Below, one piece after another: positions 1 to 64,000 of a DNA stretch of 64,000 nucleotides. The notes under the pieces are model-generated. The model searched no databases. It was given only the letters and a program-made list of their open reading frames with translations, and was not told the origin of the DNA. The DNA is from Zygnema cylindricum (lineage: Eukaryota > Streptophyta > Zygnematophyceae > Zygnematales > Zygnemataceae). The translations under genes were made by a program, and so were the position numbers. The stretch is taken from NCBI GenBank assembly GCA_037447655.1, contig JBBHKE010003061.1, positions 1 to 64,000 of the forward strand, read 5' to 3'. The first letter of the stretch is position 1; the number at the start of each line of letters is the position of its first letter.

Positions 1-145
1 ATTGATACCTTAGATAGAATAAATCACACTATTTAAGAACGTGGACCATAATCTGCCACGTCTCGAGGCACTAAATTACAATGAATGACGCTAATTTTTT
101 CTTTACACTAATAATTTCTATATGCTCATAACAATTCAAGGTGTA
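1..145 (-). mobile_element. MITE fragment (TA-flanked, TACACC family), cut by window edge
   Basis: The reverse complement starts with TACACC and follows the MITE at 50485-50687 through most of its length, sharing a block with a GACGTGGCAGATTATGG core and an AATTAGCGTCATTCATT stretch. Only one terminus is inside the window. It has no coding capacity. By analogy with the nested copy near 50485, whose insertion duplicated TA, it is probably a Tc1/mariner-type non-autonomous element. Confidence 0.75.
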
Positions 146-2635
146 GTTTTCGGACGATGGGAGGTGGGCATCGACTTGGGTTTTTTCTGGAAACCCTTGT
201 CCATAGAAAATGTCGGTCAATGAAATTTAAGAAAGAATCTTCGATGGATTTTGTCGAGCTCTTGCTTGGCAAAGTCTTCGAACACACCTAGTGCCGCATC
301 CAAATCTGATTTTGGATATTAGCTTGTCACAATGTGTACGGTCCAACCGGGTAGTCACAGTTTGACGGCAAATGTGTATGTTCAGAAGTAGGAGAAGACG
401 GCCGACAAATGTGTGAGGGTATGTCCTGATGTCCTTGTAACTTAGCGAACTTACTTTGTATTTTAGCGCAAATCCGCCGCACCCTGTTTTCAAGTGTCCT
501 TATGTCTGTAAGGACGAAATCGTAACTTACGCTTGTGACGATTGTATACGTTATCAATACCTATGACTATTGTCAACGTCTACAATATGTGGTCGCACGA
601 TATTTTTTAGAACTGCTTGTGATGTTGCATGTCTTATCGTGACATTGTAGACGCACCACCTTTTAGTCTGTGCTGTTTCACGGTTGATCACGAGGCGCTT
701 TGCCTTTGCGTCTTCTATCCGGTCGACGTGAAATGGCATCTGAATTTGATGACCCTTGCAAAAAAGAAATATGTACTGGACGAAAACATACAAAACTAAA
801 TAAATTTTGTACTTTTATTTGTCATGTTGGAGCGCAAACGGAGAAAACATAGCAAATTGTGTACTTTTCTTTGTCGTTAGAAATCGTATGAAAATTTTCG
901 AAAATTACGGCACGTGGGAATATATGTACCTATTTGTTTATCGAAAATACCTAGTTTTAAAACACATCGCGCATGTGTTTTAAATGTAAGGTTGAAGATG
1001 ACGTTTTTTGTCGTAGAAGTGGGTCGAAAAAACAAGACGACGAATTTTCACACATCATAAATTCGAGGATGACGTAAATTGAACTCTACAAATTTGCGAT
1101 TCCTTAGTACGGTTGCAACTTAGGCAGTACGACGCTAAGTTTTACGGAAAAACGACAGAAAAAAATCCTTACTTATTCCCATGGGGACATACCCTAAGTT
1201 TCCGCCGGAAAAATCAAATATGAAATATGTTTATGAAAGTGTTATTCCACGGCTATGTCACCCAATCAGAGTCACATAAAACAAATTGAAGCTGTTATGA
1301 CCAAAGATATTCAATATAGTATGAAGTAAAAATTTGAAGCGAATCTGACCACAAAAACATTCTGATGTGACGCGACGAGTCAAAACATGTCGGCAAATAG
1401 TAGCCGGTGACGTCCTTCCATTTTATTTTACCCAATCTGTCGGCCCAATGCGTCGTAAGCTGAAACGACGGTGGAAAAACCTCCAGTTGGCCACTCCGAA
1501 AGTTTGAAACAAGCAAATGTAAACGAACGACAAGAGTTGGTGTGGCTTCGGCAATGATGAACAAATCTGGGATGCGTCCAAAGACACACTCTTCCAATTT
1601 TGGATTTTTTTGGTAGAAATGACCAAGAGGACGAGCGAATGTATTGTCCTGAATATTCGGCTTCCACATAACTAAGGAATGCTTATGGAGCAAATCATAA
1701 TTTAGCAATTTGTCGTAAAGTGATGTAAAACGCGGAACTCCATTTACTCATTCAGTTAGGGTAACTTTCCATCATGCAAAAAGTAAAGTCGTTGAGATTC
1801 TCCTGACTTCTTGCGAAAATTACCACCGTCCGATTTTCAATTTTCGACGCAAACGTCCCTTGTTTCCAGTACGTGGCTAGTCTCCTCCGACTTTCCTCAG
1901 GAGGACACTTAGCGCTTACTGGACGCGTGTATTGGTCCACTTGTAAAGTCAGTGTCGATCCACGACGGACGTGAAGTTATAAAGTTACATGTGGCAAATG
2001 GCTTGTACCTCCTGACATCAAAGCCACCCTGTTCGACGACAAAAAAAACTTGGTCGCCACCTTCATAAATGTGTGATACAACGATAATACATTCACGTAC
2101 AAATGGTACATTCTTGGACAATAGTACAAAATTAAAATTTGCAATGGTTTTTGGCCGTTAGTGCGACCAACCAAAGCGTTATTAGCCGCATTAAGCGTTG
2201 TACTAGATGTTTAATTGGCGTCTACACATATGCAGCTATGATTTTGTCCTTTTGGAAATGATGATGCTCAACAGGATCCTACGTCGCACCAATCGCAATC
2301 TAACACTTCATTCACTGGCACGACCTGATAGAAGGGTGTTACAAATATTACTGCCACTAAACGTGTTCGTACGATTATTGGGAACGCCTGATGGAAGGTT
2401 ACCCTTAGCTGAAAACAAAGGTCCATAGTGTCAGGGCTTCTCCAAGCGTGAAACGTCAATGGAGAGAAATATATTGTCGTGTATTGAAGATTCTGAATAC
2501 AATCGCTTTGCGCGTCACAATATTGGCCATCGAAACGTAAATTAATTTTGTATTCATTTTGTGAGAGAGCCTTGTTTTGTTTGCCAGTTACGCAAAATGC
2601 AACAGCGAATGCACAAACTACATTAATGTTTTTAG
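146..2635. other. Unrecognised sequence with short minus-strand ORFs
   Basis: About 2.5 kb before the first retrotransposon, with no gene I can name. The longest open stretch is 1295-1708 on the minus strand (137 codons). It contains an FGRIPDLF block followed by a hydrophobic stretch and WKDVTGYYLP, a layout loosely like C-terminal segments of CACTA-type transposase proteins, but I cannot confirm this. Other minus-strand ORFs (554-793, 1752-1940, 1909-2121) lie in different frames, as expected of a decayed gene or of chance. A relic transposon gene is the best guess, at low confidence. Confidence 0.25.
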
Positions 2636-3685
2636 TGTAGAAATTAATGGTCTTTTAAAGTATTTTCTAGGTCTGAATAGAAATAAGAAAGAAGCCGAGG
2701 CAGTCTACCTCTAACTTCTCTTTCCAACTCTCAAACTTGTCGCAGTCACTGAGAAATTGGAGAGGGAGCTAGAGCCATGGCTACCTAGGCTATCGAGAGG
2801 TTTACGGGAAAATATATTTTAGTTAGGGGTTTAATTTACTAAAAGGTATGTGCTGGCCACAGGATTTGATCCTGGTACCTACGCAGACAACCGGTAGCCG
2901 GTAGCCCTAGCCGTTAAGTCTAGAAGTAGTGTTACATATCATAGGGTTTGATAATAATTTAAACATTTATACGTAAAACAGTTCATTTAACTATAACTGA
3001 TTACGGGAGACATATATCCAGTAAATGTAAAAGTACGGATTCCGGTACGGATAAGAAACGAATACCGCGCATTTATTTCTTTAGTGAAACGAATATCGCG
3101 CATGTATTTATTACGGCAACGATTAAATGTGAATTTAATCGGACGGCCGGAATTAACGCCGAGATCGCGGAAGAGGATTTCGGCGGTATGTGGTCATCGC
3201 CACATCTGAAGACACGTGGCGGAATGACATTGGAGCACGACATCTCCGAGGATTAAGGGAGCGAATCCGGACATACCACATGCCGACATTTAGGCCATGT
3301 TGTACAATGACCGTACATAAAGTACACCGGCAGCTGTACTTTTGTGTACGAAACTGAAATCTGATTGGCTCCGTACATCAGTAGATAGAGTCTGCGAGAG
3401 AGATAGGATTTAGAAAAATTAGAAGATAGGACCCTCTCTCCCAGAGAGCTTGTATACAAAAGGTAAACTTTGACCCTCTATAACTTACTGCTCAGGGGAG
3501 CAAATTCAGATATTTTTTTTGCTATCGACTCAGGGGAGTCTTGTCTTCACAATGGTGAAGTTGGTCAGAGTTTTTGTGTGCCAGAGTGGTAGTTATTTTT
3601 GCTGAAACACAAAGGGGTCAGGGTTATCCTAGAGGCTTCTTAAAAGCTGTCCACTCTGAGGACTTATGGAGATCTCATAGTTTCA
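2636..3685 (+). repeat. 5' LTR of Copia A1
   Basis: Boundaries were set by comparison with the 3' copy and with the LTR at 23972-25025: identity starts at TGTAG and stops at TTTCA. The LTR carries an antisense tRNA-like module (2841-2922), a G-box-like ACACGTGGC at 3212-3220, and a GTAC-rich region with inverted repeats near 3297-3352. Near its end an ATG opens the gag leader frame, but in this copy that leader has a stop (TAG at 3678-3680). Confidence 0.92.
2841..2922 (-). promoter_or_regulatory. Antisense tRNA-like (Pol III type) module in LTR A1
   Basis: Read on the minus strand: an A-box-like TTAACGGCTAGGGC (2904-2917), then a T-arm-like CAGG, loop ATCAAAT, CCTG containing a perfect B-box core GATCAAATC (2862-2872), then TTTT at 2841-2844. 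Order and spacing are those of a tRNA gene with internal promoter and Pol III terminator, but on the strand opposite to the retroelement. The 3' LTR repeats it (B box 8263-8273, A-box-like 8311-8324). Activity is inferred, not shown. Confidence 0.6.
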
Positions 3686-3700
3686 GGTTATGGGCCCACC
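3686..3700 (+). other. Primer-binding site, half-tRNA initiator Met type
   Basis: GGTTATGGGCCCACC follows the LTR with no gap. Its complement, GGTGGGCCCATAACC, is the anticodon stem-loop of plant initiator tRNA-Met as I know that tRNA, not its 3' end. The ATG in the site pairs with the CAU anticodon and is also a gag codon. The same 15 bases follow LTRs at 25026, 60400 and, on the other strand, 14968, 22497 and 42467. Confidence 0.88.
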
Positions 3701-6700
3701 CTCTAGGGTACCAATCTTTAATAGAACTGGCTTCATATACTGGGAAAGTATGATGATAGGAGCTCTATGCGAAAAAAGGTTTTGGGGAATAGTGAGTGGA
3801 CGATTGGGGCGCCCATCAAGTCTTGGAATTCCTCCAGGGTTTGGAGGAAGCAGATTCACCAAGAAAGAGGATCCACCTTCAACGGAGGAAACAAAAGAAG
3901 GAGAGGTGGTGGACAAAGGAAGGGAGAAGGAGGCGACCACACGAATAGCAACTGGTTCGGCATTCATGTCACCTATTCCGAGGAACGAGGAGAATGATAC
4001 TGAAACCTGAGACTTCAACAATATGGCGGCAAAGAAGTTCATCCTACGCCATCTTACTCACGGACTTGCATGTCCTCATTTGCAGGTAGAAAGGGCATCC
4101 GATCTTTGGATGGCTCTCATAAAGATGTACCGAAGTGGTACGATTCAGCAACAACAGTTGGCTGATAAAAAAGTTAAGGAGTATGTATATAAAGGGGGGA
4201 AGATGTTGGATTTTTGCAATGAGCTTGCTACACTCTTCATGGAGCTAGAGAGTGCGGGAAAAGATTTTAGTGAAAATGAAATGGTTAATTGTTTACTGAT
4301 GAAGTTACCTGATGAGTTCGAGAACATAGTCAACCGTGTGCAGGACTTGCCGGACTCAAGGTGGATATGGAACTCAGTGGTAGGGATGATTCTCGTTTGG
4401 GAGAATACAATTCAGATCCGAAGGGGAGGAAAGAGTGGCCAAGCCTTGGCAACTGAAACCGATTGGAGGAACAAGGATTCTCGGAAAGCGGTCGAAAACT
4501 ATAGGGGAAGGGAGCAGAAAAATCAGACCGACGAGTTCGGACTAAGGGCTCCCAAAGGTTTATGTCATTTTTGTAAGAAACTTGGGCACTATATGGCAGA
4601 GTGCACTAAGCTAACCGAGCTTCGGTTAAAGGAGGGGCAGACCGGTGGTACCCCGAGAGGAAAGAAAAAGGCCTTTGTGACACAAGTACATGAGGCGGAA
4701 TCCGAGGACGAGGACGATGAGCTCCTTTTAGATGAGGAGTTGGAGGCGAAAAACGAGGTCGAAATACCACGAAGGCAGAAATGTGCTTACGATGGATTGA
4801 AAGGTGAAGTAGGCTGGATTGTAGATTTAGGTGCCTCCATGCACATGTGTAAGGATAGACACCTGTTCACTAAAATAAGAAATATTCCCACCGTAGAGAT
4901 AGAGTACGGGGATGGGAGGATAGTCACCACTACTCTTGTAGGATCGATAGATTTGAAAGTGTTAGTAGAAGGAAAGACATCCATATTAACATTCTCCGAT
5001 GTATTGTTTATTCCGGAGCTGAACAAAAACCTTATCTCTACATCCGTATTAGATGATAAGGGTTTTTTTACTAGCACTAGGGAAGGAGTCTTTACTGCCA
5101 GTTTTGAGGAGGATGTCTATTTCATTGCTGAGAAAGGTAGCCATGGGATGTTTAGGCTGGTATTAAGTAATGAAAAGAAGAACCTACATTATGCTGGTGT
5201 TCATGATATTATGATGTGGCATAAGAGGCTTGGGCATGTGAATCTAGACAAGTTAAGAGAGATGAAAAAGATGGGAGTGGTGGAAGGGATTAAGTTTAGT
5301 GAGAATGATAATGTAAGTGATTGTAGTGGATGTGCTCAAAGTAAAACACACAGATTACCTTTTCTTAAAACAACCACCGATATGGGAGAAAAAATTCTAG
5401 ATCTAGTACAAACAGATATTTGGGGACCAGCTAAAGTGCCCTCACCGGGGGGGAAGAGATTTATAATGACTATCACTGATGATTGGGCTCGGTATTCCCG
5501 AGTGTATATTTTGAAAAACAAGTCCGAAGCTCAAGATTGTTTTAGACAATATAAAGCATGGAGCGATAAACTTCATGAAACTCCAATCAAGAGAATAACG
5601 AGTGACAATGGTGGAGAGTATACTTCTAACCATTTTGAGGATTTTCTGAGGGAAGATGGGGTCCAACACCAAAAGACAGTTCCAGAAAAGCCCGAATATA
5701 ATAGGGTAGCTCAAAGGTTAAATAGAACACTAAGTGATAGTGCTAGAAGTATGTTGTCAGATAAAAAAATAGGAAAAAGGTTTTGGGCAGAAGCAATGAC
5801 CTGTGCTAATTACCTCAAAAATAGAGTTCTTACTTCAGCTATAAAAGATCAAACACCTTATGAGAGATAGACAGGTCGGAAACCAGACATATCTCACTTA
5901 AAGGTTTTCGGCAATTAAGTATTCAATCTAGATACAGATCGGTCTAATTGGAAGTTGGATCCTAAAGGAAAACCGGGATACTTATTAGGATATGATGAGG
6001 ATGTTAAAGGATATAGAGTTAATGATCTAAAAAGGGAAGATATAATCTTAGTAAAGCATCTTGTAGTTATGGATGAAGGAAAGTCTGTGGATCCCTTCAA
6101 ATATACAAAGTCAGTAAAAATCAGATTTGAGTCAGAAAATTCCGATGACTTTGAGTTCCCTAACTATCCAGGTTTTAGAGAAGATGACATTCTTGCAGAT
6201 ACAAATCAGACCGTAAAGGACTCGGCTGTGGAAACTCCAGTGACAACTCTACTCGAAGCGGAAGACGTGGTGGAAATTGATTCGGAATCAAGGGATAAGG
6301 GAGAAGCCGAGTTTGTTCCAAAGAATCCACGAGAACCATCTATTCTGGCCTCAGATTTTGAGGGGGGAAAGAGAAGTAGCAAAAGACTACAAGAAAAACA
6401 GGTTAAAAACAAGGTAACTAAACTATCTCATCAAGATGAACCTCAAACTTATGGAGAGGCGATGTCTTGTCCAGAAAGAAACCGGTGGAAGACAGCCATC
6501 AATGAGGAGATGGCCTCAATTATGGCAGCTGATACTTGGGAGCTGGTGAATTGTCCACCTAACCAAAAACCAATCGGTTGTAAGTGGGTTTTCAAATTAA
6601 AACTGAACCCAGAAAACACAATCGAGCGCTACAAGGCCCGATTAGTAGCAAAGGGATTTACACAAAAAGAGGGAATTGACTACGAGGAAACCTTTGCCCC

Positions 6701-8023
6701 GGTGGTTAGATTTCCCTCCGTCGGCATACTTCTCAGTCTGGCAGCAGCAAAATACATGGAAGTGCACCAGATGGACATCAAGACAGCCTTTTTGCATGGA
6801 GAATTGGAAGAGGAGATCTTCATGCGAAAACCCGAAGGGTTTGTGGAGGAAGGAGAGGAGAGTAAGGTATGCCGGCTGATTAAATCTCTTTATGGTTTGA
6901 AACAAGCGCCTCGACAGTGGAATAAGAAGCTTGATGAGTTTCTTACCGGTCTGGGATATATCCGGATCAGCTCAGATCACTCAATTTATGTTTTCGAAGA
7001 TGAGGAAGGTTTTACATTTATTGCAATTTATGTTGATGATTTGCTTGTTTTAAGTAAATCAATGGAAAAAATTAATAAACTGAAAACCGATCTTAAGGGG
7101 AGATTTGAAATGAAGGATATGGGGGAAGCAAAATATATTTTGGGAATTCAAGTAGAGAGAGACCGAAAAAGAAAAATTATAAGATTGACTCAAAAGCAAG
7201 CAATAGGGAACATGCTTGAAAAATTTCAAATGGATAAAGCTAATAGTTATACAACTCCAATGGAGTTGAAGAAGGGAAGTGAGGGGAGTGAGGAAGAAGG
7301 AGTCATAGTCTTAGACGAGGAATTATCTCCTGAAGAACATAAGTTCATGCAGACTATTCCTTACAGGTAAGTAGTGGGAAGTCTAATCTATTTTATGAAT
7401 TGTACCCGGCCGGATTTAGCTGCAGCTGTAGGTGTGCTGAGTAGAAGTCTAAATGCTCCCACTAAGAGGGATTGGGAGGTAGCTAAGAGAGTCATTAGAT
7501 ACGTGATATGAACTAGGGATCTATGGTTGCATTTGGGTGGGGAGAATACTGACATCACTACTTGGAGTGATTCCAGTTATAGTGATGCTCCGATGAGGAG
7601 ATGCACTTCTGGATATGTATTATATGTGGGTGATGGGGCTTGCTGTTGGAGTAGCAAACAGCAAAAGGTTATTAGTCAGTCCACCATGGAGGCTGAGTAT
7701 ATGGCCTCTTGCTCTGCTGTAAAAGAATTGATGTGGGTCAAGTCTTTGCTTGGTGAGCTTGGTCACCTTAAGAGTGGTGTGCAGAAAATATTTAGTGATA
7801 ATCAGCAGCAATCGCTATTTCTGCCAATCCTAAACATCATTTTAAAGCTAAACACATGGACATTAGACTCAGCTTTGTTAGAGAGAAAGTAGAAAACAAA
7901 ATAATCAGTTTAGAGTACCGACCAGATAGTGAGATGGTAGCAGATATGATGACCAAACCTGTGCCTTCCCCTAAGCTAATTTTCTGCAGGGAAAAGTGTG
8001 GTCTGAAATTAAAGATTGACTAG
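3690..8023 (+). pseudogene. Copia gag-pol polyprotein of A1, inactivated
   Basis: Domains in order: gag; zinc knuckle CHFC...GHYMAEC (4563-4604, CX2CX4HX4C); aspartic protease at 4815 where the usual DSG reads DLG; GAG-pre-integrase MWHKRLGHVN (about 5214); integrase with the first two acidic residues, but the third catalytic residue, expected 36 after the second D, is Q instead of E; reverse transcriptase with YVDD (about 7029-7040); RNase H with STMEAEYMA (about 7680). In-frame stops fall at 4008 (from Trp), 5868, about 5916, 7368 and about 7509; a frameshift near 7805 disrupts the RNase H end. Protease and integrase each lost a key residue beyond the nonsense changes, so this copy cannot supply either activity. 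Confidence 0.93.
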
Positions 8024-8036
8024 AAAATAAGGGGAG
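8024..8036 (+). other. Polypurine tract of A1
   Basis: AAAATAAGGGGAG directly precedes the 3' LTR. The same tract, or a one-base variant, lies before the LTRs of families F, D and E here, marking the plus-strand primer site. Confidence 0.85.
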
Positions 8037-9090
8037 TGTAGAAATTAATGGTCTTTTAAAGTATTTTCTAGGTCTGAATAGAAATAAGAAAGAAGCCGAG
8101 GTAGTCAAACTCTAACTTCTCTCTCCAACTCTCAAACTTGTCGTAGTCACTGAGAAATTGGAGAGAGAGCTAGAGCCATGGCTACATAGGCTATCCAGAG
8201 GTTTACGAGAAAATATATTTTAGTTAGGGGTTTAATTTACTAAAAGGTATATGCCGGCCACAGGATTTGATCCTGGTACCTACCGGCCGGCAGACAGCCG
8301 GTATCCGGTAGCTTTAGCCGTTAAGTCCAGAAGTAGTGTTACGTATCATAGGGTTTGATAATAATTTAAACATTTATACGTAAAACAGTTCATTTAACTA
8401 TAACTGATTACGGGAGACATATATCCAGTAAATGTAAAGTACGGATTCCGTTACAGATAAGAACGAATACCGCGCATTTATTTCTTTAGTGAAACGAATA
8501 TCGCGCATGTATTTATTACAGCTACGATTAAATGTGAATTTAATCGGACGGCCGGAATTAATGCCGAGATCGCGGAAGAGGATTTCGGCGGTTTGTGGTC
8601 ATCGCCACATCGGATGACACGTGGCGGAATGACATTGGATCGCGGCATCTCCGAGGATTAAGGGAGCGAATCCAGACATACCACGTGTCGACATTTAGGC
8701 CATGTCGTACAGTGTCCGTACAGAAAGTACACCGGCAACTGTACTTTTGTGTACGGAAATGAAATGTGATTGGCTCCGTATATCAGTAGATAGAGTCTGT
8801 GAGAGAGATAGGACTTAAAAAAATTAGAAGATAGGACCCTCTCTCCCACAGAGCTTCTGTACAAAAGGTCAACTTTGACCCTCCATAACTTACTGCTCAA
8901 GGGAGCAAATTGAGAGATTTTTTTTGTTATCAACTCAGGGGAGTCTTGTCTTCACAAGGGTAAAGTTGGTCAGGTTTTTTTTCTGCCAGGGTGGCAGTTA
9001 TTTTTGCTGAAACACAAAGGGGTCAGGGTCATCCTAGAGGCTTCTTGGAAGCTGTCCACTCTACGGACTTATGGAGGTCTCAGAGTTTCA
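8037..9090 (+). repeat. 3' LTR of Copia A1
   Basis: Matches 2636-3685 nearly base for base with scattered substitutions. It keeps both G-box-like sites (ACACGTGGC near 8619, CCACGTGTC near 8681) and the antisense tRNA-like module. It ends GAGTTTCA at 9090, where the sequence changes to unrelated host DNA. Confidence 0.92.
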
Positions 9091-9848
9091 TTTAAGATTT
9101 CAGAAAACAGGTCAGCATATAGTCACTAATATTAAACTATTTATTTCAACATCCTCATGACACTCTTGTACATGGAAAAGGAAAAAGCACAGGGAAGGGG
9201 AAACATAGGGAAATGAACAACCATGGCAAAAACGCCATGGTTTTGTCTCATTTTCTTTCGTGATCCTTGACGATGAAAACGCTGGTGCAAATCAAAAAGC
9301 GTTTTACCTTCACGTTTAATCAAATATAATGATTATATTTGTTTAGATCTTCAAACCAATCGCTATTTTTTTTCAATTGCATTATTCCCACACCATCGGT
9401 TTTGAAGCTAAAAAAAGATTGCAAACCTGCAAAAATACACACGAAAAAACAAGAAATAAGCATTTATTCCGCGCTCGAGAATTAGGATGGCGTTCTATCA
9501 GTTTAAAAGCTGGGTAGATTACAGAAAACCGCGCATATCCATACCAAACCGTACCGCTTATTTTATTTTTATACGTTAAACAACATTACAAAGAATCTTA
9601 CTATTACTCTCCCAAAGTCGGGGAGGTAACAGTGACAGTCAGATATTCATTCGCAAGGCGTTTGCTTTAGCTGACAGCCCACCTCACCTCGACGAGGTGG
9701 GTTGTCAGCTAAGAAAAAAAAATGAATCGCGACATCTAACACTTTCAAGCTACGTGTCACAATGGACAACCAGAAATATCACAAAATTGCACATGATGTG
9801 TACCTTTCAAAATGCAATCTAAAATATAAAAATTAATCTCGACACGCT
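9091..9848. other. Host DNA with hairpin and start of an unknown dispersed repeat
   Basis: No gene seen. From about 9600 the sequence belongs to a repeat found again at about 11580-12170. A strong hairpin lies at about 9671-9711, with arms CTGACAGCCCACCTC and GAGGTGGGTTGTCAG; a weaker relative is at about 11713-11740. Confidence 0.5.
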
Positions 9849-10135
9849 CTTTCGTCGCGCTATTTATGGCAACGTACTTTCGTCGCGCTAACGTTCTTTC
9901 GTCACACTATTTCTGGCAATGTTCTTTCGTCACACTATTTCTAGCAATGTTTTTTTCGTAACATTATTTTTGGCAATGTTCTTTCGTCACATTATTTTTG
10001 GCAACGTTTGTTTGTCACATTATTTCTGGCAACGTTATTTCGTCACATTATTTTTGGCAACGTTTTTTATTCACACTATTTATACGAACGTTGTTTTGTC
10101 ACACTAGTTTTGGCAAAAAACTTTCGTTATGTTTG
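9849..10135. repeat. Minisatellite, about 30-bp unit, nine or so copies
   Basis: Diverged tandem copies of TTTCGTCACACTATTTCTGG followed by CAACGTTC. The short plus ORF across 9919-10107 is simply the translated repeat (FFRH/FFVTLFLAM periodicity), so I do not call a gene. Single relics of the unit occur near 11905-11960. Confidence 0.85.
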
Positions 10136-11401
10136 GAACAAGAACCCTAAAAAATGAGCTGGGGTAAAAGACCTGCGTCTGCAAAAAATACAAAACATTT
10201 GTAATATGATGAATTCGTACGCAGGTACATGGTACACAAATGAAGATTTGAAGTTAAATTTGTTGGTGATAAAAATCTTTAGGATATTCAATATCGGATC
10301 GTAGCTTACGTGGTGCCACTCAATTTAGAACACGTGGTTTACATACTCTATCTTGCAATATGTTTACAGGGAAGCCTAGAACAAAATGCTGAATTGTTCA
10401 CACTTATGCAAAACTTTTAGCTTACGTGGTGCCACTAAATTTATAACACGTGGTTTACATAATCAAAAATGATATTGTTTATGTTGTTCATAGCCCTTTT
10501 AAGCCATGAATGTACCCTCGGAAGCACCACTGACTACCCCAAAAGAGCCTCTTTTGGTTCCACTCAGAATTCTACAGAATAACCAAACCAATCTGAAACT
10601 AATCAACCAGATATTTCCTAGTCTACTAATTATTCCCACCAAATTTCATATAATAATACCAAACCGAATAATCACAACACCCAGTCAAAGTTGCAGAAAA
10701 AACAGCCTGCCAGAACTTTGATAAATCTGACCAACTTCACAATGAAGCCCCAAGCAAATCAGACATACAATAGGTCTGCAAATTTTCTACAATACTTCCC
10801 ACACAAGGAGAAACACACATGCAAAATTCCAGATAATTCTGCCAGTAAAATTGAGAGCAATTCTCAGATGAAATTCCCAAAAAGGAACAGAAACAGTTTC
10901 TGTCCAAGAAGTTCCTAAGTCTAGAAATGACTAAGTCCTGCGAATATACACTACAGCTTACTACTAACTGTACGGAGGCATACCAGCCGTATGTAATCAA
11001 TCAACTACCTCTATTAATGTGAGTGTACCTGAGATCTACACTAATATTTAAATACACAACACAAAACATTGTTAAATATTTACACGTCGTACGAATTCCG
11101 TCAAACGAATCAGGACCGTCCAAAATAAATATCATGTGATGGACGCGATTTCGCGTCCCTCGCCAAACAAACGACGCTGCCATCTGTAGCTCCGGTGGTG
11201 TCCAATTCATCACATGTTGACCGCCGCATTATGTTTCGTACGACGGACGTACAATTTAAATCATTTCGAATGTTAATCATCGGATCGCTTCGCGATCCGC
11301 CATCCATTTCTCCAACACATTCAACACTTTCGTCTATGTTTCTTCGCGTCACTTGAAGTCCAATTCCGTACGTTCAATACTCTTAGTACTTAGTACGCAA
11401 G
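10136..11401. other. Repeat remainder and Asn/Gln-rich degenerate stretch
   Basis: Contains a local duplication of AGCTTACGTGGTGCCACT (about 10303 and 10418) with downstream ACACGTGGTTTACAT. From 10506 to 10918 two overlapping plus frames encode peptides rich in Asn, Gln, Ser and Lys with no recognised domain. 11001-11352 has only short minus ORFs. Function unknown; the Asn-rich part may be decayed coding DNA. Confidence 0.3.
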
Positions 11402-11507
11402 CTGCTGTGGCTGCGATGTGACCAGCGCAGCATGGCAACACAATATCTTTTTCATACATGCTGCTATATCTGTGGTGTGACCAGCGCAGCATGGCAGCAT
11501 AACAATG
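11402..11507. repeat. Two tandem copies of a 57-bp unit
   Basis: Both copies contain TGTGACCAGCGCAGCATGGC preceded by GCTGCTRTRKCTG. Nothing coding is seen. Confidence 0.7.
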
Positions 11508-11579
11508 TGACATAGAGAGGACTAAAGGTTTCCAAAAACCAAGAGTTTACACAAATCGAGACCTATCCTTAATATGCCG

Positions 11580-12170
11580 TACCTACATTTTATTTTTATT
11601 TTTGAACAAAATTACAAAGAAACTCGCCAATATGCTTCACAGGTATGGGTGGTAACATAGACCATTGAATATTTATTCACGAAGCATTCACTTCAAAAAA
11701 AATTGTAACTTGGCAATCCACCTCGTGGATGTGGGTTGTCAGTACAAAAACATTAGAGTCGAGACACCTCTAGCAATGAACCTACGTGCCACAGATGGCA
11801 ACCAACGTGCGACAGATGGCAACCAACAAAATTCAGAAAAATTTGCACATGATATATACATTCAAAAGTTTAACCGAAATCACAAAAGTAATCTTGTAAA
11901 GTACTTTAGCAACGCTATTTTTGGTAAACGCGCTTTGGTCACACTATTTCTAGCAATGCTCGTTCGAATGCGAAAAAAACACGAGCCCTAAAAAATGAGC
12001 TCGTATTTCTCAAAGGCGTCTACAAATAGTAGAAAAGTTGTATTATACAATGACCTAGTACGCAAAAAAATATATTATGTTGAATTTGGTTGGTGTGAAA
12101 ATCAATGACGATTTTTTATAGCTGATAGTAACTTACGTGGTACCACTCAATGTTGAACATATGGATTACA
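11580..12170. repeat. Second copy of the 9.6-10.4 kb dispersed repeat
   Basis: Aligns in direct orientation with 9600-10340: TTATTTTTATTTTTGAACAA-type start, hairpin relic, a reduced minisatellite, CACGAGCCCTAAAAAATGAGC, then a TACGTGGTNCCACTCAAT block. Diverged and without a coding frame. A non-autonomous element or a local duplication would both fit. Confidence 0.55.
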
Positions 12171-12460
12171 AGCTTTGCGCGATAAAACTTCCTTCGAATT
12201 GTAGCATCTTGTAATGTTGGTTGTACAAGTAAAACATTTCATTATGGAACATAGGCTAAAGTTACTAAATAACTAATGTAAAAAAACAATAAGTGTTAAT
12301 GACTCTATTTTGGGTTTAAAATGTTAACGCCAACAAATATTAGGGCTAATTTATACATATAAGACTAATTTGGTTACACATCCTCCTATTGAACATGTGA
12401 GAACAAGTTATTACGTTTTTGAATGGGAATCAAATATAAGTGTGCTTTTACATTGCGACC

Positions 12461-13426
12461 TATAACTCTGTGACCTCCATTGGTCCACAGAATGTCTAGT
12501 TTATATGAAGCCTCTAAGACAATATTTTCCCTAGTGAATTTCAGACTGAATAAGTGCCACCATGGCAGGCAAAAACTCTAACCAAGTATACCCTTGTGTA
12601 GCCTGGACTCCTTTGAGTCTGAAGCAAAAAAAAATGCTGAAACTGCTCCCGTGAGCATTAAGTTATGGGTGGCCAAATATGGCCTATAAATACAAAAGGT
12701 CTCTGAAAGAGAGGTGCCTCAAAAAGTCTAAGCCCCAAACTCCCTCTCAAAATCTCCTACTACGAGTGTAACTAGCCAATCAAAAGACTGTAAGGTACAA
12801 GAAGGTTCAGGTATCGCAGTACTTCTTGTACGGCCATAGTACGGCATGGCCGCCCAGCTAACGTGTGTCATTTCCTGAGCGGTAGTTGCTCTGCTTGTAA
12901 TATCTGTTGTCCAATCACGACTTGCCACGTGTCATCCGCCGACTTTGGTTTGGAAACCGCCAAATGCTTATTCCGGTATTCCGGCTGTATTGTGAGCCAT
13001 CGATCGCGAACGACATTTGATTTCGTCCGTTGAAATTCAATGTTGTTTCATTTATTTCGTGTGGTACAATATTTCCTGTGGTCCTGCACATTTCATGTTT
13101 ACTTTGGGCCGTAATATGTTAAATGAAGTATGTTGCTGTGCAATATTATAAATTCAAATCAATGAAATTATATCTAACGCGTCATCAAGACCTAATGGAT
13201 AAGGCGAACGGCTATGCCGTACGGCATTTATCCAGAAGGTCATAGGATCAAATTGTTTCCTCTACACCAAGCTTTCGCAACGGGCTTTGTCTCCTTCTCC
13301 CTATGCCTATCACCTTGTCAACCTAAGGCAGCCGTGGCTGCCAGTCTTTAATGACTACGACAAGTATAAGGACTCTAGGTAGACCATAGCCCAAAAGAGA
13401 TAGAGTATAAAATACCCTTTTAAACA
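12461..13426 (-). repeat. D-array LTR 1 (3' LTR of unit D1)
   Basis: Ends on the upper side at AACA before CTCCCCTTATTTT (the polypurine tract in reverse) and on the lower side at TATAACTCTG, a variant of the usual TGAAACTCTG. It resembles the E LTR at 61574-62481. The tRNA-like module is at about 13188-13260 on the plus strand, with CCTAATGGATAAGGCG as in plant tRNA-Arg D arms and a degenerate B box AGGATCAAAT. Confidence 0.8.
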
Positions 13427-14387
13427 CTCCCCTTATTTTCTAATCTATCTTTTGCTTTAGTCCACACTTCTCCCTAGAAAATACTAACTTGAGAGAAGGA
13501 ACCGGTTTAGTCATGATGTATGCTACCATCTCCCCATCTGTTCTATATTGTCGTGCATAAGTGAGAAGCAAGGTGAACTATGCATCCTAACCAACCAAGT
13601 CATGCTCACAATCATATATACAAACGAAAAATAAATGAAAACAGAAAAATAGATATACATCGTGCAAAAGAATAAAAGTGAGTATCCCATAGGGAAATCA
13701 TTAATTTTATCTTTTCCGATTTCACTTATCGATCCTATATCTGACTTTCTCATTTCTAAGTCATACACTCTACACTTCTCGACATCCTCAAACACCTCGT
13801 CTCTCTTTACTTCCTTTAAACCTCCAAAAGCACATAATTGTTTCCGTGGAATTTTTGTGTGCTTTTCTCTTTTTCCCATATTACTGATGCGGAGAAGCTC
13901 CAACATATCTTCACCCTCTTTCTCCTCTTCCCGTTCTTCCTCCTAATCAACATTCCAACTTCTAAATTCTTCCAAACAAGGGCATTCCTATATATAATGA
14001 CCCGGTTCCCTACAAAAGAATCAAACCCCCTTTTTCAAAGCTCTCTATTCTTTTCCTCTCCCTCTCTTTCTACCAAAGTTCCGATAAGATTTACCTTTGT
14101 CTTTCTTCCTCTCATCACGCTTCCGCTCGTCACCGTTGTTCCTCTCATCACACTTCTACCAATCACCACCAGCTGTAAATGCATTTACCTTGTCACTTCC
14201 CCTACGAAGCTCCAAATTGCTTTCCCTCACAAGAATTATCCCCATGGTAAAGCTCCAAGTCCATGAGGAGCCATCCATTGCCTCCATACGACAAATGATG
14301 TTTTCGAACTCATCTGGGAGTTTCATAAGGAGTGTATTAATCTTCCTCTCCTCAGATTCTACATATACCGCACTAGCAAGCTCAACA

Positions 14388-14512
14388 TGTAGAAATTAAT
14401 GGTTTTTAAGTATTTTCTAGGTCTGAATAGAAATAAAGAAGCCGAGGCAGTCTACCTCTAACTTCTCTCTCCAACTCTCAAACTTGTCGCAGTCACTGAG
14501 AAATTGGAGAGG
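14388..14512 (+). repeat. 125-bp 5'-terminal piece of an A-family LTR inside D1
   Basis: Starts exactly at the A LTR terminus TGTAGAAATTAATGG and stops after GAAATTGGAGAGG. Compared with D2 and D3, about 150 bp of gag sequence is missing at the right junction. Because the outer edge is the true LTR end, this is best read as an A insertion later deleted together with flanking D1 sequence. Confidence 0.85.
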
Positions 14513-14953
14513 AGTGCTTCCCATATCTCTAAAGACTTCATTAAGTTTACAAGAGTGATAGCTATGGACTTAGACACGTTTCTAAGTGTGAGATGCTTTG
14601 CTATAGTGTTTTTGTATTCCCATATTTTTTTGTCGTTTTCTTTGGTTTTAATCCCCACAAGTGGAACCATAGTCAAGAGCTTAGCTCCCCTCACCATCAG
14701 TGTTCCTTTTCCTTTCTCCCATTTTCCCCTTTCCATGGCAATGATTTTCCCTTCACTTTCCTTTGCATCTGAACTCCGATTAATTTTCTCGGTAACCCCA
14801 GATGATTCTCCATAGTGATTTCCTCCAAAGCCTTGTGGAGGAAACCTCACTTTTCATGAAACAATTCCCCATAAGTGCTTATCGAAAAACAATCCCTCCA
14901 TCATAAATCCCTTATAAGTGAAGCGTGTTTCATCAAACATAGGCACCGTAGAT

Positions 14954-14968
14954 GGTGGGCCCATAACC
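14954..14968 (-). other. Primer-binding site of D1
   Basis: GGTTATGGGCCCACC on the minus strand, abutting LTR 2. Same half-tRNA initiator-Met site as in A1. Equivalent sites are at 18061-18075 (one mismatch) and 22483-22497 (perfect). Confidence 0.88.
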
Positions 14969-16139
14969 TGAAACTCTGTGTGCTCCATTGCCCACAGAAA
15001 TCGCAAATCCAAAAGAAGCTTATCTAGATAGTGCCGACTCCAAGTTGATATAAACCCAAATGATTGACCCCTTGACAATCAAAAACCCATTATAGTGTCA
15101 CCCTTGTGAAATAAGACTTTTTGTGTGCTTAGTTCCACCACAGAATGCAAAGTTAGAATATGAGTTTTGGACACATTCACCCACTTTGACTTTCCCTTAT
15201 AAATGTAGCCACCCTGGAAGGAAAAAACTCTGACCGACTACACCCCTATAGCCTAGACTCCCTTGAGTCCGCAACAAAAAGAATCACTAAAAATGGTCAA
15301 GTAAATTGATAGTTATAGTTTCCCAAAGTTAGCCTTTTATACAAGGTGCTCTCTCAGAGAGGCGACTACCTACCAGAAATATTCTAAGTCTAATTCCCTC
15401 TCTAAAACTCTATCTACTGATTTACGACACCAATTAAATTACTGTGCCGTACAAAAAAGTACAGGTGTCCGTGTACTTTCTGTACAGCCATCGTACGACA
15501 TGGCCAAAATGTCGACACATGTCATATCCGGATATGTTCTTGTAATCTCCGAAGTTGCCGCGATCCAATATCATTGTTCCACGTGTCATCCTATGTGGCA
15601 ACGAGCGCAAACGGACGAGATCCTCTTTCGTGATCTTGGCATCCTTTTTGGTCGTCCGATCGAAACTAAATTTCAATCGTAGCCGTCATAATTACTTGCG
15701 CGGTATTTGTTTCGCTATCGAAACAAAGTGTGCGGTATTTGTTTCTTCTCCGTACTCTATATAACTGAATCTATGCATCCCGAATGAAGTTCCAGCTGAA
15801 TGAATCAGTCTACGTGTAAGTATTTATATAATTATTAAACCCTATATCATTCAACACTAGTCTTAGACTAAACGGTTAAGGCTAACGGCTAGTTAGACAA
15901 ACGATAGGTACTCGGATCAAATCTTCGATCCGTCAAAATCATTTAGGTAACTTTATCAAGGTTTGCCTTCCTGTCCTCTTTGGACAGCCTACGCAACAAT
16001 GGATCTAACTCTTCCTCAGTCTTCAGTGACTGCGACAAGTGTGGGGACTTGAGTGAAGAGTTAGAGGCAGGTTGTTAGTGTCTCCTCTTTGCTTTTTATT
16101 TTACAATCTCTAGATCTAGAAAATACTTGAATTTCAACA
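14969..16139 (-). repeat. D-array LTR 2, shared by units D1 and D2
   Basis: Serves as 5' LTR of D1 (primer-binding site on its low side) and as 3' LTR of D2 (CTCAGCTTATTTT, a polypurine variant, on its high side). The tRNA-like module is at about 15865-15936: A-box-like CGGTTAAGGCTAA and B box GGATCAAATC, on the plus strand and hence antisense to the element. Confidence 0.85.
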
Positions 16140-16183
16140 CTCAGCTTATTTTCTAGTCTACTTTACTTTCAACTCCCATCAAA

Positions 16184-16250
<67 letters not shown>

Positions 16251-18060
16251 CCTTTCCTTTTTCATTTTTCCTTCATGAAGCTTCAAGGGAATTCCTTTAT
16301 ATTTAAGAAAGTGTATAAGATGACCAAAAATAATTTCATCTTGTTGATTATACATTTTATTTTGCATGCCACTTTTCAAAAACCCGAGCAAATATTTTAT
16401 CCACCTCCTCCCCTTTTCATCCAACCAAAATCCACTTTCCCCTTTGCATGTCCAACAGTCAGCCCCTTCCCCAATGTGCAACACATACCCGGATGATAAC
16501 CCTTTTACAGGCACATCTTCACAAGTGACATCATACCAAGTAGTGATGTCAAATCCACCCCCCGTCAAATATTCCAAAAAATCACTAGTCCTCACTAAGT
16601 TCCTTGTGAAATCTACATCTTCCGAACTCATATTGTCATCCATGATAATTATCTCATTTTCTGAATTTACCTCACTCTCTCCCATGGATTTCTTTCCATT
16701 ATTGCTTTCTATTTTTACTCCCAAAAAATATTTATCCTCCCTTTAGCATATATTCATATATTCCTCTTCTCCCCTATCCTTTAGAACCACTTCTAATTTC
16801 ACTTCCCCCTTTTCTTCGAAATCTGTTGAAGTCTCCCTTTACGACCAGTTTTCTGTTTCCTAAATATCTATGAAACTATCCTCAATATTTTGAACTCCCT
16901 CAAGTATCTCCTCTCTCTTTACTTCCCTTATACCTCCAAAAGCACACTGTTGTTTACGTGGAATTTCTGTGTGTTTTTCTATCTTCCCCCTAGTACCGAT
17001 GCGGAGAAGCCCCAACATATCTTCATCCTCTTTATCCTCTTCCCCTTCTTTCTCCTCATCCACATTCAAACTTCTAAGTTCTTCCAAACAAGGGCATTCC
17101 TCTATATAATGACCCGGTTCCCTACAAAAGAAGCAAACCCCTTTTTTCAAAGCTCTCTATTCTTTTCCTCTCCCTCTCTTTCTACCAAAATTCCGATAAG
17201 GTTTACATTTGTCTTTCTTCCTCTCATCACGCTTCCGCTTGTCACCGCTGTTCCTCTCATCACGCTTCCGCCAATCACCACCAGCTGTAAATGCATTTAC
17301 CTTGTCACTTCCCCTACGAAGCTCCAAATTGCTTTCCCTCACAAGAATTATCCCCATGATAAAGCTCCAAGTCCATGAGAAGCCATCCATTGCCTGCATA
17401 CCACAAATGATGTTTTCGTACTCATGTGGGAGTTTCATAAGTAGTGTATTAATCTTCCTCTCCTCAGATTCTACATATCCCGCACTAGCAAGCTCAACAT
17501 ATAGCGCAGCAATATCATTGCAAAACTCTATCAGGCTACCGCCTTTATAAATATAGGCATCTATTTATTGCTTTACTAATTGCTGCCTTTGAATAGTCTC
17601 ACTCTTATAAATCTGACTTAGTGCTTCCCATATCTCTAAAGACTTCATTAAGTTTACAAGAGTGATAGCTATGGACTTAGACACGTTTCTAAGTGTGAGA
17701 TGCTTTGCTATAGTGTTTTTGTATTCCCATATTTTTTTGTCGTTTTCTTTGGTTTTAATCCCCACAAGTGGAACCATAGTCAAGAGCTTAGCTTCCCTCA
17801 CCATCGGTGTTCCTTTTCCTTTCTCCCATTTTCCCCTTTCCATGGCAATGATTTTCCCTTCACCTTCCTTTGCATCTGAACTCCGATTGATTTTCTCGGT
17901 AACCCCAGATGATTCTCCATAGTGATTTCCTCCAAAGCCCTGTGGAGGAAACCTCACTTGTCCTGAAAGAGTTCCCCATAAGTGTTTATCGAAAAGCAAT
18001 CCCTCCATGATAAATCCCCAATAAGTGAAGCGTGTTCCATCAAACATAGGCACCGTAGAT
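16140..18060 (-). pseudogene. Deleted Copia internal region D2 (gag fused to RNase H relic)
   Basis: Gag from MSPPSTVPMFDGTRFTYWGF (18071 downward), stop TAA at 17565-17567, gag continuing with YIYKGG, zinc knuckle CFFCREPGHYIEEC (about 17097-17138), an acidic stretch, PRKQQCAFGGIREVKREE, then a jump into decayed RNase H (16724-16179: DITTWYDVTCEDVPVKG, SSGYVLHIGEGADCWTCK). Catalytic RNase H residues and the STMEAEYMA block are gone. The same TAA occurs in D3, so the stop is older than the split of the two copies. Confidence 0.85.
16190..16247. repeat. (TA)n microsatellite, about 28 units
   Basis: Uninterrupted TA repeat inside the 3' end of the D2 internal region; it explains the Ile-Tyr run at the end of the minus-strand frame. 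Confidence 0.98.
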
Positions 18061-18075
18061 GGTGGGCTCATAACC

Positions 18076-19256
18076 TGAAACTATGTGTGCTCCATTGCCC
18101 ACAGAAATCGCAGATCCAAAAGAAGCTTATTTAGATAGTGCCGACTCCAAGTTGATATAAACCCAAATAATTGACCCCTTGAAAATTAGAAACCCATTAT
18201 AGTGTCACCCCTGTGAAATAAGACTTTCTGTGTGCTCAGTTCCACCACAGAATGTAAAGTTAGAATATGAGTTCTGGACAACATTCACCCACTTTGAATT
18301 TCCCTTAAAAATGCAGCCACCCTGGTGGGCAAAAACTCTGACCGACTACACCTCTGTGTAGCTTCGACTCCCCTGATTCCGCAGCAAAAAGAATCACTAA
18401 AAATGGTCAAGTTAATTGATAGTAATGAATGGTCAAAGATGACCATTTGTATAAGAACTCTCTTGGAGAGAGGCTGCTACCTACTTAATTTTCTAAGTCC
18501 TATTTTCTCTCTAAAACTCTATCTATTGATATACGGCACCAATCAAATTACTGTATCGTACAGAAAAGTACAGGTACCGATGTACTTTCTGTACAACCAT
18601 CGTACAACATGGACAAAATGTCGACACGTGTCAAATCGGGATTTGTTTTCGTAATGTCTGGAGTTGCCGCAATCAAATGTTATCGCGCCATGTGTCACAA
18701 AATGTGGCGATGATCTTAAACCGCCGCGATTGTCTTCCGCGATCTCGGCATCCTTCGTGGCCGTCAGATCAAAACTAAATTTCAATCGTAGCCATCATAA
18801 ATACTTGCGCGGTATTTTTTTCGCTATCGAAACAAAATGCGCGGTATCTGTTTCTTTTCCGTACCGTACTCCGTACTCTACATAACTAAATCTATGCATC
18901 CCGAATGAAGTTCCAGTTGAATGAATTAGTATACGTGTAAGTGTTTATATAATTATTAAACCCTTTATCATTCAACACTATCTTAGACTAAATGGTTAAG
19001 GCTAACGGCTAGTTAGACAAATGGTAGGTATTCAGATCAAATCTTGGATCCGTCAAAATCTTTTAGGTAACTCTATCAAGGTTTGCCTTTATGTCCTCTT
19101 TTGACAGCCTAGGCAGCGATGGATCTAACTCTTCCTCAAGTCTTCAATGACTGCGACAAGTGTGGGAACTTGAGTGAACAGTAAGAGGCAGGTTGTTAGT
19201 GTCTCCTCTTTGCTTTTTATTTTACAATCTGTAGACCTAGAAAATACTTGAATTTA
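18076..19256 (-). repeat. D-array LTR 3
   Basis: 5' LTR of D2. The upper end reads ACTTGAATTTAAAAGGAATG instead of ...TTCAACA, so the last few bases were lost where it meets the reverse-transcriptase fragment. tRNA-like module at about 18985-19056 with TGGTTAAGGC and AGATCAAATC, followed by TTTT. Confidence 0.82.
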
Positions 19257-19461
19257 AAAGGAATGTCATCTTGATATCCATCTGGTGTACTTGCATATCT
19301 TCTGCTGTCGCTATATTGAGAAGTATTCAAACGGAGGGAAACTTGACGACTAGAGCAAAAGTTTCCTCGTTGTCAATTCCTTCTTTTTGGGTAAATCCTT
19401 TTGCCACTAACCGAGCCTTGTATCGCTCTTTGGTGTTATCTAAGTTAAGTTTCAATTTAAA
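19257..19461 (-). pseudogene. Orphan reverse-transcriptase fragment between two LTRs
   Basis: Minus-strand translation gives [30 protein letters not shown], a stop in place of the residue after FPSV, then HQMDIKMTF: the N-terminal fingers of Copia reverse transcriptase. It is the only enzyme-domain piece in the array besides RNase H relics, and shows that an element with pol once stood here and was deleted from both sides. Confidence 0.88.
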
Positions 19462-20643
19462 TGAAACTTAGAGACCTCCATTGGCCCTCAGAGTAAGCAG
19501 ATCCAAAAGAAGCTTATCTAGATAGTGCCGACTCCAAGTTGATATAAACCCTAATGACTGACCCCTTGACAATCACAAAACATATTGTAGTTTCACCCCT
19601 GTGAAATAAGACTTTATGTGTGCTCAGTTCCACCACAGAATGCAAAGTTAAAATATGAGATTTGGACACATTCACCCACTTTGACTTTCCCTTAGAAATA
19701 CCGCCACCCTGGCAGAAAAAAACCTTGACCGACTTCACCCCTGTGTAGCCTGGACTCATCTGTGTCCGCATCAAAAAGAATCACTGAAAATGGTCAAGTA
19801 AATTGATAGTTATGGCTGCCCAAAGTTAGCCATTTATACAAGGTGCTCTCTCAAAGAGAGGGTCCTATCTGCCAAATTTTTCTAAGTCCTATCTCCCTCT
19901 AAAACACTATCTACTGAAGTACGGCACCAATCAAATAACTATGTTGTACAGAAAAGTACAGGTGTCGGTGTACTTTCTCTACGACCATCGTACAACATGG
20001 CCAAAATGTCGACACATGTCATCTCCAGATTCGTTCACGTAATCCTTGGAGATGCCGCAATCCAATGTCATTTTGCCACGTGTCATCCTATGTGGCGATG
20101 ACCGAAAACCGCCGAAATCTTCTTTCGCGATCTCGGCATCTTTTTCGGCCGTCCGATCAAAACAAGTTTTCGATCGTAGCCGTCATAAATACGTGCTCGG
20201 TATTTGTTTCGTGTTCAAAACAAATGTCGGTATCCGTTTCATATACATTAAACCGTACTCCGTACTATCTATAACAGTATCTATGCACTACGTATATATT
20301 TCTAGTTAAATGATAAAGTCTAAGTGTAACTAACTAAATAATTATCAAACCTTATATGTCTTAATACTAGCGCTAGACTAAACGGTTAAAGCTATCGGCT
20401 ATGATTGTTTCACAGACGGCAGGTACCAGGATCAATTCCTGGGTCCGTCAACTAACTTTTGGTAAGTCTACCTAATTTACCCCCTGTCTTCTCTAGAGAG
20501 CTTAGGCAGCCATGGCTCTAGCTCCCTATCCAGCCTTCAGTGACTACAACAAATGTGGGGGCTTGGAGAGGGGAGTTAAAGGCAGATTGCCTCTGCCTTT
20601 TTCTATCCTATTTACAGACCTAGAAAATACACAAATATCAACA
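19462..20643 (-). repeat. D-array LTR 4 (3' LTR of D3)
   Basis: Starts TGAAACTTAGAGACC and ends ATCAACA before the tract CTCCCCTTATTTT. It carries the best-formed tRNA-like T arm of the window (20426-20442). Confidence 0.87.
20375..20455 (+). promoter_or_regulatory. tRNA-like module in D LTR 4 (antisense to element)
   Basis: A-box-like CGGTTAAAGCTA (20383-20394) and, 34 bases on, a full T-arm shape: stem CCAGG (20426-20430), 7-base loop ATCAATT, stem CCTGG (20438-20442), preceded by GGTA. The B-box core GATCAATTC fits GWTCRANNC. TTTT follows within about 15 bases. The loop begins ATCRA as in eukaryotic initiator tRNA rather than TTCRA. Whether it is transcribed is unknown. Confidence 0.6.
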
Positions 20644-22482
20644 CTCCCCTTATTTTCTAGTCTATTTTCCTTTCAACTCCCACACAAAAAAAAACCAAAA
20701 TACTCCCTCCCAATTTTTTTTTTCTTTTTTCTTTTCTTTTTTCCTTTTCCTTTTATAAACCTTTATGATAACACCCTCATATTTTAAAAGGTCCATTAGA
20801 TGAGCTGAAATAAACATTCGATCTTGCTGATCACATATTTTATTCAGCATCCCAATTTTCATAACCCCGAGCAAAGATTTTATCCACCTCATCACTTTTT
20901 CATCCACACACAACCCGATTTCTCTCTTGCAATCCAAACATCCAGCCCCATCTCCAATCTCCAACATATACCTAGATGCTAACCCTTTTACAGGCACACC
21001 TTCATAAATACCATCACTCCCTTTAGCGATGTCAAACCCATTACCCGCAAAAATTGAACTTTCCTCACTCTCTCCCATGGATTTCTTTCCACTATCAGTT
21101 TCTGTTTTAATTCCCAATAAATATTTCTTCTCCCCTAAACCTTTAATCAAATATTTCTCTTCTCCCCTATCCTTTAAAACCTCCTCTATAATTAATTCTC
21201 CCCTTTCCTCGGAATCCGTTGAAGTCTCCCTTTCCGACCAGTTTTCTGTTTCCAAAATATCTATGAAACTATCCTCAATATTTTGAACTCTCTCAAGTAT
21301 CTCCTCTCTCTTTACTTCCCTTATACCTCCGAAAACACATTGTTGCTTTCGTGAAATTTTTGTGTGCTTTTCTCTCTTCCCCATACTACTGATCCGGAGA
21401 AGCTCTAAAATATCATCCTCTTTCTCCTCTTCTTCTTCTTCCTCCTCATCCACATTCCAACTTCTAAATTTTTCCAAACAAGGGCATTCCTCCTTATAAT
21501 GACCCGGTTCCCTGCAAAATAAGCAAACAACTTTTTTCGAAGCTCCACTTTGTTTTCTTCTCCCTCTTTTTCCACCAAAGTTGTGATAAGGTTAACCTTT
21601 GTCTTTCTTCCCCTCATCACGCTTCCGCTTGTCACCACCATTGCTCTCATCACGCTTCCGCCAATCACCGTCGTTCCTCTCATCACGCTTCCGCCAATCA
21701 CCACCAGCTATAAATGCATTCACCCTGTCACTTCCCCTACGAAGCTCCAAAGTGCTTTCCCTCAAAAGAATTATCCCCATGGTAAAGCTCCAAGTTCATG
21801 AGGAGCCATCCATTGCCTGCATACGACAAATGATGTTTTCGTACTCATCTAGGAGTTTCATAAGTAGTGTATTAATCTTCCTCTCCTCAGATTCTACATA
21901 TCTTGCAGTAGCAAGCTCAACATATAGCGCAGCAATATCATTCCAAAACTCTATCAGGCTACCGCCTTTATAAATATAGGCATCTATTTATTGCTTTACT
22001 AATTGCTGCCTCTGAATAGTCTCACTCTTATAAATCTGACTTAGTGCTTCCCATATCTCTGAAGACTTGGTTAGACTTAAAAGAGTGATAGCAATGGACT
22101 TAGACACATATCTAAGTATGAGATGTTTTGCTATAGTGTTTTTGTATTCCCATATTTTTGTGTCATTTTCTTCAGTTTTAATCCCTACAAGTGGTACCAT
22201 AACTGAGAGCCTAGCTCCCCTCACCATAGGTGTCCATTTTTCCTTCTCCCCTATTTTCCCATCCACGGAAAGGTTTTTCCCTTCACCTTCCGTTGCATTT
22301 GAACTCCGGTTGATATTCTGGGCAGCCCCAGATGATTCTCATAGTATGCTCCTCCAAAGCCAGGTGGCCGATATCTCACTTGTCCCGAAACAATTCCCCA
22401 TAAGTGTTTCTCGAAAAGCAATCCCTCCATTGTAAACTCCTAATAAGTGAAGCATGTTCTATCAAACATAGGCACCCTAGAT
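20644..22482 (-). pseudogene. Deleted Copia internal region D3 (gag plus fused relic ORF)
   Basis: Gag from the primer-binding site downward with a stop early in the leader; a readable part is 22266-21988, ending at the same TAA as D2. Gag continues (21780-21592), then a stop where D2 has Lys, the zinc knuckle CLFCREPGHYKEEC (about 21480-21525), and an open 271-codon frame to 20662. Three extra RKRDE-type repeats at 21610-21712 lengthen the basic region relative to D2. No protease, integrase or reverse-transcriptase core. Confidence 0.84.
20662..21477 (-). CDS. 271-codon open frame: acidic gag tail fused to RNase H relic
   Basis: Longest intact frame in the D array. It begins just after the zinc knuckle with an acidic run, continues through KISRKQQCVFGGIREVKREE, a scrap of the reverse-transcriptase C-terminus (KKYLLGIKTETD corresponds to KYILGIQVERD in A1), then an RNase H-like segment with DGAGCLDCK and MRWIKSLLG, and ends in a Lys-rich low-complexity tail that runs into the poly-T tract near the polypurine site. 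The STMEAEYMA block and catalytic residues are missing. It is probably a by-product of in-frame deletions and may not be translated; upstream stops cut it off from the gag start. Confidence 0.45.
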   Translation of the reverse strand: MEKFRSWNVDEEEEEEEEKEDDILELLRISSMGKREKHTKISRKQQCVFGGIREVKREEILERVQNIEDSFIDILETENWSERETSTDSEERGELIIEEVLKDRGEEKYLIKGLGEKKYLLGIKTETDSGKKSMGESEESSIFAGNGFDIAKGSDGIYEGVPVKGLASRYMLEIGDGAGCLDCKREIGLCVDEKVMRWIKSLLGVMKIGMLNKICDQQDRMFISAHLMDLLKYEGVIIKVYKRKRKKEKKKEKKNWEGVFWFFFVWELKGK

Positions 22483-22497
22483 GGTGGGCCCATAACC

Positions 22498-23679
22498 TGA
22501 AACTCTAAGACCTCCATTGGCCCTCAGAGTAAGCAGATCCAAAAGAAGCTTATCTAGATAGTGCCGACTCCAATTTGATAAAAACCGAAATGACTGACCC
22601 CTTGACAATTACAAACCCATTATAGCGTCACCCCTCTGAAATAAGTCTTCTTGTGTGCTCAGTTCCACCACAGAATGCAAAGTTAGAATATGAGATTTAG
22701 ACACATTCACCCACTTTTGACTTTCCCTTAGAAATGCTGCCACCCTGGCAAAAATAAACACTGATCGACTTCATCCTTGTGTAGCTTGGACTCCCCTGAG
22801 TCCGCAGCAAAAAGAATCACTGAAAATGGTCAAGTAAATTGATAGTTATGGTTGCCCAAAGTAAGCCATTTATACTAGGTGCTCTCTCAAAGAGAGGGTC
22901 CTATCTGCCAAATTTTTCTAAGTCCTATCTCCCTCTAAAACACTATCAACTGAAGTACGGCACCAATCAAATAATTGTGTCGTACAAAAAAGTACAAGTG
23001 TCGGTGTACTTTCTGTACGGCCATCGTACGACATGGCCAAAATGTCGACACATGTCATCTCCAGTTTTGTTCACGTAATCCTCGGAGATGCCGCAATCCA
23101 ATGTCATTTTGCCACGTGTCATCCTATGTGGCGATGACCGCAAACCGCCGAAATCTTCTTCCGCGATCTCGGCATCCTTTTCGGCCGTCCGATCAAAACA
23201 AGTTTTCGATCGTAGCCGTCATAAATACGTGCGCGGTATTTGTTTCGTGTTCGAAACAAATGTCGGTATGAGTTTCATATACATTAAACCGTACTCCGTA
23301 CTATCTATAACTGTATCTATGCACTACGTATACATTTCCAGTTTAATGATAAAGTCTACGTGTAACTAATTAAATAATTATCAAACCTTATATGTCTTAA
23401 TACTAGCGCTAGACTAAATGGTTAAAGCTACCGGCTATGATTGATTGACAGACGGCACGTACCAGGATCAATTCTTGGGTCCATGAACTATTTTTTTGTA
23501 AGTCTACCTAATTTACCCCTTATCTTCTCTAGAGAGCTTAGGCAGCCATGGCTCTAGCTCCCTATCCAGCCTTCAGTGACTACACGAAGTGTGGGGGCTT
23601 AGAGAGGGGAGTTAGAGGCAGACTGCCTCTGCCTTTTTCTATCCTATTTACAGACCTAGAAAATACACAAATATCAACA
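22498..23679 (-). repeat. D-array LTR 5 (5' LTR of D3)
   Basis: Abuts a perfect primer-binding site at 22483-22497. TATAAATGG on the minus strand (22866-22874) is a plausible TATA box. tRNA-like module at about 23410-23486 with TGGTTAAAGCTA, GGATCAATTC and then a T7 run. Ends ATCAACA at 23679. Confidence 0.87.
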
Positions 23680-23971
23680 TTAAACACCCACTTACACCTG
23701 ATTGGCTATCTCTAAGGAAGATAGTCCACCAATTCCCATGTATCGGCCGCCATAATTGAAGTCATCTCCACATTAATGGTTGTCTTCCACTGGTTCATTT
23801 CAAGAGAGTTCATTGCCTACTTATAAGTTTAGGTTCATCGGGGTGAGAGAGTTTGGTTAACTTGTTGGTAACTTGTCTCTCTTGCAGTCTTTTGCTGCTT
23901 CTTTTTCCTCCCTCAAACTTTGTTGCCAGAATAGATAGCTCTTGTGGATTTTTCCGAACAGTTTCGACTTC
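23680..23971. other. Short spacer between D array and element A2
   Basis: About 290 bp with no ORF or repeat that I recognise. It may be a piece of host DNA or of another element. Confidence 0.4.
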
Positions 23972-25025
23972 TGTAGAAATTAATGGTCCATTTAAATTAT
24001 TTTCTAAGTCTAAATAGAAATATAGAAAGAAGTCGAGGCAGTCTACCTCTAACTTTTCTCTCCAACTCTCAAACTTGTCATAGTCACTGAGAAATTGGAG
24101 AGGGAGCTAGAGCCATGGCTACCTAGGCTATCCAGAAGTTTACGGGGATTATATATTAGTAAGGGGTTTATTTACTAAAAGGAAAGTGCCGGCTACAAGA
24201 TTTGATCCTTGTACCTACCAGCCGGCAGACAACCGGTAGCCGGTAGCCTTAGTCGTTAAGTCTTTATCGAGTGTTACGTAATATAGGGTTTGATATTTAA
24301 TTAAATATTATCAAGTAGGAAAATTCATTTAACTATAACTATTTACGGGAGACATAGATCCAAAATTGTAAGGGTACGGATTGCTGTACGGATAAGAAAC
24401 CAATACCGCACATTTGTTTCTTCATAGAAAAGAATATCGCACATTTATTTATTACGGCTACAATTAAATATGAATTTAATCAGACGGCCGGAAGTAACGC
24501 CGAGATCGCGGAAGAGGATTTTGGCGATTTGTGGACATCGCCACATCGGATAACACGTGGCGGAATTACATTGGATCGCGGCATCTCAGAGGATTACGGG
24601 AGCAAATCCGGACATACCACGTGTCAACATTTAGGCCATGTCGTACAGTGTTCGTACAAAAAGTACACCGGTAGCTGTACTTTTATAACGAAACTGCATT
24701 CTGGTTGGCTCCGTACATCAGTACATAGAGTCTGTGAGAGAGATAGGACTTGGAAAAATTAGGAGATATGACCCTCTCTCCCAGAGAGCTTCTGTACAAA
24801 AGGTCAACTTTGACCCTCCTTAACTGACAGCTCAGGGGAGCAAATTCAGAGATTCTTTTTGCTATCGACTCATAGGAGGCTTATCTTCACAAAGGTGAAG
24901 TTGGTCAGCGTTATTGTATGTCAGGGTGGTAGTTGTTTTTGCTGAAACACAAAGGGGTCCGGGTTTTCTTAGAGGCTTCTTGGAAGCTGTCCACTCTGAG
25001 GACTTATGGAGGTCTCAGAGTTTCA
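23972..25025 (+). repeat. 5' LTR of A2
   Basis: Same limits and length as the A1 LTRs. Its U5 end keeps the intact leader ATG: the frame opens at 25006 with MEVSEFQ inside the LTR and runs on through the primer-binding site as VMGPP. Antisense tRNA-like module at about 24195-24262 (B box AGGATCAAATC; A-box-like TTAACGACTAAGGC). G-box-like sites near 24554 and 24620. Confidence 0.92.
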
Positions 25026-27166
25026 GGTTATGGGCCCACCCTCTAAGGTACCCATCTTTAATGGAACTAGCTTCATATACTGGGAAAGTATGATGATAAG
25101 AGCTCTATGTGAAAAAGTGTTTTGGGGGATAGTGAGTGGACGGTTGGGGCGTCCATCGAGTCTTGGAATTCCTCTAAGGTTTGGAGGAAGCAGATTCACC
25201 AGGAAAGAGGATCCACCTTCAACAGAGGAAACAAAAGAAGGAGAGATGGTGGACAATGGAAAAGAGAAAGAGGAGACCACACCCATAGCAACTGGTTCGG
25301 CATTCATGTCACCTATCTCGAGGAACGAGGAGAATGATACTAAAACCTGGGACTTCATTAATATGGCGGCAAAACACTTCATCCTACGCCATCTCATTCA
25401 AGGACTTGCATGTCCTCATTTGCAGGTAGAAAGGGCATCCAATCTTTGGATGGCTCTCATAAAGATGTACCGAAGTGGTACGATTCAGCAACAACAGTTG
25501 GCTGATCAGAAAGTTAAGGAGTATGTATACAAAGGGGGGAAGATGTTGGATTATTGCAATGAGCTTGCTACACTCTTCATGGAGCTAGAGAGTGCGGGAA
25601 AAGATTTTAGTGAAAAAGAAAAGGTTAACTGTTTACTGATGAAGTTACCCGATGAGTTCGAGAACATAGTCAACCGTGTGCAGGACTTGCCGAACTCAAG
25701 GTGGATATGGAACTCAGTGGTAGGGATGATTCTCGTTCGGGAGAATACGATTCAGATCCGAAGGGGAGGAAAGAGTGGCAAAGCCTTGGCAACTGCAAGG
25801 ATTCCCGGAAACCGGTCGGAAACTATGGGGGGAGGGAGCAGAAAAATCAGACCGACGAGTTCGGCCCAAGGGCTCCCAAAGGTTTATGTCATTTTTGTAA
25901 AAAACATGGGCACTATATGGCAGAGTGCACTAAGCAAACCGAGCTTCGGTTAAAAGAGGGGCAGACCGGTGGTACCCCGAGAGGAAAGAAAAATGCCCTT
26001 GTGACACAGGTACATGAGGCGGAATTCGAGGACGAGGACGATGAGCTCCTTTTGGATGAGGAGTTAGAGGCGAAAAACGAGGTCGAAATTCCACGAAGGC
26101 AAAAATGTGCTTACGGTGGATTCAAAGGTGAAGCAGGCTGGATTGTAGATTCAGGTGCCTCCATGCACATGTGTAAGGATAGGCACCTGTTCACTAACAT
26201 AAGAAAGATTCCCACCGTAGAGATAGAGTACGGGGATGGTAGGATAGTCACCACTACTCTTCAAGGATCGGTAGATCTGAAAGTGTTAGTAGAAGGAAAG
26301 ACATCCATATTAACATTCTCCGATGTATTGTTTATTCCGCAGCTGAACAAAAACCTTATTTCTACATCTATATTAGATGATAAGGGTTTTTTCACTAGCA
26401 CTAGGGAAGGAGTCTTTACTGCTAGTTTTGAGGAGGATGTCTATTTCATTGCTGAGAAAGGTAGCCATGGGATGTTTAGGCTGATCTTAAGTAATGAAAT
26501 GAAGAAACTTTATTATGCTGGCGTTCATGATATTATGATGTGGCATAAGAGGCTTGGGCATGTGAATCTAGATAAGTTAAGAGAGATGAAAAAGATTAGA
26601 GTGGTGGAAGGGATTTAGTTCATTGAGAGTGATGATATAAGAGAATTTAGTGGGTGTGCTCAAGGTAAAACACACAGATTACCCTTTCCTAAAACAGCCA
26701 CCTACAAGGGAGAAAAACTTCTAGATCTAGTACACATAGATATTTGGGGACCGGCTAGAGTGCCCTCACCGGGGGGGAAGAAATTTATGATGACTATAAC
26801 TGATGATTGGTCTCGGTATTTCCGGGTGTAATTTTTGAAAAACAAGTCAGAAGCTGAGGATTGTTTTAGACAATATAAAGCATGGAGCGAAAAACTCCAT
26901 GAAACTCCAATCAAGAGAGTAAGGAGTGACAATGGTGGAGAGTATACTTCTAACCAGTTTGAGGATTTTTTGAGGGAAGATGGGGTCCAACACCAAAAGA
27001 CAGTTCCAGAAAATACGGAACAAAATGGGGTAGCTGAAAGGTTAAATAGAACACTAAGTGATAGTGCTAGAAGTATGTTGTCGGATAAGAAGATAGGAAA
27101 AAGGTTTTGGGCAGAAGCAATGAACTGTGCTAATTACCTCAAAAATAGAGTTCTTACTTCAGCTAT
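25006..27166 (+). pseudogene. Gag-protease-integrase part of A2, inactivated
   Basis: The best-preserved gag here, with start ATG inside the LTR. A 16-base deletion relative to A1 near 25795 shifts the frame from gag (25006-25953) to the next frame (zinc knuckle CHFCKKHGHYMAEC near 25888; protease with intact DSG at about 26148). Further stops at 26616 and 26829. The integrase keeps D, D and E with 35 residues between the last two (SDNGG ... NGVAER), unlike A1. Confidence 0.9.
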
Positions 27167-28079
27167 TACGGACAGCGCAGCACATAAACGTTGACAAATT
27201 TAAAACAATACTTTTTAGTTCTAAAACTATAGTACCGAAACGAAAATATTAAATTACCTTGTAAATTTGCAAATCAATCTTTTTCGAAAAACAGACGAAC
27301 AGACGAACAGAGCAGACGAACACATCTGTCAGACTGCCGCCATTTACTGCCACCATGGATTTGATATGAGGGCGTAACTAACCTTTGCAAAAAAAAAAAA
27401 CAGTCAAAAGGACATTCTGGACGGGTATGGGAGCGTGGAACTCAAGTAAAACCCCCTTAAATTAGAAATAATCAAGGAAATATCGCGATTTTTTATCGAA
27501 TTCGGGGGGAAGGGGGTCTGCGGCGCGTCCGGGGAATAACATGTTCTGTTCAGTGTACTGGCTGTACATTTATCTGTACGGTCCGTACAGTTATCGCCGA
27601 TAAACAACCGATATTATTGGTTAATTATCGGCGATAACACCGATAGCGATATATCGTACCAATAAATCGATTATTCGCAACCCGAAAAAAGGCCCATATC
27701 GGTTATCGGCAAATCCTTACCAATACACAACATTAATTTTTTCGTCTTTTCTCTCTTTTTGCTTTGGGCTCGACGGACGGCGTGTGGAGGTCCATTATGG
27801 TTTTTGTACTCTTTTTTCTTTTTTACTTTTCTTCTTCTTTCCTTTTTTGTTTCTTTACCTTTTTTTTTCGCCATTATGGTTCATTATGGCTTGAGGCACG
27901 CAGATGTTTCTTTTCTTTACATTTTCCCTTTTTTTACTTTTTTTTCTTCTTTAATTTTTCTGGTCTTCACTTTCTTTTTTGTTTATCGTTTTGTTTCTTC
28001 TTCCTTTTATTTTAAACTGACTGATTGCATGGAACTCTGGATAATGAACATGTGACAGGCGTTCTGTTAAAATTTCAAC
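27167..28079. other. AT- and pyrimidine-rich DNA with a possible hAT-like remnant
   Basis: No gene seen. 27595-27716 holds inverted ATCGGCGATAA-type blocks like those at the ends of the hAT element at 50485-51536, so a decayed relative is possible. 27735-28015 is T-rich low-complexity DNA; ORFs there are Phe-rich artefacts. Confidence 0.35.
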
Positions 28080-28440
28080 TTAACATCTCCATTGGTGGGC
28101 TTAAGTTTTAATTAGTGTGTATCTGTTAAACTTAACACTTCAATTTTTGGCCTGATGGTTAAGTAATATATCTTCTTAAACTTTGAAATTTAATTTTCGG
28201 TCTGTTGTTGAAGTACCAAATAGTGTGGATCTCTTGACTTTCAATTTGAATTTTTGGACTGATTGCGAAGTAATGTCGTCTTTTTTAACTTTAATTTTGG
28301 ACGGATGTAGAAGTACCAATTAGTGTGGATGTGTTAAACTTGAACTTCAAACTTTGTACTGGTGTCTCATAAGCAAATAGTGTGGATCTGTTAATTTTGT
28401 GCTTTTATTCCTGGACGTAACACAATGTAGTGTGGACTTT
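28080..28440. repeat. Diverged tandem repeat, about 60-bp unit, six copies
   Basis: Recurring AGTGTGGATCTGTTAA plus an AACTTCAATTTTTGGACTGATG-like half (shown only in part). Spacing near 60 bp. No coding frame. Confidence 0.7.
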
Positions 28441-29049
28441 CCACTGTTGCAGCTCCGCCGTTGATTGCCTGGAAATATGATTTTCAGCCGGAGCCGGGAT
28501 CGAGGGAGGAAGCCTTGGTGGAGGTTTTGAGAAACCCAAGAGATTGGGTGTAATTTTCCTTCTACTTTTACAAGGGACGAAATTTCTTCTTTTTCTTTTT
28601 GCCGGTTTCGAGTTGGAAGGTTCTCCATCGGTTGTTTATCACCTTCGATTTGCCGTAGATGACTTATTTGTGACCGGTCTTTTTGACTTCTTTTTGTTAG
28701 TTGTTTTTCGTCATTAGTCTATGACACAATAGGGAGGTTTAGTTTAAGGTGCGAGTTTTTGGTTGCCCGTAGCTTTGCTCCTTGTTGTTATTTTTAAAGT
28801 TCAAACTAAAGTTAAATTTAAGTTTGTTTGTTGTTAGTATTAAAGTACTAACATTGTAACAGAGCTTGTGTCAGTAGGAACAAAGAAGAAAATTTAGAAA
28901 AAGTCCACTTCGTTACCTCCGTATTCGTATTTTTCAAGTTTGCTTTTCTGTAGAGTTCACCTTCGTACCTTTCAACTTATTTGTGGTGTGCATAAGTACA
29001 CTCCTTCCTAGCAGCCCAAGCTCATCCACTCCTATATGTCAAGCTGCCA

Positions 29050-29335
29050 GATCAACGAGTAACTTGAGTCACCTACTAGAGTTACGGGAGTTACTCGAGT
29101 TACTCACTCCTCGAGTTACGAGAGTTGGTTGAGTTGATCGTGTCACTTGTTACTTGAGTTACGAGCTTCTCGAGTGTTGAGTTACTCGAGTTATGAGCTA
29201 CTCGAGTTACTCAAGTTACCTGTTACTTGAGTTACTCCAGCTACTCGAGTCACTCGAGTTACTCAAGTTAGGAGTTGAGTTACGAGTTACTCGAATTACT
29301 CAAGTTAAGAGTTTTTATGGTAAACTCGAGTTACG
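29050..29335. repeat. Degenerate GAGTTACTC repeat
   Basis: Dozens of partly overlapping GAGTTACTCGAGTTAC-type motifs, many containing the palindrome CTCGAG. It has both tandem and inverted character. The ORF of Ser/Tyr/Leu repeats across it is an artefact. Confidence 0.85.
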
Positions 29336-29931
29336 AGAAAAACACAAGTATCCTAAGCCAAAAATTGAGAGGCAGTCACGACGCTAATAAATTTGCCAGC
29401 TTTTAAGCACGGCACATGTGTCACCATCACAAACTCGGAAATCGATGCCAAAAGCCGATCCGCATGCCCCGACTCGGGATCAAAATCTCCACAACCCAAC
29501 AAAATGCTGAGGATGTACACGAGGTAATACCAAAGAAAAAAAATGATTATTGACACGCGAGAGAGAGAAAGAGAGAGACAAAAGTAAGGGTGAGGGGGAA
29601 AGGCCATTGAGGGTGAGGGGATAAGGGTAAGGGGTAAGGTGAGGTAAGAGGGGCAGTTGGCCAAACACCTGTCAAACGGTTCAAGCCACCAAAGTGTTAG
29701 GAAGACTAGGCAAGTTTGTTCATGTCAAACAAACTTGTGTGAACGACAAAATGACGGAACTAGGTCTCGAAAGGTCTCGATTTGAATGGGTACCGTAACA
29801 TAATTACCCCAAACTCTAAAAAAACCCTTGTAAATCACGAGGGGGAGTGAATGTAGGAGGGACATCAAAAGGTGATCAAGCCTCGTTTGCACAGCGGGAC
29901 GAAGGTGCAGTTGAATATAATAAAGGGAAGG
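29336..29931. other. No feature recognised
   Basis: Contains a purine-rich patch (about 29560-29655) and only short ORFs. I see nothing supportable. Confidence 0.4.
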
Positions 29932-30151
29932 TACACCGCTAATCGCCATTAGTGTCAAAGTTTTTCTCGCCACTTAAATACATTTTTTTCGTGCACACTT
30001 GTCGGATTGTCAACTGATGGTTGCTATTGGAAGGCAAGATCCTCGCCTTCCTATTGGCAATCTCCGATTAACAACCCGACAAGTGTGCACGACGGAGAAA
30101 AGATATTTTAAGTGGCGAAAAAACTTTTACACTAATAATGGTGACGGTGTA
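29932..30151. mobile_element. Palindromic MITE, TACACC family
   Basis: Termini TACACCGCTAATCGCC and GGTGACGGTGTA are inverted, and the whole 220 bp folds back on itself: GCCACTTAAA pairs with TTTAAGTGGC, CGTGCACACTTGTCGG with CCGACAAGTGTGCACG, and the centre is GCAAGATCCTCGCC. The ends begin and finish with TA. A relative, more decayed, lies at 34193-34400. Confidence 0.85.
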
Positions 30152-31247
30152 GTTAAGGGAGGACTGTCAAGTGCTACAAAACGACAAAAATTGGTTTGGG
30201 TATTTGGCCTTGACCACAAAATAAATTTCGACATTGAAGACATTGTATATGTTGTGTTGGGCAAGGGAGAAGGGGCATAAATGTGTTTTTGAACATGGTC
30301 GGTCAATATAAAGGAAGACTATATGAAGAATATGAAAAACGATAGGGGGGACACGGGGGAAAACAGAAGGGAGGGTGGAAAAGATGGTGTGGGGAAAATG
30401 AGTGGATAGAGTCGAAAAGTGGGGGATAGGAGGGAAATGAGTAATAATGTAAAAGAAAAACACTGGCATGCGTCGATTTATTCTTTTTTCTTGCCGAAAA
30501 AAGTTATAAAAGTAAGAACCTATCTTGGAACCCGTCCCTCGTTTTTTTTTTCTCTTTTTGTTTTTTTTAAGGGTTCCATTTGTGAATGTTTGAATAATAA
30601 GGGGAAAAAGAGATAGGGGAAAAAAAAATAAAACTACCTAAGAGACACACTTGTACGCTCCAATGTATTGAATTTTTTTCGATAATATAAAAAATTAAAA
30701 CGTTCCCATGAAAGTACAAGAACTGCAGTGTAGGAGATTGTCCTGGTACAACATTATCCGTACAAGTGTTCAAGAGAAGTACAGCAAAATCAAAACAAAA
30801 AGTAATCCTTTACCTCTTCGAGAGCATAAAAATATAATACACGTAGGACGGTGTTATCCATAACCCTGTAGGGTTTTAGGCGGAAGAATAGAAAGTACAT
30901 TAAATGTGAACGGGACAATGGGTTAGACTGTCACGTAGTAGCACGTGACGTAACATGTATTACATTTTGACTTTCATCGTTTTGGAGCCTCATCAACCTC
31001 CTTCTCCCTCTCCCTCCCCCTCTCCCCCCCTCCCCTCCCCCTCCCTCTCCCCTCTCCCTCTCTCTATTTGGTTCGCCGGGTTATCGAATGTCACTGCAAC
31101 AATTCCCGCATGTACGTCCAAAAATCTCATTGGCTGTTGTCGCTAACAAATTTCAAAAATCAAATCAAATGCCTTTACCTTCGCAATTCTGGTTTGACGA
31201 GTAACGGCTACCTACCTTCTTTAGATGGGTTTCCCATGTACAAATCA
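30152..31247. other. Intergenic DNA with CT-rich microsatellite
   Basis: 30988-31063 is a (CCCTCT)n-like tract. The rest has no ORF that I can support. Confidence 0.5.
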
Positions 31248-31880
31248 TTACAATTAATTAATTTTAATAATGCAAAAACAACAATTTGTGCTTAATAGGT
31301 TAGTGAAACCCTCCAACGGTTCAGATTTCCTCCAGCTTCTTGGCAAGCGCTAGATATTTTCGTACCTCAGAATGATTTTCTTTTAGGGTTTTTGACTGCA
31401 AATAACTGACATAGAACCAGGTAATTAAGTAAAGAAAATGTCACCTTTGACGGAAAACGGGAAGTCACCCTGAGCGGTTAATTATTTTCTTAGCCCCAAT
31501 CAGCGCCGCGTATCCACGTGGCGGCCTGGCCGTCGACAAGCCACTATCTAGAACAGCGGTTGGCGGCAGGTGGTACAAACCATAGAGGTCCCAGTCGTAC
31601 GGATTAGTACGTTTTATGCGTTTGTACTTTGGTACCTCTATGGTACAAACCCACATTTAATGAACGAGTACTTAAGTTCGCTGAAAGGTACGCCCACGAA
31701 GCGTATCTGCACTATCACGTATCACCAAGTGAAGCGTACCATCATGTACCTTTATGGTACATATGCCGTACACCTAGTCGCCCGCGAACGTGCACTCTAA
31801 GTCAACGCGAACGCATGGATTGCGCTGACCGTATGTCGTAAGCCTCCGTACGCACGTCAATTACGACGAGCAGCTTGAGG
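31248..31880. repeat. Unknown 0.63-kb repeat, copy 1
   Basis: Nearly identical in direct orientation to 37069-37690. Starts TTACAATTAATTAATTT; includes GCGCCGCGTATCCACGTGG and many GTAC tetranucleotides with ACCTCTATGGTACAAACC. No coding frame. Copy 1 continues into an LTR-like remnant, so both may be parts of an unidentified LTR. Confidence 0.85.
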
Positions 31881-31989
31881 TTATATTCTTGAGGTTGCCA
31901 TTCTTCAGTATTACAGACCGCCGTACGACTAGCATAACGTGTCGTTGCCGTGCGTTCGAACTACGGGCATGATAAACTGGATAGGGTAC

Positions 31990-32019
31990 ATGCCCGTGTA
32001 ACCGGCGTTGACTTATTAG
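31990..32019 (+). mobile_element. Helitron-type 3' terminus, slightly decayed
   Basis: Hairpin-forming GCCCGTGTAACCGGC (31992-32006), nine bases, then TTAG (32016-32019) followed by T. It matches the better-kept terminus at 49519-49546 on the other strand (hairpin, nine bases, CTAG, T). Helitrons end in a hairpin followed by CTRR and insert between A and T. The 5' end was not found. Confidence 0.5.
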
Positions 32020-32199
32020 TATACAAAAGCGTACAAAGCATTACAAACCCCCGTAATTCTTGTACGACTTTGTACGATACTAATAGTTGTTCGCCACTTG
32101 GCAAATACGACGCCATAGATTTTTCGCTTCCCCTTCACCAACCCGTAGGATTCTGCGACCTCTCGATCTATGGTGTTTTCAGCGCAAGCCGCCAAATGA

Positions 32200-32592
32200 A
32201 CCATTCCGGGTAATTGGCGCCAATACGGGCCGTCCGATTAAATGTTCCGGGCGTTTACGTTCGTTAAAATTGGGTCGTATAGAATGTTTTGTTTGTTCGT
32301 ATATTCTATGTCAGTTTCACATTGTTAAATGATTTTATTTTACAAGTACTCTTTATGGAATTACAGCACACCACATACGTATCGATCCAACGACATTAGG
32401 GCTGCTGGTAGATATGTTGTAGGACCAAGGTTTAAATCCTGGTTGATACACCATTTTTGTTAAGTACTGCCTTGACTTTTTTCTTCTTGTCTCTCCGGCT
32501 ACCAGGAAGGCAACCATGGTTTCTTTCTCTCTCTCTCTACATTCTAACATACTCGAACAAAAGACATAAGAATTAGAATAGATTTTACAACA
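32200..32592 (-). repeat. LTR remnant of an additional Copia-related family
   Basis: Shares the layout of the D LTRs but little exact sequence: a tRNA-like T arm (CCAAGGTTTAAATCCTGG, 32425-32442), T5 (32453-32457), GTTAAGTACTGCC, GGCAACCATGG, a CTCTCT run, then an end in ACAACA at 32592. No polypurine tract follows, so it looks like a solo or truncated LTR. The lower boundary is not resolved. Confidence 0.5.
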
Positions 32593-33468
32593 CATGGCAC
32601 TTACTTATCATATTTTCACTATGGTTATTAGTGTTGCCGGCGAAAGGAAGTACAAAAATGGTCCTCGTGAAACTAAGGCACATTGGCAACATTTTATGGG
32701 GGGAGGGTGCGAGTCTTTGCAACAAGAGCATAAGAGTTGGTTGTCGATCATTCTAACTCATTCCCCCGCCGCCGTGGCCTGTTACCAAGCTCCACAGGTG
32801 CCAACGATTGCCACCTTTTTCAACAATTTTTTTTCAGGCTTATTAAGCTCTTCAGCCATTCCCATCGTCTTTATTTTCGGATGCAAGTGTCGAAGCTTTC
32901 AATTTGCTACATCCTCTCTCCAATGGATATATCCTTCCAGTTGTTGATGTGCATGATCTCCTTTTATTGATTTAAACAAGAAAAGAGCAATTTTACCTAG
33001 GAATTGAACTGTACCCCTTAGCTTTTATCGAGTGGCCGATCTAAAATGGTTGGTGAGCTTATTCGAGATATATTTTTTCTCAATTTTTTCCTCTCAATGC
33101 TTCAATCTTCTATTTACGACGGCCTTTGTGATGGCTGAAGCACACGTTCCTCATCATGTTATACCATTTCATTCTACAAAACGACTCGTGGTTCTTTCCT
33201 AGCTTGTTAGCTCATGTTTTTTAATATAAAACCCCAAAGCGGATTCCACAACCATATTGTCACACGAGGTTGTTGTCCATACAATAGGGGATCATGAGGC
33301 AATTGTTCATTAAACTCTATGGGATATCCTACCCGATTGGGTGGCCCTTCATGTGGATTATAAAAACGCCCCCAAAATAGTTTGCAATACTGATATCTTT
33401 TGGAAACTCAAACATGCATCACCGCCAAAAAACTAAGTATTTCATTTTTTTTACGCATTTTATTTTAG
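32593..33468. other. No gene recognised upstream of candidate exon
   Basis: Two short plus ORFs overlap (32594-32947, 32737-32970) without domain features. AT-rich sequence before 33469 ends in a polypyrimidine stretch and AG, as expected of an intron end. Confidence 0.35.
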
Positions 33469-33684
33469 ATCGAACTCTCTTATCCTCCGTGGGTTCTCTT
33501 TGATGACCTTACCACCTTAGAATGTGTGGTTGACACTCACCAAGGACATTGTAATTTTTTCACGTCAAGTTGCCCACTAGGGGAGTTAGGAAATGATTGT
33601 TCGCAATCTTATCTTACTGCGGGTGGTACCACGAAGGTTTATCTTGGAATATCACCAATTACTTTTCAAGCGTATAATAGAAAC
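33469..33684 (+). CDS. Candidate internal exon, 72 codons, Cys-containing protein
   Basis: Bounded by TTTATTTTAG before and GTAAG after, with 216 bases open in one frame (phase 0 on both sides). The peptide runs IELSYPPWVLFDDL, ECVVDTHQGHCNFFTSSCPL, GNDCSQSYLTAGGTTK, YLGISPITFQAYNRN; four closely spaced Cys suggest an extracellular or lumenal protein. I do not recognise the family. It lies 2.1 kb upstream of and on the same strand as the secreted filamin-like exon at 35781, but that exon has its own start and signal peptide, so they are probably separate genes. Confidence 0.4.
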
Positions 33685-34192
33685 GTAAGATTCAAACGTG
33701 TGTTCGTCATACTTTTTTTAGACATACAATCGGGATGTACGGTTTGTACGAGGGTACTACTGCGTTTTACGAACCAGAAGTTTAAAACAACCTTAAAGTA
33801 AAGAAAATGCTTGCGACAAACAAGGGATGAATGTAGGCAAAGAGAACTTGACATAATTCACTAGTAATGATATTCAGGTGGAATTTGGTGCATTTGTATC
33901 TACCGTGTATGAGGCCACACAACCTCTATGACGTTTAGAGGAGTCATTGGTCGTCCACTGTTGACACTCATCTTTCTTGTCTAGTGTAGTGACTGGGCAT
34001 GATCAATCTTCCTTGTGGATGGTCGAGGAAGGTGGACATATACAACTTCAATGAAATAATTGCTTCTCGGATGCAAAAATATATAAGTAATATGAAGTAT
34101 AATAATGTACTTACATTAGTGTACATACTAGCTGAAACCCCATGCAGCCACACGAAATTTCTGTGGAATGTTCAAACGGTAGACCATTCATG
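33685..34192. other. No feature recognised
   Basis: If the exon at 33469 is real this is intron or 3' flank. No further exon could be placed. Confidence 0.3.
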
Positions 34193-34400
34193 TCTTGACA
34201 GGCATTGTTTTTAGTGTCAATGCTATTTTCGCCACTTCAATCAACTTTTTTCCCGTGCACACGCGTCCGATTTACGTTTGGGAACCACCACGTGAGGATC
34301 CCACCTTTCCACTGGAACCGTCAGATCAGTAATCAGTGAATCAAAGAAAAGACGATTTAAGTGGCAAAAAATAAATCCACCCTTATAAAGGTACGGTGTA
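34193..34400. mobile_element. Decayed MITE, relative of 29932-30151
   Basis: Shares TTAGTGTCAA, CGCCACTT, CCGTGCACACGCGTCCG, then GATTTAAGTGGC and an ACGGTGTA end. The left terminus is degenerate. Confidence 0.6.
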
Positions 34401-35780
34401 TCGCCTGCCAATTTCGTGCGACACCTGTACGAAATGTCCGCACGTAAAGAGCATCACGTCAACACAACAACACATCAAAAACCACAAACATTCAAATTCA
34501 AAATGTAACATTGAGCATTGCGCATTGCTTGGCTTTTTGTGGACGATCCTTTCTCATGCTAAGGTAATTTTATGTCTGATTATCTGTCTTGTCAATATCT
34601 GAAATTAGACGTCCAATTGATTCATGTTTCGCGTCATAAGTGGTTTTCACTTGCCAAAAACTTGTAGAAGTTTGCTGTTGAATTCTCAATCCCTAATTTT
34701 GAGCAAAATTAGGAAATCAAGTGGAAATCACGAGCCTTTCTTGGCTTTTTAACTAAACAAAAATGTAAGTATGGTTCAAAATATTCAAGTGTTGAGCCCC
34801 AACCCTAGGTTTTATGAATGGTTGTCCGTACGTTCATATGAGTAATATTGAGATGAGGATAATCATCATAAAGTCAATATTCTATACGAATTTGAATGAA
34901 AAGGACCCCATGTCAAGAAAATTTATTGAATATTCGTGACAAGTGTATGTGGTGAGTATTCAATTCAAGCTGCTTTCGAGGTTCATGAAAGACTCTAGAG
35001 TTTCTTCCTTGCTTGAGAATCTGTACCATTTTACATTTATGATTCTTAAAATTCATTAATATCTCATTGCTCTTCGTATATTTAATTAAAATGGCACAAT
35101 ATTCAAATTTGTACTTGTTTTTGTTTTTACACCAGTCAGTGACGATTGTTTTTTTTAGTTGAAACAGCCATCAATAAATTGTCTTTTTTACCATATTTTG
35201 CATATGCACGTTTTCTCCCTAATAAAATATTGACATTTTCACTTCACTAAGGTTCTGTATCTTAAAAAACTGGAGATGAAACTTGGTAGGAACTTTTTAA
35301 TATTGTAGATGTGTGAATGGCGAGAAAATCCTCGATTATCTCTCGCAATGTTACAAACCTGAAAGGAACCTTTTTTCAATCCCTTAAAATCCTTCAGCAA
35401 AAGCCATAATCCCCGTAGAATGGCCCCCGTTGTATCATTGCTTTATTCAGAAATAGGAGCCGGACTGTCTCATTGTTTTATTTAGTACAACAATCGACTG
35501 ACTCTAATTCTTATATATGTAAAACTATCCTAAAGGTGTTAGTAGACCACCAGACAGTCTGGATGGGTGTCAACAACAATTGTTGAAAAGCAATACATTG
35601 GGAATTTATAAATTTTGCAGAGCTTAGGCTGAAGCAGGCATTTCCTGGTATCTTTTGCCACAGATTTGACGATATAATTATCACACCTTCAAGGAAAAGT
35701 TAGACGACATATTAACCAGAAAAATCTTGTGATCCTATGGGAAGAATGACAACCTTCAGTATCTTTCCTAAAGGGTAACC
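34401..35780. other. AT-rich 5' flank of the secreted-protein gene
   Basis: About 1.4 kb with no ORF of note, presumably including promoter and 5' UTR of the gene starting at 35781. I could not assign a TATA box with confidence. Confidence 0.35.
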
Positions 35781-36453
35781 ATGGAAAACCAAATACCTTT
35801 GGTTACAACTTTTGCACAACTTAGGTTTTTACCTAAGTTGTTAACGCATTCCATTGTGACTCTCTTCACTATTCTGATTTTCTTCGGAACCATCCCTACC
35901 ACAAACTGCTACTCTTTTAAAACAATTTATTCGACGATCTTTGGCGATCCTTCTTTGAGTGTTACTGAAAATCAGAATGAGATTGAATTCAGTACAGATT
36001 TTCCTGACTTCAGACATCAAATCGAAGGCTCTGGTTTGGAGGGGGCCATCGTGGGAGAGAAAGCGTGTTTTAATATTATTTCGTTCACTGGGGAAGGGAA
36101 GATAATTGATGAAAACATGATGTATATTCTTTGGAGCGTCACGATTTCTGATGTAAATTCCCTTAATCGAACGAGGATTTCGTCAAGAGTGGACTATCGG
36201 AGTAAAACAGGGGATTACTATGTTTGCTATGTTGTTAACGAAGTGGGAATGTATCGATTATCAGTACAATTTGAAGGCACTTTACCATCTCAAGGCACAT
36301 ATGTTGGATCTCATCAGTCTTATACTGATAATCATACAATAGTTAAAGAAGCAACAGTGAATGCGAGGCGAGGAAACACTTCAACGGAGATTTTAGGAAA
36401 TTGCAGCCCTGAAATTTTGTCGACAGGCCATAATTATTTTGGATATTGGAAAG
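35781..36453 (+). CDS. First exon of a secreted filamin/Ig-like domain protein
   Basis: ATG in a good plant context (AACCATGG). Residues about 20-48 form a hydrophobic signal peptide or anchor (SIVTLFTILIFFGTIP). Residues about 75-185 resemble a filamin-type Ig repeat: GSGLEGAIVGEKACFNI, a variable middle, then DYYVCYVVNEVGMYRLSVQFEG. After it come NCSPEILSTGHNYFGYWK and a splice donor AAG|GTATGT at 36453/36454. Filamin repeats behind a signal peptide occur in plant GEX2-type proteins and before PC-esterase domains in NXPE-like proteins; the GYWK ending is compatible with the latter, but this is inference. Several N-glycosylation sites (NRT, NHT, NTS, NCS) fit an extracellular role. Downstream exons were not found; the presumed intron holds pyrimidine-rich DNA and a retrotransposon. 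Confidence 0.65.
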
Positions 36454-37068
36454 GTATGTTGTGTTGTTCCTCGTCTGTATCATATTCCCTCACTTTCCCT
36501 GTCCTTAATTTTCTGTCTTCCCTCTCCTTTCCCCTTATCCACTTTCTTCCCCTCTTTTCCTTCCTCTCCTTTCTCTCCTTTTTTCCCTCTTCCTTTACTC
36601 TCCCATCTTTGGTTTAGCACTGTCGTTGATCTCTCCAATTCTGTCTTTCCTTCTCCCAACTTTCCACTCTCATGTGTCTTGTTGTTACACCTTTCCCAAG
36701 GCCGTCCCTTTCTGCTTTTTGCTTCCCTCTTATATTTTCTCTCCCATCGTTCTCTCTTTCTCACCTTCTCATTCCCTTTTGCCCTCTCCATCTCCCACTC
36801 CCACTCTCCCTTTCTCCACACATTTTCCCCGTTCATATCCTTCTTCTCCTCTCAGTCTCTCTTTTCTAATATCCACCGTTTTCCTTTCGTCTCTCTCTAT
36901 CTGCTTCCAACTTTTCCCCATCCCGATCCTCGAATCCTTCTCTTTTCCTTCCCTTCATTCTATCCTTCTTTTTCTTGTCCTATAAGTTCTTTCTCTGTAG
37001 TCAATTCCCCCCTTTTTCGCTATCCCTCTTCCTCTTCCGCTCCTTGTCCGTCTCCCTCTCCCTCTCCC
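36454..37068. repeat. Polypyrimidine tract, about 0.55 kb
   Basis: From about 36480 to 37067 the plus strand is dominated by C and T (CCCTCTCCTTTCC-like runs). It sits right after the splice donor, so probably in an intron, and could form triplex-type structures. Long ORFs here are low-complexity artefacts. Confidence 0.8.
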
Positions 37069-37690
37069 TTACAATTAATTAATTTTAATAATGCAAAAAC
37101 AACAATTTGTGCTTAATAGGTTAGTGAAACCCTCCAACGGTTCAGATTTCCTCCAGCTTCTTGGCAAGCGCTAGATATTTTCGTACCTCAGAATGATTTT
37201 CTTTTAGGGTTTTTGACTGCAAATAACTGACATAGAACTAGGTAATTAAGTAAAGAAAATGTCACCTTTGACGGAAAAACGGGAAGTCACCCTGAGCGGT
37301 TAATTATTTTCTTAGCCCCAATCAGCGCCGCGTATCCACGTGGCTGCCTGGACGTCGACAAGCCACTATCTAGGACAGCGGTTGGCACCACGTGGTACAA
37401 ACCATAGAGGTCCCAGTCATACGGATTAGTACGATTTTATGCGTTTGGTACTTTGGTACCTCTATGGTACAAACCCACATTTAATGAACGAGTACTTAAG
37501 TTTGCTAAAAGGTACGCCCACGAAGCGTATCTGCACTATCATGAAGCGTACCATCATGTACCTTTATGGTACATATGCCGTACATCTAGTCGCCCGCGTA
37601 CGTGCACTCTAAGTCAACGCGAACGCATGGATTGCGCTGACTGTATGTGGTAAGCCTGCGTACGCACGTCAACAACGAGCAGCTTAAGGG
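37069..37690. repeat. Unknown 0.63-kb repeat, copy 2
   Basis: Direct-repeat partner of 31248-31880 with few differences (for example a missing block near 37540). It ends at the insertion site of Copia B. Confidence 0.85.
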
Positions 37691-37694
37691 TATT

Positions 37695-38339
37695 TGTTGA
37701 AGGTCATGGGCATTAAGACTTGGCTGTGATCCACTCCCACTAGGAGTCACACTTGCACCAGCAGGAGCAGGTGGAGCACTAGGGCTAATAGGAGCACTTG
37801 CAATAGGGGTTGAGCCATTATCAGACATGTTAGCGGAAGCAATCCCAAAGAGAAATGCCTTGTAGACTAGATCTATAGTGTAAGATATGTAACTACAAAT
37901 GAAAATGGTCTTTCAACCATACAAACATGTATTAAAAGCAAATCAAGGACAATAGAGCACAAAACACCTTAAATTGCACTCACTGCTCTCATTTCCTTAA
38001 CTTTTGTGTAGAATGTACATTTTGTATCAAACTGATCATTCTTTATTGAATTAAATTCTCTTAAGATTCTCAATATATCTAAAACGTATGTACATGGTTA
38101 CAGTGCTACAACAAAAATCTAAGTGTTGGATGTCCACTAACATAGTATCCTAAAATCGATTTTATCATGTCCACATTCATTGGCGGCCCTACACACTAAT
38201 TTACCTAAAGATAACTATTCGTGTAGATACTACAAAAAATCTAAACTAAATTTGGTGAATATTGAACAATTAATATTCCAAAATTATTCTAAGTCCTAGA
38301 ATCAAATTTCTAAGACTCACTACAGCTTACTTTTAAATA
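37695..38339 (-). repeat. 3' LTR of B
   Basis: On the minus strand runs from TATTTAAAAGTAAGC to CCTTCAACA. Its U5 part still encodes the gag leader (MSDNGSTPIASAPIS... at 37828 downward), because the gag start codon lies inside the LTR. Confidence 0.92.
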
Positions 38340-38352
38340 CTCACCTTGAGCT

Positions 38353-41300
38353 TTAGAAGACACACTCACTTAGACCACATGCTTTTCTGCAGTATTCCAA
38401 TTTAGGAGCGGGAAGGGCTTTTGTAAACTTGTCTGCAACCATTTTCTCATAAAGCAAATAACAAAGTTTGACTACTTTTGCAAAAACTTTCTCTCGTACC
38501 AAATAGAGCCGAATGTCCATATGTTTACTTTTGAAATAGTGACTTCGGTTTGTAGCCACAAAAATGGCTGCTTGATTGTCGCACCACTTTTATTTGTGTC
38601 ACATGTTGTATAAAACCCAATTCTTGAAGAAATGCCTTAATCCATAGCAGCTCTTTCAAGGCTGCACTTGCTGCCATGTATTCGGCTTCAATAGTAGATT
38701 GAGCAGTGACCTTTTGAAGTTTACTACTCCAACTACAAGTTCCACTTCCAATCTGAATGACATACCTAGTTGTAGACTTCCTACTAGGCACATCACTATA
38801 GCTAGCATCACTCCAAGTATTAATGCCAACCTTGTCCCTTCCCAAAGTAAGCGAAAAGATTTCTAGTCCCAACAAGATACATTAAAACCCTTTTTTCTGC
38901 TTCCTAGTCTCTCTTTCGTGGATTTTGCAGACTTGTGCTCAACTTACCAATAGTTGCAGCTATATCGGGCCTAATACAATTCATGAAGTAAATCAGACCT
39001 CGTACTACTTGTCTATAGGATACTTAGGACATAAATTTTTGCTCTTCAGCACTAAGTTCCTCATCTATTATGACTCCAAACTCATGCTCCATTCCTTCAA
39101 GTTTTTGCTTATATTCCATAGAGTTGCACAACCCTTGGCATCAGCCAAGCCAAATTTTTCCAACATGTTTCCTATCCCTTCTTTTTGAGTTAGCCTAATT
39201 ATTTTCTTTTCTCTATCTCTTTTAATTTGTGTTCCAATGATATATTTTGCCTCCCCCAAATCCTTCATTTCAAAATGTGAATTAACAACATGTTTTACTC
39301 TAGCAATTCCTTCTTTGTTCCTACTTATTAGCAGGAAATCATCAACATACACAGTAATGAATATCACCTCATCAGGATTATCACCACACATCACATATAC
39401 TGAATGATATGAGCTAATTCTAGTAAATCCTAATCTTGTCAATAACTCATCTAACTTTCGGTTCCATTGCCTATGGGCCTGTTTTACGCTATACAAAGAT
39501 TTTAAAAGTCTGCACACAAGATTTTCTTTTCCTGCTTCCTCATAACCCTCAGGCTGCTTCATGTAAATAACCTCATCTAAATCACCATGCAAAAGGCAGT
39601 TTTGACATCCATTTGGTGGATGTCAAAATCCTCTATAGCAGCTAATGTAAGTAAGATGCGGACAGATGGAAACCTTACAACTGGTGAAAATGTTTCTTCA
39701 TAATCTATCCCCTCCTTTTGATTATATCCCTTAGCAACCAAGCGAGCCTTATACCTGTCTATGGTATTATCTGGGTTCAATTTTAACTTAAACACCCATT
39801 TACTTCCAATAGCCTTTCTTCCTGGAGGAAGTTCCACCAGATCCCAAGTTTGGGCCTCCATGATGGACTTCATTTCCTCATTGACGGCTTCCACCCAATG
39901 TTCCCTTTCATTACTCGAAAAAGCTTCTTTCAATGTTAAAGGCTCTTCTATGTGTGCAGAATGAGCAAAGGCTGCATTTTCTCCCCTGAGTCGTGCACTT
40001 CGCCTCACTCCACCTGGAAATTCTGTCGCTGGTATAGATGGTTGGGTCCTCCTCCTTGATACATGTGATTCTTCTTGTGATTCAGTTTCAGCTTGAGGTA
40101 GAGGAGATTCTACAACTCTTTCGGGCATAACACTTCCTGTTTCTGGTGGAGAAGATGATTCCAAGTCATTTTGACTTAAACTAGATGCATTTTCTACATT
40201 TTTCTTGAAAAATAAAGGATTTTCCTCTAAAAAGATATAATCAACACTTTTATCTTTCTTTTCATTGCTACATTGACTAAATACATCTACTCCTCTTCCC
40301 TCATCCTTCACTATGATGTTTCTGGCTACCACAACTCTATTTCTCTTAATGTCATATACTTTATAACCCTTGGCATGATCATCATACCCTAAAAATATAC
40401 CTGGTATGCCTTTTGGCTCTAATTTCCATTTTTGTGGATCATTATCTAGCATAAATATCTTACTTCCAAAAACTTTGAAGTAACTTACATCTGGTTTTTG
40501 TCCTGTCCACATTTCGTGAGGAGTTTTATCTTTTACTTCCCTTTTTTCTAGCCTGTTTCTCACATAAGCTACATAATTCATAGCCTCTGCCCAAAATTTG
40601 TAATCTATGTCCATATCTGCCATCATTTTCATAGCACATTCTGATATGGTCGTATTCATCCTCTCTGAAACACCGTTTTGTTCCGGAGAATAAGGAATGG
40701 TTAGCTGATGTGAGATTCCATGCAAATTTAGGAATTCTGCAAATTCAATAGAAATGTAACTCTCCTCCATTATCAGATCTGAATCCTCCTATCTTTCTCT
40801 CATGCAAATTTTTAACCTAAGCTTTATACTCTTTAAATTTTGAAAAAAACTTCATCTTTACTATTCAAAAAATAAACTGTAGTAAATCTACTATAATCAT
40901 CAGTAAAGGTAAGCATAAACTTAGAACCTCCTACAAATGGATACGTAGATGGCCCCCATACATCTGAATATATTAGTTTTAGCACCCTACTACTTATATG
41001 ATCAGTTTGCGAAGGGAAAGGCAACTTATGAATTTTTCCCATTGCAGAATCATCACATACATTTGATGTTGGTTTTTGACTAATTTTTACACCTTCCACC
41101 ATTTTTTGATTTCCCATCTTTTATAATCTATCGTAATTCACATGTCCTAAACGTTTATGCCATAAATCACAATCACTGATTACACTTGAGTACATAACAT
41201 CATTATCATTATCATTTGCAAGAATCAACAGATACAAATTGTTTTCTCCAGCAAATCCCTTTGCAGCTATTTTCCCATTCTTACTCACTCTTTTCTTTCC

Positions 41301-42559
41301 ATTCTCAGATATAGTTTTAAAACCTTTCTTTTCTACCACTCATGTAGAGAAAATATTTCATTTAAAAGCTGGGACATGCAACACATCTTCCAAGACCATT
41401 TTCACAGGTTTTCCCTCTACATTCAACATTAGCGACACCCTCCCCTTTGCTTTCGACTTAACAAACGTATCATCACTAAAATAAATTTTGATGGGTGAAA
41501 TAGATTGAATACTCTCAAATAGATGGCGATTGGGGCACATGTGGACAAATGCGCCGGAGTCCATAATCCATTCTTCTTTCTCCACGCCTTCCGTTGCTTC
41601 TGCCGTCGCAAAGTATTTCTTTTCACTCTTGTCGGGAAAGCTGCTCACGTCCTCCTACTTAAGTTCGTTGAAGAGAGCATTTGGGCGACCACCTGATTGA
41701 GAAGGAACCCGGCTTTCGTCCCATCCAGAGAGAAAATTTTATGTGGCTTTCGCTCTCTTGTATGTATTACACATTTGAACACATGCCCTTTTTCATCACA
41801 GTAATAGCATGTCAAAGGTGACCTTCTAGGACCACTACCTCTACCACTGCCAGTGCCAATTTTAGAATCCGAAAACTGCTTAGCTAGTGCCTAAACAGAC
41901 TTACTACTTCCTCTTTGTGACATTTGGTTAGCTTCTTCACTCAAAATAAGTTGAACTGCTAATGCTATGTTCCATTGACGTTGTGGAATAGCCTTAAGCC
42001 TATCCATGGCTCCCTTATATTCATCAGGCAAAGTTCTCATCAACAACATAGCCTGCTGAGGTGGTGAAAATACCCCACCTGTACTAGTACTCTGAAGAAA
42101 CAACCTTTTCATAGCATGATAATGATCTGACATACCACCTCCAATATACTTAAATTCAAAAATCTGAGTGGCTATGTTAGTCTGGACGGTAACATCTAGC
42201 TGAACATACATAGCACGTACACTAAACCAAACTTCACAGGCTTTTTTCATCTCAAGATACGACATTACCAAAACTTTGGTCATAGATTGCTTCAAGACGT
42301 TGAGGCAATGGAGATTCTTCTTTCTCTAATACGGCGTAGTCACATCCGCTGTTCCTTCCACAATGGGTGACAAGTCCCTCTCCTTGAAATATGAGCTTAA
42401 CATATCTTCCCAATATAAGTAGTCAGTTCCATCAAAAATAGGCAATTTGGGCGGTGGGCCCATAACCTGTTGAAGGTCATGGGCATTCTGACTTGGCTGT
42501 GATCCACTCCCACTAGGAGTCACGCTTGCACCAGCGGGAACAGAGCCATTAGTAGACAT
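38353..42559 (-). pseudogene. Gag-pol of B, inactivated
   Basis: Gag starts at 42559 within the 5' LTR and reads DLQQVMGPPPKLPIFDG across the primer-binding site; a stop at 42326 interrupts it. Gag continues 42295-41891; a CCHC-like knuckle CYYCDEKGHVFKC (about 41798-41836) has three instead of four residues before the last Cys. Protease WIMDSGAFVHMC (about 41570) lies in another frame. Then come pre-integrase LWHKRLGHVNYD, integrase (SDVWGP; a frameshift just after SDNGGE at about 40770; PEQNGVSER), reverse transcriptase (HQMDVKTAF, frameshift near 39590, YVDD at about 39330), and RNase H (STIEAEYMA about 38680, frameshift near 38560). Confidence 0.92.
42453..42467 (-). other. Primer-binding site of B
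   Basis: GGTTATGGGCCCACC, identical to that of A and D although the LTRs are unrelated. Half-tRNA initiator-Met type, again inside the gag reading frame. Confidence 0.88.
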
Positions 42560-43104
42560 GACAGCAGAAGCAAACCCAAAGAGAAATACCTAGTAGACTA
42601 AATCTATAGTGTAAGATATGTAACTCCAAATGAAAGAGGTCTTTCAACCATACAAACATGTACTACAAGCAAATCAAAGACAATAGAGCACAAAAGAGCA
42701 CAAAACACCTTAAACTGCACTCAGTGCTCTCATTTCCTTAACTCTTCTGTAGAATGTACATTATGTATCAAACTGATCATTCCTAATTGAATTTAATACT
42801 CTAAAGATCCTCAAAATATCTAAAACGTATGTACAAGGTTCACCAGACAGCCTACTTACAAAAATCTAAGTGTTTGGACCAGAATTGTCCACTAACAATA
42901 TCTATACCCTAAAAATCCGAGTGATTCTTATCACGTCTTTATTCATTGGCGGCCGTACACACTAATTTACTTAAGATAACTATTCGTGTAGATACTACAA
43001 AAAATCCACACTAAATTTGGTCAATATTGAACAGTTGGTATTCCAAAAATATTCTAAGTCCTAGACTCAAATTTCTAAGGCTTACTAAAGCTTACTTTTC
43101 AATA
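42468..43104 (-). repeat. 5' LTR of B
   Basis: Begins TATTGAAAAGTAAGC on the minus strand and ends CCTTCAACA at the primer-binding site. I saw no tRNA-like module in this family. Confidence 0.92.
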
Positions 43105-43117
43105 GTATTAATACCCA

Positions 43118-43437
43118 AAGCTTGATTAGCGGTAAACGCGGCGAAATCTTGAATATCGGCCCAAAGTGTTTTGAGGCCTTCTTCCCGTGGATTTGTAATG
43201 CTAGAGAGGATTATCTGAACGAATCACGCCTTCCACAACTATTTGATATTAAAAGACAAGCTATTGCAGGCCCATTTGCTAAATTAGAAACTAACATCCC
43301 ACAATGGATGTACGAAAGAGACGACAAACTAATATGGAAGGGAATTGGGTACGACAATATTTTTGAGCATGAGCAATGGGAGACAATGAAAATGACAATT
43401 TCAAAGAGACTCTCGAGAAGAAAACAATCTTGGTGAT
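43118..43437 (+). CDS. Unknown ORF, about 100 codons
   Basis: Open frame with non-repetitive composition: GEILNIGPKCFEAFFPWICN, QLFDIKRQAIAGPF, NIPQWMYERDDKLIWKGIGYD, ending KRLSRRKQSW. A neighbouring frame continues in similar style (LKIQMKKVIEEVEKECRGIR to about 43500), suggesting one frameshift in a formerly longer protein. I do not recognise the family. It lies just outside copia B on the same strand as the filamin-like exon and could be a decayed downstream exon or a retro-copy. Confidence 0.3.
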
Positions 43438-44082
43438 TTAAAGATTCAAATGAAAAAGGTAATTGAGGAAGTAGAAAAAGAGTGCCGAGGAATACGTTGA
43501 GCTCTATTAAGGTTAGGTAGTATCTTTTCATATGTATTTAATAGAGTAAAACAATGGTAGCGTTCTATTTTCTCATAGATTTTTTTACTTTTTTGTACAG
43601 CCGGGGAACCATAATTTGAGCATGCAAAATTTTATTTTCACTTTGATGGAAAGTGAATTCTTGTTGGTTTTTTTTTCTGTTCGGTCATCCACACAATGTT
43701 AAGTTATGATATGGAATTTTTACAATTAGATTTGTTATTTCGTTTTCTCTTGCATCTTGTCTTAGTCTTTGCCTCTCCCTCTCCCTCTCCCTCCCCCTCC
43801 CCCTCCTACACACACACATACAGAGACTTATATTTTGTATTTATCATATTTTTATTAAATATGCAAATATCCCACTCCCACTTTAAAACCCCACACCTGT
43901 TTGTCGAAAAATAAATGAAACGTTTCGAATCCTACCATTTCTCCCTACCATAAACACATCTCAAATCCCCTAAATTTTCTTAAAAACTGTAAAAATCCCT
44001 AAAAACCAATTAATTTTCTTGTGAAATGCGTGAAATCTTCTCTTTCCACACTCTATTTCTCGATATACCCACATTAGGAGTC
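43438..44082. other. Intergenic, CT microsatellite
   Basis: 43768-43807 is a CCCTCT-type tract, then (CA)n. This is the 3' flank of the fucosyltransferase-like gene. No other feature. Confidence 0.4.
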
Positions 44083-44622
44083 TTATTTGCTACTGTCCCA
44101 AATAATGGTACAAACATTTTTCGGATGTGGTTTAAAAGTTGATATTGTCACATTACCATATTCGGCGGCCGCTTTAGCAAAAGTACTAATTTTCCGACTG
44201 TAGGAAAGCATATAACGAGCTCTAGTTAGTAACAAAAATTCGGACATTGTGGCCATAGGAGAACCTCCTCCCGCTGTTCTCGATGTATGGATAACCGATC
44301 CGGAGGAGTAATAGACGACTCCGAAATCTTTCAACTTTTCTACAAAAATCGGGCGTAAATTTTTGTGGTCGGTGGCGAGAAAGATATTTATTCTCGGTCG
44401 AGGATCGTCTTTGGTCGCGAGCTTTTCTTGCAATAGTGGATGGTAGATTTCGAAGCAATCCCGAAAAAAGGAGTCAATGTACAATTGTCGAGTCGTTTCC
44501 TCCTTCAAATTTATTTGTTGGAGTTCAGAAGTACAAGTATTTTTTTCCTCGCAGTCTTTAGATAATTGAATTCCTTCAACAGAACCGAAAGCAGAAAACA
44601 GAAAACATCGACAAAACGTCAA
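44083..44622 (-). CDS. Fucosyltransferase-like gene, last exon
   Basis: Encodes the C-terminal part of a glycosyltransferase resembling plant fucosyltransferases (GT37 and related folds): INIFLATDHKNLRPIFVEKL, then VVYYSSGSVIHTSRTAGGG, MATMSEFLLLTRARYMLSYSRK, STFAKAAAEYG, the usual order of sugar-nucleotide-binding elements. The protein ends TIIWDSSK. A likely splice acceptor is GTTCTGTTGAAG just before EFNYL-type sequence near 44575, so the annotated start at 44622 may be intronic. Expected role: transfer of fucose from GDP-fucose to a cell-wall glycan in the Golgi. The middle part with the basic GDP-binding motif is not found between the two exons, so the gene may be incomplete or have decayed. 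Confidence 0.6.
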   Translation of the reverse strand: MTFCRCFLFSAFGSVEGIQLSKDCEEKNTCTSELQQINLKEETTRQLYIDSFFRDCFEIYHPLLQEKLATKDDPRPRINIFLATDHKNLRPIFVEKLKDFGVVYYSSGSVIHTSRTAGGGSPMATMSEFLLLTRARYMLSYSRKISTFAKAAAEYGNVTISTFKPHPKNVCTIIWDSSK

Positions 44623-45427
44623 AACCTTTTCCTTCGACAGGAATGAAAACAGAAAACTTCGATTTTTTTTTTTTTAAATCTACAGAACATAAAAAATTCG
44701 ACCTCCTGTTAGAACAGTAGATGAAAATGAACGGCAACTGAGATGTCATATTTTTTAATACTTTTATTACTATTAAGAAATCAGGATTATTTTTTTATTA
44801 TTATCAGAAATGTAACTTTTTAAGGACTCCACACTGTAAAATGTTAACCTTGACACAGTATAATACTTTTGATTACAGAATTTCCTTTTTAAATGTTGTA
44901 ACTAGCGGGAAAAAAATGATTTTTACAAAATAATGCTCTTAACATTTTGTCTTATTGAATTGATACTCTAAAGCAAAGAAACACTGAAATTTTACGACTT
45001 AAATTTAGGTGTACACTAAAGAACAACGAAATCATCACTGCTAAAAATTTAAAATTGAACAAAAAGAAATGTAGAAAAGTGACAATTTTTCTGTTATATC
45101 CCACCGTGTATAGTTTTCCTACTTCACTTTCTTAGATACTTGAAAATATTGATCGAACCGAAAATTCCGACTCTTAAAAATTATAAACTGAACTGTTGCA
45201 TATTATACATTTTCATCTCTTCGATATTATACTATTCTAACTCAGTTAGTATAGCCTCAGTTTTCCTTCACTTTGGGCAAAATAAAAGCAGCGTAAGTTA
45301 CAAAGCCTCAAAGCTATAGAGAAATAAGCAAATATCATCCAAACTGGATAATACAAATTTCCAACAAGTTTGTGAAAACTTTTAGAAACTTTTTAGAACA
45401 CCATTTTAAGAAAAAAATCGAAGAAAA

Positions 45428-45590
45428 AACTTGACGAAAAATATTTAAGAAAAACACTTAAGAAAAACACTTACGAAAAACACTTAAGAAAAGCACTTGG
45501 GAAAAACACATAAGGAAAACACATTTCAGAAAAACACTTATGAAAAACACTTACGGAAAACACTAAAAGAAAAACACTCAAGAAATACAG
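45428..45590. repeat. Tandem GAAAAACACTTAA repeat, about 17-bp unit
   Basis: About ten diverged copies inside the putative intron between the two fucosyltransferase-like exons. Confidence 0.8.
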
Positions 45591-45609
45591 TTAAGTTTCC
45601 TGAAATTAC

Positions 45610-45846
45610 CTTTCTATGAGGTCCGGAAGAAACCACCACCAATCTCCTCCCGGAAAACAAACTATAAGCGTAAGAGCTTTTAAATCCTCGAAGAGTGTTA
45701 CCGAGTCCCATTCTCGGATAAACAAGAATTACACTCGTTCCCGGGAGAGTTAAATCCTCATAAGAAGTAATTGGCGGTTCTAAGTCCCATCTCTTTCTAT
45801 TCCTTCCTTCCATTGGGAGAGAAGCTTCTCGACAAGCCTCCACATC
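45610..45846 (-). CDS. Fucosyltransferase-like gene, upstream exon
   Basis: Bounded by TTCTTAGTAG before and AAAG|GTAATT after on the minus strand. It encodes DVEACREASLPMEGRN, SYEDLTLPGTSVILVYP, then RMGLGNTLRGFKSSYAYSLF and SGRRLVV. The G-L-G-N-T-L-R-G-F block corresponds to the N-terminal G-L-G-N signature of plant and NodZ-like fucosyltransferases. It pairs with the last exon at 44083. The N-terminal anchor exon was not identified; hydrophobic frames at 45780-46061 are more likely intron. Confidence 0.55.
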
Positions 45847-46061
45847 CTACTAAGAAATAAAACAAAATCGAGGAAGAAAAAAAAGTGAAAAACGATCAAA
45901 AACGTTAAAATGACAAAAACATTGAGAAACGAAGATTTTGTTTGAAGAAGTTCGTTGCAAAAACAATGTCTACACACACACAAACAAAAAGAAAATAAGA
46001 TCGCAGAAGAGAAAAATCGAAAAACGATCGAAAAAATATGAACAAAAAGGATATCAGACAT

Positions 46062-47901
46062 AATTTTCTAATCAAAAATTTCTCTATTAACTTAGAAAAA
46101 AAACAATATTTGAGGACAGAAGTCTCCTCTTGCTTCCTTGGTAAATTCATCGGTTTGTGAAATTTGCAAAGGTCAGGGAGGGGAGGGAGGGGAGGGAGGG
46201 AGGGGGATGGTGCGGTTGGGATGGGACGGGATGGACGTTGGATGGGTGGTGGAATGAGTGGATCAGATTGACCTCCATGATCAGGATTTCTATGTGATCT
46301 TGACAGATTTCATTTTCAAGCCAATAATAAAATTTAATATTAACAGTAGAAATTAACAAAATTCAAGCTCTTTTGTTTAATATTAAGAGAAAATGACAAA
46401 AGTTGAACTCTTATGAATAATAATCATCTACGTTAACAAAATTGGAACTCTGTCATATAATAATAATAATAGAAAATAACAAAATTCAAACTCTTTTGTT
46501 TAAAAATAATATAAAATAATAAAATTCAAGCTCTTATAACAAGAGATTGCTACAAGGTTTGGTCCATTTTGAGAAATTCGGGTAAGTCAAACCATCTTGT
46601 ATTATTACTCCATGAAATTGTGAGTGATTTTTAGAGTCTATGAATTAATAATTTAATGTTTCTAGGTCAACGCCCAAGAAATTTGGTGAATGCCCATGCA
46701 AATCCTAAGAAAATGAATATTGGTTTTAACCAAATTTACCGGATTTTCTGCTATTTTTTTTTTTTTTTGCGAGACTCCAACATGCGATTTTTTTTTGTAT
46801 TTGATTTATATTTTTTTTTATTTTTTTTTTGCGATAAAACGAAATTTCAAGTATGTCGACAAAAATAAATTATAAAATATAAATAAAGTAAAATTGAGAT
46901 TCTGAAGCAAGTGAAAAAATATCAAAAGAGTTCACTTTATAAACAAACTTTGGACTTGAAAAAAAAAACAAATTCACATCCACTTCTGCAAACTCAATAA
47001 ATTTATAATTTTAAAAATTTATCAAATCTAAAGCTCTGAAACAAAAGATATCACCGTTTTTTTTTATTTTTTTTTAAGGTATTGAAGCATATAAATTTTA
47101 AACATTCATAGACAAACCCTAAAAAGAAGTGATTAACTTCTTTCCTTAATTCCAGTAACATCTGTTTTACCAACATTAAACTTGTTCATGAAATCTTCAA
47201 AAAAATAAAATTTTACATTTTTTTTCAAAATTTTAAATTTTCTCAATTTTTATAGAAATTTTCAATTTGAAAATTTGAAAATTAGATATACTCATAGCAG
47301 CAAAATGTAAATTACACTATTTAGGGCCCCAATTACACCATGTTTTTAATCCTCTTCTTACACTACAAGACAAAACTCCAACAAACCATGGCAAAACAAA
47401 TCGGATCCATTCCTAAACTCTTTCCAATCCTACCAGAAAAAAAAAAAAAAAAAAAACCTTTTCCTGTACAAAAATCCGTGAAGGTCATCAAAAAAAAAAA
47501 AAAAAAAAAAAAAATCCTACAATTTTACATTTTTTATTTTTCTCAAGAATCTTCAAGGCAGGACGACGACACCTGACCCCATCTTGCTGTCGCGCCTTCG
47601 TATCTTGACGTCAGCAAAAGCAGGACGATCCACACGTGCGGCACGGTGAAGATTGCCACGTGGCAAGCGAGCGCTGCACCGACATTCGACGCGAGATCCA
47701 TCCGCGCAGTCGAGAGCTGCAGCTGCGGACGACTTTTCCCGCCGCATGGTTCAGAGGAAGGGCGTGTTCCGCGTGGTTTGCATCGGACGGTCAGAGGTAG
47801 GGCGACTTTCCATCGTACACGTGCAAAACATTTTTTTACGCTGCCGTACTGCCGTATGTCATAATGTATATCCGTACAGATCTTATGGATCTGCAATAGT
47901 G
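46062..47901. other. AT-rich intergenic DNA with simple repeats
   Basis: Contains a GGGA-rich patch (46175-46208), four copies of an AAATTCAAGCTCTT-containing unit of about 55 bp (46340-46550), T-runs, and two long A-runs (47438-47456 and about 47491-47513). 47560-47880 is more GC-rich, with a CCACGTGG-type G-box near 47655, but has no supportable gene. Confidence 0.5.
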
Positions 47902-48229
47902 CTATAGGTCATAGTTCAAAAGTAGGCGTTTTTATGGTAGGCCTTTGGTCGGCGTCTTTATCGTAAGTTGTATTATGGGCTTTTCATGTGATCTTCTTAG
48001 ATCACTACTTTGATCATCGACCGTCCGATCGTCCAAATCTGACGGTGTAAATAATATTTTTTCGTCTGAATGTTTTAATTGGTCCAATTTTTGGTCCGAA
48101 TGTTTTAATTGGTCCGAATAGGTCCGAATACAATATGGGTCTTAAGGTCATATTGTATGTTTTGCACACAATAGGCATATTGTATAGGGCTATAGGCCTA
48201 CTTTTACCTACTTTTGAACTATGCTATAG
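47902..48229. mobile_element. MITE with CTATAGGTCATAGTTC termini
   Basis: The left end CTATAGGTCATAGTTCAAAAG and the right end, reversed, CTATAGCATAGTTCAAAAG are inverted repeats around 330 bp of non-coding DNA containing GGTCCGAAT repeats. No clear target duplication. Confidence 0.65.
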
Positions 48230-48235
48230 GTACAG

Positions 48236-48779
48236 TACACCGCCAATCGTTATTAGCGTTGTGTACGCTAATTCCGTCCCGCTTTTTTTTTTTTTTTATT
48301 CTCCATTAGTGTAGTTCATTCTATTTTTTTCTTTATTCTATTTAGGGTTATTTTCAGTACGTTGTCTCTTAAATAGAGTGGTATACGGTCAGTGTAAGAC
48401 CGTACATAAATGTACCTTTTTAAGTTAAAAAGTACAATAAATTAGTTTTAGTAACCGTGGACGCATGAGAATGTGCTTTCTAAAAAGGAAAAAAAACCAG
48501 GTCGTAAAAAATCCCGCTCGCACATATTCGTCCGACAGCCGCGTTTCGACTGTGTGAATGTACGATTTGTGTAAAATTTGTCAGATTTTGTACGGATACC
48601 TATAATAGTGTAAGCATGCTGCGACCGACATTTTTTTTTTCAAAGATCCAAATTACCATAACCAAACAATTAGAATGTATGATTTTTTCCAAAATTTTCA
48701 AATTCTTAAATAGCGTACACCACGGTAATTATTTTTATACGCTAAAAAAACTTACACTCTAATAACGATTGGCGTTTTA
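48236..48779. mobile_element. TACACC-family MITE, 0.54 kb
   Basis: TACACCGCCAATCGTTATTA at the left; the right end reversed gives AACGCCAATCGTTATTAGAG. TA at both limits. Longer than the copies at 29932 and 50485; a partial internal copy of the terminus lies near 48715, so it may be two insertions. Confidence 0.6.
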
Positions 48780-48903
48780 GCCATCGTAGTATCGTACGAT
48801 AAAACATTTTTGTTACATTTGTCGTATCGAGGTATGTCGTAACTGCGAAGCTGTAAATATGATACCGTACCTTATTATTATTATTATGATTTGATCATAG
48901 TTT

Positions 48904-49356
48904 TAGGGTTTGGGGGCCCAGTCGGCCAATTTTGCGGGTTTCACAAAAACGGTTGTTTTTTTGCGCGATGACCCGATTGGTGGAAACCCTTCGCATGAAG
49001 CGGGTTCGAAATATTGGGCCAGTCAGCGTTGGCAAGTGGAGACAGAAAGGAATACGGGAGGAACAAATATATGTGAAAAAAATAAAAGTTTGTGTCTTGT
49101 GTGCGTTCAGATTTTTAGGCGATCAATTCACAGATCTGGTCGAATCAGTTTCGTTTTATGGAGACAAAAAAAAAAAACTCAAAAATTTTGCTCGTATTTT
49201 AATTGTTTTTGTTTTCTTCCTTTCTTACTTTACACGCGTAGCAACATAAGAGGTTCGCCAGATGTCCCGCGTTTACCCCAATCATTATTGAGCTTTTGCA
49301 GGTATATTTTTGCGGGTTCTGACCCGCAAATTGGCTCACCCGCGGCCCAAACCCTA
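48904..49356. mobile_element. hAT-like non-autonomous TIR element
   Basis: TAGGGTTTGGGGGCCCAG at the left is inverted as CCGCGGCCCAAACCCTA at the right, and the subterminal CCAATTTTGCGGGTT pairs with AACCCGCAAATTGG-type sequence. The plus ORF across it has no transposase features. No 8-bp duplication was found. Confidence 0.55.
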
Positions 49357-49518
49357 GGGTGGCAAATTAGGACAAACGTCACCGGAACTGCCGTCGATTT
49401 GCGCAAAAAGTTGACGGACCCACGAGCATGTTTCCTCCAAAGCAAAAACATTTATTGCCGATACGAACAAATTTGACGGGAATACGAAATTCCAGATTGT
49501 CATATAACTTTTTTGAGA

Positions 49519-49546
49519 CTAGTAAATCAACGCCCGTTACACGGGC
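49519..49546 (-). mobile_element. Helitron-type 3' terminus
   Basis: On the minus strand: GCCCGTGTAACGGGC (perfect 5-bp stem), nine bases, CTAG, then host T. The Helitron body would extend to higher coordinates; repeats of GGGCATGATAAA at 49550-49590 belong to it and recur at 31966-31980. The 5' TC end is not identified. Confidence 0.6.
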
Positions 49547-49919
49547 ATGGACCGTTTTATCATGCCCCTTTATCATGCCCGTTTATCATGCCCGTAACAC
49601 GCTTATGGACCGTGTCCTGTATATAAAAACGTCTTAGTACTATTGTACTATTCAAATCCTCCGTACGTATTTTTGTAGACGCGACCCAAAATCAACACAA
49701 CGATTGACGGAAAATCGAGCAAATGATTTACGACACGAAATCGTACTTGTTGAAAAGGACGGCTAGCTTCTGAACTGCCAGCATCCTATAATCGGACGGT
49801 CACGAATAAAGTATCGACGGCTGAAGACTCTTTAGTGCTCGTGGCGGCTTTATCTTTATTCATTGACAGGATCGAGTAGCCAAGATCTGATGGTCAAGAA
49901 CGTTTGCCGAGGGAGTACT

Positions 49920-50030
49920 TTTGAAAGTTACCCGTTTGCTGACGTTAGCAGAGAGACAAAGCTATCCGTTTGCTGACGTGGGCCGAGGGGCAACGTTACC
50001 CGTTTGTTGACGTCGGCCGGGGGACACGCC
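49920..50030. repeat. Three tandem copies, about 47-bp unit
   Basis: Each copy contains CCGTTTGYTGACGT followed by a purine-rich stretch. Confidence 0.75.
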
Positions 50031-50484
50031 GTTTACGGGTGTAGACGGACAAAAAGTAGGCCTATTTAAAGGTTTTCAAACGGACGACCAAAGGTCTATA
50101 ATTTGTAAAAAGATATCAGGATATTTTGCGATGGCGAATCGGACGGCGTGTGCCGTCCGAAAGTCCCGCCATTACTTTTCTTCCTTGCAAAGTATTGACG
50201 ATGTTTGGTTGAAAATGAGCGGCTAGGATTTTCCGTACAATCACAACTCTATGTGGCGAGGATATGCGCGAATCGCGACAAATTATATGGCTCATTCTAG
50301 GCTATGAGGCAAGGCTATGAGCTATTCATCCCCACTTTTCTCCTGGGTAGTCCCTTTGTGGATATTTCCTTACGGAATTTGTACGGATATGTGGTTTATT
50401 ACGGAGACGTTCAAAGGTACACATCGATGTGGACCAGCGTCGACCTCAGATTGACATACTAGTTCTTTTTGGGTGTCTAAGAGC

Positions 50485-51536
50485 TACACCGCGAATCGTT
50501 ATTAGCGTTGAGAAATTATTAGTGTAAAGAAAAAATTAGCGTCATTCATTCTAATTTAGTGCCATGAGACGTGGCAGATTATGGTCCACGTCCTTAAATA
50601 GTGTAGTTTATTCTATTTAAGGTATTAATGTCAAAATTTTGGAGTGCCGATGTAGAGTTCATATCGCTAATAACGATTCGCGGTGTAGTGTTGGGCATCG
50701 GGTAAATTCATATCGCGATAATTAAGATATTCGATATATCGAATATCGATCGAGCAGAATCCTCATATATCGTACCGGGACCAACATAAATCATCGCGAT
50801 ATATAGTATTTTTTTAAATTTAACATTTTATATTTCTATATAATATGTAATTTTAGCGAAAAAGACAAATTGTCTTAAACGCCACGTACGACGTGATTTT
50901 CGTTCCGTGACTTAAAGGTAGACGCCGCAAAATGTTACTGACAAAAAGTGCTTATTCTGTAATTCATATAATTACTTATTTGGGGTATGGTTACATGAAG
51001 AGGTCTGTGTAATAGTACAGACAACAAAATTTATTCATTACAGAGGCCTCGGTAACATCGCGTATCGTGTGTAAATACATGGCGTATCGTGTGTAAACAA
51101 GTTTTTACATACATGTTCTGATTTGAGTGGTTCCTTGTAAGTTGACGATCAAAATCTTTAATATCGTGAAACATTTGAAAACCGACCATTTTCATATGGA
51201 AATCTGTACTTGCGTATTACATAGGTGTACTTCGCAAGTGTACCGCGTCAATGTACCTTAGAGATCTCCTTCACTCTGCTGACTTTCATGAAAAAAACGT
51301 ATTTCTTTTCGGCAAAGATTTTACGGTCACCTTGTCCGAAGGCACGTGACTTTGGAGACATGTGAATTTTTATTTTATTTTTTTCAATATATCGGCGATA
51401 AGATATATCAGCAATATATCAGCGATATATCGCGATATTCTGATTTTTGATATATCGAAGCGATATATTGATTATCGGGTACCTGAAATTTGATATATAT
51501 CGAATATCGGCAAAATGTCCTCGATACCCAACACTA
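50485..51536. mobile_element. Non-autonomous hAT element with nested MITE
   Basis: A perfect 8-bp duplication CTAAGAGC lies at 50477-50484 and 51537-51544. The right terminus is CCCAACACTA; the matching left terminus TAGTGTTGGGCATCG starts at 50686, after a MITE that split off its first TA. Without the MITE the element is about 851 bp with 15-bp termini differing at one base. The interior is non-coding, with many ATATCG motifs near both ends. Confidence 0.9.
50487..50685. mobile_element. TACACC-family MITE inserted in the hAT terminus
   Basis: 199 bp from CACCGCGAATCGTTATTAGC to ATAACGATTCGCGGTG, flanked by TA on both sides. The outer TA plus the following GTGTTGGG restores the hAT terminus, so TA was the duplicated target, as for Tc1/mariner-type elements. 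Confidence 0.88.
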
Positions 51537-51544
51537 CTAAGAGC

Positions 51545-52045
51545 ATTGTTCCATTAGGCGGTCTCAGTAAACGTCAAAAAATCGTTTACTGAGGCGAGTT
51601 CCATTGTGTTGGGTTAGTAACCGACATTTATTTTGCGTGGCGCATGTTGGTTGGCTCCACGTAAGAAGCTATTTCGATCGTGCTAATCAATATAGAATCT
51701 TTGGCAGGAAGTTGATAACGCAAAGTTTGTAGTACTAGGTGTAAAAAGGATGTCGTACGTAATGTACAATGATGTACGAATTGTAAGGTCATGTAAAAGG
51801 GAACACAACCTTCTATAAATTATTCCCATGGCTCTCTCCTAAATGCGTGTCTTTGACCTAAAACCTTCGCAGCAGCGGTGCTAATATTCATTCTCCTTTG
51901 ATTTCTTCAAAATGGAACTGTTGTTGGCCATACTTATCCTCCTTAATAAACATGAAGGTGACCAATCCGTAATTGCAATTTGTTTGTGGAAAGTCTGTGG
52001 TCAAAAAGCTAAATTGATTTATTTAATTTGACCCAAAAAACAATA
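51545..52045. other. No feature recognised before the gap
   Basis: Short inverted TTTACTGAGGC-type sequence near 51570-51600, otherwise nothing supportable. Confidence 0.35.
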
Positions 52046-52055
52046 NNNNNNNNNN
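52046..52055. other. Assembly gap (10 N)
   Basis: Ten N bases. Sequence on the two sides may not be adjacent in the genome. Confidence 0.99.
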
Positions 52056-52524
52056 TGGCGAAATTCCGTTGGATTGTGGAATCTCCGGAGATTATGGCAC
52101 CGAATCCGGATTTGACATGTGTCGACATTTTGGCCATGTCGTACAATGTCCGTACATAAAGTACACCGACAGCTGTACTTTTACGTACGGAACTCAATTA
52201 TGATTGGTTCCGTACATCAGTAGATAGAGTTTGTGAGAGAGATAGGACTTAGAAAAATTAGAAGATAGGACCCTCTCTCCCAGAGAGCTTCTGTACAAAA
52301 GGTCAACTTTGACCCTCCATAACTTACTGCTCAGGGGAGCAAATTCAGAGATTCTTTTTGCTATCGACTCAGGGGAGTCTTCTCTTCACATGGGTGAAGT
52401 TGGTCAGAGTTTTTGTTTGCCAAGGTGGCAGTTATTTTTTCTTAAACACAAAGGGGTCAGGATTATCCTAGAGGCTTCTTGGAAGCTGTCCACTCTGAGG
52501 ACTTATGGAGGTCTCAGAGTTTCA
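52056..52524 (+). repeat. 3' part of an A-family LTR
   Basis: Matches about 3215-3685 and ends exactly at GAGTTTCA. No primer-binding site follows; next comes a B-family LTR. It is therefore the 3' LTR or solo LTR of an A insertion whose left part lies in or beyond the gap. Confidence 0.9.
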
Positions 52525-52934
52525 AATATAGCACAAAACACCTTAAACTGCACTTAGTGCTCTCATTTCCTTAACTCTGTGTAGAATGTACATTTTGTGT
52601 CGAATTGATCAATCCTAATTGAACTAAATACTCAAAATATCTAGAAAACATCTTAAACGTATGTACAGGGTTCACCTAAATATATACTAACAAAATTCAA
52701 AGTACTTGGACCAAAATTGTCTAGTAACAATATTTAGACCCAAAAAATCCAGGAGATATGTTTCACGTCTAAATTCATAGGCGGCCGTACACACTAATTT
52801 ACTCAAAGATAACTATTCCAATAGATACTAAAAATCCACACTAAATATATTTAATATTGAATAACTGGTGGTCCAAAAATATTCTAAGTCTTAGACTCTA
52901 ATTTCTAAGACTTATTAAAGCTTACTTTTTAATA
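52525..52934 (-). repeat. B-family LTR fragment
   Basis: Matches about 42700-43104 and ends at ...CTTACTTTTTAATA, the true outer terminus of family B. It is interrupted on the left by the A LTR. Its outer end abuts the gag of element F, so B inserted into F. Confidence 0.9.
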
Positions 52935-55900
52935 GACGCCTCTTACTCCAATTGCTCCTATTACCACGACACCTGGAGCGGCACCGTGACGACCGCGGAA
53001 AATGACAACCAAACGTGGGAAGACATCAACACGGCTGCCAAAAACTTCATTCACTCAAGCTTTGGCAACCCCCCATCTTCACATTTACAAGGCCGATGAG
53101 ATGTGGGTGAGTTTGGTGGAAATCTATAGAGCTCGTACTATTCTGGAGCTCCAGTTGGACGAAAAAAAATGTTGGAATTATACATACAAAGGGGGAAAGA
53201 TGTTAGACTATCGTAATGATCTCTTTTGTTTGTATATGGAGATGGAGAGTGCCAGATGGACATGTACAATGAAGATGAAAGTTAACACCCTCATCATGAA
53301 GTTACCCGACGAGTATGAAAACATAGTGTACTGAGTACAAGAAATGAGAGACAATTCATGGAAGTGGAAGACAGTTGTCCGGATGATACTTGTGTAGGAG
53401 AACACACTTGAGATTAGGAGGGGGGGAAGAGTATCCAAGTTCTAGTCGCAAGAGGAAACCTATGGGGGAAAGATCCTAAGAAACCATTCAAAGGAGAGAG
53501 AGATCAGCTTGGAGGACCAAGGCCCCCAAAGGGCCTTTGTCATTTCTGCAAAATGTTGGGACACTATCGCAGATTGTGTCAAGCTGTCGGAGCTGAGGCT
53601 CCAAGAGAACCGTGGAGGGGGTTCTTCCGGAGGGAAGAATAAGGCACTTGTGGTCACAAAAGTTATATGAGAAACCGAGGACGAGTCCTCTGAGGAGGAG
53701 GATGGGGAGCTTTTTCTTGACGAGAGTCAAGAGGAGAAGGAGATCCCTCGGAGACAGAACTGTGCCCTTGGAGCAATTCGGGAAGCTCCACAAGAAAGAT
53801 GGATCATCGACTCAAATGCATCCATGCATATATGTCGTGATAAGCAAATGTTCACTACGCTAAGAAAGATCCCTACTGTAGAGATAGACTATGGGGATGG
53901 GAGAGTAGTTACTATGATCTAGTGGGGTTAGTAGATCTGAAAGTCTTAGTGGAGGGTAAGACTTCTACAATCACATTCTCAGATATACTCTACATTTCTC
54001 AGCTAAGTAAAAATCTTGTCTCTACATCTATGTTAGATGAAAATGAGTTTGATACCTTCACTAGAAAATGAGTCTTCACAGCTATGTATGGGGATGAAGT
54101 CTACCTCACGGCAGATAAGGGTAGCCAAGGCATGTTTAGGCTTAACCTGAGTAATGAAAAGAATAATGCTTATTATATTGGTGTTCCAAATTTGATGATT
54201 TGGCATAAGCAGTTGGGGCATGTGCATTTTGATTGGTTGAGGGAAATGAAGAAGCTTGGTGTAGTAGAAAGCATTCAGTTTGGTGATGATGAAATGTTGG
54301 ATGATTGTAGTGGATGTGCTCAAGCAAAAGCTCACAGACTTCTTTTTCCAAGAGCCGCCACATATAGGGGGGAAAAGGTACTAGATCTAGTCCACAGATA
54401 TCTGGGGGCGTGGAAGAATACCTTCGGTTGGAGAAAAGAGGTTTATGTTAACAATAACCGATGACTGGTCTAGGTACTCTCCGGTCTTCTTCCTAATAAT
54501 AAAGTCTGAAACACCAACTTACTTCAAAGAATATAAAGCGTGGAGTGAGAAGTTTCATGGAACCCCCATTAAGAGAATAAGGAGTGATAATGGGGGAGAA
54601 TATACCTCTAACCAGTTTGAGGAATACCTAGGAGATGAGGGAGTTTAGCACCAGAAAACTGTACCATATAACCCGCAACAAAATGGGGTAACTGAAAGAT
54701 TGAACTCAACACTAGGAGATAGTGTATGTAGTATGTTGGCTGACAAGAAAATAGGAAAGAGATTTTGGGAAGAAGCCATGAACTGTGCCAACAACATTAG
54801 GAATAGAGTCCTTACCTCAACCGTAAAGGGAATGACAACTTATGAGAGATGGATTGGAAGAAAACCCGATATCTCACACCTTAAAGTATTCCGTAGCCAA
54901 GTTTACAGTCTTGATACGGATAAGAAAAACGGGAAATAAGATGCTAAGGGCTGCCCTGGATACTTTGTAGGATATGACGACGATGTCAAGGGATATAGAG
55001 TCTATGACTTAGCAAAGCAAGATATTATTCTGGTCAAACACCTAGTTGTCATGGATGAAGGGAAGTCATTTGACCCTTTCAAATATACCTAGCAGATAAA
55101 AATCCGTTTTTATTCAGAAAGCGAGGAGATTGCTGTCTTTCCCGAAAAGCACATGAGTGAAACAGTGATTGCAGATTCAGGGGAGAAATAAGCCACAAGA
55201 GATCTACCAGACACCTCAAATATTCATATGGGTTTCGAGAAGACAACTCACATGTTCCTATAGACTTCGAGGAGACAAAAGAGGAGGAACTCGAACCGGC
55301 TTTTATAAATAGCGGAGCCGATGAGATAGTAAGGAGAAACCCGAGACTTTGTTCCATCCCAGCTTCAGAGTTTGAGGGAGGGAGAACGAGCAACAAAAGG
55401 ATACAAGAGAAACAGGTTGCTCATAAGGTTACTAAGCTATCTCATCCTGATGTGCCTCAGTTATACTAGGAGGGAGTGAACAGTCCAGAATAAAAACAGA
55501 TGGATTAGAGCCATAAATGATGAGATGGCTTCCATCATGAAAGCAAATACTTGGGAGCGAACGGATTGTCCTCCAAACAGAAAAAATATTGGTTGTAAAT
55601 GGGTATTTAAGCTAAAATTGAACCCAGATAATACCATTGAAAGATATAAAGCTCGTTTGGTAGCAAAGGGGTTCACCCAAAAAGAGGGGATTGACTATGA
55701 GGAGACGTTTGCTCCAGTTGTTCAGTTCTCATCAGTAATGATTCTCCTCAGTTTAGCAACACTGAAAGACATGGAAATTTATTAGATGGATATTAAGACC
55801 GCATTTCTCAATGGTAAGTTGAAGGAAGAAATCTTCATGCGGCAACCAGAAGGATTTGCGAAGAATGGGGAGGAGAGCAAAGTCTACAGGCTCATAAAGT

Positions 55901-57045
55901 CCTTATATGGACTTAAGCAGGCTCCTCGACAGTGGAATAAGACACTAGATGAGTTTCTCACTAGTCTGGGATATATCCGGATTAGCTCTGACCATTTTAT
56001 CTATATGTTTGAGGATGAGAATGGTGTGAGTTTTATTGCAATTTATGTGGATGATCTATTGGTGTTAAGTAAGTCTTTGGCAAAGATCAATAAATTAAAA
56101 AAAAATCTTAGAAGCAGATTTATCATGAATGATTTATGGGAGGCAAGTTATATTTTGGGAATTCAAATGGAAAGAGATAAGGTTAAAAGGATCATTAGAC
56201 TTACTTAGAAAAAAGCAATAGGTAATATGCTTGAGAAATATTAGATGAAAAAATGAAACAGTTGTACCACTCCCATGGACTTGAAGAAAGTAAGTGATGG
56301 GAGTGTAGAGGGAGGAGTGATAATCCTAGATGATCAAATAAGTCCACAAAAGAGAGAGTTTATGAAGTCTATCCCTTACAAGCGGGTCGTAGGAATTCTA
56401 ATATAATTCATCAATTGTACCAGGCCAGACAAAGCGGCAGCAGTTGGAGTATTCACTAGGAGTCTTAATGATCCAAGGAAAAGAGACTGGGAGGTAGCCA
56501 AGAGAGTCATGAGGTATTTGGTAGGAACCAAAGAGGTATGGTTGCATTTGGGAGGGGAGCACACTGATATCACTACTTGGAGTGATGCTAGTTATGGGGA
56601 TGCACTTATGAGAAGATACACTTCTGGGTATGAGTTGTATGTGGGGGAATGTGCTTCCTGTTGGAGCAGTAAGCAACAAAAGGTGGTTGCTCAGTCTACC
56701 ATGGAGGCTGAGTATATGGCCTCTTGTTGTGGTGTGAAAGAATTGATGTGGGTCAAGTCCTTCTTGCAAGAATAGGGGTATATGAAGGAGGGAGTGCATT
56801 AAGTATTTTGTGATTATCAAGCTGCTATTGCAATTGTAGCTAATCCCAAACATCATTTCAAGGCTAAGCATATGGACATAAGATTGAGTTTTGTGAGAGA
56901 AAAAATTGAGAATAAGATTGTGAATCTTGTATATAGATCTGATGAGGAAATGGTGGTTGATATGATGACAAAACGAGTTCCTTTTCCCAAACTAAAATAT
57001 TGCAAAGAAAAATGTGGACTAAAACAAAAGTTAACGTTGGACTAG
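52935..57045 (+). pseudogene. Gag-pol of F, inactivated
   Basis: Gag (53002-53334 and on), zinc knuckle CHFCKMLGHY near 53550 with a one-base loss that shifts the frame, protease with DSN in place of DSG (about 53810), pre-integrase MIWHKQLGHVHFD, integrase with SDNGGEYTSN and NGVTER, reverse transcriptase ([20 protein letters not shown], stop in place of the residue before MDIKTAFLNG at 55783, YVDD near 56050), RNase H (WSDASYGDA, STMEAEYMAS). Many stops. Confidence 0.92.
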
Positions 57046-57058
57046 AAAATAAGGGGAG

Positions 57059-58093
57059 TGTTAACATTACTAGATTTATACAGTATTTTCCAAGTCTAAA
57101 TATATCAGCATAAGGAAAAGAAAAGGGCACCGTGCCTCCACCTCTTCTCTCTCTAGCCACTATATTTGTTGTAGTCACTGAAGGATAGAGAGAGTGGTTG
57201 AACCATGGCTGCCTTAGTTCAACATGCAATTGTTTTTGAGTAGGTTACTAAAAAGATGCATGACGGACCCAAGATTTGACCCTAGTACCTGCCGTCCGTC
57301 AAGTTGGCCGGTAGCGGTCAATTTTATCCTATTAGTCTATGACCAATGCTAAATGCTATAGGGTTTGTTAGATATTTATTTATTTAGGAATGAACTAATT
57401 CATTTAACTGAAACTATATACGACATGTATAGATACAGTTTTTGTAAAGTACGAAGTATGGTACGGTTTTGAAATCGATACCACGCATTTTATTTCGACA
57501 ACGAAACAAATATCGCGCAAGTATTTATAAAGGCTGATATTTCATTTTGGTTCTTATCCAACGGGGCACATCATCGTCAAAATCCCGGAGTGGTCACTTT
57601 GGCTTTTTGTGACATGATATGACCTAGCGCCACGTGGAGAGATCACATTTGGTCGCGGGAATTCCGAGGAACCTACGGACGAGTAAAAAGAGGGCACGCG
57701 TCCACGTAATAGCCTTGTCGTACATTGGTCGTACAAAAGGTAGATCGGCAGTAGTACTTTTTCGTACGGTATAATAATATGATTGGTCCGTAGTTCAGTA
57801 GATAGGAGTTATTAGAGAGAATCTGGATTTAATGTTTTTGGAAATACAGTCACCTCTCCCTTTGAGGGTTTGTATAAAATAGGCATCTTTGCCACCGCAT
57901 AACTTATCGGCTGGTTGGTTGTTTTCAATGATTTTTTTTGCTACGGAATCAAAGGAGTCCAAGCTGCACAGGGGTGCAGTCAAGTTGTTAGTTTGACCTC
58001 TTAGGCAGTAGTTGTTGTTGCTTGAAGTGGGTTAGTTAAAAGCTATCTAGAGGCTTCCTAATTCTGAAGTCAAATGGAGGACACAGAATTGCA
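57059..58093 (+). repeat. 3' LTR of F
   Basis: TGTTAACATTACTAG to ACAGAATTGCA, about 1.04 kb. TATAAA at 57873-57878, about 215 bp from the LTR end, is a likely TATA box. G-box-like GCCACGTGG near 57631. Its final segment encodes MEDTEL, equivalent to the gag leader MEVSEF of A. Confidence 0.9.
57249..57340 (-). promoter_or_regulatory. Antisense tRNA-like module in LTR of F
   Basis: Minus strand: A-box-like TAATAGGATAAAATTG, then GGTACTAGGGTCAAATC TTGGGTCCGTC (T-arm-like, one base off the B-box consensus), then TTTTT at 57249-57253. The relation to the D copies (GGTACCAGG...GGGTCCGTC) is clear. Confidence 0.55.
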
Positions 58094-59579
58094 CCATCAT
58101 CCACCATTTCATTATCCCCAAAGTGAATGCCTTCTACTTCACCAAGCTTCTTTATTTCCTCAGCCTATCAAAATACACATGCCCCAGCCGCTTATGCCAA
58201 ATCATCAACTTTGGAACACCAACATAGTAAGCATTATTATTTTCATTACTCAAGTTAAGCTTAATCATTCCTTGGCTACCCTTATCCGCTGTGAAGTAGA
58301 CTTTATCCCCATACTTAGCTGGTAAAGACTTACTTTCTAGTGAAGGTGTCAAACTCTTTGTCATCTAACACAGACGTAGAGATAAGATTTTTTACTCAGC
58401 TGAGGAATGTAGAGATTATCTGAGAAAGTGAGTAAAGAAGCCTTATCCTCCACTAAGACTTTAAATCTATCGACCCCACTAGATCTGTGGTAACCACTCT
58501 CCCATCCCCATACTCCATCTCTACATTAGGGATCTTCTTTAGATTAGTAAAGAGGTCCTTATCACGACACATGCATAGATGGACCTGAGTCGATAATCCA
58601 TCCTTCTTGTGGAGCTTCACGAAATGCTCCGAGAGCACATTTTTGTTTCTGAGGGATCTCCTTTTCTTCCAGACTCTCGTCAAGAAGAAGCTCCCCATCC
58701 TCCTCATAGGACTCGTCCTTGGTTTTTCCTTTCACTTTTGTAACCACAATTGCCTTCTTCTTCCCTCCGGAGGAACCCCCTCCATAGTTCTCTTCAAGCC
58801 TCAGCTCTGACAGCTTGACACAATCAGCTATGACGTGTCCTGACATTTTGCAAAATTGGCAAAGACCCTTTGGGGGCCTCGATCCTCCAGACTGATCTCT
58901 CTCTCCTTTGAATGGTGTATTTAGAACCTTTCCCCATTGGTTTAATCCTGTAGCTATAGCTTGGATGTTCTTTCCCCCCCTCCTAATCTCAATTGTGTTC
59001 TCCTGCACAAATATCATCCAGACCACTGTGTTCCACTTCTATGAACTCTAGTCATATGTTGTAGTCGCTACACTATGTTTTCATACTCGTCGGGTAACTT
59101 CATGATGATAGTGTTAACTTTCATATTCATTGTACGTATCCACCTGGCACTCTCCATCTCCATATACAAACAAGAGAGATCATCACAATAGTCTAACATC
59201 TTTCCCCCTTTGTAAGTATAATTCCCCAACTTTTGTTCGACCAACTAGAGCTCTTGAATAGTACCAGCTCAGTAGATTTCCACCAAACTCACCCACAACT
59301 CCTCGGCCTTGTTAATGTGAAAATGGGGGGTTGCCAAAGCCTGAGTGAGGTGTTTTAGAATGAAGTTTTTGGCAGCCATGTTGATGTCATCGCACGTTTG
59401 GGTATCGTTCTCCGCGGTCTTCATGGTCGTTGCTTCGGGTACCGTGGCAATTAAAGTAAGAGGCGTCTCCTCCTCCTTCCCCTTTTCGCACACATTGGTG
59501 TCCCCATCATCTGCCTCCTCTGCTGCAGCAGAGGTTGTTGCAAATAGAAGGGAAGCCTTGGCTTCCTCATTCTAATAAG
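58094..59579 (-). mobile_element. Copia element G fragment (family C)
   Basis: Minus-strand piece from the pre-integrase region (broken by the F insertion) back to near the start of gag. The upper end meets the truncated LTR of element C head to head near 59580. No LTR of its own is visible. Confidence 0.88.
58152..59575 (-). pseudogene. Gag-protease of G, inactivated
   Basis: Gag (59493-59269 and nearby), zinc knuckle CQFCKMSGHVIADC (about 58865-58830), acidic linker, protease WIIDSGPSMHV (about 58600) continuing in another frame as LHMCRDKDLFTNLKKIP, pre-integrase MIWHKRLGHVYFDR (about 58200). Frameshifts and stops throughout. Confidence 0.88.
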
Positions 59580-60399
59580 CACGACTGAAGAGTGACATAT
59601 GTCATTCTAAACAAAAGGTTGAGTTTGGCAAGACTCGAGCCACCTACCGGCACAGCGAGGCGTAGCTGTCAGCCCTAACCAGTCTGTCGTAGAAGTTCGT
59701 TGAAGTATATAGGGTATGATTAATATTTAAACTATGTTACGGTCGATAAACCGATTAACGGAAATACAAATGAAAAGACATAGAACCTATTATATACAGT
59801 GCGAATATAATACCGCACGGAACAAATGAATCGGACATTTGTTTCAACGGTCAATATTGAATGCCGTTATTTATCCAACGGCGCACATTATCGCCAAGAG
59901 CCCACAATGGTCACTTTGGCGTTTTATGACGTTGCATGACCTGGCGCCACATGGAGATATAACATTTGGTCGTGGGAATTACGAGGAACGTACAGAGGAG
60001 TGAAAAGTGGACTCGCGTCCGCTTAATGGCCTTGTCGTACAAAAAGTACATCGGCAGTAGTAGTTTCTTCTACTCTACAGTTATATTATTAGTTTGTATA
60101 GTCAGTGATAGGGGTTGTGAAAGGGAACTAGGACTTAGAAAAATTTGGTTGGTAGTCCTCTCTCTCGTAGAGAGTTTGTATAAATTGGCATGTTTGCCAC
60201 CCTAAAACTAATCGTCTAGTTGGGCATTTTCAGTGATTTTTTTTTGTACGGACTTACGGTAGTCCACGCTGCACACGGGTGTAGTCAGATTGACTATTTG
60301 TCTGCTTGGGCAGCAGTTGTTGCCATAGGAAGTGGGTTAGTTCACAACTATCTAGAGGCTTTCTGAATTCTGTAGTCCAATAGAGGACACATAATTTTA
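59580..60399 (+). repeat. Truncated 5' LTR of C
   Basis: Colinear with the 3' four-fifths of the F LTR. TATAAATT at 60179-60186. Antisense tRNA-like module at about 59614-59685 on the minus strand: CTGGTTAGGGCTG as A box and GGCTCGAGTC as B box (one mismatch), then CCTTTTG. The LTR ends TTTTA rather than TTTCA. Confidence 0.85.
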
Positions 60400-60414
60400 G
60401 GTTATGGGCCCACC
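60400..60414 (+). other. Primer-binding site of C
   Basis: GGTTATGGGCCCACC, as in families A, B and D. Here the upstream leader frame has stops, so only the internal ATG could start gag in this copy. Confidence 0.87.
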
Positions 60415-61573
60415 CTCTAGGGTGCCCATCTTCAATGGATGAGGGTTCATCTATTGGGAAGCCATGATAACAGAGGCTTTGAGCGAAAAACAATACTAGG
60501 GTATTGTTAGTGGACAAGTGAAACGTCCACCTCAAAGAACTCCACCAGGGTTCGGTGGAGTAAGGTTGGATGCAGCAGCATCTAATGCAGTAGAGGAGGC
60601 AAATGAGGGAGACAGCAATGTGTCCAAAAAGGGGAAAGAAAAGGAGACACCTTCTGCTCCCATTGCTCCTATTGCCACGGCTTTCGGAGCGGTGATCCTG
60701 AAGACCGCGGAGAACGACACCCAAATGCGAAAAGACACCAATATGGCTGCCAATAACTTAATTCTGAGACACCTCACTCAAGCTTTGGCAATCGTTCATC
60801 TTCAAGTTTACAAGGCCGAGGAGTTGTGGGTGAGTTTGATAGAGATCTATAGAGCTGGTACGATTCAGGAGTTCTAGTTGGCAGAGCAAAAGTTGGGAAA
60901 TTATACTTACAAAGGAGGAAAGATGTTAGACTACTGAAATGATCTTTCTTCTATCTATATCGAGATGGAGAGTGTTGGATGGACAGGTAGAATGAAAATG
61001 AAAGTTAACACTCTCATCATGAAGTTATCCGACGAGAATGAGAACATAGTGTACCGAGTTCAGGATATGACTGATAGTTCATGGAAGTGGAATACAGTGG
61101 TCCGGATGATTCTTGTGTAGGATAACACGATTGAGATCAGGAGAGGGGGAAAGAGCGTTCAAGCTCTATCCGCTGGAGGGGACAGGTGGAGACACGACCC
61201 GAAAAAAACCATAGAAAAGAGAAAGAATTCAGCTTGGAGGACCAAGACCCCCAAAGGGCTTTTGCCATTTTTGCAAAAAGTCGGGACACTTTATCGCGAA
61301 TTGTGTTAAGATGTTAGAGTTGAGGCTCCAAGAGAACAGTGGAGGGGGTTCTTGCGGAAGGAAGAAAAAGTCACTTATGGTCACAAAAGTACCAGGAGAA
61401 ACGGAGGACGAGGCCTCTGAGGAGGATGGGGAGCTTCTTCTTTACGAGAGTTTAGAGGAGAAGGAGATCCCTCGGAGACAGAAGTGTGCCCTTGGAGGAA
61501 TTCGGGAAGCTCCATAGGAAGAATGGATTATCAACTCAGCTGTATCAATGCATATGTGTCGTGAGAACGACCT
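60407..61573 (+). pseudogene. Gag and protease start of C, inactivated
   Basis: MGPPSRVPIFNG then an early stop. 60518-60877 holds a clean stretch of gag (APKAVAIGA region, NMAANNLILRHLTQALAIVH). More stops at 60876, about 60937 and 61120. Zinc knuckle CHFCKKSGHFIANC at about 61266-61307. 61311-61517 encodes the acidic linker and RRQKCALGGIREAP. Ends at MHMCRENDL of the protease where E inserted. Confidence 0.87.
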
Positions 61574-62387
61574 TGAAATTGTGTGGCCTCCATTGACCCA
61601 AAGAATGAGCAGCCTATGTAAAGCCTCTAGGATAATATTTTCCCCTTCCACTTTCCCATTGAATAAGTGTCGCCTAGGCACAAGAATATCATACCACTCT
61701 CACCTTTATAAGGATAAGACTCCTTTGAGTCAAACGCAAAAAGAATCACTGAATTTGCTCCCCTGAGCAATAAGTTTTGTCTTGTCAAAGAAGACCTTTA
61801 TACTTAGAAGCTCTCTTAGAGAGAGGTCCCTAAATATAACTAAGTCTTGTTCTACCTACTCACGACTACCTACTACTAAACCCTAATACAATAGGAACAC
61901 TTTATAGTATAAAAAGATACAAAGGGCGATGTACTTATTGTACGACCATTGTACGACAAGGTCTACAAGGTGACACTTGTCAAATCGGCACCATGGTTCC
62001 TCCTCCCATCTTCTCCAATATCAAATAATGTGGCGCCACGTTGCATTCCGTGAAGCTATTTCCAACGGCCGCCAAAAGCGCATTCCGCGTGGCGGCTGTA
62101 ACAAAGGTCGTCTAATCAATTAAATTTACACGGTTAAGATTTGCGTTCGTGCATGAATTGTTTCATATACGTCTCGTAGTCAGTTTGTTGTGAATTTGCC
62201 GTTGTGTCACACTTTAAGTACGTATCAAATCTCATACGTTCATTTTTTTAAGTGCCTTAATGGTTAAGGCGTCCGTATACATAGAATTCAGAGGTCGCAG
62301 ATTCAAATCAAGCGGAAGTCACAATTTTGGTGAAATGCCCCTCTACTTTAGTCTGCACTTTCTAAATAGCGGGGTAGCCATGGCGTG

Positions 62388-62435
<48 letters not shown>

Positions 62436-62481
62436 AGAGTAAAGAGAAATAAAGACAAGATATATATTACCTTTTTCAACA
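61574..62481 (-). repeat. 3' LTR of E
   Basis: TGTTGAAAAAGG to CAATTTCA on the minus strand, 908 bp; close to D LTR 1 in sequence. TATAAAGG at 61795-61802 (minus). Includes a (CT)n run of about 17 units at 62397-62431. Confidence 0.9.
62245..62325 (+). promoter_or_regulatory. tRNA-like module in LTR of E (antisense to element)
   Basis: The clearest tRNA relic here. D-arm hairpin GCCTTAATGGTTAAGGC with a consensus A box TGGTTAAGGCG (62261-62271), then AGAGGTCGCAGATTCAAATC (B box 62300-62309), the same wording as the T-arm side of many tRNAs, then TTTT about 17 bases on. Acceptor ends do not pair and the T stem is poor, so it is not a functional tRNA gene. Confidence 0.65.
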
Positions 62482-62494
62482 CTCCCCTTAATTT

Positions 62495-62860
62495 TTAGCT
62501 CTCTCTTTGTCTCAACCCACAACCATTTCTGCAATAAACTAATTTTGGTGAAAGAACTACGTTGGTCATCATATCAGCCAACATTTCCCCATCCGGTTTG
62601 TACAAAAGTTTGATGATTTTGTTTTCAAATTTTTCTCTCACAAAGCTAAACCTTATGTCCATATGTTTAGCCTTAAAATGATGCTTAGGATTTGCAGCAA
62701 ATGGAATTGCTGCCTGGTTATCACAAAAAATGTTTTGCACTTCATTCTTTATAAATACTAATTCTTGCAGCAAAGATTTCACCCACATTAATTCTTTAAC
62801 AGTTGTGCATGATGCCATATACTCAGCCTCCATTGTAGACTGAGCGACAACTTTCTGTTG
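62495..62860 (-). pseudogene. RNase H of E, C-terminal part
   Basis: STMEAEYMASCTTVKELMWV, FCDNQAAIPFAANPKHHFK, HMDIRFSFVREK, ending in GCGLRQRES and a stop at 62495. It keeps the metal-binding Glu of MEAEYMA and the D of CDNQAA. A stop near 62870 separates it from the upstream RNase H start. Confidence 0.9.
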
Positions 62861-63043
62861 TTTGATGCTCTAACAGCATACACCCAGCCTAATTTGCAAA
62901 ACATATCCAGAAGTTGACCTTCTGAGTGGCACATCTCCATAACTAGCATCACTCTAAGTGGTGATGTTAGTATTCTCCCCTCCCAGATTTAACCATAATT
63001 CCTTTGTTCCCACAAGATATCTCATTACCTTATTTGTTGCCTC

Positions 63044-63999
63044 CTAGTCTTTCTTTCTTGGATTATTCAGACTTCTACTAAAAACTCCTACAGCTGCCGC
63101 TATGTCCAGACGTGTACTGTTCATAAAGTAGATCAAGCTTCCTACAATTTGTCGATAGGGAATATTCTGCATAAATTTATGTTCTTCTATAATAATCTGA
63201 TCATCTAAGACTATTACTCCCCTTTCAGCATCCCCCTCACTAACTCTTTTAAGTTCCATAGGTGAAGAGCAACCATGAGCTTGGTCCATCAGAAAATTCT
63301 GAAGCATATTACCGATTGCTTCCTTCTGAGTTAGTCTGATTATTTTCCTGTCTCTATCCCTTTCCATTTGTATTCCCAAAATGTACTTAGCTTCTGTTAA
63401 ATCTTTCATATCAAAGTGACTACTCAAACTTCTTTTTAGTTGATATATTTTCTCAATAGATTTACTCAAGAAAAGCAAATCATCCACATATACTGCAATG
63501 AAAATTGCATCATTTTCATCTTCAAAACGATAAATGGAGTGATCTGAGCTGATCCGTTTGTAACCCAGACCAATAAGGAACTCATCCAATTTTATGTTCC
63601 ATTGTCGGGAAGCTTGTTTCAGCCTGTATAGTGATTTAATCAACCTGCACACCTTGCTTTCTTCTCCCTTCTCTACAAAGCCCTCCGATTGTTTCATAAA
63701 AATTTCTTCTTCTAGTTCCCTATTTAGAAAAGTAGTTTTTATGTCCCTTTGATGTATTTCCATGCTTTCTGCTGCAGCAATACATAGAAGGATTCTAACT
63801 GAGGGAAACCTAACTACCGGTGCAAAGGTCTCCTCATAATCAATTCCCTCCTTTTGAGTGTATCCCTTTGCTAGCAATCTAGCCTTGTACCTTACTATAG
63901 AATTATCTTGGTTCAATTTTAGTTTAAAAACCCATTTAGAACCAATTGGCTTTCTATCTCAGGGACAATCTACTAACTCCCATGTGTTTGCCTCCATTA
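63044..63999 (-). pseudogene. Reverse transcriptase of E
   Basis: Long open frame 63916-63044: [77 protein letters not shown] (about 63500), KYILGIQMERDRDRKIIRLT, IPYRQIVGSLIYFMNSTR. The YVDD catalytic pair is intact. Upstream, [11 protein letters not shown] is preceded by a stop at about 63960 (Pro-stop-Asp in place of Pro-Asn/Gly). This is the longest continuous reverse-transcriptase frame in the window; a stop at 63044 ends it before RNase H. Confidence 0.92.
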
Positions 64000-64000
64000 T

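Follow-up and report, generated by a model that had tools for sequence, protein, structure and literature searches.

An antisense tRNA-like module in the LTRs of coding Copia elements: a candidate Pol III promoter in U3

The LTRs of a set of related Copia elements, nested within the 64-kb window (the whole stretch of DNA that was analysed), were found to carry a tRNA-like module on the strand opposite to that of the element. Comparison of the module copies with each other, with the surrounding LTR and with tRNA genes suggests, with moderate confidence, that this module is derived from a tRNA gene captured backwards in the U3 region of an ancestral LTR, and that its A and B boxes, which have changed less than their surroundings, are likely to remain recruiting sites for TFIIIC and RNA polymerase III (Pol III).

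Copia LTRs of the window and their antisense modules

The window was identified as a nest of Copia LTR elements, the best preserved of which is a 6.4 kb copy designated A1 (positions 2636-9090, Table 1). Its ORFs were found to contain domains of Copia gag, gag-pre-integrase, integrase core and RVT_2. A reverse transcriptase search gave, among the best 120 of 7970 scored candidates, distant Copia relatives only (35-56% identity). Viral collections returned nothing for the primer-site region or for reverse transcriptase relatives, and no scored relative was obtained for two host-like ORFs of the window. The primer-binding site of A1, situated directly after the 5’ LTR, matches the anticodon region of the plant initiator tRNA. 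This site and some U3 motifs of these elements we take to be plant-like.

The LTRs are approximately 0.9-1.2 kb in length, can be aligned with one another over most of that length, and were assigned by us to seven groups (A to G) from self-comparison and alignment. A profile built from 11 LTR pieces picked out 14 LTR stretches, its own 11 training copies included. The site of the module is spanned by 12 of the 14 stretches, all of which possess it, and the remaining two are partial and end short of this site (14388-14512, 52056-52433). No LTR that spans the site without a module, and from which the ends of an insertion could be read, was found. A sense TATA-like box was found at approximately position 680-820 of the LTR in eight of the 11 LTRs scanned, with GTACAAAAGG present at this position in the LTRs of A1_3 and A2 and no match to the TATA-like pattern in that of B13. 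The module is placed in U3, upstream of this box, with its B box 135-227 bp from the start of the LTR (the value of 135 being that of F59, whose LTR start is truncated).

All 12 copies were read and re-mapped, and each was found to possess A-box-like and B-box-like segments separated by a spacer. A preliminary description of this DNA had reported such an antisense module in at least eleven LTR copies, with a strand that flips with that of the element, and this was borne out in each of the 12 spanning copies. In 11 copies the two boxes start 48-58 bases from each other, a distance of 37 bases being found in the remnant at 32392 (G32, within an LTR remnant at 32024-32538 on the minus strand), for which spacing was anchored on a different A-box motif. 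The A box of most copies reads TAGACT...CGG and the B box GGATCAAATC, with GGTTC occurring in none of the 12 B boxes. A run of four or more T begins 14-17 nt past the B box in ten copies, in agreement with the earlier statement that such a run follows it in most, the exceptions being those at 13187 (B13) and 15864 (D1). Several T loops had been said to start with ATCRA; ATCAA was found in eight of the 12 copies, but the others begin with GTCAA, CTCGA, TTCAA or TTTAA. A perfect 5-bp T stem, previously assigned to D4, belongs instead to D3 (20374), the T stem of D4 (23410) having one G-T pair.

Profiles from which one group at a time had been left out recovered all 12 held-out copies (E 2.7e-18 to 0.0057), the weakest being G32, E62 and F59, with the best match in the window outside the modules never falling below E 0.32. 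As judged from these sequences, the module is a single homologous feature inherited by approximately seven related LTR groups and not the product of repeated captures. The several Copia families in which the preliminary description had placed it have homologous LTRs, whose common strand and position are accounted for by descent. As the LTRs can be aligned with each other, one ancestral event would by itself give all copies the same placement and orientation, which is therefore not independent evidence. The 12 copies are related and derive from one window, and thus represent few independent observations.

Table 1. Features of element A1 and tRNA-like modules of the window (held-out E, E-value of the copy with a profile built without its group)
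Feature	Position	Strand	A box	B box	T run	Held-out E	Remarks
A1 5’ LTR	2636..3685	+					TG...TTTCA; 92.8% identity to 3’ LTR
A1 3’ LTR	8037-9090	+					92.8% identity to 5’ LTR
A1 primer-binding site	3686..3700	+					
A1 coding region	4023..7370	+					two ORFs (615 and 471 aa)
Module A1_5	2841..2922	-	2922-2911	2872-2862	T4 2844-2841	2.3e-17	5’ LTR of A1
Module A1_3	8242..8329	-	8329-8318	8273-8263	T4 8245-8242	1e-17	3’ LTR of A1
Module A2	24177..24264	-	24264-24253	24208-24198	T4 24180-24177	2.7e-18	
Module C57	57250..57339	-	57339-57328	57282-57272	T5 57254-57250	2.3e-12	
Module F59	59613..59690	-	59690-59679	59641-59631	T4 59616-59613	6.9e-05	
Module B13	13187..13255	+	13187-13198	13245-13255	no T4	1.5e-08	
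Module D1	15864..15924	+	15864-15875	15914-15924	TTT only, no T4	3.9e-17	
Module D2	18984..19064	+	18984-18995	19034-19044	T4 19061-19064	1.9e-15	
Module D3	20374..20460	+	20374-20385	20429-20439	T4 20457-20460	2.1e-16	
Module D4	23410..23497	+	23410-23421	23465-23475	T7 23491-23497	8.6e-14	
Module E62	62252..62328	+	62252-62263	62300-62310	T4 62325-62328	0.00065	
Module G32	32392..32458	+	32392-32401 (A-box motif)	32429-32439	T5 32454-32458	0.0057	remnant

Resemblance to tRNA genes and conservation

No tRNA gene was identified in the window by ARAGORN and no tRNA match by Rfam. A generic scan for A and B boxes on both strands of the window gave six of the modules as its six best matches. The top score (23.7) exceeded the mean best score of 20 shuffled windows (21.0), whereas the other five top modules (19.6) fell below it, and modules A2, B13 and G32 were absent from the best 45 matches listed.

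More specific resemblance was found in the D arm, which in B13 is identical to that of many tRNA-Arg genes, while E62 can be aligned to a tRNA-Arg from the D arm through the T arm. A 16-mer pattern covering the D arms of these two copies was sought in prokaryotic genomes and viral contigs, and was located inside tRNA genes called by ARAGORN in 20 of the 119 matches listed for the former and four of 39 for the latter. The matches in tRNA genes were on the same strand and at tRNA positions 10-12, with 23 of these 24, among the matches listed, belonging to tRNA-Arg; a control with the reversed 16-mer, confined to viral contigs, placed none of 41 matches in tRNA genes. A first panel of 56 tRNAs for alignment was dropped, as 24 of its members (23 of them tRNA-Arg) bore the D-arm motif of the module itself, rendering the scores of B13 and E62 circular. 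The independent panel that was used comprised 46 distinct tRNAs without this motif (from fetched loci and phage T5), all prokaryotic or viral.

These 46 tRNAs were aligned to every 110-nt segment on both strands of 11 LTRs (162-216 segments each). By mean score over the panel, the module ranked first in nine of the 11 LTRs, with B13 second and C57 fifth; by best single tRNA score it ranked first in six, the others being 6th, 11th, 15th, 34th and 48th. Mean scores were equalled by at most one of 100 shuffles in all 12 copies. For the best single tRNA score, none of 100 shuffles was as high only for C57, D3 and E62, and at least 12 were in six of the 12 copies. The opposite strands of the modules scored near or slightly above their shuffles, and that of B13 nearly equalled the module (18.2 vs 18.6). 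The tRNA ancestry proposed in the preliminary description is supported by these alignments and by the occurrence of the D-arm 16-mer in tRNA genes. A link to initiator tRNA, which had also been suggested, is not supported: two copies have a D arm that matches tRNA-Arg, and three of the seven groups possess A54.

Pairing of the D and T stems was present in 70.4% of cells compared to 68.1% in shuffles, with 84 of 500 shuffles as high, and the covariation score was reached by 57 of 500 shuffles. Sliding the stems by one column gave nearly as much pairing. RNAalifold predicted no pair and no common structure for the module copies. Individually, the best spacer hairpin was unusual for its LTR only in A1_3 (2.1%) and A2 (1.2%), the T-arm hairpin was unusual in no copy (at least 12.8% of LTR windows being as good), and folding energy was low relative to shuffles in three of the 12 copies (A1_3, z -3.5; D3, z -3.5; B13, z -5.1). 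Conserved RNA hairpins were thus rejected as a candidate feature, with few copies being exceptional and no common structure predicted. The stem pairing is not kept by compensatory change, an outcome which the preliminary description had named as pointing to a dead SINE scar, and for this reason a structured or tRNA-derived RNA, previously considered as a possible kept product, is unlikely to be what selection has acted on.

The boxes, in turn, were predicted to be better kept than the surrounding U3, and this was what was found. Between groups (six groups aligned, G32 being left out), identity was 0.717 for the B box and 0.645 for the A box. U3 as a whole averaged 0.457, with the spacer at 0.433 and the flanks at 0.394 and 0.503. 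As a pair at their own spacing, the boxes were matched by 0.5% of 588 U3 placements and by 3.2% of 867 placements over the whole LTR. For the B box alone, 1.1% of U3 placements were as good, rising to 4.9% over the whole LTR; for the A box alone, the figures were 2.5% and 12.8%. Within groups the boxes were unremarkable (9.9% in U3). Most change within a group should postdate insertion, so this lack of distinction would fit selection on active elements, and boxes kept between but not within groups make up the pattern expected if such selection occurred.

In the alignment of 11 LTRs, no other antisense T4 site of U3 is kept as widely as the T run following the B box (five of six groups, nine of 11 copies), the chance of a T4 run within 5-34 nt of the B box being 0.03-0.32 per copy. 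On the other side, the 50 nt upstream of the module have an A+T content that places them in the top 5% of LTR windows in eight of the 12 copies and at 9-10% in two, but are not unusual in E62 (29%) and G32 (20%). The motif CAA lies within 12 nt of the start in three copies, which is about chance (0.14-0.26 per copy), and within 50 nt in all 12 (chance 0.52-0.83 per copy). These comparisons suggest constraint on promoter and terminator and drift of the RNA body, which would point to a promoter rather than an RNA function.

A dead scar, left when an ancestral LTR received a SINE head or tRNA pseudogene a single time and since then passively copied by descent only, is possible but doubtful as an explanation. 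One shared ancestral event accounts for both place and strand, the tRNA structure is lost, neither ARAGORN nor Rfam recognises the module, and the copies are few and related. It is opposed by the identity of the boxes between groups compared to that of the spacer and flanks, by the T run kept in five of the six aligned groups and by the retention of the module in all 12 spanning copies.

It is improbable that the conserved stretches are ordinary sense-strand enhancer or transcription-factor sites which arose in an old tRNA-like stretch without involvement of Pol III. The module does precede the sense TATA-like box within U3, and other U3 blocks are similarly conserved (alignment columns 181-200, 355-374 and 627-656). 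However, sites of this kind would not require both that the invariant residues be universal tRNA residues and that the T run occupy the place of a tRNA-gene terminator. Also in favour of constraint on the module, the residues R15, G18, A21, T55 and A58, which are universal in tRNAs, are invariant in all 12 copies, and 12 universal positions average 0.741, the remaining columns of the module averaging 0.473 (p 0.002). Conservation is low at two A-box residues, T8 and A14 (0.19 each), and when the boxes are taken alone there was no clear difference between universal residues and the rest (p 0.078).

Proposed origin and role of the module

Under the reading that we prefer, a tRNA gene, likely tRNA-Arg-like, would have been captured backwards in the U3 of an ancestral Copia LTR. 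The preliminary description had proposed a captured tRNA or the head of a tRNA-derived SINE. The former is favoured over the SINE head because the T run follows the tRNA part at the distance seen in a tRNA gene. The A and B boxes, slower to change than U3 between families, would likely still recruit TFIIIC and Pol III, and any transcript would be short (approximately 80-100 nt), antisense, directed towards the 5’ edge of the LTR and terminated within it. The most likely use would be that the bound complex, which would precede the sense TATA-like box by approximately 500-600 bp, keeps the outer edge of the LTR accessible or blocks silencing, letting Pol II transcribe the element. TFIIIC may occupy the boxes with or without Pol III transcripts, the RNA being a by-product.

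The presence of TFIIIC at boundaries, along with paired Pol III and Pol II transcription, has been discussed for mouse B2 SINEs (PMC8136502). It is possible, though less likely than not, that this coding Copia lineage keeps a backward Pol III unit, possessing promoter and terminator and no conserved RNA, which would serve as a mobile TFIIIC barrier and protect the Pol II promoter of the element from silencing. If the boxes do act as barriers, the module would be an anti-silencing device carried by the element itself. An antisense Pol III unit in coding Copia LTRs would predict Pol III factors and short antisense RNA at the edges of the LTRs. That the module instead serves as a landing pad, drawing the integrase of related Copia elements into older ones, is very improbable, as although these elements are densely nested in the window and the Copia elements Ty1 and Ty2 insert in a window of approximately 1 kb upstream of Pol III genes (PMC5911963), the single junction examined (start of A2, 23972) lies approximately 0.5 kb on the downstream side of D4.

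Comparison with known systems

Functional tRNA genes possess a cloverleaf that is found by tRNA finders, which the modules lack, their stems being lost. Plant tRNA genes are described as having a CAA motif, poly(T) and a flank of 50 nt that is rich in A+T (PMC11700998), of which the modules share the A+T-rich upstream region (eight of 12 copies, with E62 and G32 as exceptions) and poly(T) (ten of 12, with B13 and D1 as exceptions). Like the modules, tRNA-derived SINEs (SINE2) have a tRNA head with A and B boxes and a decayed RNA structure. Unlike in these, the T run here lies 14-17 nt past the B box, an arrangement typical of a tRNA gene, and nothing resembling the body or tail of a SINE, or a target duplication, was identified at the modules. 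A half-tRNA primer site is a known habit of Copia elements; Drosophila copia and Ty5 (cited in PMC10886601) use an anticodon-region site as does A1, a likeness that concerns priming only.

Cassandra elements carry a 5S promoter in their LTR (PMC10853983), and so resemble the module in having the promoter of a Pol III gene within an LTR. In Cassandra, as described there, the 5S rRNA promoter replaces the Pol II promoter in a small non-coding TRIM, whereas the unit described here is tRNA-like and antisense, with the sense TATA-like box kept in most LTRs. Even at E values of up to 5, the window gave no 5S match.

A likeness in layout is also seen to Helenus (Kojima 2024, PMC10886601), elements of fungi, animals and one plant that form part of the proposed group TRIMp3, and in whose LTRs a segment derived from a tRNA includes A and B boxes. 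According to the same source, the boxes of Helenus are TRGCY...YGG (A) and GGTTC (B), their Pol III promoter activity is expected and not proven, SINE2 is the proposed source, and ‘not a few’ Repbase LTRs hold tRNA-like parts. Fungal Helenus and their Copia partners also prime at the anticodon region of tRNAs, the initiator included, like the primer site of A1. Helenus are non-coding TRIMs of 311-1263 bp (the first screen kept elements below 1000 bp), whereas A1 is a 6.4-kb coding Copia with gag, integrase and reverse transcriptase, in which an LTR alone is 0.9-1.2 kb. Many Helenus are recognised by tRNAscan-SE, whereas the modules were missed by ARAGORN and Rfam. The module described here is antisense; the words antisense and opposite are absent from the Helenus text (PMC10886601).

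No published report of an antisense tRNA-like unit in the LTRs of coding Copia elements was found in the open-licence literature, as covered by titles and abstract openings. Known Pol III promoters in LTRs, in the sources cited above, belong to tiny non-coding elements, while those proposed here would belong to coding Copia. Kojima considered it unlikely that a long stretch is common to TRIMs and their autonomous partners, given that the latter depend on Pol II (PMC10886601, section 4.2); an antisense unit in coding Copia LTRs would show how both polymerases could share one LTR. Copia elements with such a module are a possible source of TRIMp3 elements, and the module itself would likely constitute an antisense variant of the arrangement seen in Cassandra and Helenus.

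LTR types and a putative non-autonomous element

The second LTR type was found to adjoin the same 15-base primer site (42467) as the elements carrying the module (a tRNA-gene-like A box/B box stretch, antisense in U3 of Copia LTRs), and none of its three stretches was matched by the module's LTR profile. Weak A/B-box matches returned by a generic box scan on its sense strand look like chance. Within the D-type array, 22498-23679 and 19462-20643 look like the LTR pair of one non-autonomous element with an internal part of about 1.85 kb, whose ORF gave no Pfam match. The A-type fragment is without its 5' half in the assembly, as it starts right at a run of ten Ns.

Features of the window
Feature	Position	Strand	Remark
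A-type LTR fragment	52056-52524		immediately after N run 52046-52055
Primer-binding sites	3686, 25026, 60400	+	15-base sequence match
Primer-binding sites	42467, 22497, 18075, 14968	-	15-base sequence match
Conserved U3 blocks, A1 (best-preserved Copia element)	near 3212-3235 and 3300-3330		LTR alignment columns 627-656, 737-756
Second LTR type	37695-38339, 42468-43104, 52525-52934
Array of four D-type LTRs	13786-23679
Putative non-autonomous D-type element			primer site 22497 (-); PPT near 20655
ORF inside this element	20662-21477	-	271 aa

Possible host-gene sequence

The stretches 44083-45843 (-) and 35781-36617 (+) hold what may be exons of host genes, along with an ORF that matches the Filamin repeat weakly; a protein search with 44086-44622 and 35781-36614 yielded no scored relatives.

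Primer-binding sites and conserved U3 blocks

Six of the seven primer-binding site copies are identical, with that at 18075 carrying one change. The site matches initiator tRNA of plants around the anticodon, which points to half-tRNA priming rather than use of the tRNA 3' end. Two further U3 blocks are well kept, one ACGTGG-type and the other GTAC-rich, resembling G-box and GTAC motifs of plants.
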